A stretch of 41,205 bases of DNA from an uncultured Planctomycetota bacterium (GTDB taxonomy: Bacteria; Planctomycetota; Phycisphaerae; UBA1845; UTPLA1), in the NCBI GenBank assembly GCA_900696465.1, contig CAADGE010000047.1, forward strand, positions 1 to 41,205. The letters are read 5' to 3'. The notes below the pieces were generated by a model. That model was not told the DNA's origin. It searched no databases and saw only the letters and a list, made by a program, of their open reading frames with translations. Below are positions 1-41,205 of the stretch, piece after piece (the stretch's first letter is position 1; every line of letters starts with the position of its first letter). Position numbers and translations under genes: made by a program.

Positions 1-102
1 CTGTGGGCGCTCGATGGGGTCTCCGGTGATCTCAGCGGCGTTCAGTAGACCACCGGCGCCGTGGTACCATCAAGCCGCCTGAACACAACCGCCGCGCCAA
101 AT

Positions 103-120
103 CCGTGGGTTTTGCCACGG
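103..120 (-). terminator. Weak hairpin downstream of the HAF/PEP-CTERM gene
   Basis: CCGTGG and CCACGG can pair (6 bp, 6-nt loop) just 5 bases beyond the stop codon of the minus-strand gene at 125. Read on the minus strand the stem is followed only by ATTT, so a rho-independent terminator is possible but poorly supported. The remaining bases 1-102 hold nothing I can identify. Confidence 0.25.
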
Positions 121-124
121 GCTG

Positions 125-1288
125 TTAGACTCTGCGCCGTCGCATTGCTAGAGCAGCGATTACGAGGAGTGAAATCGTTCCCGGTTCGGGCAATTGGACG
201 CGCCAGGCCTCGACGCGCCCCTGTGGATTGGTGCCGAAGCCGACGATCACGAGCCCGTCCGCGGAGATGGCCGTGGCGTCGGTCAGGGTCCATCCGCTCA
301 GGTCGAGCCCGAACTGCCCCGTGAGAAGCTGCTGCAGATCGCGCATTCCGTTTGCCTCATCCCAGATGAAGGCCCGCTGGCCGAGTTCGTCCGTCATGCT
401 GCCGACGATGACGCTGCCATCCGCAGAGACGGCCGTGGCTGCACTGACCGGCGCATTGCCGCGCAGGTGATCCAGCGGCACGAGCGTGGCGCCATCGTCG
501 AGCCAGCGGACGGCCTGGTGGCCGTCTTCCGTGAAGCAGAGGCCGACGATCACGCTTCCGTCGGCTGAGATGGCTGCTGCGAGACTGGCGTACGGGCCTC
601 CGGGAAGATCGCCCAGCGGCACCATGCCGGTTGCCTGTGTCCACCGGAAGGCCTCGTTACCGTTTGATGACACGCTCTGTCCGACGACGATGCTGCCATC
701 GGCGCTGACATCTCCGGCGACGCTGAATGAGCCGAACGGAAGGAGGCCACCGAGATTGACGAGACCGTTCTCCTGCGTCCAGCGAAACGCCGTGGGGAAG
801 AAGCCGCCGGAACCGGCGCCGACGATGACCGAACCATCCGGAGTGATCGCTGTTGCAAAGCTCGAGTAATCCTCCTCAGCGAAGTCACCCAGCCCGATCA
901 TGCCGCCGTCCATGGTCCATCGGAAGGCCTCGCGGCCGTTAGAGGAATCGCCGCTGCCGATGACGATGCCGCCGTCGGCGGACACGCCGCGTGCCGAACT
1001 GTTCAGCGCGCCGCCGCCGAGATCACCGAGTCCGATCATGCCGGTCTCCGCCGTCCAGCGAAATGCTTCGTAGCCGCCGACAACCTCGGCACCGCCGACC
1101 ACCACACGACCATCCGCGGAGACGGCGTTGGCGACGCTTGCGCCGAGGCCGTTGGGCAGATCACCCAGACCCATGAAGGATGCCGTGGCGCGCGCCGTAT
1201 CAGGTCTCGGTCCGCAACCGAATGCGGCCAGGAGCCAGATCATGGAAATCAGCGTTCGCTGGGAGCTTTGGGTGGACCGTCTATTCAT
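125..1288 (-). CDS. HAF-repeat extracellular protein with PEP-CTERM sorting tail
   Basis: 387 residues. The N-terminus has a basic start and a hydrophobic stretch (about residues 12-24, ISMIWLLAAFGC), consistent with a signal peptide; the Cys could be a lipobox but the context is not ideal. The body contains about seven repeats of roughly 45-50 residues with the pattern AFRWT...GM..LGDL...S.A..VSADG..VVG, the hallmark of the HAF extracellular repeat family, presumably a beta-propeller-like fold. The C-terminus has PEP at 367-369, a short hydrophobic segment and RRRRV, the tripartite PEP-CTERM signal that exosortase/archaeosortase-type enzymes process. No exosortase is in the window. The gene diverges from ispH with 198 bp between them. 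Function beyond being an exported surface or matrix protein is unknown. The ATG at 1288 is preceded by only a weak GAGAG, so the start is likely but not proven. Confidence 0.85.
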   Translation of the reverse strand: MNRRSTQSSQRTLISMIWLLAAFGCGPRPDTARATASFMGLGDLPNGLGASVANAVSADGRVVVGGAEVVGGYEAFRWTAETGMIGLGDLGGGALNSSARGVSADGGIVIGSGDSSNGREAFRWTMDGGMIGLGDFAEEDYSSFATAITPDGSVIVGAGSGGFFPTAFRWTQENGLVNLGGLLPFGSFSVAGDVSADGSIVVGQSVSSNGNEAFRWTQATGMVPLGDLPGGPYASLAAAISADGSVIVGLCFTEDGHQAVRWLDDGATLVPLDHLRGNAPVSAATAVSADGSVIVGSMTDELGQRAFIWDEANGMRDLQQLLTGQFGLDLSGWTLTDATAISADGLVIVGFGTNPQGRVEAWRVQLPEPGTISLLVIAALAMRRRRV

Positions 1289-1486
1289 AATGATTTCAAC
1301 TCTCGAAGGAAGGCGGCTCGTGCAGGACTATTTTAACCGATCTACGGGATGGATTTCCAATCCGATCGCCTGAGAGGCGCCTGAGGGCACGGCGGCGATT
1401 TTTCGGATATGATTCTCGGCCGGATATGCGTGCAGCGGCGGTGGGGCCCCCGGCATGCGAACACTGGCGACGGTACGGTTGAACGG

Positions 1487-2476
1487 ATGAAGGTCATTCT
1501 AGCGAATCCACGGGGGTTTTGTGCCGGTGTGGATCGGGCGGTGAAGATCGTCGATCTGGCGCTGGAGGTCTTCGGGCCGCCGGTCTATGTGCGCCGCGAG
1601 ATCGTCCACAACAGCCACGTCGTGGCGGACCTGCGCGGCAAAGGGGCGATCTTCGTGCAGGAACTGTCCGAAGTTCCGACAGGTGCCGTGGCGATTCTCA
1701 GCGCCCACGGGGTCGCGCCGAGCGTTTTCGACGAGGCACGCTCGCGCGGGCTGCGGCTCATCGATGCGACGTGCCCATTGGTGACGAAGGTGCATCTGGA
1801 AGTTCATCGTTTCGTGCGGCAGGGATATCACATCGTGCTGATCGGCCATAAAGGACACGACGAGGTCATCGGCACGATCGGCGAATCGCCGGACCATATC
1901 ACGCTGGTGGAGAATGAATCTCAGGCGCGGACGGTGCAGTTGCCGCCGGCGGATAAACTCGTCGTACTCACGCAGACGACGCTGGGCGTGGATGACACGG
2001 CCAACGTGCTGGCGGCGTTGCGCGAGCGATTTCCGCACCTGGAGCTGCCTCCGACGGATGACATCTGCTATGCGACGCAGAATCGGCAGGATGCGGTGAA
2101 GGAGATGGCCGCGCAGGGGATGGATCTGCTGCTCGTGGTCGGCTCGCGGAATTCGAGCAATGCTGCACGGCTGGTGGAAGTCGCGCTGACCCGTGGTGTG
2201 TGCGGGTATCTGATCGACGGCGCGGATGAGATCAAGCCGGAGTGGGTGAGCGGGGTAAAGGTCGTAGGCGTGACAGCCGGTGCGAGTACGCCGGAGGGTG
2301 TGGTGCAGGCGGTGCTCACGCGTCTGCGCGAACTCGGCGCCGGCGAGCTGGAACTTTGTACGACCGCGGAAGAGGATACGGTTTTTCAGATTCCGCCGGG
2401 CTTGCGGCAGGCGATCGTCGAACGCGGCGATGCGTCGGGTGTTTCGTTGCAGGTGCTGGGGCAGGAGCGGCGATGA
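1487..2476 (+). CDS. ispH: 4-hydroxy-3-methylbut-2-enyl diphosphate reductase (IspH)
   Basis: 329 residues, normal for the family. Reduces HMBPP to IPP and DMAPP in the last step of the cytosolic MEP isoprenoid pathway using a [4Fe-4S] cluster. The three cluster cysteines are visible: C12 (GFCAGVDRA), C96 (DATCPLV) and C194 (DDICYATQNRQ). Substrate-binding residues are also present: H41 and H44 region (HNSHV), H74 (SAHGV), H124 and E126 (GHKGHDE), and the TQT motif at 162-164. The ATG at 1487 gives the canonical N-terminus MKVILANPRGFC; the longer open frame from 1409 is not needed. Its stop overlaps the start of the pfaD gene by 4 bases (ATGA), so the two are probably translationally coupled. 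The 198 bp upstream contain the divergent start region; a TATGAT at 1408-1413 is the only promoter-like box I see and has no good -35. Confidence 0.95.
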   Translation: MKVILANPRGFCAGVDRAVKIVDLALEVFGPPVYVRREIVHNSHVVADLRGKGAIFVQELSEVPTGAVAILSAHGVAPSVFDEARSRGLRLIDATCPLVTKVHLEVHRFVRQGYHIVLIGHKGHDEVIGTIGESPDHITLVENESQARTVQLPPADKLVVLTQTTLGVDDTANVLAALRERFPHLELPPTDDICYATQNRQDAVKEMAAQGMDLLLVVGSRNSSNAARLVEVALTRGVCGYLIDGADEIKPEWVSGVKVVGVTAGASTPEGVVQAVLTRLRELGAGELELCTTAEEDTVFQIPPGLRQAIVERGDASGVSLQVLGQERR

Positions 2477-4389
2477 GCGAGGGGATGGATCCAAAGCAGA
2501 TCGCCGGCGCGCTGGCATCGTCAGCGATCGAAACGGGAAGGTCCGCACTCGGCGCGGGTAAGTCCGCCATCGATGCCGCTGCGGCAGGAGCAAAGTCCGG
2601 GGCGAAGCTGGCGGTGGGCACCTTCTTCGCGGGCTGCAATCTGCTGCTCGATCTGGGCGTAAAGGCAGCGCGGCGATTGCCGTTGGATGGCGCGGGTGCA
2701 GAGGAGATCGGCGAAGCAGCGCATTACGATCCACAAGTCAAAGGCGCTGAACGGCAGATCGGCTGGTGGCTGCCGGATGGCGACGGCCCCGCGTCTGGCA
2801 CCGAGGCAATGGCACGCGCGCTGGTGCAGGTAACGCAGCCGGTGCATGTGGTACGGCATGGTGGGAGGCCGGCGGTCGGGCTGGGCGGGCGGTGCCTGCT
2901 GGGTTCGGGTACGCTCAACGTATCGCCGTGTTACCCGCTCGTGGCGGTGGCCCCGGCGCTGCATCCTTCGCAACTTGGTGATGCCACATTCTGCAGGGAT
3001 CATCGACTCAGGTATGCCTATCTCGCCGGGGCGATGGCCAACGGCATCGGCTCGGAAGAAATCGTAGAGGCCATGAGCCGGGCAGGCATGCTCGGCTTTT
3101 TCGGCTCTGCGGGACTGCCCATTCCGCGCGTGGAAGCGGCAATCGACCGGTTGCAGAAGAACCTCGGCGATGCCCCCTTCGGCATCAACCTGATCCACAG
3201 TCCGAACGAGCCGGACCTCGAAGCCGGCGTGGTCGATTTGTATTTGCGACGAAAGGTGCGTCTCGTCGATGCCTCGGCCTATCTCGATCTGACAATGCCG
3301 CTGGTGAAGTACCGCGTCGCAGGAATTCAACAATTGCCCGACGGCAGCGTGATCTGTCCGAATACGGTGATTGCCAAGGTCTCGCGGGCGGAAGTGGCAC
3401 GGAAGTTCATGTCGCCGCCTCCGTCGAGTCTTCTCGCGCCGCTTGTGCAGTCCGGCTTCATTACTGAAGCACAGGCAAAAATGGCGGAGTCGGTGCCCGT
3501 GGCGCAGGACCTGACCGTTGAGGCCGATTCGGGAGGTCATACCGACAATCGTCCGGCGATCGCTCTTCTTCCGGGGATGATGGCGCTGCGGGACGAATTG
3601 CAGGCAAAGCACGGATACGCACGACCCCTGCGCATCGGCGCGGCCGGCGGCATCTCAACACCGGCATCGGCCGTGGCGGCCTTCAGCATGGGCGCGGCCT
3701 ACATCATGACCGGCTCGGTCAATCAGGGCTGCGTGGAGGCAGGTACGTCGCAGATCGTTCGGGAGATGCTGGCCCAGGCCGGTCCGGCGGACGTGGCCAT
3801 GGCGCCGGCGGCGGACATGTTTGAGATGGGCGTCAAGGTGCAGGTGCTCAAGTGGGGGACCATGTTCTCGGTGCGCGCTAAAAAGCTTTATGACCTGTAC
3901 CGTGAGCATGCCTCGCTGGAAGAGATACCGCCGTCGCAGCGGGCGATTCTGGAGCGCGACTATTTCCGCTGCACGCTGGAGGAGGCCTGGGCTGACACGC
4001 GACGATTCTTCGAGGAGCGCGACCCGGGCCAGATCGAGCGAGCGACGCGCGAGCCGAAACACAAGATGGCGCTCGTCTTTCGCTCATACCTCGGTCGATC
4101 GTCGGACTGGGCCAACAAAGGCGAGCCGACGCGAAAGGCGGACTATCAGATCTGGTGTGGTCCGGCGATGGGAGCGTTCAATGAGTGGACGCGCGGCACG
4201 TTCCTAGCTAAGCCGGAGAACCGCGGCGTGGTGACTGTGGCGATGAACATTCTGCTCGGCGCGGCTGTGCTGATGCGTGCGAACTGGCTACGGATGCAGG
4301 GCATCGGTGCATTTGCCGAGGCCGCGGCGTTCCGGCCGATGGAACTTCGCCGGATTGAGCAGCTACTTACATCGCCCGTCGGTCACTGA
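2473..4389 (+). CDS. pfaD: PfaD-family trans-acting enoyl reductase of a PUFA/lipid synthase
   Basis: 638 residues. Belongs to the PfaD group of FMN-dependent, 2-nitropropane-dioxygenase-like TIM-barrel enzymes that act in trans as the enoyl reductase of PUFA synthases. Family features seen: LGFFGSAGLP (about 210-220), GINLIHSP, VDASAYLDLT, IAKVSRAEVA, VEADSGGHTDNRP (the SGGHTD signature), IGAAGGISTP and GAAYIMTGSVNQ for phosphate/FMN binding, then the PfaD-specific C-terminal half (QVLKWGTMF, YQIWCGPAMGAFNEW). The start overlaps ispH by 4 bp and has a good AGGAG 6 bases upstream. About 70 Ala/Gly-rich residues precede the conserved part (conserved region begins near AERQIGWW); this extension looks helical and is longer than I expect for PfaD. 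The 169-bp gap to the next gene carries a possible promoter. The assignment as ER for the two following megasynthases is inferred from family and context. Confidence 0.93.
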   Translation: MSEGMDPKQIAGALASSAIETGRSALGAGKSAIDAAAAGAKSGAKLAVGTFFAGCNLLLDLGVKAARRLPLDGAGAEEIGEAAHYDPQVKGAERQIGWWLPDGDGPASGTEAMARALVQVTQPVHVVRHGGRPAVGLGGRCLLGSGTLNVSPCYPLVAVAPALHPSQLGDATFCRDHRLRYAYLAGAMANGIGSEEIVEAMSRAGMLGFFGSAGLPIPRVEAAIDRLQKNLGDAPFGINLIHSPNEPDLEAGVVDLYLRRKVRLVDASAYLDLTMPLVKYRVAGIQQLPDGSVICPNTVIAKVSRAEVARKFMSPPPSSLLAPLVQSGFITEAQAKMAESVPVAQDLTVEADSGGHTDNRPAIALLPGMMALRDELQAKHGYARPLRIGAAGGISTPASAVAAFSMGAAYIMTGSVNQGCVEAGTSQIVREMLAQAGPADVAMAPAADMFEMGVKVQVLKWGTMFSVRAKKLYDLYREHASLEEIPPSQRAILERDYFRCTLEEAWADTRRFFEERDPGQIERATREPKHKMALVFRSYLGRSSDWANKGEPTRKADYQIWCGPAMGAFNEWTRGTFLAKPENRGVVTVAMNILLGAAVLMRANWLRMQGIGAFAEAAAFRPMELRRIEQLLTSPVGH

Positions 4390-4474
4390 CCAGGGTCTCG
4401 CATCGCCTTTTTCTGCTGCGCGGTATCCGTTTTTCCGGATTAGCACCACATGGTCCGGCAACGGGATGCGGCAG

Positions 4475-4503
4475 TTGGGCCCTTTGGCCTGCTCCCTTAT
4501 ACT
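4475..4503 (+). promoter_or_regulatory. Putative sigma-70-type promoter before the first megasynthase
   Basis: TTGGGC at 4475-4480 and TATACT at 4498-4503 are separated by 17 bp and lie about 55 bases before the TTG start at 4559. It would allow the two megasynthase genes to be transcribed separately from ispH-pfaD. Prediction from consensus only; planctomycete promoter rules are poorly known to me. Confidence 0.35.
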
Positions 4504-4558
4504 CTCCACCTGGTCGCCTGTCGGAAGGGCGGCGGCTCCAGCGAATTGAGGATCGAAC

Positions 4559-7500
4559 TTGACCACGAAAGGACATGGCGCGGGTCTTGGGAGTGCTCCC
4601 ATTGCCATCATCGGCATGGGTTGCTGCTTTCCCGGCGCGGCCAATCTGACGGAGTTCTGGCGGGCCCTGGCACGCGGCGAGGACGGCATTTCCGAGGTGC
4701 CGCCGACGCACTGGTCGGCAAAGGACTACTTCGACCCGGACCCGAAGCGGCCGGACCATACATATTGCACGCGCGGCGGGTTTCTCTCGCCGGTGTCGTT
4801 TGATCCGACGGAGTTCGGCATCCCTCCGACGATTCTCGAAGCGACGGACACATCGCAGCTTCTTTCGCTGGTCGTCGCCAGGGCGGCGCTGGAAGACGCG
4901 GGGTATTCTGAAGAGCGCGAGTTCAACCGTGAGCGCGTCAGCGTCATTCTCGGCATCACCGGTACCCAGGAGCTGGTCATCCCGCTGGCGGCGCGTCTGG
5001 GGCATCCGCTCTGGCGTCGCGCCCTTGCCGAGGCGGGCATCTCTCCGGAACTCGCCGAGCGGGTCATCGAACGTATCGCAGATGGATACGTTTCCTGGCA
5101 GGAGAATTCCTTTCCGGGACTGCTTGGCAACGTCGTCGCCGGGAGGATCGCCAATCGTCTGAACCTGCGCGGGACGAACTGCGTGATTGATGCCGCCTGT
5201 GCCAGCTCTCTCGGCGCGGTTCATCTGGCGATGATGGAACTGGCCGCCGGACGCAGCGACATGGTCGTCACCGGTGGTGCCGACACGCTCAACGACATTT
5301 TCATGCACATGTGCTTCTCGAAGACGCCGGCTCTTTCGCCAACCGGCGACGCACGCCCATTTGATGCTGACGCCGATGGCACCGTGCTGGGCGAAGGCAT
5401 CGGCATGCTGGTGCTCAAGCGTCTTGAAGACGCCCAGCGGGACGGTGATCGCATCTATGCGGTGATCCGCGCCGTCGGCACGTCAAGCGACGGCCGATCG
5501 CAGAGCATCTACGCGCCGCATGCCGCCGGTCAGGCCCGGTGTCTGCGCAATGCCTATGCCCTTTCCGGCGTCGAACCGGGCACGGTGGGACTGATCGAGG
5601 CCCACGGAACAGGAACGAAGGTAGGCGACGCGGTGGAGTTCGAGGCCCTTAAGACGGTCTTTCGCGAGGATCGCAGCGACGGCACCTGGTGCGCCGTCGG
5701 ATCCGTCAAGTCGCAGATCGGTCATACGAAGGCGGCGGCCGGCGCGGCGGGCCTGATCAAAGCGGCCCTGGCGATCTACCATCGAGCGTTGCCGCCGACG
5801 ATCAAGATCCGGCAGCCCAATCCGAAACTCGCAATCGACGAAAGCCCATTCTACCTGAATACCGAGCTTCGCCCGTGGCTTTCGCCGGGAAGCTCAAACG
5901 GCGCCGCACCGACGCCGCGTCGCGCCGGGGTCAGTTCCTTCGGATTCGGCGGCAGCAACTTTCACGCGGTGCTGGAAGAGCATCGCGCGGCGCTTCCACA
6001 AACCGCGTGGGATGGTTCTGTGCAGATCATCGCCCTGTCGGCACAGAGTGTCGGCGGCCTGCTGGATCAACTCGATGCGCTGCGAAATGAGTCGGCCGCG
6101 CCGCATTTCGGTGCCGAGCAACTGGCCTGGCGAGCTTCGGAATCACGGCGGACGTTTGATGTTCGGCATGCGCACCGGCTGGTGCTGGTGGTGGAACGTG
6201 GGGAGAAGGTGCGTGAGAAGGTCGCCGAGGTGCTGGGTGAGCTTGTGGAACGAGTGCGGAATCGGCTGGCCTCCGGAGACAGTAACTCGGCATGGTCCGC
6301 AAACGGCGCATACTATGGAACCGGAACTGTCGAGGGCGCGATCGGCTTCGTCTTTCCCGGACAGGGCAGTCAGTATGTCGGCATGGCCCGGCGACTGGCC
6401 TGCATCTTCCCGGAAATGCAGGAAGCCCTGTCTCGCTTTGATTCAACCGCGACGGATCCGAGTGATCGAATCGGCGAAGCCGTCTATCCAGCGCCGGCCT
6501 ATACGGCCGAAGCCCGTGCGGCGCACGAGGCACACCTCCGTCAGACACAGATCGCACAGCCGGCGATCGGAGCGATCAGCGTCGGGCTTTCGCGAGTGCT
6601 CGAACGATTCGGTATACGCCCGCAGGCCGTGTGCGGTCACAGCTACGGCGAACTGGTGGCGTTGCATTTTGCGGGCTACATCAATGAATCGACACTCGTT
6701 GATCTGACGCGGTTGCGCGGTCGGCTCATGGCCGGTGAAGGGCCGCTTCGCGGCGACGCGGAAGCCCGTGCCTCCACCGGTGACGATCGAGGGGCCATGT
6801 TGGCAGTCAAAGCGCCACTGGACGAACTGGCGAAGCTGGCAGGTGAGGCCGGTCTCGATGTCGTACTGGCCAATCGCAACTCACCGACGCAGGGTGTGCT
6901 CTCGGGATCGAGCGCGGCGATTGCCGATGCGGCTGAGCGTTGTAAGGCACGCGGCTTCGTCTCGAAACGGTTGCAGGTCTCCGGGGCGTTTCACAGTCGA
7001 CTGATGGAGGATGCCGTCGGTCCGTTTCGCAATGCCGTCGAGGCGGCGACGTTCAGCGCCCCGCGCCTGCCTGTCATCGCGTATGCAACGGCTCAGGTGT
7101 ATCCGTCGGAAGTCGCCGCAGCAAAGGCACTGCTGGCGCGGCAACTCATCGCGCCGGTCGACTTTGTCGGTCAGATCGAGACCATGTACGCAGCCGGAGT
7201 GCGATGTTTCGTGGAAGTCGGACCTCGGGCAGTCTTGACTGGACTGATCGGCGCGATTCTTGGCGATCGATCTCACACGGCAAGGGCCGTCGATGCGTCA
7301 GCCGGTCACCGCTGCGGACTTGCCGATCTGGCGCGGTTGTTAGCGGAGCTGTCGGCAGCGGGGCATGCGGTGGATTGGCTGCAGTGGGAGCGACCGGTTC
7401 GGGAACCACGCAAGCCGCGGATGGTCGTGCCGCTGGTCGGTGCGAACTACCGATCGAGCGGCGATGCCACGAAGCGTTCGCTCGTCCAAACGTTGGACGC

Positions 7501-10500
7501 GAGCACGGAGCAGGGGAACAAAGTGTCAGGACGACCATGGTCAGACGAGCCGGAGATCGAAGGATCGAGGAAGGAATCGAGCAGCGAATCATCTCCTCCA
7601 ATGATCTTGAAGGCCGAACTGTGCCAGCATGAGCATCCTGCAACTAACATGGCGAAACGCGTGGCGAACAACGAATCAGACGTCGGCCAAGATGCGCGGA
7701 ACAGGTCTGCGGACCGTCCGAGTGTTAGTGCCGCGCTTCCGACACCGGCAAATCCAGCGCTGGGCGAGGCACTGCGGGTGTTACAGGACGGGCTGCGGGC
7801 CATGCAGGCCTTGCAACAGCAGACGGCCGCGGCGCATCAGCGCTTTCTGGAGACGCAGGAGCAGGCCCATCGATCGATTCAGCGGTTGATTGAGAGCCAG
7901 GCAGGACTGATGACCGGCGCGCCAATCGCACCTTTCATGTCGGCCAGCGAGGAAAACGTCGCGATTGCGGATCGTGAAATGCTGCACGCGAAATCGACCG
8001 TTCGCACCGTCGGTCAAGACTCGGAACCCACGCACCAGGTCTCGCGGTCCGTGCCCGAGTCCTCAAAACCCGAAAGCTCAAGCCCCGAGTCCCAGGACTC
8101 AGGCCTCCATCCGAATACCGCAACCCGCAGTCAGAAATCCGAGATCACATCGGTCGTGCTGGATGTCGTCTGCGAAAAGACCGGCTACCCGCGGGAGATG
8201 GTCGCGCCGGAGATGGACATCGAGGCCGACCTGGGGATCGATTCGATCAAGCGCGTGGAGATCATCGCAGCGGTGGAGGAGCGCCTGCCGGGCCTGCCGC
8301 AGATCAAACCGGAACACATGGGCAGCATTCGTACGTTGGCGCAGATTGTTGATTTCCTCGGGAGCGGTGCATCTGCTAACTCAGAATCGTTGCCCGGAGC
8401 GAAGTGCCGTTCTGCTGACGCGAATACGGAGTGCAGTGTTCATGCGGCGAGTCAGGACTCAGGCCTCAGGTCCCAAGTCTCGGATCACCATCCGCAATCC
8501 GGTATCCAAGATACGAAGCCCAGAATCACGGAAACGGTACTCGCCGTGGTCTGCGAAAAGACCGGCTACCCGCGGGAGATGGTCGCGCCGGAGATGGATA
8601 TCGAGGCCGACCTGGGGATCGATTCGATCAAGCGCGTGGAGATCATCGCGGCGGTGGAGGAGCGTCTGCCGGGTCTGCCGCAGATCAAACCGGAACACAT
8701 GGGCACGCTGCGCACGCTTGCGCAGATCATCGACTTTCTCTCCGGCGGCGACGACCGGCAAACGGCCAGCCCGACCGCGGCAGCGCTGGCCAGCGTCACA
8801 GTCGGCAACTCGCAGTCGCCTGCCGCATTGACTGCGAATCGCACCATTCAACCGCGAGATGCGTCGTCGGCAGCGATCCGCCGAAGCGTCTTGACATGCA
8901 AACGTTTCGAATCGCTCGAAGCGGTTGATTGTAAAATTGCCGACGGATGTGAGGTGCTGATTACGGAAGACGGTCACGGTCTTGCTTCGGCGATTCGAGC
9001 GGCGTTGCTGCGTCACGCGATATCCGCCCGCGTAGTTTCTTTGCAGGAGGCCGCCCGGCAGTCGCGAAACGTTGAACTTGGCGGCCTGATTATCACGGCG
9101 CCGATGGTGACCGGTGCTCCGGCGACCGGCGCGGATCTGATGGATGCATTTTTGCGCGATGCCCTGCTTGCCGCTCGTGCCGCAAGTGTGCCGTTGACGC
9201 GGGTCGCCGAAGACGGCGGAGCTTTCTTTGCCACGATCAGCCGAATGGACGGGGCGTTCGGACTCGTCGGCGACGGATTCGAGCCGGTCTGCGGTGCCCT
9301 CGCGGGCCTGGCCAAGACGGCGGTGCAGGAGTGGCCCGGCGTAAGGGTTCGTGCCATCGATGTGGCATCGGACTGGTCGGATCGTGCGGCAGCCGCCGAA
9401 GCGATCGTGCGGGTACTGTTCGCTGATGGCCCTGTCGAAGTCGGTCTCGACGCGAACGGACGCATCGAGCTGGATGCCGTTCCGCAGTCGATTGAGGCCG
9501 GCGAGTCGGCGCTTCGGCCGGGCGATGTGGTCGTGATTTCGGGCGGGGCGCGCGGGGTTACGGCTGAAGCCGCCGTGGCGCTGGCACGGGCGTACTCACC
9601 AACCCTCGTGCTGCTCGGACGCAGCGCCGCGCCGGAAGACGAGCCCGCCTGGCTGGCGATGCAATCGACCGAGGCGGAGATCAAACAGGCGATCCTGCGG
9701 CATGAATTCGTCGGTCGGCGGCCGTCGCCGGCGCAGTTGCAGGCGGCTTTTGCCGCGCGCATGGCGGCGCGGGAAATCGCGAAGAATCTCGATCGCATTT
9801 CGGCAGCCGGCGTGACGGTGGTCTATCGCCAGGTGGATGTCTGCGATGCCAACGCCGTGCGGGTCGCGCTGTCGCAGATCCGCGAGCGGTACGGGCCGAT
9901 ACGGGGAATCGTACACGGGGCCGGCGTGCTGGAAGATCGGCTCATTCGCGACAAAACGCCGGAGCAGTTCGACCGTGTCTATGAGACGAAAGTGGGGGGG
10001 CTGCGAAACCTGCTGCATGCTGCTTCGCCGGGTGATCTGAGACAGCTGTTGATGTTTTCATCCGTCAGCGCCCGTTATGGCAACGTCGGACAGGTCGACT
10101 ACGCGATGGCAAACGAAGCGCTGAACAAGATCGCACAGCGACTTTCGCGCGAGCTTTCGGATTGCCGCGTGGTCTCGATCAACTGGGGGCCGTGGGACGG
10201 CGGCATGGTTACGGCTGCGCACAAGCGTGAATTCGCCGGCCGCGGCGTAGAACTGATTCCTCTCGAGGCCGGCGCCGATGCGCTGGTCGCTGAGATGGGC
10301 GCGGCAGGCAGGGCCGTGGAAGTCGTCATCGGCGCGCCGCCGGATCAAGCCGGACAACAGAAGAAGGTGTCGTCTGCTGCGACGACTCGAACCATTCCGC
10401 TCAGCGTGGCCTTCGAGCGCGAGCTGGACCTCCAGCGGCATCCATTTCTCAGGTCGCACGTATTGGGCGGTCGGCCGGTCCTGCCCGCGGCGATGATGCT

Positions 10501-11260
10501 TGAATGGCTTGCCCACGCATCGCTGCACGCCAATCCCGGTCTTGTTCTTCAGGGTGTCGAGAAGTTGCGTGTCCTCCGCCCGGTCGCCGTGGACGCTGCG
10601 GTGAAGATGCTTCAACTGGCCGTTGCCCGCCCGCGGCGGGACAACGGCACCTTCGCGGTCGATGCGGAACTGCGCACCCTCGACGAAGCTTCACGATTCG
10701 TCGTGCATGCGCATGCGACCGTCCTTCTGGGAACGCAAGTACCGCTGGCGCCTTCGGCGCCGGAGTCTCATTCCGTGATTGACCGCGCCTATCCGCGGAG
10801 CGTCGAAGAGGCCTACGAGGCATATCTTTTCCACGGTCCGCATTTTCAGGGGATTCGTGAGATCTGTGGTCTGAGCGATCGGGGGATGGTCGCCCGCGTT
10901 CGCTCTGCCGGCGCGCCGCGCGACTGGATGTGCGAGCCGCTTCGCAGCGCATGGCTGATCGATCCACTGCAGATCGATGTCGCATTTCAACTAGCGATCC
11001 TCTGGTGCTGCGAGCAGATGGGCGCGCCGTCGCTGCCGAGTTATCTCGGGCGATATCGCCAGTATGCGGCCGAGCTGCCCGCCGAGGGATCGTCGTGCAT
11101 TCTGCAGGTGCGTGACGCGAGTCGTTCGAAACTGACGGCTGACATCGCCTGGGTCGATGCGGCGGGGGCCCTCGTGGCGGATCTGACCGGCTGCGAGTGT
11201 ACGGTCGATCCGCTCCTGGCGAAGGCCTTTCGCCATGCCGCGGAACATGCCGGAACTTGA
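4559..11260 (+). CDS. pfaA: PfaA-like megasynthase: KS-AT-ACP-ACP-KR-DH
   Basis: 2233 residues. Iterative type I fatty acid/polyketide synthase of the PUFA/secondary-lipid class. KS about 15-475 with C214 (DAACASS), H349 (EAHGTGT) and H389 (QIGH). AT about 605-900 with FPGQGSQYVGMA and S695 (GHSYGE). A linker with a predicted helix (about 1075-1115, TAAAHQRFLETQ) leads to two ACPs, each with LGIDSIKR, phosphopantetheine serines S1229 and S1356. KR about 1650-1930: GGARGVT nucleotide loop, FSSVSA serine, Y1848 (VDYAMANE). C-terminal PKS-type DH about 1945-2220: H1967 in HVLGGRPVLP (HxxxGxxxxP) and D2140 in DPLQIDVAFQ. The start is TTG with GAGG 7 bases upstream; no closer ATG fits before the KS motif IAIIGMGC. 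The stop is 11 bp before the next gene. Gene order and domain order are as in myxobacterial pfa2. Only two ACPs is low for EPA/DHA synthases, so the product may be another long-chain lipid. Confidence 0.93.
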   Translation: MTTKGHGAGLGSAPIAIIGMGCCFPGAANLTEFWRALARGEDGISEVPPTHWSAKDYFDPDPKRPDHTYCTRGGFLSPVSFDPTEFGIPPTILEATDTSQLLSLVVARAALEDAGYSEEREFNRERVSVILGITGTQELVIPLAARLGHPLWRRALAEAGISPELAERVIERIADGYVSWQENSFPGLLGNVVAGRIANRLNLRGTNCVIDAACASSLGAVHLAMMELAAGRSDMVVTGGADTLNDIFMHMCFSKTPALSPTGDARPFDADADGTVLGEGIGMLVLKRLEDAQRDGDRIYAVIRAVGTSSDGRSQSIYAPHAAGQARCLRNAYALSGVEPGTVGLIEAHGTGTKVGDAVEFEALKTVFREDRSDGTWCAVGSVKSQIGHTKAAAGAAGLIKAALAIYHRALPPTIKIRQPNPKLAIDESPFYLNTELRPWLSPGSSNGAAPTPRRAGVSSFGFGGSNFHAVLEEHRAALPQTAWDGSVQIIALSAQSVGGLLDQLDALRNESAAPHFGAEQLAWRASESRRTFDVRHAHRLVLVVERGEKVREKVAEVLGELVERVRNRLASGDSNSAWSANGAYYGTGTVEGAIGFVFPGQGSQYVGMARRLACIFPEMQEALSRFDSTATDPSDRIGEAVYPAPAYTAEARAAHEAHLRQTQIAQPAIGAISVGLSRVLERFGIRPQAVCGHSYGELVALHFAGYINESTLVDLTRLRGRLMAGEGPLRGDAEARASTGDDRGAMLAVKAPLDELAKLAGEAGLDVVLANRNSPTQGVLSGSSAAIADAAERCKARGFVSKRLQVSGAFHSRLMEDAVGPFRNAVEAATFSAPRLPVIAYATAQVYPSEVAAAKALLARQLIAPVDFVGQIETMYAAGVRCFVEVGPRAVLTGLIGAILGDRSHTARAVDASAGHRCGLADLARLLAELSAAGHAVDWLQWERPVREPRKPRMVVPLVGANYRSSGDATKRSLVQTLDASTEQGNKVSGRPWSDEPEIEGSRKESSSESSPPMILKAELCQHEHPATNMAKRVANNESDVGQDARNRSADRPSVSAALPTPANPALGEALRVLQDGLRAMQALQQQTAAAHQRFLETQEQAHRSIQRLIESQAGLMTGAPIAPFMSASEENVAIADREMLHAKSTVRTVGQDSEPTHQVSRSVPESSKPESSSPESQDSGLHPNTATRSQKSEITSVVLDVVCEKTGYPREMVAPEMDIEADLGIDSIKRVEIIAAVEERLPGLPQIKPEHMGSIRTLAQIVDFLGSGASANSESLPGAKCRSADANTECSVHAASQDSGLRSQVSDHHPQSGIQDTKPRITETVLAVVCEKTGYPREMVAPEMDIEADLGIDSIKRVEIIAAVEERLPGLPQIKPEHMGTLRTLAQIIDFLSGGDDRQTASPTAAALASVTVGNSQSPAALTANRTIQPRDASSAAIRRSVLTCKRFESLEAVDCKIADGCEVLITEDGHGLASAIRAALLRHAISARVVSLQEAARQSRNVELGGLIITAPMVTGAPATGADLMDAFLRDALLAARAASVPLTRVAEDGGAFFATISRMDGAFGLVGDGFEPVCGALAGLAKTAVQEWPGVRVRAIDVASDWSDRAAAAEAIVRVLFADGPVEVGLDANGRIELDAVPQSIEAGESALRPGDVVVISGGARGVTAEAAVALARAYSPTLVLLGRSAAPEDEPAWLAMQSTEAEIKQAILRHEFVGRRPSPAQLQAAFAARMAAREIAKNLDRISAAGVTVVYRQVDVCDANAVRVALSQIRERYGPIRGIVHGAGVLEDRLIRDKTPEQFDRVYETKVGGLRNLLHAASPGDLRQLLMFSSVSARYGNVGQVDYAMANEALNKIAQRLSRELSDCRVVSINWGPWDGGMVTAAHKREFAGRGVELIPLEAGADALVAEMGAAGRAVEVVIGAPPDQAGQQKKVSSAATTRTIPLSVAFERELDLQRHPFLRSHVLGGRPVLPAAMMLEWLAHASLHANPGLVLQGVEKLRVLRPVAVDAAVKMLQLAVARPRRDNGTFAVDAELRTLDEASRFVVHAHATVLLGTQVPLAPSAPESHSVIDRAYPRSVEEAYEAYLFHGPHFQGIREICGLSDRGMVARVRSAGAPRDWMCEPLRSAWLIDPLQIDVAFQLAILWCCEQMGAPSLPSYLGRYRQYAAELPAEGSSCILQVRDASRSKLTADIAWVDAAGALVADLTGCECTVDPLLAKAFRHAAEHAGT
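8168..8704 (+). repeat. Tandem ACP duplication (156-bp near-identical units)
   Basis: Bases 8168-8323 and 8549-8704 are offset by 381 bp and differ at only four positions by my comparison, all third-codon-position synonymous changes. Both encode the ACP core around LGIDSIKR. The linker before each unit also shares CAGGACTCAGGCCTC (8093-8107 and 8453-8467), at an offset of 360 bp, so the duplication included linker DNA that has since gained or lost 21 bp. The pattern suggests recent duplication or ongoing gene conversion. Confidence 0.9.
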
Positions 11261-11271
11261 AGGGATATCGC

Positions 11272-14200
11272 ATGTCCCCGGACTGCCCCATCGCGGTCGT
11301 CGGCATGGGCGGCGTCTTTCCTGGCGCGAACGATGTCGACGCCTTCTGGCGAAACATCATCTCCGGGAAGGACCAGGCCCGCGAAGTGCCGCATGGACGA
11401 TGGGTGATTGAACCGCGGCGAGCGCTGGCAGGTGAAGCGCAGCCCGACCGGGTTGTTTCGCTGCGCGGCTGCTTCGTGGACGATTTTCGGTTCGACCCAA
11501 CGGGCTTGCGAATCGCCTCCGACCTTCTCTCTCTGCTTGATCCTGTCTATCACTTCGCATTGCACGCGAGCCGCGATGCCTTTCGCGATGCCCGCCTTGA
11601 CGATGTTGATCGGACACGCGTCGGCGTGATCCTCGCGGCCATCGCATTGCCGACAGACGCGTCGTCGGCGATCACGCGCGAGCTTCTGGGGTCGGCCTTC
11701 GAACAGCGGTTGCTCGGCGGGCCACACGGCGCTTCGCGCGGGCTCCGCACCCACCCGCTCAACAGCCGCGTCGTCGGTCTTCCGGCGGCGCTTGTTGCAC
11801 AAGGGTTGGGATTGGGTGGCGGTACGTATACGCTCGATGCGGCTTGTGCATCCTCCCTGTATGCGTTGAAGCTGGCATGCGACGAACTGTCCTCCGGTCG
11901 GGCCGATGCGATGCTCGCCGGCGGCGTCTCGCGGCCGGAATGCCTTTACACGCAGATGGGTTTTACCCAACTCCGGGCGCTGTCGCCGAGCGGGCGCTGC
12001 GCGCCCTTTGATGCATCGTGCGACGGGCTGGTCGTCGGCGAGGGCGCGGGCATGGTCGTTCTCAAACGCCTTGACGACGCCCTGCGCCAGGGCGATCAGG
12101 TGTACGCAGTCATCCGCGGAATCGGCCTGTCGAACGACATCGGCGGCAGTCTGCTGGCGCCGGATCGCGAGGGTCAGTTGCGGGCCATGCGGCAGGCGTA
12201 CACCCGTGCGGGCTGGTCGCCGGACGCGGTTGATCTGATGGAGTGCCACGGCACAGGCACGCCCACGGGCGATGCCGTTGAGATTCAGAGTCTTCGCGCG
12301 CTGTGGCAGGACATCGGCGCCGTCGTAGCGGGCTGCCCGATCGGTTCGGTCAAGTCGATGATCGGGCATCTTCTGACCGGCGCGGGGGCGGCGGGGCTTA
12401 TCAAGATACTGCTGGCGATGCGGGAGGGTATGCTGCCGCCGTCGGCCAACTACCACCACCACGGCGATGCGATTCCGCTGGCAGGCAGCCCCTTTCGCGT
12501 CCAGACGGTGCCCGAGACGTGGGAACGACGGGATGCTTTTACGCCGCGCCGTGCCGCAATCAGCGCCTTTGGCTTCGGCGGCATCAACGCGCATGTACTG
12601 GTCGAAGAATGGCCGGCATCGACGGCAACCGTCCGCAATCCACAAACGGCGGTCCCAAGTTCGACGTCGCATGAGCCCATTGCAATCGTCGGCCTCTCCG
12701 TTCGCGTTGGAAGTGTGGCATCGGCCGCTGAACTGCGACAGCTTCTCTTTCGCGGAGATTCCGCGATTGGCCCACGTCCGATGAACCGCAGGCCCGGTTG
12801 TGACGAGCTGATCAGGGATTCGGCGGATGCTCATACGGATCGAGGCGCTTATCTCGATGGGCTTTCCATCCGAGCGGGCAAGTTCCGGGTGCCACCCAGC
12901 GAGATCCCCGAGATACTCCCGCAACAGCTCCTGATGCTCGATGTCGTTTCCGAGGCGCTGGCTGATGCAGGCATGCCGCTGCGAGAACGCCGACCGGACC
13001 TGGGGGTCGTGATCGGGCTGTCGCTCGATCTGAATACGACCAATTTTCACCTGCGATGGTGGATCCCCGGACAGGTTCGTAGTTGGGCCGAGAAACTGGG
13101 TGTGTCCCTCTCACCCGAGCGGGAGGCCGAATGGATTGACGCGCTGAAGGATGCCGTCGGACCGGCACTCAACGCCTCTCGTACTCTCGGCGCGCTGGGG
13201 GGGATGGTTGCCAGTCGCATCGCACGCGAGTTGCAGGCCGGCGGCCCGAGCTTCGGCGTTTCCTGTGAGGAGGCCTCAGGCATCAAGGCCATTGAGATTG
13301 CCGTGCGTTCGCTGCGGGCCGGTGAGATCAACCGTGCCGTGGTCGGCGCGGTGGACCTCGCAGGCGACGTTCGAAACGTCATCGCCACGAGATCGCTTCT
13401 CGGCAAGTCGGGCGACGATTCGTCGGATCCGTTTGGTGACGGCGCGGCGGCCGTCGTTCTCAAGCGGCTCTCTGACGCCCGGCGCGATGGCGATCGAGTC
13501 CATGCCCTGATCCGCGGCATCGGCGGGGCAAGCGGAACGTGGCTTGGTGCCTGTAATGAGTCTGCGATCGACGTCTGGCAGCGCTCGCTCGATCGGGCTT
13601 GTCAGGATGGTGACGTACGCAGGGAGCAAATCGAATTCTATGAATTGCACGATGGGGCGGGAGAGCAGCGTGCGATAGAAACCGCCGCGCTGGTTGAGAG
13701 TCTACCCGCTCGGCAGCGGCCGGTGGTCGTGGGCTCGGTGAAATCCGTCGTCGGTCACACCGGCGCAGCGGCAGGACTGGCCTCGGTTGTCAAGGCCGCG
13801 ATGTGTCTCGAGCATGCTGTTCTACCACCCGCCGTCGGTCCGCTGGCTGAACGATCAGCTTTGACCGATCGGCTCTACGCGCCGACTGCCGCGCAATACT
13901 GGTGGCATGAACGGGCGCGCAGTGCACACTGCGCTGCTGTCGCCGCGATGACCACGGATGGTAACTGTGCCCATGTGGTGCTGGAGGAGGCCCCGTGCGA
14001 AGACGAGCGCCGTGATCGCCGTCGGGTACTGCAACTTCCGGCGGCGATTTTTCGAGTCACGGCGGATGAGCCGGCGGCGCTCGTCGATGGACTGGCAGTT
14101 CTTCGTGCTTTTGCAGTCCGGCAGCGAAATCCAATCGAATCATTGGCGGCGCGGTGGCATCGTCAGCAAAGCACGGCGCGCGAAGGGCGGTTGGCGGTTG

Positions 14201-17200
14201 CAATCCTCGCGGAGAGCGACGATGACCTCGTGCGTGTCATCGACGAGACTTCGGCAGCGCTGCGCACGGCGCCTGACGAACCGCTCGACGGCCGTCGCGG
14301 CGCTTTTTTTGAACCGGTCCCGCTCGGCCCAGCCGGCGAAATGGCATTCGTCTATCCCGGCTCCGGTAGTCATTACCCGGGCATGGCGCGCGAGCTTTCG
14401 CTGTACTTCCCGGTGGTTGTGGCGGCCTTGGACCGCGAGCATAAGCAAGTCGCCGGTATCGCCGAATCCGATCCCGATCATGAATTACCCTGGCGGCCGG
14501 AATGGAATGATCTTGCGCAAGGCGGCTCTGTCGCCGGAGGTACGGAGTCGATCGAGACGTTCATGTTCAGTCAGGTTTCGTTCGGCGTGCTTGCCAGCGA
14601 CATCCTCCGGGCCTTCGGGCTGCGACCGACGGCGATCATCGGATACAGTCTGGGCGAGTCCGTCGGCCTGCTGGCCACGCGAACCTGGAACGGTGAAGAA
14701 ATGTATCGCCGGCTTCGGGCTTCGCCGCTTTTCAAGACGCAGCTTGCCGGATCGCGCACGGCTTTGCAATCCGCCTGGAAACTTTCACCTGAAGCGGCTG
14801 CCGAATGGTGCGCCGCGGTCGTCGCGCGCCCCGCGGAGCAGGTGCGCGAAATACTGCGGGACGTGACCTCCGTCCGGCTGCTGATCGTGAACTCCCCTCG
14901 GGAGACGGTCATCGGCGGGCTTCGTGCGGATGTCAACGAGGTGGCACGGCGACTGGGCTGCCGGGCGATCGCGGTGCCGGGCGTGCCGACGGTCCATTTC
15001 GACGCCGCCAAGGTGGTGGAGCAGGCCTACCGCGAACTGCATCTGCTGCCGACAACACCCCCCGACGGCATGCGCTTCTACAGTGCTGCCGCGGGTCGCG
15101 CCTACCCGGTCTCTCGCGAGGCAACAGCCGAATCCATCACCGCCCAGGCCCTGCACGGTTTCGATTTTCCATCGCTGATTCGACAGGCCTACGACGACGG
15201 CGTGCGACTCTTCGTCGAGGTCGGCCCACAGGCGTCTTGTACACGAATGATTGATCGAATCCTGCGAGGCCGGTCGTACTTTGCCCGCTCGGCGTCGCAG
15301 CGCGGCGACAGCGAAATTCGTCCGCTTCTTGAGCTGATCGCAGGGCTGATTGCCCATCGTGTACCCGTGGACCTTGCCGCTTTGTACGGCTCGGATGAAT
15401 CGGATGAACGAGAATCGGCGGCGTCTTCGTCGGTAGCCGATTCGTGCGAGCGGTTGATTCACGTGCCCATTTGCGGGCCACGCTTGCTCCCGCCACTACC
15501 GCCGCCGGGCGACTTGCACTTAACGTCGCCCGCGACCGCATCGCAAACATCGCCTGTTGCCATTTCTGACCACCCGTTGCCCCCGGTTCACAAGAGCGCC
15601 GCGGCTTATTCGATGCTTTCAGATTTAGCGGAATCGAATGACGGTACGGCGCTGCGCGCGTCGTTTATGGAAACGGTGAGTGCCACGACTGCCGCCCATC
15701 ACGCCTACATGCGGTTCAGCGAGTCTGCCGCGCAGGGGATGGAGTCGGTGCTGACAATGCAGTCACGATTGCTGGAGCTGGCCGCGCGCCACGGAATCGA
15801 CGTGGCGCGATCCATTGACATCAATGAAGACCAGACAGCTCCGGATAAGCCGACGGATATGCAAGGGAAAGATTCACCTGCGTATTCCCGAGAACAGTGT
15901 CTTGAATTCGCCCGCGGGAGTGTCGCGGCTGTCCTCGGACCGATGTTCGACGAAGTCGATCGACATCCCACACGTGTTCGCCTGCCGGATGAGCCGCTGA
16001 TGCTCGTCGATCGCATTCTAGATGTCGATGGTACGAAGGGCGTCCTCGGACCGGGGCGCGTCGTGACTGAGCACGATGTCCTGCCCGGCGCGTGGTATCT
16101 TGACGGTGATCGGTGCCCGATCTGCATCACGGTCGAAGCCGGCCAGGCGGATCTGTTTCTGTCGGGCTATTTGGGGATCGATCTGGTTACGAAGGGCCTG
16201 CGGACGTATCGCCTGCTCGATGCGACGGTGAAGTTCCATCGGGGATTGCCGCGGCCCGGAGAGACGATCCGCTACGACATCCGGATCGACCGCTTTGTGC
16301 GCCAGGGACAGACGCACCTGTTTTTCTTCGAGTTTGACGGCACGATCGACGGCGTGCCAGTCCTGACCATGCGAAACGGCTGCGCGGGCTTCTTCACAAA
16401 GGAGGAAATTGCGGCGTCGCATGGACTGGTACTGCGTCCGGAAGACACGTCGCGCGGCGAGGGCAGAATCACGGGTGGTTACCAGCCGCTTCTGACTGCC
16501 GAAAAGGGCGCACGAATCGAATCGTATGGCGATGAACAACTCACCACACTTCGCTGCGGAGACCTCGGCGGCTGCTTCGGGCCGGTGTTCGCGTATGCGG
16601 GCTTGCACAATCCGCTGCGCCTGCCGGATGGGCGAATGAAACTGATCGATCGCGTCCTCTCGCTGGATTTGACCGGTGGGCGCTTCGGGCTGGGGGAGAT
16701 CGTCGCTGAGGCGGACGTCCACCCTAACGACTGGTTCCTGACCTGCCATTTCGTGGACGACATGGTTATGCCGGGGACACTCATGTACGAATGCTGTGCC
16801 CATGCCCTGCGCTTTCTACTGCTTCGCATGGGCTGGATCGGCGAGCGCGAAGGTGTCTGCTACGAGCCGGTGCCGGGCGTGGCAAGTTCTCTTCGGTGCC
16901 GTGGCCCTGTGACGCCGAATACAAAAAAGGCCTCGTATCGCGTGGTGATTAAGGAGATCGGTTATCGATCCGGATCGTCCGATGTCAAGGACCGGGTAGA
17001 TGAGATTCCGTATGTTCTGGCTGACGCTCTCATGTACGCTGACGGAGTAGCCATCGTGCAGATGACGAACATGTCGCTGCAGGTGACGGGCCTTACGCGT
17101 GAAAAACTGGAATCCACATGGAAGAACGCCGGCAGCAAATCTCGATCCGCAATCCACAAACCAAAAACCGCAATTCCAACGCCTGCGTCGCGCGTTTTCA

Positions 17201-18333
17201 CACGTGATCAGATTCTCGCCTTTGCAGTCGGCAAGCCGTCGGATTGTTTCGGCGAGCCGTACGCGATCTTCGACGGCGATTCGCGACGCATTGCCCGCCT
17301 GCCGGGTCCGCCGTATCAGTTTCTCGATCGTGTGACGCAGGTCGAACCCGACCCGTTCGTCCTGCAGCCGGGAGGGTGGATCACGGCGGAGTATGACATC
17401 CCACCGGATGCGTGGTATTTCGCGGCCAATCGCCAGCCGACGATGCCGTTCGCGGTCCTGCTCGAAGTCGCCCTTCAGCCGTGCGGTTTTCTCGCGGCCT
17501 ATGCAGGTTCAGCGTTGACATCCGAAACGGATCTGTCGTTTCGGAATCTCGGCGGCAGTGCCGTGTTGCATCGGGAAGTCCGGCCGAACGACGGCACGCT
17601 TCGCACGCGCGTCCGCATGACGAACGTCTCCCGCGCCGGTGGGATGATCATCCAGGAGTACGAATTTCACGTTCTTTGCGCGGATCAGTCGGTGTACGAG
17701 GGCACGACGTCGTTCGGTTTCTTCTCGGCCGAGGCGCTCGCCCGACAGGTCGGCATCCGCGACGCGCGGGATCGGATGTTTACGCCCGAGGCAGCGCAGC
17801 TGGCCGGAGCGAAACAGTTTGATCTGCCCGACCTGCCGCCGCACACGCCTGATGAGGCGATGGATGCTGATACGACCAGTGGTGCGGCGCTACCCGGCCG
17901 CGCATTTCGCATGATTGACCGCGTTGGCGTACTTCTGCCGGATGGCGGGCCGCGCGGTCTGGGCTACATACAGGGTTCGACGCAGGTTGATCCGACGGCG
18001 TGGTTCTTCAAGGCCCACTTTTACCAGGACCCCGTCTGGCCGGGTTCGCTGGGGCTGGAGTCGCTCCTGCAACTGCTCAAGGCGTTTATGCTCGATCGCC
18101 GACCGGAGCTTGCCGAGACGCATCGGTTCGAGTGCATCGCCGTCGGCCGTCGCCACCAGTGGAGCTACCGCGGCCAGATCGTGCCGAGTAATAAGCGCGT
18201 CGAGGTACAGGCGGTCATCACACACCGCGAGGAGGGCCCTGGCTCGTTGATAGTGGCGGATGGGTTTTTAGGCGTAGATGGTGTTATCATCTATCAGATG
18301 AATGACTTTGGGTTACGGATTGCGAATTCATGA
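11272..18333 (+). CDS. pfaC: PfaB/PfaC-like fused megasynthase: KS-CLF-AT-DH-DH
   Basis: 2353 residues. KS about 1-450 with C192 (DAACASS), ECHGTGT and MIGH. Second KS-like domain about 465-910 acts as chain-length factor: the active Cys position reads S-C-E-E-A-S-G, with Glu667 aligned to the nucleophile, while GSVKSVVGH is kept. AT about 1020-1370 with YPGSGSHYPGMA and S1126 (GYSLGES), equivalent to PfaB. After a low-complexity linker and a helical segment (about 1470-1510) come four FabA-like hot-dog units forming two double-hot-dog DH domains: the first pair carries H1826 (TCHFVDDMVMPG), the second carries WYFAANRQPTMPF, then H2249 (KAHFYQDPVWPG). ATG at 11272 has AAGGGA 6-7 bases upstream. 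Domain order matches myxobacterial pfa3, but that protein ends in an AGPAT acyltransferase that is absent here; this one stops right after the last DH. The stop overlaps the dapF start. Confidence 0.92.
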   Translation: MSPDCPIAVVGMGGVFPGANDVDAFWRNIISGKDQAREVPHGRWVIEPRRALAGEAQPDRVVSLRGCFVDDFRFDPTGLRIASDLLSLLDPVYHFALHASRDAFRDARLDDVDRTRVGVILAAIALPTDASSAITRELLGSAFEQRLLGGPHGASRGLRTHPLNSRVVGLPAALVAQGLGLGGGTYTLDAACASSLYALKLACDELSSGRADAMLAGGVSRPECLYTQMGFTQLRALSPSGRCAPFDASCDGLVVGEGAGMVVLKRLDDALRQGDQVYAVIRGIGLSNDIGGSLLAPDREGQLRAMRQAYTRAGWSPDAVDLMECHGTGTPTGDAVEIQSLRALWQDIGAVVAGCPIGSVKSMIGHLLTGAGAAGLIKILLAMREGMLPPSANYHHHGDAIPLAGSPFRVQTVPETWERRDAFTPRRAAISAFGFGGINAHVLVEEWPASTATVRNPQTAVPSSTSHEPIAIVGLSVRVGSVASAAELRQLLFRGDSAIGPRPMNRRPGCDELIRDSADAHTDRGAYLDGLSIRAGKFRVPPSEIPEILPQQLLMLDVVSEALADAGMPLRERRPDLGVVIGLSLDLNTTNFHLRWWIPGQVRSWAEKLGVSLSPEREAEWIDALKDAVGPALNASRTLGALGGMVASRIARELQAGGPSFGVSCEEASGIKAIEIAVRSLRAGEINRAVVGAVDLAGDVRNVIATRSLLGKSGDDSSDPFGDGAAAVVLKRLSDARRDGDRVHALIRGIGGASGTWLGACNESAIDVWQRSLDRACQDGDVRREQIEFYELHDGAGEQRAIETAALVESLPARQRPVVVGSVKSVVGHTGAAAGLASVVKAAMCLEHAVLPPAVGPLAERSALTDRLYAPTAAQYWWHERARSAHCAAVAAMTTDGNCAHVVLEEAPCEDERRDRRRVLQLPAAIFRVTADEPAALVDGLAVLRAFAVRQRNPIESLAARWHRQQSTAREGRLAVAILAESDDDLVRVIDETSAALRTAPDEPLDGRRGAFFEPVPLGPAGEMAFVYPGSGSHYPGMARELSLYFPVVVAALDREHKQVAGIAESDPDHELPWRPEWNDLAQGGSVAGGTESIETFMFSQVSFGVLASDILRAFGLRPTAIIGYSLGESVGLLATRTWNGEEMYRRLRASPLFKTQLAGSRTALQSAWKLSPEAAAEWCAAVVARPAEQVREILRDVTSVRLLIVNSPRETVIGGLRADVNEVARRLGCRAIAVPGVPTVHFDAAKVVEQAYRELHLLPTTPPDGMRFYSAAAGRAYPVSREATAESITAQALHGFDFPSLIRQAYDDGVRLFVEVGPQASCTRMIDRILRGRSYFARSASQRGDSEIRPLLELIAGLIAHRVPVDLAALYGSDESDERESAASSSVADSCERLIHVPICGPRLLPPLPPPGDLHLTSPATASQTSPVAISDHPLPPVHKSAAAYSMLSDLAESNDGTALRASFMETVSATTAAHHAYMRFSESAAQGMESVLTMQSRLLELAARHGIDVARSIDINEDQTAPDKPTDMQGKDSPAYSREQCLEFARGSVAAVLGPMFDEVDRHPTRVRLPDEPLMLVDRILDVDGTKGVLGPGRVVTEHDVLPGAWYLDGDRCPICITVEAGQADLFLSGYLGIDLVTKGLRTYRLLDATVKFHRGLPRPGETIRYDIRIDRFVRQGQTHLFFFEFDGTIDGVPVLTMRNGCAGFFTKEEIAASHGLVLRPEDTSRGEGRITGGYQPLLTAEKGARIESYGDEQLTTLRCGDLGGCFGPVFAYAGLHNPLRLPDGRMKLIDRVLSLDLTGGRFGLGEIVAEADVHPNDWFLTCHFVDDMVMPGTLMYECCAHALRFLLLRMGWIGEREGVCYEPVPGVASSLRCRGPVTPNTKKASYRVVIKEIGYRSGSSDVKDRVDEIPYVLADALMYADGVAIVQMTNMSLQVTGLTREKLESTWKNAGSKSRSAIHKPKTAIPTPASRVFTRDQILAFAVGKPSDCFGEPYAIFDGDSRRIARLPGPPYQFLDRVTQVEPDPFVLQPGGWITAEYDIPPDAWYFAANRQPTMPFAVLLEVALQPCGFLAAYAGSALTSETDLSFRNLGGSAVLHREVRPNDGTLRTRVRMTNVSRAGGMIIQEYEFHVLCADQSVYEGTTSFGFFSAEALARQVGIRDARDRMFTPEAAQLAGAKQFDLPDLPPHTPDEAMDADTTSGAALPGRAFRMIDRVGVLLPDGGPRGLGYIQGSTQVDPTAWFFKAHFYQDPVWPGSLGLESLLQLLKAFMLDRRPELAETHRFECIAVGRRHQWSYRGQIVPSNKRVEVQAVITHREEGPGSLIVADGFLGVDGVIIYQMNDFGLRIANS
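12632..12647 (+). repeat. Dispersed linker motif, copy in KS-CLF linker
   Basis: TCCGCAATCCACAAAC, identical to bases 17146-17161. It lies between the KS and CLF domains and is read here in the frame V-R-N-P-Q-T, different from the frame used at the other copy. Confidence 0.6.
17146..17161 (+). repeat. Dispersed linker motif, copy between the two DH domains
   Basis: TCCGCAATCCACAAAC, identical to 12632-12647 but read in another frame (S-A-I-H-K-P). It lies in the linker between the first and second double-hot-dog DH domains. A shorter TCCGCAATCC is at 8491-8500 in the inter-ACP linker, and a reverse-oriented relative (GGATTGCGAATTC) covers the end of the gene near 18317-18329. Confidence 0.6.
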
Positions 18334-19196
18334 TGCTCACCTTCACCAAGATGCACGGCCTGGGCAACGACTACATCTACGTCGATTGCTTCAGGCAACC
18401 GCTCGAAGGCGTTGATGCGCCTGCGTTATCCCGCGCCATCAGCGACCGGCATCGCGGGGTCGGGTCGGACGGTCTGATTCTCATCGCGCCGCCCACGGCA
18501 GGCGTCAAGGCCGACGTACGCATGGAGATGTACAACGCCGACGGTTCGCGCGGCGAGATGTGTGGCAACGGCATCCGCTGTGTCGCCAAATACGCCGTTG
18601 ATCACGGGCTGGCGGGTGATCCCGGCGGCATGGTGCGCGTGGAGACCGACCGCGGCGTGCTGGAGCTGACGAGCTATCGCGGGGCGGACGGCCGGGTCGA
18701 CAGCGTCCGCGTGAACATGGGCGCGCCGATTCTGCGGCCGCGGGACATCCCCGTGGAGCTGCCCGGTGAACGGTGCGTGCGTGCCCCGCTTGAAGTTGGT
18801 GACCGCCGATTTGCCATGACGTGCGTCTCGATGGGCAACCCGCACGCGGTCTTTTTTGTGGATGATATGGCCGAGATCGACCTGCTTCGCTTCGGTCCAC
18901 TCATCGAACGCCATCCGCTTTTCCCGCGGCGCGTCAATGTCCACTTCGCCCGGACCCATTCGCGCGGCGAGGCCACCATGCGCACCTGGGAGCGCGGCAG
19001 CGGCATCACGCAGGCCTGCGGCACTGGCGCCTGTGCAGTCTTGGTGGCCGGCGTACTCGAAGATCGACTTTCGCAGCGCGCGACGATTCACTTGCCCGGC
19101 GGCGACCTGCTCATCGAATGGAGCGGCGAACCGGAGGACAGTGTTTTCAAGACGGGTCCGGCCGTCGAAGTCTTTACCGGACAGTGGGCGACATGA
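18330..19196 (+). CDS. dapF: Diaminopimelate epimerase
   Basis: 288 residues, close to the usual 274-285. Converts LL- to meso-diaminopimelate in the lysine and peptidoglycan pathway, in the cytosol, without cofactor. The two catalytic cysteines are C78 (EMCGNGIRC) and C230 (QACGTGACA). Other family signatures: MHGLGNDYIYVD at the N-terminus, GSDGLI, NADGSRGEMCGNG and SMGNPHAVFFV. The start ATG at 18330 overlaps the stop codon of the upstream megasynthase (a second in-frame ATG follows at 18333), so dapF translation is probably coupled to the lipid-synthase gene. It in turn overlaps ispF by 4 bases. A housekeeping enzyme tied in this way to a megasynthase gene is unusual. Confidence 0.95.
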   Translation: MMLTFTKMHGLGNDYIYVDCFRQPLEGVDAPALSRAISDRHRGVGSDGLILIAPPTAGVKADVRMEMYNADGSRGEMCGNGIRCVAKYAVDHGLAGDPGGMVRVETDRGVLELTSYRGADGRVDSVRVNMGAPILRPRDIPVELPGERCVRAPLEVGDRRFAMTCVSMGNPHAVFFVDDMAEIDLLRFGPLIERHPLFPRRVNVHFARTHSRGEATMRTWERGSGITQACGTGACAVLVAGVLEDRLSQRATIHLPGGDLLIEWSGEPEDSVFKTGPAVEVFTGQWAT

Positions 19197-19693
19197 TGTC
19201 CGAACGGCTGGTCCATCGTGTCGGCATCGGCACCGATCTTCACCGGCTCGAGCGCGGCGGGCCGTTGCGAATCGGCGGGATCGACATCCCTTTCGATCAT
19301 CATCTCGCCGGTCACAGCGATGCCGATGTCGTGCTGCACGCCGTCGCCGACGCCCTTCTCGGGGCCGCAGGCCTGCCTGACATCGGCGAGCGATATCCCG
19401 ATACCGACCCTGCCTGGCGGGGCGCCGATAGCCGTACGCTGCTCGGTGAAGTCGTGGCCGACCTCCACCGGCGGGGGATGTCGATTGTGAACGTCGATCT
19501 GGTCATTCAGGCCCAGCGCCCGAAACTCTCCTCGCACAAGCCCGCCATCGGTACCGCGCTGTCCGCTCTGCTCGAAGTTTCCGCGGATTGCATCGCCGTG
19601 AAGGCCAAGACCAACGAAGGTCTCGATGCGGTCGGCCGGGGAGAGGCGATTTCCTGCATCGCCATCGTTGGCCTCAACGCTAAATCCTGTTAG
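19193..19693 (+). CDS. ispF: 2-C-methyl-D-erythritol 2,4-cyclodiphosphate synthase
   Basis: 166 residues, slightly over the typical 155-160. Fifth enzyme of the MEP isoprenoid pathway: cyclises CDP-ME 2-phosphate to MEcPP with release of CMP; forms a homotrimer with zinc. Zinc ligands D15 and H17 (GTDLHRL) and H49 (DADVVLHAV) are present, as are FDHHLAGHSDAD and the AVKAKTNEGLDAVGRGEAI region that contacts CMP. The start is ATG at 19193 in an ATGA overlap with dapF, or the second ATG at 19196. With ispH at the other end of the lipid-synthase genes, two steps of the same pathway flank the cluster. Confidence 0.95.
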   Translation: MMSERLVHRVGIGTDLHRLERGGPLRIGGIDIPFDHHLAGHSDADVVLHAVADALLGAAGLPDIGERYPDTDPAWRGADSRTLLGEVVADLHRRGMSIVNVDLVIQAQRPKLSSHKPAIGTALSALLEVSADCIAVKAKTNEGLDAVGRGEAISCIAIVGLNAKSC

Positions 19694-19748
19694 ATTACGC
19701 GAAACTCGTGGCGCCGCGTGGTCGGCGCGTGCGGCAAGGTGAAACAGG

Positions 19749-21257
19749 ATGACGCTGCGCGTTTACAATACGCTCTCCGGCGAGAAGGAACTCTTCGAGC
19801 CCGTAATTCCCGGAAAGGTCGGCATCTACCTTTGCGGCCCGACGGTTTACAAGCCCGCGCACATCGGCCACGCCGTCGGCCCGGTCATTTTCGACGCCAT
19901 CAAGCGCTATCTGACGTACAAGGGCTATCAAGTCACATGGGTGGTGAATGTAACCGACGTGGAAGACAAGCTCATCGCCGCGGCGCGGGATGCGGGCAAG
20001 AGCGTGCCGGAACTGGCCCGCGAACTGGAGCAGCAGTACGTCGAGTGCATGTCGGCGCTCGGCGTTCGGTCGATCGATATCATGCCGCGAGCGAGCGAGC
20101 ACATCGCGGAGATCATCGCCCACATTGAGCGGTTGATCGCGCGGGGAGCGGCCTACGTCGTAGCGGGCGATGTCTATTTCGATGTCAGCCGCGATGAAGA
20201 TTACGGTAAGCTGACACATCGCAATCCCGAGGAACAGTTCGCCGGCACGCGTGAAGGACTCGTGCAGGCGGCTAAGCGAAACCCCGGCGACTTCGCCTTG
20301 TGGAAGGCGGCCAAGCCCGATGAGCCGGCGGAGGTTCAGTACGATTCTCCGTGGGGACGCGGTCGCCCCGGCTGGCACATTGAATGCTCGGCGATGGCGA
20401 TGAAGTATCTCGGTCAGACGTTCGACATTCACGGCGGCGGGATGGATTTGAAGTTCCCGCACCATGAGAACGAGATCGCGCAGGCGGAGACGGACACATG
20501 CAAGCCGTTCGCCAAGTACTGGTTGCACAACGGGCTGACGCGATTCAACACCAAGAAAATCTCCAAGAGCGATCCCGAGTTTGAAAAGGTGATGCAGTCG
20601 CTGCAGCTCACCAACCTGCTCGCGACGCATTCCCCGGAGTTGCTGCGGTTTCTGATCCTCCAGTCGCACTACCGTTCGCCGATTGACTTTTCCGATCAGG
20701 CATTGGCGGCTTCGAAGACCGCGCTCGATTCGCTCTATCGCCTGCTCGAGCGTATTCAGCGCGCATCCGGCGCCGATCCTTACGAAGTCTCGATACTGGC
20801 CGAGCAGGTGAAAGACGACGGCACGCACCCGGCAGTGGCGGAGCTGCTGGGGACGGCAATCCGGCTACAGGTGCGTTTCCTGGAGGCGATGGATGACGAT
20901 TTCAACACCGCCGGCGCGATCGGCGTTCTTTTTGATTTTGCCGGTCACGTTAACCGCTTTCTCGACGCCACGCGGCTGGAGACCAACGCCGTCGAGCCGC
21001 TCCGCACGGCCTTGCAGGGTGCGACGGGCACTTTCATGATGCTGGCGCGCCTGCTCGGTCTGCTGATCGAGCGACCGCAGAAGCGCGGCGGCGACGATGG
21101 CGATGCTCAAAAGCTGATGGACCTGTTTATCGAAGTTCGGAAAATGGCCAGGGAGGCCAAACAGTTCCAGCTTGCCGATGTGATCCGCGATCGGCTGGCG
21201 GAACTCGGCTTCGTGCTGGAAGACGGCCAGGATGGCACCCGATGGCGACGCGCCTGA
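19749..21257 (+). CDS. cysS: Cysteinyl-tRNA synthetase
   Basis: 502 residues, within the class Ia CysRS range. Activates cysteine and charges tRNA-Cys. Seen: LCGPTVY with the zinc Cys, the HIGH-type motif at PAHIGHAV, the zinc ligands in WHIECSAMA and FPHHENEIAQ, GGGMDLKFPHH, and the KMSKS-type loop reading KISKS at 270-274. The residues after KISKS are DPEFEKV instead of the common LGN, a small departure. The DALR-like anticodon-proximal domain follows (ALAASKTALDSLYRLLERI and the helical C-terminus). AAGGTG 7 bases before the ATG supports this start. It follows ispF by 55 bp and precedes ruvC. Confidence 0.95.
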   Translation: MTLRVYNTLSGEKELFEPVIPGKVGIYLCGPTVYKPAHIGHAVGPVIFDAIKRYLTYKGYQVTWVVNVTDVEDKLIAAARDAGKSVPELARELEQQYVECMSALGVRSIDIMPRASEHIAEIIAHIERLIARGAAYVVAGDVYFDVSRDEDYGKLTHRNPEEQFAGTREGLVQAAKRNPGDFALWKAAKPDEPAEVQYDSPWGRGRPGWHIECSAMAMKYLGQTFDIHGGGMDLKFPHHENEIAQAETDTCKPFAKYWLHNGLTRFNTKKISKSDPEFEKVMQSLQLTNLLATHSPELLRFLILQSHYRSPIDFSDQALAASKTALDSLYRLLERIQRASGADPYEVSILAEQVKDDGTHPAVAELLGTAIRLQVRFLEAMDDDFNTAGAIGVLFDFAGHVNRFLDATRLETNAVEPLRTALQGATGTFMMLARLLGLLIERPQKRGGDDGDAQKLMDLFIEVRKMAREAKQFQLADVIRDRLAELGFVLEDGQDGTRWRRA

Positions 21258-21299
21258 TACCAACCCGGCGAACCTTCTCTGAGCCCGAATCGCAGAGCG

Positions 21300-21320
21300 G
21301 CGTTGGCGTCTCGCCAGCGC
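21300..21320 (+). repeat. REP-like hairpin between cysS and ruvC
   Basis: A near-perfect palindrome: GCGTTGGCG, a 3-nt loop TCT, then CGCCAGCGC (9 bp with one G-T pair). It is not followed by a T tract, so it is not a standard terminator. It falls in the 74-bp gap between cysS and the preferred ruvC start, inside what would otherwise be an unconserved N-terminal extension of RuvC. It resembles a short repetitive extragenic palindrome; whether it recurs in the genome cannot be judged here. Confidence 0.55.
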
Positions 21321-21331
21321 AAAGACCATGC

Positions 21332-21892
21332 GTGACGACTGGGCGGCTAAGAAAGGCCGGTTCCACTACCGTCGTTCTCGGCATTGACCCCGGCCTGGAC
21401 CGCACGGGCTATGCGGTGGTAGCGATGCCGAATGGCGCGGTCACAGATGCCGGGCTCATCCGATCGAACGCGCGCGCTGAGTTGCCGGCCCGACTGGCGG
21501 AAATCGCCGCCGGTCTCGATGAAGTGCTGAGCGAATGCAGGCCCGATCTGATCGCCGTCGAAGAACTCTTCGCGCACTACAAACACCCGCGCACTGCGAT
21601 TCTCATGGGTCATGTACGCGGCGTCGTCCTGCTGGCAGCCGCCCGGCACGGCGTCCGAGTCCTACCGCTGTCAGCCACGCGGATCAAGAAGACGCTCACC
21701 GGTAATGGTCACGCCGGTAAATCGCAGGTGCAGCGGGCCATCACGACCACGCTCGGGTTGCCTCGCATTCCGCAACCAGCCGACGTCGCTGACGCCCTTG
21801 CAATCGCATGGTGCGCCGGCATTCTCGAACCGCCCCGTCCGGTCTCGATTGATCGCCGTGGGTCCGCCGTTCGCAAGGGGGTGGCGCGATGA
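21332..21892 (+). CDS. ruvC: Crossover junction endodeoxyribonuclease RuvC
   Basis: 186 residues from the GTG at 21332; family members are about 160-190. Resolves Holliday junctions with RuvAB as an RNase H-fold dimer needing magnesium. The four acidic residues are D19 (LGIDPG), E77 (AVEELF), D151 and D154 (ADVADALAIAW). HYKHPRTAILMGHVRGV is the usual core. An ATG at 21242, overlapping cysS, would add 30 residues with no family counterpart that are partly encoded by a hairpin repeat, so I prefer the GTG, although no clear Shine-Dalgarno precedes it. The stop overlaps ruvA by 4 bases. Confidence 0.92.
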   Translation: MTTGRLRKAGSTTVVLGIDPGLDRTGYAVVAMPNGAVTDAGLIRSNARAELPARLAEIAAGLDEVLSECRPDLIAVEELFAHYKHPRTAILMGHVRGVVLLAAARHGVRVLPLSATRIKKTLTGNGHAGKSQVQRAITTTLGLPRIPQPADVADALAIAWCAGILEPPRPVSIDRRGSAVRKGVAR

Positions 21893-22521
21893 TCGTTCGT
21901 ATGCGCGGGCAGATCGCCGAGGTCGCCGAGGAAGCGGTCATTCTCGATCGCGACGGAATCTCGTACGAAATAATGGTGCCGGGCTATGCGGTCTGCGAAC
22001 TGGCGGCCTGCCGCGGGCAGACGGTCACGCTCCACACGCTTGAATACCTCGAAGGCAGCGCCGCAGGCGGAAATCTCACGCCGCGGCTCATTGGCTTCCT
22101 CCATCCGGAAGACCGCGCGTTCTTTGAGACGTTTCTAACAGTCAAGGGCGTCGGCGTGCGCAAGGGGCTTCGGGCTCTCTCGACGCCGGTCACACGCATC
22201 GCCGCCGACATCGAGGCCGGTGATTCCGTTTCACTGGCGCGGCTGCCGGGAATCGGTCGCCGCATGGCCGATCAGATCGTGGCTGAGCTTCGTGGCAAGG
22301 TGAAGGCCTACGCCTGCGTCGGCGAGGCGGCTTCCGCGGCGACGCAATCGGGTTTGACCGATGAGCAGAAGGATGCCATCGAGATTCTCGTGGCCTGGGG
22401 CGATTCGCGTGCCGATGCCCTGCGCTGGGTGGCGCGGTGTGCCCAGTTGCACCCCGGGCTCGCAGGCGCGGAGGCGTGGGTCAAGGCGGCTTATCGCATC
22501 AAGACTGGAGCGGAGGGGTAA
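21889..22521 (+). CDS. ruvA: Holliday junction branch migration protein RuvA
   Basis: 210 residues, typical. Tetramer that binds four-way junctions and loads RuvB. The N-terminal OB fold (MIVRMRGQIAEV... YEIMVPGYA), two helix-hairpin-helix motifs (VKGVGVRKGLRAL at about 85-97 and LPGIGRRMADQIVAEL at about 118-133) and the C-terminal domain III (LTDEQKDAIEILVAWG) that contacts RuvB are all recognisable. ATGA overlap with ruvC; 6 bp before ruvB. Confidence 0.95.
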   Translation: MIVRMRGQIAEVAEEAVILDRDGISYEIMVPGYAVCELAACRGQTVTLHTLEYLEGSAAGGNLTPRLIGFLHPEDRAFFETFLTVKGVGVRKGLRALSTPVTRIAADIEAGDSVSLARLPGIGRRMADQIVAELRGKVKAYACVGEAASAATQSGLTDEQKDAIEILVAWGDSRADALRWVARCAQLHPGLAGAEAWVKAAYRIKTGAEG

Positions 22522-22527
22522 TCGCCG

Positions 22528-23580
22528 ATGAGCCGTGAACGAACCATCAGCAGCGAGCCGGGCGACGTTCGGGACGAGCAGTCGAACTGGGCCCTGCGTC
22601 CGCGCAAGCTGGATGAGTGCATTGGTCAGCGGCAGGTCATCGCACAGCTTCGCATCGCGCTGGATGCGGCACTACAGCGAGGTGAACCGCTCGAACACGT
22701 GTTGCTTGACGGTCCGCCAGGTCTGGGCAAGACCACGCTGGCGCATGTGATTGCCGAGGAGATGGGCGTCGCCGGACGCATCCGCATGACCAGTGGACCT
22801 GCGATCGTGAAGACTGCCGACCTGATGACCGTGCTGACCAACCTGGACGAAGGCGACGTGCTCTTCATTGACGAGATTCACCGGCTGAGCAAGATCGTCG
22901 AGGAGTTTCTCTACCCGGCGATGGAAGACTACCGTGTGGATTTTACCATCGAAGGCGGCCTCTCCGGTCGAACGGTCAATTTCCGCCTGAAGCGTTTTAC
23001 GCTGATTGGCGCAACGACGCGCGCCGGCATGCTCACCGCGGCGATGCGCGATCGCTTCGGACTGCGGTATCATCTTGATTTTTACGAAGCCGACGACCTG
23101 CTGGAGATTCTGCGACGATCGGCCCGGCGGCTGGAGATTTCTGCGGAAGAGGATGCCCTGCGCATGCTCGCAGAGCGATCGCGCGGAACGCCGCGGGTGG
23201 CCAATCGACTGCTCCGCCGAGTGCGGGATTACGCCCAGGTTCGGGCAGACGGCACGCTGTCGATCGGGGTCGTTGAAAAAGCGCTGTCGATCGAAGAGAT
23301 CGACGGGCTGGGGTTGGATCGGCTGGACCGTGCCTTTCTGACAGCATTGATCGACACGTATCGCGGCGGCCCCGCCGGCATCGAAGCCATCGCCGCAACC
23401 ATGGGCCAGACGCGCGACACGCTCGAGGACATGGTCGAACCATTCCTGCTTCAGCGCGGCTTTGTGACCCGTACGCGACAGGGCCGCTGCGCGACTTACC
23501 GGGCGTATCAACACCTGGGATTACCTCAACCGACGGCATCACCTGGCAACGAAACGCCCGATGCGGAATCGCTTTTCTGA
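22528..23580 (+). CDS. ruvB: Holliday junction branch migration ATPase RuvB
   Basis: 350 residues, typical. AAA+ hexameric motor for branch migration. Walker A GPPGLGKTT at 62-70, Walker B FIDEIHRL with D115/E116, sensor/arginine region GATTRAG...MRDRFG (161-178) and the C-terminal winged helix with GLDRLDRAFL and YRGGPAGIEAIA. GGAGGGG lies 9 bases before the ATG. Last gene of the long plus-strand string; it converges with a minus-strand gene only 20 bp downstream, with no obvious terminator between. Confidence 0.96.
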   Translation: MSRERTISSEPGDVRDEQSNWALRPRKLDECIGQRQVIAQLRIALDAALQRGEPLEHVLLDGPPGLGKTTLAHVIAEEMGVAGRIRMTSGPAIVKTADLMTVLTNLDEGDVLFIDEIHRLSKIVEEFLYPAMEDYRVDFTIEGGLSGRTVNFRLKRFTLIGATTRAGMLTAAMRDRFGLRYHLDFYEADDLLEILRRSARRLEISAEEDALRMLAERSRGTPRVANRLLRRVRDYAQVRADGTLSIGVVEKALSIEEIDGLGLDRLDRAFLTALIDTYRGGPAGIEAIAATMGQTRDTLEDMVEPFLLQRGFVTRTRQGRCATYRAYQHLGLPQPTASPGNETPDAESLF

Positions 23581-23600
23581 ACGCATGTTTTGGAGGAGTT

Positions 23601-24839
23601 CTATCTTGCAGTCTCGCTGACCACCTGTCCATCGATGACCACGCCCACGCAGTGCGTCGTGTACTCGAATGGATCGCCGTCGTACAGCGCGAGATCGGCG
23701 TCCTTGCCTGCTTCGAGCGAGCCGACGCGCGCCTCGATGCCCAGCAGGCGGGCGGCGCCGATGGTCACGCTCTCCAGCGCTTCTGCGAAGCTCAGTCCGT
23801 TGGCAGCGGCAACGGCCGCCTCGAACAACACCACGCGCGTCTTGGGCACATAGTCTTCATATCCGCTCTGCATTGCGATGGGAATGCCCGCCCGGCGGAG
23901 GATGGAGGCCGTCTCGAAGCTGATGTTCTCCGTCTCGCCGCGGCCGCTGCGCCACATCGTCGGGTGCACAATCACCGGCACACCCGCCGCCTTGATCTCT
24001 TCGGTCAGCAGATACGCTTCGGCGCAGCCGTCGAGCACCAGTCGAATGTCGAACTCCTTCGCAACGCGCAGCGCCGTCCGGATGTCCGCCGAACGATGCA
24101 CCGTCACCAGCAGCGGTAGCTCGCCCGCAAGCACCTGCGCCATCGCCTCGTTGCGCAGGTCGGGCTCGGGTCGCTTCTTTTCGTCTTCCGACGCTTGTTT
24201 CTTCCGATAGTTCTGCGCCTTGATCAGCTCACTTCGCAGCAGGGCGACGGCCTTCGATCGCGTGCCGGGCGATTTCTTGTCGCCGCGTGCCCTTGCACTT
24301 TCGCCCAGCGTCGCCGCGATCATGGCCACTGGACGAATGACCGCCGCCTCCACGTTGTTGCCGGTGGTCTTCACGATCATCGTCTGGCCGGAAATCAGCG
24401 CCCCGGGCGCATGGCCGGTGTGGATCGTCGTGATGCCGTAGCCGCGAACATACTCAACGAGATGCTCCTGGGGATTGTACCCGTCAATGGCCCGAAGCTC
24501 CGGTTGGATCGACTCGCTCGGGTCGAGCTGATCCTGATCCTGATCCTGATTGAGATAGCCGGTAAAGCCGATGACCGTGTGGGCATCGATCAGTCCCGGT
24601 GTTACCACCTTGGCACTCAGGACGCGTGTCCCCGGCGGTGCGGCGATTTCCGTGGCCGGCCCGACTTTCGCAATCCTGCCGTTTTCCACGAGGACGGCGC
24701 CGTTGGTGAGCGGCGCGCCCGCCATCGTATGAACGATTTCGCCACGAACTACCAAAGAATCTGCCGACACCGGCGTCGCGATCCGACTGATGATCACACC
24801 AATGGCAGCGAAGCAGACGATCGCCGCTCGCAAGCGCAT
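23601..24839 (-). CDS. Secreted amidohydrolase-like protein with degenerate metal site
   Basis: 412 residues from the ATG at 24839, which begins a clear signal peptide (about 1-26, ending PVSA). The longer frame from 24965 adds 42 residues before it and is not favoured. The sequence follows the amidohydrolase/imidazolonepropionase-like plan: N-terminal beta domain (GRIAKVGPATEI), VVTPGLIDAH, GITTIHTGHAPGALISGQT, and a C-terminal AARLLGIEARVGSLEAGKDADLALYDGDP. The metal-binding HxH is H87-T-V, so the second His is missing. Where its neighbour has LHHVSE and FHTDD this protein has LDGCAE and MQSGYED. I infer a non-catalytic or altered partner of the paralogue encoded just upstream (173-bp gap, same strand). 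Presumably periplasmic. Confidence 0.85.
   Translation of the reverse strand: MRLRAAIVCFAAIGVIISRIATPVSADSLVVRGEIVHTMAGAPLTNGAVLVENGRIAKVGPATEIAAPPGTRVLSAKVVTPGLIDAHTVIGFTGYLNQDQDQDQLDPSESIQPELRAIDGYNPQEHLVEYVRGYGITTIHTGHAPGALISGQTMIVKTTGNNVEAAVIRPVAMIAATLGESARARGDKKSPGTRSKAVALLRSELIKAQNYRKKQASEDEKKRPEPDLRNEAMAQVLAGELPLLVTVHRSADIRTALRVAKEFDIRLVLDGCAEAYLLTEEIKAAGVPVIVHPTMWRSGRGETENISFETASILRRAGIPIAMQSGYEDYVPKTRVVLFEAAVAAANGLSFAEALESVTIGAARLLGIEARVGSLEAGKDADLALYDGDPFEYTTHCVGVVIDGQVVSETAR
24528..24551 (-). repeat. In-frame hexanucleotide repeat
   Basis: CTGATC three times followed by CTGATT on the plus strand, encoding Q-D-Q-D-Q-D-Q just after the degenerate HTV motif of the amidohydrolase-like protein. 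Six-base units keep the frame if copy number slips. Confidence 0.7.
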
Positions 24840-25012
24840 CAGCTGGTGCCTTCGTCGGCCGAGAAGATCGCGCTGGCGCTTGGTGCTGCAAGGGCGCGTC
24901 CGCCATTCCACACTCGAATATGTGCTGTCAGGTGAGATAGTCAATCCGCGATCTATCACCGTCATTTCTTACCTTTCCGATGGTTTACTCGTCCAATTGG
25001 CTTGCATCGCGT

Positions 25013-26366
25013 TCAATCATGCCCTTGTGGACCAAAGCAGCAAAGATGCATCGCCTGGTCCTTTCCCGCACCGTACCCGCCGACAGCAAAGAGCCGGTCA
25101 TCCGGATTGTCCAGATCGAACACCAGCTCACCGTCGATCCATGTCTGTTGCACTCTGGTGTAAACACTGAGCGGGTCGCCGGTGAGGATAATGAAATCCG
25201 CATCCTTACGCGGTTCCAGCGAGCCAATCCGGTGGTCCAGATCGAGCATCTTCGCCCCGGCGATCGTGAGAGCTTCGAGGGCCTTTTCACGCGACATGCC
25301 GGCGCGCACCCCGAGCGCCGCCATTCGCAGAAAGAGTCGCGAATCCGTAATCGGGTCATCGGTGTGAAAGGCCGTCAGCACTCCGGCTCGCTCCAGCACA
25401 CCGCCGGTCTCCATGATCAGGTTCATCGCCTCGATCTTCCCGCCGGGGCTGTCAACCAGGATGATCGAACAGGGGACATCGGCCGCGGCGATTTCTTCGG
25501 CGACCTTCCACCCCTCGCTGACATGGTGCAAGACGACCTTAAAGCCGAATTCCTTTGCCAGTCGCAGGACCGTGACGATGTCATCGTTTCGATGGGTATG
25601 ATGATGAACCACCCAGCGGCGTTCGAGCACTTCGACAAGAGCTTCCATCTCCAGGTCGCGCTCCGGCATCTTCTCCGGGTCTTCGCGACCCTTCTCCAGT
25701 TTGCGGCGATACTCCTGTGCCTTGACGAATTTCTGCCGGACAAGTGCCGCCGACTTGGCACGCGTCGCCGGAAAGGGCGGCTCGCGGTGCGAGTTTGTTC
25801 CGTTGGCCATTTTGATGCCGCCGAGGATGTTGCCCGCCGGATCACGAATGACCACATCCTCGATTGTACGACCGCGCTTGTTCTTCATGTAAATCGTCTG
25901 CCCAGAGAGCAGGTGCCCGGAGCCGGGCATCACGTTGAGCGTGGTAAGGCCACCGGCCTGCGCCTTGCGAAAGCCGCTGTCGCGAACGTTGATCGAATCG
26001 AGAATACGGACGTCCGGTTGAATCGGAGAGCTGGAGTCGCCGCCCCAGCCGCCGCCGATGTGGCTGTGGGTATCGACCCAGTCCGGGCATGATCACTTTG
26101 CCGCGCACATCAACCTGCCAGGCGTCGTCGGGGATTCGAACCTGATCGACCGGACCGACTGCAATGATCCGGTCCCCGCGAATCAGCAGGGTGCCGTTTT
26201 CGATCTCCGGCGCGCCGATCGGAATGATCTTCGCACCGATGAAGGCCCGGGGAATCGGGGGCGGCTGTGCTGGTAGATCGCCTTCCTGCGCCGTGAGCGG
26301 CGCAGCAATGCCCGGTGCATGCAGCAGTACGGCCCAACCTGCAACGAATGAGAAACGATTTCGCAT
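25013..26366 (-). pseudogene. Secreted amidohydrolase split by a one-base frameshift
   Basis: Two overlapping frames join into one amidohydrolase of about 450 residues. The first (start 26366, AGGAG 9 bases upstream, signal peptide about 1-26) runs through RAFIGAKIIPIG and VIMPGL; the continuation, after one extra base in the C run at 26077-26079 (GGG on the coding strand), reads V-D-T-H-S-H-I-G-G-G-W and continues to the stop at 25013. The restored protein has an intact HxH, VVHHHTHR, LHHVSE and FHTDD, a complete set of plausible metal ligands, plus the C-terminal GSLEPRKDADFIILTGDP. Without the shift the first frame ends in nonsense. It may be a sequencing or assembly error or a true disruption; both halves are otherwise well conserved in character, which favours error or very recent loss. 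Same strand as, and 173 bp before, the metal-site-degenerate paralogue. Confidence 0.85.
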
Positions 26367-26511
26367 CCCGGTGGTCTCCTGCGATAAATCGGGAGTGTGT
26401 GTCTTTCTTCGGCGGATCGACGACCGTCGGTCCTCGCCGATCCCCTCTCATCGAACCGGCATGATAACGGATTTGCTGCGAAGCACACACCGCACTGCGC
26501 GGCTGGCAATT

Positions 26512-27672
26512 TCAGGACATGGAGGGCTGCAAGCGAACTGCGACGGAGCGTTGTTCCCCATTCCGGATCACGCTCAGCTCGACCACGTCACCCGGTTTGT
26601 GCTTTTCCAGTGCGTCGCGCAGATCGGAATAGGATCGCACGCGAACGCCCTCGACCTCGACGATGATGTCGCCAAGCCGCACGTTGTCGTAACGATCAAT
26701 GGTTACGCCGCGTAGCCCCGCATCAGCCGCACCAGTGCCCGGCTGAACCTCCAGCACGGCAACCCCTTCAATCGAAAGATTGCGCAGAAAGTTCTCCGGG
26801 ACAATCGTGATGCCGAGTGTCGGTCGTATGACGCGACCGTGGGCGATGATCTGCGGAACAACCTCGTTGATGATATCGACTGGCACGGCAAAGCCGATGC
26901 CCGCACTGACGCCGGAGGGGCTGTAGATCATCGTGTTCATCCCGATGAGACGGCCGGCACTGTCGAGCAGCGGTCCGCCGGAGTTGCCGGGGTTGATCGC
27001 GGCGTCCGTCTGAATGACGCCTTCGATGTTGCGACCACTGATCGAACGGATCGTTCGGCCCAACGCACTGACCACGCCGGTCGTTAAAGTTTGATCGAGT
27101 CCGAAAGGATTGCCGATGGCGAAGACCTTCTGGCCGACCTGAAGATCGCTGGATGTACCGATCGGCAGGGCACGCAGACGCTCGACCGGCGCCTCGATGC
27201 GCAGGACGGCAATGTCGCGATCCGGCTCGCGGCCGACGATCTCTGCCGGCCAGCTCGATTGATCGGCAAGCCGAACGATGACCGTTCGCGCGTTGTGGAT
27301 GACGTGAGCGTTTGTGACGATGTGCCCCTGCTCATCCCAGATAAACCCGGATCCGGTGCCCTCGACTGGAATTTCCTGCACGCGAAACATCCCGATCGGT
27401 TCTCGTGTCACCGCACGGCTGGTGATGTAGACAACCGACGGCGATGCCTGCTCGAAGAGGGTGATGGTCGATTGCTCGTCGGCTGCCAGATCGCCGCGTG
27501 GCATGACCGGCCGGGGCGCGTAGTTGGTTGGCTCCAGCGACCCACGAAGGCGATCCACGATCAGCCATCCCCCGAGCAGGCCGAGGAGCACACCGACCAG
27601 CAGTGGCAGTCGGCGATTCGGCGGATCATGGCGTGCGGACGGGTACAGATGCTCTGGGCCGTAGCTGTTCAC
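26512..27672 (-). CDS. Membrane-anchored S1C serine protease, HtrA/DegP/DegS type
   Basis: 386 residues from the GTG at 27672, chosen because GGAG lies 8 bases upstream; a frame open to 27804 would add 44 unconserved residues. One transmembrane helix at about 22-39 (LPLLVGVLLGLLGGWLIV) follows a short cytoplasmic N-terminus, so the protease faces the periplasm. Catalytic triad: H123 (TNAHV), D153 (DRDIAVL), S231 (INPGNSGGPL). A single PDZ domain occupies about 285-380 (IRPTLGITIV... GVTIDRYDNVRLGDIIVEV), making it DegS-like in layout. Likely role: periplasmic quality control or regulated cleavage. It lies 145 bp before the two amidohydrolase genes on the same strand; a shared transcript is possible. 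Confidence 0.9.
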   Translation of the reverse strand: MNSYGPEHLYPSARHDPPNRRLPLLVGVLLGLLGGWLIVDRLRGSLEPTNYAPRPVMPRGDLAADEQSTITLFEQASPSVVYITSRAVTREPIGMFRVQEIPVEGTGSGFIWDEQGHIVTNAHVIHNARTVIVRLADQSSWPAEIVGREPDRDIAVLRIEAPVERLRALPIGTSSDLQVGQKVFAIGNPFGLDQTLTTGVVSALGRTIRSISGRNIEGVIQTDAAINPGNSGGPLLDSAGRLIGMNTMIYSPSGVSAGIGFAVPVDIINEVVPQIIAHGRVIRPTLGITIVPENFLRNLSIEGVAVLEVQPGTGAADAGLRGVTIDRYDNVRLGDIIVEVEGVRVRSYSDLRDALEKHKPGDVVELSVIRNGEQRSVAVRLQPSMS

Positions 27673-28030
27673 GTGGGATTCTCCGGGCGGCACTTCTTCC
27701 GCTTTGCACAACGTGTGAGCCGCGGCCCTCGTTCGTCGTGGATGGATCCGCATACTCAGTGGACACGGCTCACAGACGGAATGATAGCGGGCGGATCTGT
27801 TCAAGAGAAATCAGACTGCCGATAATGATTGCGATATCGGCCTGAAAAGGTCTTTTTAGGCCCTTTTTCAAACCCCCTTCAAGGAGGTCACGTGTCGGCA
27901 CAATCTGCGGCTTCGCCGCAACGTAGTCCGGACACCATGCAGTTTAAGGGGTCGGCCTGCGATCGGTCGATTTATTTTGCTGAACGAGTTTGCACGATCA
28001 CCCTCCAACGAAGCAGAACAGGTACTACGG
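27673..28030. other. Intergenic region between protease and methyltransferase
   Basis: 358 bp between the divergent protease and methyltransferase starts. It holds a strong hairpin with a T run (27839-27868), a consensus Shine-Dalgarno AAGGAGGT at 27881-27888 followed 3 bases later by GTG at 27892, and the TTG at 27977 that could extend the methyltransferase. The GTG opens a 93-codon frame to 28173 in a different frame from the methyltransferase, encoding nothing I recognise. I could not identify a convincing -35/-10 pair for either gene. Confidence 0.5.
27839..27868 (+). terminator. Hairpin plus T-run in methyltransferase leader
   Basis: Bases 27839-27848 (GGCCTGAAAA) pair with 27853-27862 (TTTTTAGGCC), 10 bp with one G-T pair and a 4-nt GGTC loop, and are followed by CTTTTT. 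It looks like an intrinsic terminator on the plus strand, yet no plus-strand gene ends upstream; it sits about 160 bases before the methyltransferase start. It could terminate antisense transcription leaving the protease gene or act as a leader attenuator. Confidence 0.45.
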
Positions 28031-28960
28031 ATGCCGCTCAAACTGCCTTCCCGCTACTCCAAGACCGTCAAACAAACGCTCCACTGGCTCATACCCTCCG
28101 AACTCGTGGATCATCCGGAAAATGCTCGCGGCGAATCGCAGTATCTTCTGCAACATGCCCGAAGGTTGCATGATTCACTGACGCGACTGCCGCCTGCCGC
28201 CGGTCTGCGTCAGCGCTGTCTTGTGGTCGGATCGTGGGGGCTTGAAGTGCCGTACCTGATGGACATGCTCGGCTGGCGGGATGTGATCTGCCTGTGCCCG
28301 CCCAATTCCCGGCCGGGTATTCGTCAGAAACGCAGACGGATTCACCCGAATGGCACGAAGGAATACGAGTTCACCCTGATCGAACACGACCTTGAGTCTG
28401 GCGCCTGGCCATTCGAGGACGAGAGTTTTGATCTGGCCGTCTACTGGGGCTGCCTGGAGCACATGCGGCATGATCCGGAGTTCTCGCTTTACGAGCTCAA
28501 TCGAGTGTGTGCGCCCGGAGCGACGGTGAGTCTGCTGACCGACAATGCCGTCAGCTTCCAGGCGACGCACAGTCTTCTTCGAGGTGAGCCGATGCCGATG
28601 CGCCTGCACTGGCCGGCCGCACAGGTGAGCTGGCGGCATTATTCCCCGCGAGAGGTCGCCGAGCTGCTCGAAGGTACGGGATGGCGAGTGGACGTGCTGA
28701 CGTCGATCGTTCCCGATCCTCCGGTATATTGGAAATGGTGGAAGCGATGGCTGTTTCGCCGGATCGTGGCCGGTCAACGTCGCGGCTTCGGCCTCAGTGA
28801 ACCTTTCTGGAATGCCTTTCTTCTGGCGCATGCCGTGAAGGTCGCGCCGCCGACTCGAAACTATCCTTCCTGGCTCTATGTGGATGAGAAGGTGCGCCGC
28901 CTGAAGATGGAGATGATCGAGATGGTCTCCCGAAGACCGGGCGCGCTCGTCTCAGCTTGA
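28031..28960 (+). CDS. SAM-dependent methyltransferase, class I
   Basis: 309 residues from the ATG at 28031; a TTG at 27977 would add 18. Motif I is CLVVGSWGLEVPYL (about 74-87), an acidic loop and LIEHDLESGAWPFEDESFDLAVYWGCLEHM (about 116-147) give motifs II-IV of a type 11/12-like methyltransferase, and ELNRVCAPGATVSLLT is the usual helix-strand after it. The C-terminal third has aromatic and basic clusters (PVYWKWWKRWLFRR) suggesting membrane association or a lipid or glycan substrate, but the substrate is unknown. Converges with the next gene and overlaps its stop region by 9 bases. Confidence 0.75.
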   Translation: MPLKLPSRYSKTVKQTLHWLIPSELVDHPENARGESQYLLQHARRLHDSLTRLPPAAGLRQRCLVVGSWGLEVPYLMDMLGWRDVICLCPPNSRPGIRQKRRRIHPNGTKEYEFTLIEHDLESGAWPFEDESFDLAVYWGCLEHMRHDPEFSLYELNRVCAPGATVSLLTDNAVSFQATHSLLRGEPMPMRLHWPAAQVSWRHYSPREVAELLEGTGWRVDVLTSIVPDPPVYWKWWKRWLFRRIVAGQRRGFGLSEPFWNAFLLAHAVKVAPPTRNYPSWLYVDEKVRRLKMEMIEMVSRRPGALVSA

Positions 28961-30010
28961 TGCCTTTGGAGGATGTCCTTCCGTGTGAACCGCGCGAATC
29001 TCCTTGCGCAGACGCGAAAGCGCCGAACGCACGATTTCGAGGAAGCGATCCACCTGCACCTGTGCGGCCTTCGGCGGCCGGTGAAACTCACTCAACAGCT
29101 CGACCAGCTCCAGAATGACGCCGCCGAGCCACTCGGCGTCGTGCGCCTGGACAGCTTCCACGGCTCTCAGGTAGTCCGCCTCGGCGCGGTGAAAGGCCTC
29201 CTGATCGTGGGGCAGCGATCGCGCCACGCGATGAAAGTGGTGAACCCGCTCGGCGAGTCTGCTGATTTCCGCGGCGACTTCGCGCTCTCGCGCAAGCAGC
29301 TTCGCGGCCAGGACGCGGTCTTCGTGTCGGTCCGACGCATGTTGTATCTGCGAGCGAATGCGGTCGAACTGCGCATCCGGCAGCAGATCGGGATGCATGG
29401 CGTGAATCGATGCCAGTCGTCGAATCGCGCGGCTGGCGTGCATCTCGTCGCCCTTGGCGGCGGCCTCCGCGGCTCGCCGGGCGACTTCCTCGACATGTTT
29501 CTGGAAAGCTCTGCGCCGTTCGACGAGATGTTCCAGCTCGTCTCGATAGTGCTGCGGATCGTCGGGCGCACAGAGCGACGGGTGATGCGTCCAGATGCTC
29601 TCCAGCTTCTGCAATGCTCCACGGGCCTCGGCCTCGTGAAAGTGAGACACCGCGTCGTGGAACTGGCGCTGCACGATGGTCAGCAGCGATCGGGCCTCGG
29701 CTTCCGGATTGCCGCGAGGGGCGAAGGACGACTTCCCTTCACTCGCGACGGGAGCGGCGATCGTCGGATGGGGTGCAAGATGGGGTTCGTTCTGTCGGAA
29801 GAGGGCCTCTCGCTCGGCAATGACGCCCTGCAACATGCTGCGAAGCGCGGGGTCCTGCTGGACCTGCGGGTAGGATAGCACCCGGTTCTTGGCCTGATTG
29901 AAGGAGACGCGATTTCCCGCTTCTCGCAGGAGTTCGGCGCGCAAGTGCTCAAACGCGGCCTCGCGCCGCTTCACAACGGTCGGATGCTCGTGATGCCGGC
30001 GGTCAGGCAT
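28952..30010 (-). CDS. Unrecognised helical, histidine-rich protein
   Basis: 352 residues, no family recognised. It has no signal peptide or membrane segment and appears almost wholly alpha-helical with charged heptad-like stretches (residues about 1-70 and 105-345), interrupted by a Pro/Ala/Ser linker at about 76-103. Histidines are frequent, for example RVHHFHRVARSLPHDQEAFHRAE. The repeating theme of helices with FH/HFHEAEARGAL and FHRAEADYLRAVEA suggests degenerate TPR-like helical pairs, which is speculative. ATG at 30010 follows AGGG by 7 bases. Its stop lies inside the last codons of the convergent methyltransferase. It is 53 bp after the DUF2304-like gene on the same strand. Confidence 0.7.
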   Translation of the reverse strand: MPDRRHHEHPTVVKRREAAFEHLRAELLREAGNRVSFNQAKNRVLSYPQVQQDPALRSMLQGVIAEREALFRQNEPHLAPHPTIAAPVASEGKSSFAPRGNPEAEARSLLTIVQRQFHDAVSHFHEAEARGALQKLESIWTHHPSLCAPDDPQHYRDELEHLVERRRAFQKHVEEVARRAAEAAAKGDEMHASRAIRRLASIHAMHPDLLPDAQFDRIRSQIQHASDRHEDRVLAAKLLAREREVAAEISRLAERVHHFHRVARSLPHDQEAFHRAEADYLRAVEAVQAHDAEWLGGVILELVELLSEFHRPPKAAQVQVDRFLEIVRSALSRLRKEIRAVHTEGHPPKASS

Positions 30011-30063
30011 TTCGATACCCTAGCAGCCGACGGTCAGTGTTTCCCGGCCCGATTGCGCGCGAG

Positions 30064-30435
30064 TCAGGAAGACGACGAAGGCGGTCGCGCGGCGCCCTGC
30101 TCCGGGCTGGACTGGGCCTCAAGAATCGCCAGATGCCGCACGAGCCGGGTCATATCCCGACGCAGGTGCCGCAGTCGGATGTAGGTCATCCAGAAGCCGA
30201 TCATCATCACCACGACGGCACAGTAGAAGACGAGATCAGCGCCGCGGCCGATACCAAGGGCGTGCGCCGCTTTGACGGTGAGCTGCGGCCAGAGCGTGGC
30301 CGCAGCAGCAAGCACGCACAAGGCGCACCAGACGAAGCCCTCCTTTCGGCTGGACCAGCCACGCAGCAGTGCCGTGAGACTGGCGACGAAGAGGATTCCC
30401 AGGACCGCGAGGATCAGAACTTGCAAGCCGTTCAT
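30064..30435 (-). CDS. DUF2304-like small membrane protein, partner of GT2
   Basis: 123 residues with three predicted membrane helices (about 3-25, 33-50 and 66-86) and a charged, coiled C-terminus (RLRHLRRDMTRLVRHLAILEAQ). Size, topology and position directly after a polyprenyl-type GT2 gene, with a 4-base ATGA overlap, match the DUF2304 proteins that accompany dolichyl-phosphate-mannose-synthase-like enzymes. It probably anchors or assists the neighbouring transferase at the cytoplasmic membrane. Assignment rests on architecture and context more than on a diagnostic motif. Confidence 0.7.
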   Translation of the reverse strand: MNGLQVLILAVLGILFVASLTALLRGWSSRKEGFVWCALCVLAAAATLWPQLTVKAAHALGIGRGADLVFYCAVVVMMIGFWMTYIRLRHLRRDMTRLVRHLAILEAQSSPEQGAARPPSSSS

Positions 30436-31151
30436 CGTAAGACCCTTCCGAGCAGGTAGTGCAGGGCGATCTTGACCGCGCCGCGGGAGGATTGCCCCTT
30501 GGCGCGGGAGTACTCTGTGTATCGGATTGTGACGGGTACTTCCATGTAGGCCAACCCGCTGCGGGCGATCTGATCGATCAGTTCGCTTGCATGAGCCATG
30601 CCGTCCAGAGTAATCTCGATCTTCTGCGCCGCGCGCCGGCGAAAGGCCCGCAGACCGTTATGCGTGTCCGTCAATTTTGCCCCGCTGGTCAACCGGGTAA
30701 AGAGCACGCCGAGTTGCAGGAGGATTCGCCGCGATGCCGGCAGGTCCAGCGCCTCCCCGAGAAAACGGGAGCCCAGGGCGATGTCGCACCGGCCGCGGAC
30801 GATCGGCTCCAGCAGTCGCCGGATGTCGGCCACGTCATGCTGCCCGTCGGCGTCAAAGGTAACGACGTACTCTGCCCCGCGTTGCAGCGCATACTCGATG
30901 CCTGTCTGAATCGCCGCCCCTTGTCCGCGATTGACGGCATGTCGCAGTACGCAGGCCCCCGCGCCACGGGCGATCGCTGCTGTCTCGTCACTGGAGCCGT
31001 CGTCGACCACGATGACATTCGGATACACTCGCCGAAGCTGCTCGACCACTCGCCCCACGCAGGCGGCTTCGTTATACGCCGGCACCACCACAAACACCGT
31101 GTCACGGATCTGGTCAGGATCGCCCGATTGCGTCATGGCTGAGTTGTTCAT
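30432..31151 (-). CDS. Family 2 glycosyltransferase, polyprenyl-phosphate sugar synthase-like
   Basis: 239 residues. GT-A fold of the DPM1-like group: VFVVVPAYNEAACVGRVVE at the N-terminus, VVDDGSSDETAAIA, NRGQGAAIQTGIEYAL, the metal-binding FDADGQHD (D-x-D), GSRFLG, and DTHNGLRAFRR with EITLDGMAHASELI. These features fit transfer of a sugar from a nucleotide donor to polyprenyl phosphate, giving a lipid-linked donor for membrane GT-C enzymes. There are no strong transmembrane helices; the DUF2304-like protein encoded next probably provides membrane contact. The gene diverges from the TMTC-like gene across 249 bp, in which TATACT at 31353-31358 is the only promoter-like box I noted. Confidence 0.87.
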   Translation of the reverse strand: MNNSAMTQSGDPDQIRDTVFVVVPAYNEAACVGRVVEQLRRVYPNVIVVDDGSSDETAAIARGAGACVLRHAVNRGQGAAIQTGIEYALQRGAEYVVTFDADGQHDVADIRRLLEPIVRGRCDIALGSRFLGEALDLPASRRILLQLGVLFTRLTSGAKLTDTHNGLRAFRRRAAQKIEITLDGMAHASELIDQIARSGLAYMEVPVTIRYTEYSRAKGQSSRGAVKIALHYLLGRVLR

Positions 31152-31400
31152 GGTGCGTTTCTCGGACGCATAACTCGGACACGGGCAGGCCGGAGCCGAC
31201 TGTCAGATACGAAGTTCCCGCCGGTGGATCGTACCCGCGCAGGTGATGACTTTCCAACGTATCGGCACAGCTTCGGTCCGGTATCAATCGGTCGGCTGAT
31301 GGAGCCGCATGAAGGTGCTGTGTGTCGCACGTGCCGACTTCGAATTGCTGTTTATACTGCTCTGGTCCGGTGCCAGCGGACGAGGCGAAGGCAGTCGGTC

Positions 31401-33485
31401 ATGACGAAAACCGAGAAGCGAAAAGTGCAACACTCAGAGCAGCTTAACGGTCATGAGTCGGAAGTGCCCGCACTCCTGCGCGGCCTTCTCGTGGCGGCCT
31501 TGCTCAGTGCGGTCGCGGCGGCCTATGCCAACAGCTTCGACGGCGTCATGCTTTTTGATGATTACTACATCATCCAGAACGAAGCCCGGCTGGACCCGAT
31601 TGACTGCAAAGCCGTATTGGCATCGCCGCGGCCGGTCGTCGATTTCTCGCTGGCGCTGAATCACGCCGCCGGGGGGCTGGAGCCGTGGGGGTATCACCTG
31701 GTCAATCTCGTTATTCATCTGCTTGCCACACTCACGCTGTATGGTCTGGTGCGGCGTAGTCTGTGCGCTCCAGCATTGAAAGGGCGATTCACGCCGGGTG
31801 AAGCCGCAGGCATCGGTTTCGCTGTCGCGCTGCTCTGGGGGCTGCACCCGCTCCAGACGCAGAGCGTCACCTACATCATTCAGCGGGCCGAGTCGATGAT
31901 GGGTCTTTTCTACATGCTTATGTTGTACGCCATCGCCCGTGCGAACGAACCGACCGCAACGATGCAGGATGGAGGACCGGCGAAGCATCGTCCGATCGGC
32001 TGGTTCTTTGTGGCTGTCGTATCCTGCGCACTGGGGATGCTGACCAAGCAGGTCATGGTAACCGCGCCACTGGCGGCACTTCTCTACGATCGGGCGTTGT
32101 GGCAAACATCGTGGCGCGATGCGTGCGCGAAGCATGGCCTGCTCTACGTCGGGCTCCTGTCGACATGGGCGATCCTTCTGCTGACCGGGGTTGTTCAGGG
32201 TGTCCTCGAAGTCTCTCCCGAGGCCGGTTCCACGGTCGGTTTCGGTCTCCCGACGATCACCTGGCAGCAATACGCGCTGACGCAACCGGCCGTGCTGCTT
32301 CATTACCTGCGGCTGGTTCTCTGGCCGCATCCCCTCTGCATGGATCACGACTGGCCGATCGTCGTCAGGTGGCAGGACGCCGCGCTGCATGGTGTCATCA
32401 TCGTGACACTTTTGACGGCTTGCCTGTGGGCCTGGCGACGCAGGTCCGCGCCGGCCTTTGCCGGCCTGATGTTCTTCCTGTTGCTGGCGCCAACGTCCAG
32501 TTTCATCCCCATCCGCGATGTGATCTTCGAACATCGCATGTACCTGCCGCTGGCCGCGGTGCTGGTCCTGCTCGTGATCGGCGGCTACCGGCTGCTGCAG
32601 AGGTGTTTCCGTCAGATCGGGCCACGAAATCGACCGACCGGTGCTGCCGCCGCTCTGTTAATTGCAGTAGCCATCATGCTGGGCACGATGACCCACCTTC
32701 GCAATCGGGATTATCATAGCCGCCTGGACATGTGGACATCGGTGCTGGCGATCTATCCCGACCATCCACGAGCACACAACAACCTCGCCGTGGCCCTGAG
32801 TGAAGTGCATCGCTATGAAGAATCGGTCCGACATTTTTCGAGAGCCATCGAGCTGGAGCCGACCTTTCTGCCGGCCTACACGAGCATCGCACAGGACCTC
32901 GTTCGGCTTGGTCGCAGCGAGGAAGCTGAGCCCTATTATCGCAAGGCGGCCGAGTTGCAACCGAACGACTGGTCAGCCGCGTACAATCACGGTTCGGTTC
33001 TCTTTGATTTACGCCGCTACCAGGAATCGGAGCTGGCACTGAGAAACGCCCGATCGATCGATCCAGGCGAACTGCCCGCCTGCATCATGCTGTCAAATGC
33101 ATTGAGTCAGCAGTCGCGCCATGCAGAAGCGCTGGAGGAACTACGCTCGGGACTCGATGCCGCAAGACCCGGCACGCCCGATGACGTGTTCGCCAAGGCC
33201 CGCTTCAATCTGGCCAACACGCTGGCCCGCCTCAGCCGTTTCGCCGATGCAACGGAGGAATACCGGGAGGCGATCCGGCTCAATCCCGCTCACTACGAGG
33301 CCCGCTACGGTCTTGGCTACGCGCTGCGACAGATGGGCATGATCGAAGCCGCGCGGGAGGCCTACGAAGCGGCGCTGGCCATTCGCCCGGACTATGCGCC
33401 GGCGCGCGCAGCCCTCGACGCACTGGGTACGTCTGCACATCAACCCGTCGGGAATCCTCCCGGAAAGGATGGCCAGGTTGACTGA
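31401..33485 (+). CDS. TMTC-like polytopic membrane protein with C-terminal TPRs
   Basis: 694 residues from the ATG at 31401; the frame open to 31224 adds 59 unconserved residues. The N-terminal half (about 25-440) has about nine to ten membrane helices. The first outward loop contains MLFDDYYIIQNEARL, an acidic DD as in GT-C mannosyltransferases, and HPLQTQSVTYIIQRAESMM is close to the signature seen in TMTC (transmembrane-TPR) O-mannosyltransferases. The C-terminal part (about 455-685) consists of about six TPRs (for example HNNLAVALSEVHRYEESVRHFSRAI in part). Likely role: transfer of a sugar from a lipid-phosphate donor to exported proteins, with the TPRs facing the periplasm. It overlaps the next gene by 17 bases. 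Confidence 0.8.
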   Translation: MTKTEKRKVQHSEQLNGHESEVPALLRGLLVAALLSAVAAAYANSFDGVMLFDDYYIIQNEARLDPIDCKAVLASPRPVVDFSLALNHAAGGLEPWGYHLVNLVIHLLATLTLYGLVRRSLCAPALKGRFTPGEAAGIGFAVALLWGLHPLQTQSVTYIIQRAESMMGLFYMLMLYAIARANEPTATMQDGGPAKHRPIGWFFVAVVSCALGMLTKQVMVTAPLAALLYDRALWQTSWRDACAKHGLLYVGLLSTWAILLLTGVVQGVLEVSPEAGSTVGFGLPTITWQQYALTQPAVLLHYLRLVLWPHPLCMDHDWPIVVRWQDAALHGVIIVTLLTACLWAWRRRSAPAFAGLMFFLLLAPTSSFIPIRDVIFEHRMYLPLAAVLVLLVIGGYRLLQRCFRQIGPRNRPTGAAAALLIAVAIMLGTMTHLRNRDYHSRLDMWTSVLAIYPDHPRAHNNLAVALSEVHRYEESVRHFSRAIELEPTFLPAYTSIAQDLVRLGRSEEAEPYYRKAAELQPNDWSAAYNHGSVLFDLRRYQESELALRNARSIDPGELPACIMLSNALSQQSRHAEALEELRSGLDAARPGTPDDVFAKARFNLANTLARLSRFADATEEYREAIRLNPAHYEARYGLGYALRQMGMIEAAREAYEAALAIRPDYAPARAALDALGTSAHQPVGNPPGKDGQVD

Positions 33486-34506
33486 AGCAGGCGCCTCGAA
33501 GGTCAGCATGGTGATTCCCGGTCGCAATTGCGCCGGCACGATCCGCGCATGCCTCGATGCCTCGACAGCGATTCTCCGTGCCGAAAACACGGCACTGGCG
33601 GAAATCATCTTCGTCGATGACGCGTCGACCGATCAGACCGCGCAGATTGTGTCGGCGTATCCGGTCCGGCTGCTTCGCGGAAACAGCGGCGGCCCAGGTG
33701 CGACACGAAATATCGGTTGGCGCGCGGCGCAGCACGCGCTGGTCTGGTTCGTGGATTCCGATTGCGTGCCGGAGCCGCATGCCCTGTCGCGTTTGCTGCC
33801 TCACCTGAGCGACCCCTCCGTTGGCGGGGTCGGCGGCAGCTATGGGAATGAACACCCACATTCGCTCCTTGCCTGCCTGATTCATGAGGAAATCATCACC
33901 CGGCATCGCCGCATGCCTGTCGATGTCAATTTCCTCGGCGGCTTCAACGTGCTCTATCGGCGCGAAGCACTCGAAGCAGTCGGCGGATTTGACGAGTGCG
34001 AATTCAACGGCCCCGGTTCGCCCGGAGCGGAAGACGCGGAACTGGCCTACCGAATTCATGCAGCGGGATATCGCCTGCGCTTCGAGCCCGAGTCGCGCGT
34101 AGGCCACCACCACCCGACGAAGCTGATTCGATACCTGCGCTCGCAACGGCATCATGGCTACTGGCGTGTGTTTCTCCATCTGCGACACCGAAGCACGGCC
34201 GGTGGCGATGCCTACAGCGGACTTCTCGATCATGCGCAGCCGCCGCTGGCACTGCTGATGCTCGCCTCTCTGCCCACGCTCGCCTGGCCAGCATTGCGTT
34301 GGATCGCTCCGCTGACGGCGGCGTTGCTCTTCGCGGCCCAGTGGCCCGGCACGTTGCAGCTGATCCGTCAGTCGGGCAATTGGTCGAATCTCGCCTTCGC
34401 AGGATTAGGGTTCATCCGCGCGATCTGGCGCGGCATCGGTATGGTGCAGGGAATCTGCGCGTACCCCTTCCGGCGAAGGCCCGCCCGCCCGGAGGTTCGA
34501 CCATAG
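33469..34506 (+). CDS. Family 2 glycosyltransferase
   Basis: 345 residues from the ATG at 33469, overlapping the upstream gene by 17 bp; a later ATG at 33508 (MVIPGRNCAG) is a less likely alternative. GT2 motifs: VSMVIPGRNCAGTIRACL, EIIFVDDASTDQTAQIV, GGPGATRNIGWRAAQ, the D-x-D as FVDSDCVPE, and NVLYRREALEAVGGFDE followed by EDAELAYRIHAAGYRL with the catalytic ED. Two hydrophobic stretches near the C-terminus (about 255-290) may attach it to the membrane. Substrate unknown; it sits between a TMTC-like and a GT-C-like gene. Confidence 0.87.
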   Translation: MARLTEAGASKVSMVIPGRNCAGTIRACLDASTAILRAENTALAEIIFVDDASTDQTAQIVSAYPVRLLRGNSGGPGATRNIGWRAAQHALVWFVDSDCVPEPHALSRLLPHLSDPSVGGVGGSYGNEHPHSLLACLIHEEIITRHRRMPVDVNFLGGFNVLYRREALEAVGGFDECEFNGPGSPGAEDAELAYRIHAAGYRLRFEPESRVGHHHPTKLIRYLRSQRHHGYWRVFLHLRHRSTAGGDAYSGLLDHAQPPLALLMLASLPTLAWPALRWIAPLTAALLFAAQWPGTLQLIRQSGNWSNLAFAGLGFIRAIWRGIGMVQGICAYPFRRRPARPEVRP

Positions 34507-36345
34507 ATGTATCTCTCGCTTCTATTCTGGTTCGGCCTGATCCTGCCGGGCTACATGGTCATTCGACACATCGTCCCGGGACAGCTTCGCTGCGGTCTTC
34601 CCGGCGCTATCGCGCTGTCATGGCTCGCGATGATGGCGATTCTCTCACCGGTATCGATTCTCTGCTACGTCTTCGGGGCGCCGCTCTGGATCTTTTCTGG
34701 TGCCTGCCTGCTCGCCGTCATCGCGTCTGTCGTGGTGATGTTTCGTAGGCGGTGGTGGGGGCAACTCGGCGGCCTGCTCGCCGCTGCCGCCTGCATTGAA
34801 CTTGTCATTGTCTTGGCAGATCTCTTTCTCGGCGCCTGGATCGGCGCATTCTTCGGCGGTGACGCGCTTGTTCATCTCGCCAGAATCCGATACCTGCTCG
34901 ATCACTGCGTCCTGTCAAACGTGGACCCGTTCATCGCGCAGCCGCATTTCTTCCCGATCTACCACACCAACCTGTTGCACGCACTCTACGCAGCCGCCAG
35001 TCAGCTCACCGGCATCGACCCCTACAGCGTCTGGTTTGTCAGTCTGGCCTGGGGCAAGCTCCTGATCGTCTGTGGCGCGTACTACCTGGCCTGGCGAATC
35101 TTCGACCATCCGTGGGCCGGCTGGATCGCCGCGATCTTCGTCGTCGCTGCCCGCGGGACGGTCACCTTTACGATCTACCCCAATCAACTCGCGCCGTTCT
35201 GGCTGCTGCCGGTGATGTTCGGCGTGGCCATCGGCGCCGTGCGCGAGGGCTTCGATCGGTGGACCGTTGTCCTGCTGGCCGCCGGCTCGCTGGTCCTCGG
35301 GCAACTGCACGGGCTTTATGTGATCTTCGCGATCATGCTCCTGGGACCGGTTCTCGTGGTCGTGGCCATGCTACGATTTTCCCGATCTAGACCCGATCGA
35401 GTGCACGCGCTGCTGGCGGTGCTCGTACTCGCGACCGGGTTACCGTTTGTCGTCATAACGCAATGGAAGACGGTCTCACCGCCGCTGCCCGAAAAAGTGG
35501 ATGGCTCACTTGTACGGGTGACAGCAAACGATCCGGCTTCCGGGTTCATTCCTGCGGGAGATCGCTGGCTCCTGCGCGATCCCAAAGTTGTGGCGGAGTC
35601 GATCGGCGGCCTGCCGGGCGTGATGATTCTCTGCGCTGCTGTGCTTCTGGGGATCACCGGCCCTCGACGACTGGAAGTGCTGCTGATGCTGGGGATCGTG
35701 GCGCCTGGCGCTGCGGTGATGTTCATCCCGCCGGTCTGTGCCTTCCTGTTGGAAAGAGCCGGAGAGGGATGGATCCTCCAGCGATTGGATGTGGTCTTCC
35801 AGATCGGGCTTTGCGTGATAGCAGGTCCTGCTGTAGGGCTGAGTCTGCACACATGGATGCCGCACCGTGCTATTCGCGTGGGGTTCGTCGCCCTGGTGCT
35901 GCTGCTGGCTGGCTGTCTCTCCGGCGGCGCCGATGCCTGGACCTGGCGCGAGGTTTATACCGTCGCCAAGAGTCCGTATGCCGCGCGTACCTCCGCACCG
36001 CGCGCCGTGATCATGATCCGGGAGTTTCTTGCGGAACACATGCCACCGGGCAGTGTCGTATTGACCTCACCGGTGATGGGGATGCAGCTTGTACAGGCAT
36101 ACGACTGCCACATCGTGGCATCGATCAGCGCCAGCAACGGTGTGCCGGACATGCAGGAGCGCCTGCGCGATCTGATGAGGATGCTGGCCGGTGATACCCC
36201 GTGGGAGGAGCGTCGCCGTCTGCTGCACAAGTACGAGGCGCGCCACTTTTTCCCGCATGAAACTCCGATCGAGTGGACCGTCGGCCACGTCGAAGCGCAC
36301 TGGCTGATGCGCCCCTTCATCCTGGCCAGACTTAAGCTGGACTGA
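34507..36345 (+). CDS. Large polytopic membrane protein, GT-C-like
   Basis: 612 residues beginning directly after the stop of the preceding GT2 gene. About 11 to 12 hydrophobic helices fill residues 1-475; the C-terminal 135 residues are soluble and include PRAVIMIREFLAEHMPPGSVVLTSP. The loop AFFGGDALVHLARIRYLLDH and HFFPIYHTNLLHALYAAASQLTG resemble the first outward loop and HxxYH-type segment of GT-C/oligosaccharide-transferase-like proteins, in which an acidic residue near the first loop is catalytic. I infer a lipid-linked-sugar-dependent glycosyltransferase, but no diagnostic family motif is certain. It converges with the VCBS protein gene 22 bp downstream. Confidence 0.7.
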   Translation: MYLSLLFWFGLILPGYMVIRHIVPGQLRCGLPGAIALSWLAMMAILSPVSILCYVFGAPLWIFSGACLLAVIASVVVMFRRRWWGQLGGLLAAAACIELVIVLADLFLGAWIGAFFGGDALVHLARIRYLLDHCVLSNVDPFIAQPHFFPIYHTNLLHALYAAASQLTGIDPYSVWFVSLAWGKLLIVCGAYYLAWRIFDHPWAGWIAAIFVVAARGTVTFTIYPNQLAPFWLLPVMFGVAIGAVREGFDRWTVVLLAAGSLVLGQLHGLYVIFAIMLLGPVLVVVAMLRFSRSRPDRVHALLAVLVLATGLPFVVITQWKTVSPPLPEKVDGSLVRVTANDPASGFIPAGDRWLLRDPKVVAESIGGLPGVMILCAAVLLGITGPRRLEVLLMLGIVAPGAAVMFIPPVCAFLLERAGEGWILQRLDVVFQIGLCVIAGPAVGLSLHTWMPHRAIRVGFVALVLLLAGCLSGGADAWTWREVYTVAKSPYAARTSAPRAVIMIREFLAEHMPPGSVVLTSPVMGMQLVQAYDCHIVASISASNGVPDMQERLRDLMRMLAGDTPWEERRRLLHKYEARHFFPHETPIEWTVGHVEAHWLMRPFILARLKLD

Positions 36346-36367
36346 TGGTCGCCGGCGCGTGCAGCGG

Positions 36368-37822
36368 TCACGGAGTCAGCCGCGTCAGGATGATGAACTG
36401 GTCATTGGTGATGCCTTCTCGATCGAGCGGTGCAATGATATCCAGCAGTCCGTCGCCATTGAGATCGGCGAAGGCCGTGCGACCGATCGTGGCGACTGGA
36501 TTGGTCGTCATGATGATGAACGGCTGCCAGTAATTCTGGATGTTGTTGCGCCGCTCGAAGCCGACCATCTGTCCGTTGGCGGTGATGAAGCAGTCGAGCT
36601 TGCCGTTGAGGTTGAGATCAACGAGTTGTACCTGATTGATGATCGCCCCGTTTGTGACCAGGCCGAGATTGAAGACACGCCAGGGGAAATTCTGCACGCG
36701 GACCAGGCCGGGTCCGGGATTCTCGAACCACTGGATGATGCCAAGCTGCTGATGTACCGCGACCACGTCGATATCGCCGTCGCCGTCGATGTCGCCTACC
36801 GCGATGAAATCCGCGCCGGGCACCTGGTCGTCACCGGGCTGAAGCAGTTCACGCTGCTCGCCGATGATGTTGCCCGCCCAGTTGCCAGCCGCCACGGCAC
36901 CCGCTCCGGCCTCCACGAGCGGGTTGATCAGCCAGCGAATGTTGCTTGAGAGGGCGGTGGGAAACGTAGCAACCACGTCGAGATCGCCGTCGCCGTCGAT
37001 GTCAGCCAGTCGCAGCGACTTGAAAGGTGGGGCCTCGGAGATGATTGGGAAGGTCGCGGCAAAGTCCGGACCGAGCCAGGCAGCGCCGTTGCGCGCTGCG
37101 GCTGGTCCCGGGTTCTGGAAAAGGTAAATTCGCTTGGTGGCGGTGTTGCCGCCGCTGGCAACCTCGTTCGACCCGAGAACAATGTCCGGTCCGTTGACGC
37201 CGTCCATGTCGCCGACAGCGAAGTCGGTCAGGCCGGTGTCGTCGTTGGCCAGGAAGAAGGTCGGATCGATCACCGCTTGTTGCCATGCAACGGCATCAGC
37301 CGGGTCCGCCGGTGCGAAGAGCAGCACGACCGCGCCGCGCTTGTTCGCTCCGACCACCGGGATGATCCCGGTGTTGTTTACCAGCACGGCGATATCCAGG
37401 CGGCCGTCCTGATCGAAGTCAGCCACCTGCACGTCGTACATGATGGAGATCGGCACCTCGCCGGCGATGGAGAAGGTGTTGAAATCGTCCGTACCCGGAA
37501 TCCGCAGATGAAGCTGGATCGGCTGACTCTCGGCAGAGCCGGAGACGAAATCCGTCAGGCCGTCGTTGTTGAAGTCCGCTGCGACAATCACTCGAGCGCC
37601 GGCGGTGGATTCGAACTCTGGATCGAGCCTTCTCGCGGAAAACAGCGGGCCGGCGATGGCCGCGGGTTGGGTTGCCGTCGGCGTGGTCGTTCGATCCGTT
37701 GTACCGCCGGGCCCCCAGATGCCGCCGGGGCCGAAAAGGAAGTACAACTCGGTGCAGGCGGCGGACAGGCACAACAGGCCCGCCAGCGCCAACAGGGGCA
37801 GAATTCGGGCGCAAGGACGCAT
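36368..37822 (-). CDS. Exported FG-GAP/VCBS-repeat protein, likely seven-bladed propeller
   Basis: 484 residues from the ATG at 37822 (GAGGGA about 9 bases upstream); a TTG at 37837 is less likely. The N-terminus is a signal peptide ending in LLCLSAAC, which may be a lipobox, so a lipoprotein is possible. Seven repeats carry the calcium-loop pattern D-x-D/N-x-D/N-G-x-x-D: ADFNNDGLTD, ADFDQDGRLD, GDMDGVNGPD, ADIDGDGDLD, GDIDGDGDID, VDLNLNGKLD and ADLNGDGLLD. Seven such FG-GAP/VCBS units would close a beta-propeller. A Thr/Pro-rich linker (about 45-60) follows the signal. Extracellular or outer-surface binding function inferred; ligand unknown. Same strand as, and 111 bp after, the membrane protein gene. 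Confidence 0.87.
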   Translation of the reverse strand: MRPCARILPLLALAGLLCLSAACTELYFLFGPGGIWGPGGTTDRTTTPTATQPAAIAGPLFSARRLDPEFESTAGARVIVAADFNNDGLTDFVSGSAESQPIQLHLRIPGTDDFNTFSIAGEVPISIMYDVQVADFDQDGRLDIAVLVNNTGIIPVVGANKRGAVVLLFAPADPADAVAWQQAVIDPTFFLANDDTGLTDFAVGDMDGVNGPDIVLGSNEVASGGNTATKRIYLFQNPGPAAARNGAAWLGPDFAATFPIISEAPPFKSLRLADIDGDGDLDVVATFPTALSSNIRWLINPLVEAGAGAVAAGNWAGNIIGEQRELLQPGDDQVPGADFIAVGDIDGDGDIDVVAVHQQLGIIQWFENPGPGLVRVQNFPWRVFNLGLVTNGAIINQVQLVDLNLNGKLDCFITANGQMVGFERRNNIQNYWQPFIIMTTNPVATIGRTAFADLNGDGLLDIIAPLDREGITNDQFIILTRLTP

Positions 37823-37933
37823 GGCTTCATCCCTCAACGGCGAGGTGGTACACGAAAACTCGCGCGATGGGTCGTCGCGCTTCTCGACAGGCCGGCATGA
37901 AGCGGTCCCGCGCCGGGCCGCAACCGCATCGAC

Positions 37934-39328
37934 CTAGCCGATCACGGGAAGAGACGTTCCGCCGGACGCGCCGGCGCCTCCGCTGCCTGAACCGCCCGGC
38001 GGCGCGCCCGGCGAGGGCGGCGTCGCGGTTTCGTCGGTCAGGTCATCGAGATAGACGTCTTCCATGTCAGTGGCATCCACCTCACGGCGAAGCAGGAGGT
38101 AGATGATCGTGTTTGCGCAGAAGAAGTAACTGACGGCCACGGCGGCGACGAGGCCCCAGACGCCGTAGACCCAGCCCTTGATGAGAAACTGCCCGAAGGC
38201 GCTGAAGTGGGCCAGTTTGGTTTCACCGAAACTCCCGTAGAACGTGGTATCGCCGCCGATGAGTGCTGGCGCCTGCCAGATGGCGTCGAGCTTCGCGGCA
38301 CGTGGCGCGTCAGAATCGGCCTGAAATGCGCCGCCCAGGTTCATCGACAGCCCCAGGAAAAAGTGCACGGACCAGAGCATGATCCGGGCAAGCAGCTTCA
38401 CGAATGCCAGACAGATGGCACCATGTACAAGGGCGGATAAATAGTAAAGAGCGGTCCGCCAGGGCCGTCCGAAGACGTAGGCCCCGATCCGGCTCAGGGC
38501 GTCAAAGGCGTCGGAGTTCTCTACGGCGATCGTGGGAAACGACATGCCGAAGCCCGCGGCCAGGCCGATCAGGAGAAACGCGATCGCCAGCCCCAGCAGC
38601 AGCGCCAGGAAGAACAGCAGCCCCACGAACACCTCGCCGATCGCGGGGATCGCGCCGATCAGGCCTCCCAGCAGGAGAAGCACGCCAAAAAGAACGACCA
38701 TGACGATCGGCAGCACGGGCGCAGCGGCAAAAGCCAGCATTTTTCGGCAGGCGAAGGACATGGCCTCACCGTAGGTGATGCGCTCATCGCGTGCGGCGTG
38801 CAGGGCGGCCGTTCGGCAAAGGGCGCCGCCGAAGAAGCCCCAGATCAGCAGGGAGATCACACCGAACAGCAAGGCATAGAGCCAGTGCATCGAGACCAGC
38901 CAGACCGCACCTAGAAGACCCTCGCGAATGCCGCCGAGTACGCCCGCCGGGCTGACATTGAGCACGGCGTCGATTAACTGATTGACCGTGGCCATCGCAT
39001 GGTGAAGTACGAGTGAGAAGCAACCGATGCGGCTCACCTCGCCGCCTTGGGAGAGATTCTCGAGCCACTGCAGGGTCGCGGCTCGGTCACCGCCTCCAGC
39101 GATGAAGACGGCCAGCTCGTTCATTCCGTGGGCATCAATAGCCGGCTGCGAGGATGCCACCCAGAAGAAATCGAGGAGTCGCCCGGCGAGGTAGGTCAGC
39201 AGAATGCCGACGAAAGCGAAGACCAGCTTGTTGACGTGGATCGCCTGGCGAAAGCTACGGAATACGTGGATGAAGTTGAAGCACTCGGACCAGTGGATCC
39301 GTCGCAGTTCCTGGGGGGCCTCAGCCAT
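37934..39328 (-). CDS. Conserved-type polytopic membrane protein of unknown function
   Basis: 464 residues from the ATG at 39328, which has AAGGA 8 bases upstream; the frame open to 39469 runs back to a predicted promoter and is untranslated leader in my view. About six to seven membrane helices: about 31-53 (LVFAFVGILLTYLAGRLLDFF), 145-172, 195-240, 245-275, 300-335 and 390-415. A cytoplasmic C-terminal tail is acidic (DATDMEDVYLDDLTDE) and ends in a Gly/Ser/Pro-rich stretch. No catalytic motif seen. It resembles general planctomycete membrane proteins of unknown role; a pore or assembly factor for the neighbouring exported proteins would be guesswork. Confidence 0.75.
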   Translation of the reverse strand: MAEAPQELRRIHWSECFNFIHVFRSFRQAIHVNKLVFAFVGILLTYLAGRLLDFFWVASSQPAIDAHGMNELAVFIAGGGDRAATLQWLENLSQGGEVSRIGCFSLVLHHAMATVNQLIDAVLNVSPAGVLGGIREGLLGAVWLVSMHWLYALLFGVISLLIWGFFGGALCRTAALHAARDERITYGEAMSFACRKMLAFAAAPVLPIVMVVLFGVLLLLGGLIGAIPAIGEVFVGLLFFLALLLGLAIAFLLIGLAAGFGMSFPTIAVENSDAFDALSRIGAYVFGRPWRTALYYLSALVHGAICLAFVKLLARIMLWSVHFFLGLSMNLGGAFQADSDAPRAAKLDAIWQAPALIGGDTTFYGSFGETKLAHFSAFGQFLIKGWVYGVWGLVAAVAVSYFFCANTIIYLLLRREVDATDMEDVYLDDLTDETATPPSPGAPPGGSGSGGAGASGGTSLPVIG

Positions 39329-39434
39329 CTCCGGTTTCCTTAACTTGAAGCGTGCCCGTGGGTTGACACGAGCCGCGCTGGATTCGCGATTTACGCCGCC
39401 ATTGCCCGTCGCGTCGAGAACATGGGCGGCTAGT

Positions 39435-39453
39435 GGAAGTCCGGCCGACTTCC
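39435..39453 (-). promoter_or_regulatory. Perfect inverted repeat just downstream of a promoter
   Basis: GGAAGTC (39435-39441) and GACTTCC (39447-39453) are separated by CGGCC. The element begins about 15 bases downstream of the predicted -10 box on the minus strand, thus near the transcription start, where an operator or a 5'-leader hairpin could act. Confidence 0.4.
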
Positions 39454-39467
39454 CTTTCCGGGTGGGC

Positions 39468-39495
39468 ATTATAGAAGGGGCGGCCTTCGGGGCAA
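39468..39495 (-). promoter_or_regulatory. Putative sigma-70 promoter of the membrane protein gene
   Basis: On the minus strand TTGCCC (complement of 39490-39495) and a perfect TATAAT (complement of 39468-39473) are separated by 16 bp. The predicted leader to the ATG at 39328 is about 130 nt. A perfect -10 hexamer in such GC-rich DNA is notable. The rest of the 240-bp gap 39329-39568 shows only a small AAGTAC/GTACTT inverted repeat near 39490-39520. Confidence 0.45.
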
Positions 39496-39568
39496 GTACA
39501 TGCCCGGAGGTACTTCACAGCCGGTCGTGGCGGATCGTTCGCCGGGTATGGTGCAGTGGAAAGGTGCT

Positions 39569-41205
39569 TTAACTGCCGAAGGGGGAAACCAGAGAGTCGT
39601 CATCCAGCGGAATCGGATCGACTGCCTGCTTGAAATGTAGACTCTGCTGCGGCATCGTGAGAGGTTGCGCCTCGCACTCATCCGGGATGCCGTTCTGATT
39701 GTCATCCTCGCTGTGGCCCGAAGCGACGTCGCAACCGTCGGGGATTCCGTTCTCGTTGCAGTCCGAGCACGAGGGAAGTCCGTCACAACAGGCGATGTCA
39801 CACTCGTCGGGCACACCGTTGCCATTGCAGTCCGTATCACACTCATCCGGGATGCCGTTGGCGTTACAGTCTTCGCTATGACAGGCGACCAGAATGCTCA
39901 GTGTAATCACGGTCGAGGCCGGCGGCTGGAAGTCGTCCATCGCGGTGATCTGTAACTGGTAAAGGCCCTCGTCGCCGCAGGCGGGCGTCCATTCGAGGAA
40001 GAGTTCGGTGACATTGCCGGTCGAGCTGCTCATGTTCAGCCCCCGTGCAACCACGTCGTCGAGATCTTCGACATCGATGGATGTCACCTGTCCTGGTTCC
40101 GGTCCGCGGAACTCCAGCATCAGGTCCAGCTTGTCGCCCAGAGTCGGATTGAGCCGCGCGATACTCTTGTGTGGCAGTCCGGATGCGATCGGCGGCAAAT
40201 TGAAGACGTCCGGCGAGGTGTCGAAGCAGAAAACTTTCCCATCAAGAAAATCGACACCGCTGTGCAGACCGGTCGGGCCTTCATAGTTCGTGCCCGGTCG
40301 ATCGAAACGCCCGATCATGAAATAATCGGTCCCATTGCCTGCGTTTGCTCCGACGGTGGCCGACAGTCCGCCGAAGCCAAGGATGCCTCCGGAAGCACCG
40401 CCGGTTGTCCATTGCATGTCGCCATAGCTGAAGGCCACGTTATTCCCGCCGCAGATGGAAGGATTCGAGCCATCCGAGATTGCGACCTGAAACGTGTTTC
40501 GTTTGTCACCGAGCTGGTCGTAGTAGCCGACCTGGGTCCAGGTAACGATCAGCGTATTTTCATCCAGCTTGTACCAGATATCACCCAGGCCGTTGCGAGT
40601 GTCCACGTCAGCCCAGAAGGGAGCCAGTATCTTGCGTTCAGCGATGGGGAAACTTGCCGGGGTGAAGCTTGAGAAAGGTCCGTCGAAAGTGATGTTCCCG
40701 TTGGCGTTGATATAAACCGAGTCATACTCAACGCCAAAAAGATTGAAGGAAAAACCCAGCTCGATCTCGGCGGACGATGTGTCGTCCGTGCCCGATGGAG
40801 GCGCGGCAAGGGTAAAAGTCTCATCCAACGGAAACAGCAACCCCACGCCCATCATCGGCTGAGCCAGACGTGGATCACCCGGCGCCAAGTCGCATTCATC
40901 CGGTATACCGTTTTCGTTGCAGTCCTCACTCTTTTCGGAGGCAATATCGCATTCGTCAGGCACCCCGTTCTCGTTGCAGTCGTGGCTGGTCCCGTCAGCG
41001 ATGTCACACTCATCCGGTATGCCGTTGGAGTTGCAATCCTCACTCTTTTCGGAGGCAATATCGCATTCGTCTGGCACCCCGTTCTCATTGCAGTCGTGGC
41101 TGGTCCCGTCAGCGATGTCACACTCATCCGGTATGCCGTTGGAGTTGCAGTCCTCACTCTTTTCGGAGGCAATATCGCATACGTCAGGCACCCCGTTCTC
41201 GTTGC
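39569..41205 (-). CDS. Surface protein: TSP3-like repeats, NIDO domain, TSP3-like repeats (5' end outside window)
   Basis: At least 545 residues; the gene enters from the right edge, since the frame stays open to base 41205 within a repeat and the GTG at 41191 is internal. Three parts, in order: (i) at least six 19-residue repeats of the type D-C-N-x-N-G-I/V-P-D-E-C-D-I-A, with the calcium-binding spacing of thrombospondin type 3 repeats; (ii) a NIDO (nidogen-like) domain at about 40170-40850, with FGVEYDSVYINANGNITF, ILAPFWADVDTRN, VTWTQVGYY and VAFSYGDMQW, followed by a region with a beta-sandwich look (VTELFLEWTPACGDEGLYQLQITAMDD); (iii) four more DCN-type repeats (39665-39890) and a short unconserved tail. 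Likely secreted and calcium-binding, perhaps adhesive. One repeat at the edge has V for E (VPDVCDI). No sorting signal is visible at the C-terminus. Confidence 0.85.
   Translation of the reverse strand, partial: NENGVPDVCDIASEKSEDCNSNGIPDECDIADGTSHDCNENGVPDECDIASEKSEDCNSNGIPDECDIADGTSHDCNENGVPDECDIASEKSEDCNENGIPDECDLAPGDPRLAQPMMGVGLLFPLDETFTLAAPPSGTDDTSSAEIELGFSFNLFGVEYDSVYINANGNITFDGPFSSFTPASFPIAERKILAPFWADVDTRNGLGDIWYKLDENTLIVTWTQVGYYDQLGDKRNTFQVAISDGSNPSICGGNNVAFSYGDMQWTTGGASGGILGFGGLSATVGANAGNGTDYFMIGRFDRPGTNYEGPTGLHSGVDFLDGKVFCFDTSPDVFNLPPIASGLPHKSIARLNPTLGDKLDLMLEFRGPEPGQVTSIDVEDLDDVVARGLNMSSSTGNVTELFLEWTPACGDEGLYQLQITAMDDFQPPASTVITLSILVACHSEDCNANGIPDECDTDCNGNGVPDECDIACCDGLPSCSDCNENGIPDGCDVASGHSEDDNQNGIPDECEAQPLTMPQQSLHFKQAVDPIPLDDDSLVSPFGS
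40927..41205 (-). repeat. 114-bp tandem repeat encoding two TSP3-like units
   Basis: Units start at 40927, 41041 and 41155 (the last cut by the window end). The two complete units differ at 3 of 114 positions by my count; the partial third differs at 1 of 51 from the first. Each 114-bp unit encodes two different 19-residue repeats (DIASEKSEDCNSNGIPDEC and DIADGTSHDCNENGVPDEC). The array continues beyond the window. Confidence 0.9.

Follow-up and report, generated by a model that had tools for sequence, protein, structure and literature searches.

A planctomycete Pfa synthase with a PfaBC fusion and its probable link to the Ole hydrocarbon pathway

The pfa genes in a 41,205-nucleotide stretch of bacterial DNA (the window, to which all positions refer) probably encode a Pfa synthase resembling Type I/K of Shulse and Allen, one that feeds the Ole pathway of head-to-head hydrocarbon synthesis with OleA as a main acceptor of its chains. 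A pfa-ole link was already suggested in 2011, and the window is a further case, with dispersed ole genes, an OleBC fusion and a single PPTase of AcpS size.

Results

Domain organization of the synthase

Profile searches of the window with Pfam and NCBIfam models yield, on the forward strand, the gene order PfaD-type enoyl reductase (ER), KS-AT-ACP2-KR-DH, KS-CLF-AT-DH-DH and dapF. An earlier note on this DNA had described the first three genes in this order, with an AT inside the third protein, and each domain is now matched by a profile, the fused AT by PF00698. Its view that a planctomycete here carries a PUFA-type secondary lipid synthase also holds, as PfaD-, PfaA- and PfaC-type domains are recovered by profile and its DH region matches CAADHA010000031.1, "uncultured planctomycete isolate PLA5", at 100% identity. 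The features are as follows.

1409..2476, +, ispH (lytB); TIGR00216, 328 bits; overlaps the ER start
2473..4389, +, PfaD-type ER (pfa1-like), 638 aa; TIGR02814 pfaD_fam, 632.8 bits (cut-off 449)
4559..11260, +, PfaA-type KS-AT-ACP-ACP-KR-DH protein, 2233 aa, TTG start; TIGR02813 PfaA, 1536 bits; Pfam domains
4598..5848, +, KS1; PF00109/PF02801; motifs DAACASS, HGTGT, KSQIGH
6347..7243, +, malonyl-type AT; PF00698, 113.8 bits; GHSYGE
8135..8740, +, two tandem ACPs; two PF00550 stretches; LGIDSIKR twice
9530..10198, +, KR; PF08659, 134 bits
10403..11203, +, PKS-type DH; PF21089 and PF14765; HVLGGRPVLP
11272..18333, +, PfaBC fusion, KS-CLF-AT-DH-DH; frame open from GTG 11197; Pfam domains; 6riw match
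11287..12621, +, KS2 with catalytic Cys; PF00109/PF02801; DAACASS
12673..13896, +, chain-length factor (CLF); KS match; SCEEAS, Glu replacing the catalytic Cys; 6riw alignment
14347..15267, +, PfaB-type AT; PF00698, 39.6 bits; GYSLGE; TIGR02816 PfaB, 115.8 bits (below the cut-off of 144)
15874..17106, +, first FabA-like double-hotdog DH; PF07977; one catalytic half, CHFVDD
17194..18330, +, second FabA-like double-hotdog DH; PF07977; one catalytic half, AHFYQDP; protein terminus
18330..19196, +, dapF, 288 aa; TIGR00652, 274 bits; overlaps the pfaBC stop

The ER matches two PfaD structures, PDB 6lkc (E = 1e-167) and 4yx6 (E = 8e-165), and is extended at its N terminus by some 100 aa. For PfaBC, the sequence makes ATG 11272 the likely start rather than GTG 11197. 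The fusion protein matches 6riw (ORF10, the KS-CLF of PfaC) with E = 1e-126, and the substitution of Glu for Cys in its CLF is the same as in Moritella PfaC. Its four FabA-like stretches (PF07977) form two double-hotdog DHs, with the FabA-type His aligned in two of the four hotdogs. The predicted active sites of the synthase look intact (Cys/His/His in the KS; GHSYGE and GYSLGE in the first and second AT, respectively), and GYSLGE is also present in 14 of the 15 PfaBC frames surveyed from relatives, L041 being the one without it. In terms of sequence, the locus holds the complete domain set of a Pfa/PUFA-type system: PfaD-type ER, PfaA KS-AT-tandem ACP-KR, and PfaC KS-CLF-DH-DH.

The earlier count of two ACPs is right, but the number is not unusual, since 17 planctomycete PfaA frames, the window included, carry between one and three copies of the DSI motif. 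This survey used narrow regular expressions, and those for CLF, KR and DH missed several relatives, so that absences in it are not evidence.

Genes flanking the synthase

The nearest neighbors of the pfa genes in the window are ispH, dapF, ispF, cysS and ruv genes. Of 16 relative loci inspected (L037-L052), 12 have ispH ahead of pfaD; the gene is a conserved flank and probably not part of synthase function. Glycosyltransferase and methyltransferase genes lie 9 to 16 kb downstream in the same window. Among 14 further window ORFs scanned, none has a PKS or NRPS domain match and six have no Pfam match at all. A search for phage or viral homologs found none.

The product could in principle be a specialized lipid (a long-chain alcohol, glycolipid or hybrid polyketide chain) and not a polyene. 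Secondary lipid synthases are capable of such chemistry, as with the phenolic lipids of Azotobacter (PMC3098273, in excerpt), and the downstream glycosyltransferase and methyltransferase genes would suit it. However, the full set of both PfaC-type FabA DHs, PKS-type DH, CLF and PfaD is present, and the housing of the locus between genes such as ispH and dapF, with no PKS or NRPS match in the 14 further ORFs scanned, makes this reading very improbable.

The absence of AGPAT and the relation to myxobacterial synthases

PfaBC terminates about 10 residues past its last FabA match and, given that the dapF start at 18330 overlaps the pfaBC stop, no AGPAT follows there. The earlier note was therefore correct that the third protein lacks this domain, and the possibility it had left for an AGPAT beyond 18333 can be dismissed, as dapF occupies the place and the frames of relatives also end at FabA. 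Indeed, among the best 80 of 521 confirmed loci, 79 pfaBC frames end no more than 16 residues after the last DH, and the remaining one (L122) runs off its contig. Since AGPAT is a myxobacterial speciality according to the excerpted text of PMC4882568, its absence is the usual state. The same note's suggestion that the product is handed on by a route other than AGPAT is probably right.

Not supported is its description of the locus as a streamlined myxobacterial type. The order with ER first and the AT inside the third protein is shared with the myxobacterial, Type L-like Pfa1-Pfa2-Pfa3 of Aetherobacter and Minicystis, but the window has neither AGPAT nor DH4. By record title, no recognizably myxobacterial locus occurs among the best 80 of 521 confirmed loci on genome contigs, and the comparison rests on the one AGPAT-bearing cluster found (PF01553), on a plasmid of Azospirillum lipoferum 4B (L133), as a stand-in. 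This cluster has the order ER, KS-AT-ACP2-KR, KS-CLF-AT-DH-DH like the window, and adds a weakly matching extra PKS-type DH and the C-terminal AGPAT.

In trees of KS2-DH and of ER, the window groups with Geobacteraceae, Desulfobacterales and other planctomycetes, outside the Azospirillum cluster. The window clade of the KS2-DH tree holds 48 of 51 rows with support of 100 and excludes the AGPAT-bearing row, and an AU test rejects a grouping of Azospirillum with the window family (p = 6e-5). The Azospirillum branch is fairly long in the ER tree. If Azospirillum is a fair stand-in, myxobacterial Pfa would belong to a different clade. Acquisition of a myxobacterial Pfa1-2-3 followed by loss of AGPAT would account for the shared order, which the AGPAT-bearing cluster also has; with 79 of the 80 nearest loci (best 80 of 521) ending at the DH, L122 being cut by its contig end, and with the grouping of the Azospirillum stand-in rejected, such an origin is hardly credible.

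The two trees come from quick searches, and SH-aLRT is their sole measure of branch support. For the KS2-DH tree, 58 loci were chosen (39 of the 80 genome-contig loci, 15 planctomycete loci and four plasmids), of which eight dropped out: L054, L077 and L082 as duplicates, and L048, L060, L080, L099 and L136 with domains short or not in one frame. The final 51 rows include the window. The ER tree draws on a search for PfaD in 28 of the 80 genomes, with L141, L145, L154, L162 and L164 omitted as duplicates or fragments. The Myxococcota label on "Deltaproteobacteria bacterium" records was taken as a name artifact and left unused.

The closest described systems are Type I/K (Geobacter, Gemmata, Desulfococcus oleovorans; Shulse and Allen 2011, PMC3098273). 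They share with the window the PfaBC fusion, which the excerpted source text gives for Type I without domain order, and the co-occurrence with ole genes. Geobacteraceae, Geotalea and Desulfosudis rows fall in the window clade (support 100 in the KS2-DH tree, 97 in the ER tree) and a Gemmatales row is in the ER tree; the 2011 strains themselves are not in the trees. The window differs in that its pfa genes lie between ispH and dapF, its ole genes are dispersed and no PPTase is nearby. The Geotalea locus has four ACPs, whereas the window has two.

Ole genes in the host genome and in relatives

The host genome carries the Ole set on three other contigs. Its OleA scores 473 bits with NF006720 and fits the published pattern EPxx[AS]x(14,18)DxxNACL. 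An 894-aa OleB-OleC fusion scores 749 bits with NF006754; its OleB half is a hydrolase recognized by eye that aligns with the OleB of relatives. The OleD-like protein scores 420 bits with NF042422, below the strict NCBIfam cut-off of 580, and the next best protein of the genome scores 191. A KAS III on contig C22 (L035) with an adjacent epimerase was rejected as an OleA-OleD pair, as the former fits StlD/DarB models best and the latter reaches only 131 bits for OleD.

In several relatives the ole genes are clustered, and across several phyla they often share an operon with pfa. Six planctomycete loci (L247-L250, L256, L259) have pfaBC-oleA-oleB-oleC-oleD contiguous, and among the best 80 of 521 loci, OleA directly follows pfaBC in 46 of the 66 with at least 2.5 kb downstream, the median gap between open frames being 4 bases; the window is among the other 20. 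Across 200 genomes, own included, all 33 that are pfaD-positive have oleA and oleC (one match being a fragment under the cut-off), against oleA in 41 and oleC in 39 of 167 pfaD-negative genomes; these genomes are related and not independent. The table by family covers 17 f1, three f2, 14 f4 and nine f5 genomes, and further f4 and f5 genomes (G050, G053, G056, G059, G051, G054, G057, G060) are in no match list.

The excerpted text of PMC6463001 concludes that OleA acts directly on Pfa ACPs, and such transfer would need no AGPAT. In that work, PfaABCDE and OleABCD of the marine gammaproteobacterium Shewanella make C31:9. The window's genome shares the enzyme set and the inferred link from Pfa ACP to OleA; it differs in its fusion of pfaB to pfaC, in its ER row, which lies outside the Shewanella branch, and in that it yielded no Sfp/PfaE-type PPTase. 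Geobacter bemidjiensis, placed under Type I, produces C31H46 (PMC3098273, in excerpt). Several observations weigh against a Pfa-Ole route in the window's host. Its oleA, oleBC and oleD are unlinked to pfa and to one another, so that any co-regulation with pfa is putative; OleD stays below its strict cut-off, and the window is one of the 20 loci in which OleA does not directly follow pfaBC. OleA could use ordinary FAS chains, given its presence in 41 of 167 genomes that lack pfaD. The retained PfaB-type AT and the lack of a PPTase near pfa also count against it.

The main product may alternatively be phospholipid PUFA, with chains moved by the PfaB-type AT to an ACP and onward by a stand-alone PlsC, and with Ole using other chains or a side stream, as in Shewanella. 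The GYSLGE AT retained in the window and in most relatives makes phospholipid PUFA possible as well; PfaB is reported as a terminal long-chain acyltransferase (PMC12895367, in excerpt), and Shewanella makes both products (PMC6463001, in excerpt). However, no PfaB-type AT was found in genomes G008, G062 and G207; because the planctomycetes G008 and G062 have OleA and OleC, the AT is hardly the off-loader there. With ole genes in all 33 pfa-positive genomes and oleA often adjoining pfaBC, we regard phospholipid PUFA as the main product as unlikely.

PPTase genes

The window yielded no PPTase. The genome has a single PF01648 match, in a 130-aa frame of AcpS size on contig C35; no Sfp-type PPTase and no PF17837 match were found in it. 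The excerpted text of PMC3098273 lists Type I, but not Type K, among the clusters near which a PPTase is most often found; in the window's genome the sole candidate does not lie in direct proximity to pfa.

Discussion

The preferred reading, a Pfa synthase feeding OleA, suggests the following route. Elongation of malonyl units on the two ACPs would fall to KS1 and KS2-CLF, reduction to KR, and dehydration and isomerization to the PKS-type DH and two FabA-like DHs. PfaD would reduce certain of the double bonds, so that a methylene-interrupted polyene chain results. OleA, encoded like the other Ole proteins on other contigs and not downstream of pfa, would take polyenoyl chains from the ACPs and condense two of them head to head, as the genome context suggests. 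Through reduction, lactonization and decarboxylation by OleD, OleC and OleB, this product would become a long polyunsaturated hydrocarbon which, by analogy, would resemble C31:9. In addition, the PfaB-type AT may move chains to other ACPs for phospholipids.

More tentatively, and with somewhat less confidence than an even chance would warrant, the multi-phylum PfaBC-fusion lineage could be a dedicated polyunsaturated-hydrocarbon machine with an ancestral pfaD-pfaA-pfaBC-oleABCD operon. OleA would be its proper off-loader, making AGPAT needless and the PfaB-type AT losable, and housekeeping AcpS would activate planctomycete ACPs. In the window's family the operon would have been broken up, and in its genus oleB would have been joined to oleC, with the pathway kept.

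What had seemed an oddity of this locus, the missing AGPAT, is replaced by the usual state of its lineage, and planctomycete and deltaproteobacterial Pfa synthases, uncharacterized so far, gain a concrete and testable product route. If this route is true, relatives with the whole seven-gene operon would offer a compact expression system, and polyunsaturated hydrocarbons of the C31 type would likely come from operon-bearing planctomycetes and sulfate reducers, a point of relevance to lipid biomarkers.

A Pfa synthase locus among housekeeping genes

The window lies at the start of a contig (C47) of a 4.14-Mb genome that is 96.8% complete, and its DH region is identical to that of CAADHA010000031.1 ("uncultured planctomycete isolate PLA5"). 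Domain profile searches bore out the domain order given in the earlier note, namely ER, KS-AT-ACP2-KR-DH and KS-CLF-AT-DH-DH. The genes concerned and their neighbors are as follows.

1409-2476: ispH, overlapping the start of the ER gene
2473-4389: PfaD-type ER, with profile-matched domains
4559-11260: PfaA-type protein, after the ER
11197 or 11272 to 18333: PfaBC fusion, after the PfaA-type protein
From 18330: dapF, after PfaBC

The catalytic Cys is kept in both KS domains, and the CLF carries Glu at the catalytic Cys position, as does Moritella PfaC in the alignment. The first AT has the motif GHSYGE and the second GYSLGE; according to PMC12895367, malonyl ATs carry GHSxG, and PfaB carries GYSMG, its Tyr being essential. 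By alignment and motif, the four FabA-like hotdogs make up two DHs, with a catalytic His in one half of each. Judged from these features, the predicted synthase is real and looks intact.

The ER has ~100 additional N-terminal residues (2473-2780), including a hydrophobic stretch, ahead of the region matching PfaD structures. The pfa genes are embedded among housekeeping genes, and dapF is followed on the same strand (19118-23580) by ispF, cysS and ruvC-ruvA-ruvB (cysS identified through NCBIfam, the rest named by eye). The minus strand encodes a nidogen-like (NIDO) protein and an FG-GAP repeat protein (39569-41191 and 36368-37837), both probably surface or secreted.

Nearly all best relatives of the window synthase end at the DH

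The earlier note likened the locus to myxobacterial pfa1-pfa2-pfa3 and suggested that, without the C-terminal AGPAT domain, it could be a streamlined synthase. The domain is indeed absent from the third protein, with dapF overlapping the end of PfaBC. To place this absence, relatives were sought in a GTDB-based collection with a DH-region alignment, and the best 80 of at least 521 confirmed loci were used; their record titles name planctomycetes, Acidobacteria, Desulfobacterales, Geobacteraceae, Thiotrichaceae and others. When these 80 were assessed for a fused C-terminal domain, the frame ended at most 16 residues past the last DH match in 79, and in the remaining one (L122) it runs off the contig end, leaving that locus undecided.

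A locus with the same gene order on plasmid AZO_p1 of Azospirillum lipoferum 4B (L133) encodes a PfaBC protein (9591-18374) with a match to PF01553 (AGPAT) and weak matches to PKS-DH behind its two DHs. AGPAT is described as confined to myxobacterial type L clusters by PMC4882568; the Azospirillum plasmid suggests that this confinement is not strict. With Azospirillum representing the AGPAT-bearing type in place of myxobacterial genes in the trees and the AU test, its row fell outside a 48-row clade (support 100) of the KS2+DH tree in which the window is joined by Geotalea, Geobacteraceae and Desulfosudis. The ER tree (41 rows, support 97) agrees, with the Azospirillum row flagged as a long branch, and an AU test on 22 rows rejected forcing the window's family together with Azospirillum (p-AU 6e-5). 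The proposed streamlining is therefore not upheld, as nearly all of these best relatives end at the DH and the AGPAT-bearing sequence lies outside the window's clade.

Three loci of Desulfobacterales HSG2 and Anammoxibacter (L139, L140 and L166), in which an AT domain is followed by a fused PfaD-type ER, lie outside the Pfa clade of the ER tree.

Co-occurrence and linkage of pfa and ole genes

We take the models NF006720 and NF006754 to be OleA and OleC, identities borne out because the relatives' ole operons agree. Three matches to Ole proteins were found in the host genome.

Contig C40 (L033), 8596-9630: OleA, NF006720 at 473 bits, with the pattern EPxx[AS]x(14,18)DxxNACL
Contig C27 (L187), 648-3329, minus strand: OleB-OleC fusion in an 894-aa frame, OleC at 749 bits (cut-off 478)
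Contig C22: OleD-like gene at 420 bits, missing the strict cut-off of 580; the next dehydrogenase is far lower, at 191

The OleA pattern is from PMC7158056. The alpha/beta-hydrolase ahead of OleC in the fusion reaches 49-65% in alignment with relatives' OleB. Frames of 878-1186 aa at the OleC match occur in genomes G001, G002 and G010 and, in another family, in G027, G058 and G081.

Other lipid-like genes were met in the host. Two FabF-like ketosynthases stand side by side at C27:262103-264228 (L034), with fabG- and fabZ-like neighbors (named by eye), and form a putative second fatty-acid-like set. A third KAS III (C22:242614-242838, minus strand; L035), closest to StlD/DarB models, adjoins an epimerase and an isoprenylcysteine-methyltransferase-like gene.

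Across 200 genomes, PfaD was found in 33 (the host included, and one a fragment below cut-off), all of which have both OleA and OleC. PfaD-negative genomes have OleA in 41 of 167 cases and OleC in 39 of 167 (Fisher p ~2e-17 and ~6e-18, respectively, with related genomes treated as independent). Within family f4, all nine pfa-positive genomes carry ole, and all five tabulated pfa-negative genomes lack it. The reverse exceptions, ole without pfa, are common: many fall in family f8, and they include all three genomes of family f2 and G016 (oleA and oleC). Further exceptions are G005 (75% complete), with oleC but no oleA, and G048 (72% complete), with oleA but no oleC.

Thirteen stretches were picked for prior matches placing the genes near each other; L257 and L258 among them carry ole genes without pfa. 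In six relatives (L247, L248, L249, L250, L256, L259), pfaBC-oleA-oleB-oleC-oleD are contiguous on one strand. In L251-L255, pfaBC is followed by oleA alone, with no further ole genes within the 5-8 kb covered, and oleC is on another contig. Among the best 80 of at least 521 loci, 54 have an ole gene. Of the 80, 66 extend 2.5 kb or more past pfaBC, and in 46 of these OleA lies just downstream. The window is one of the remaining 20, together with other planctomycetes from the same family; L089, L092, L098 and L102, also among the 20, have oleB or oleBCD downstream, where OleA was not found. Linkage is thus the usual state of the lineage, and the window's family seems to have taken the operon apart.

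Two records titled "Klebsiella pneumoniae" (L088, L097) bear the pfa-ole operon. As L088 clusters with MAGs of Gammaproteobacteria in both trees' placements, these titles are probably wrong.

Relation to known synthase types

In the scheme of Shulse and Allen (2011; PMC3098273), Type I has pfaB and pfaC fused and occurs in bacteria related to Geobacter and in Gemmata obscuriglobus, a planctomycete; the similar Type K occurs in Desulfococcus oleovorans. They give a nearby PPTase as the most frequent state for Type I, and propose this type as an olefin precursor source on the ground that Geobacter bemidjiensis makes C31H46. Our literature search, with most subscription papers outside it, recognized no description of a planctomycete pfa-ole operon beyond the 2011 suggestion. 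Ole genes in Planctomycetes are reported by PMC7158056 and PMC10176705, and pfa is unmentioned in the available parts of both. Because the fusion and clade fit these types but the adjoining PPTase usual for Type I is missing, we designate the predicted window synthase Type I/K-like.

The single PF01648 PPTase match of the host genome (contig C35:140314-140601; L032) lies in an AcpS-sized frame of 130 aa. In the 61 genomes searched, exactly one such match was present in 20 of 21 pfa-positive genomes (the host included), with listed frames of 129-205 aa; none was found in G012 (87% complete). No 4PPT_N domain was found above cut-off in these 21, and weak matches occur in G007 and G015. Available accounts of described Pfa systems name PfaE or EntD-like PPTases. 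Window-type Pfa ACPs would be served either by AcpS or by a divergent PPTase that the models miss.

A possible route for chain release

The Pfa synthase would build a polyene on its own ACPs. Two genomes with OleA and OleC, G008 (94% complete) and G062 (89%), yielded no PfaB-type AT in PfaBC or the rest of the genome, the searches matching only the PfaA AT at 26-28%; the PfaB-type AT was likewise not found in G207. The AT-less PfaBC frames (L041 in G008, L062/L250 in G062, L068 in G207) measure 1776-1883 aa versus 2378 in the window. The presence of OleA and OleC where no PfaB-type AT was found argues that this AT would not be a required off-loader in G008 and G062. In the window this AT is intact and may serve a separate function.

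In Shewanella, OleA is concluded by the authors to draw chains straight from the Pfa ACPs (PMC6463001). By analogy, OleA would take polyene chains off the ACPs of the window synthase, whose product route appears well indicated. With such a direct hand-over, neither an AGPAT domain nor a thioesterase would be needed.
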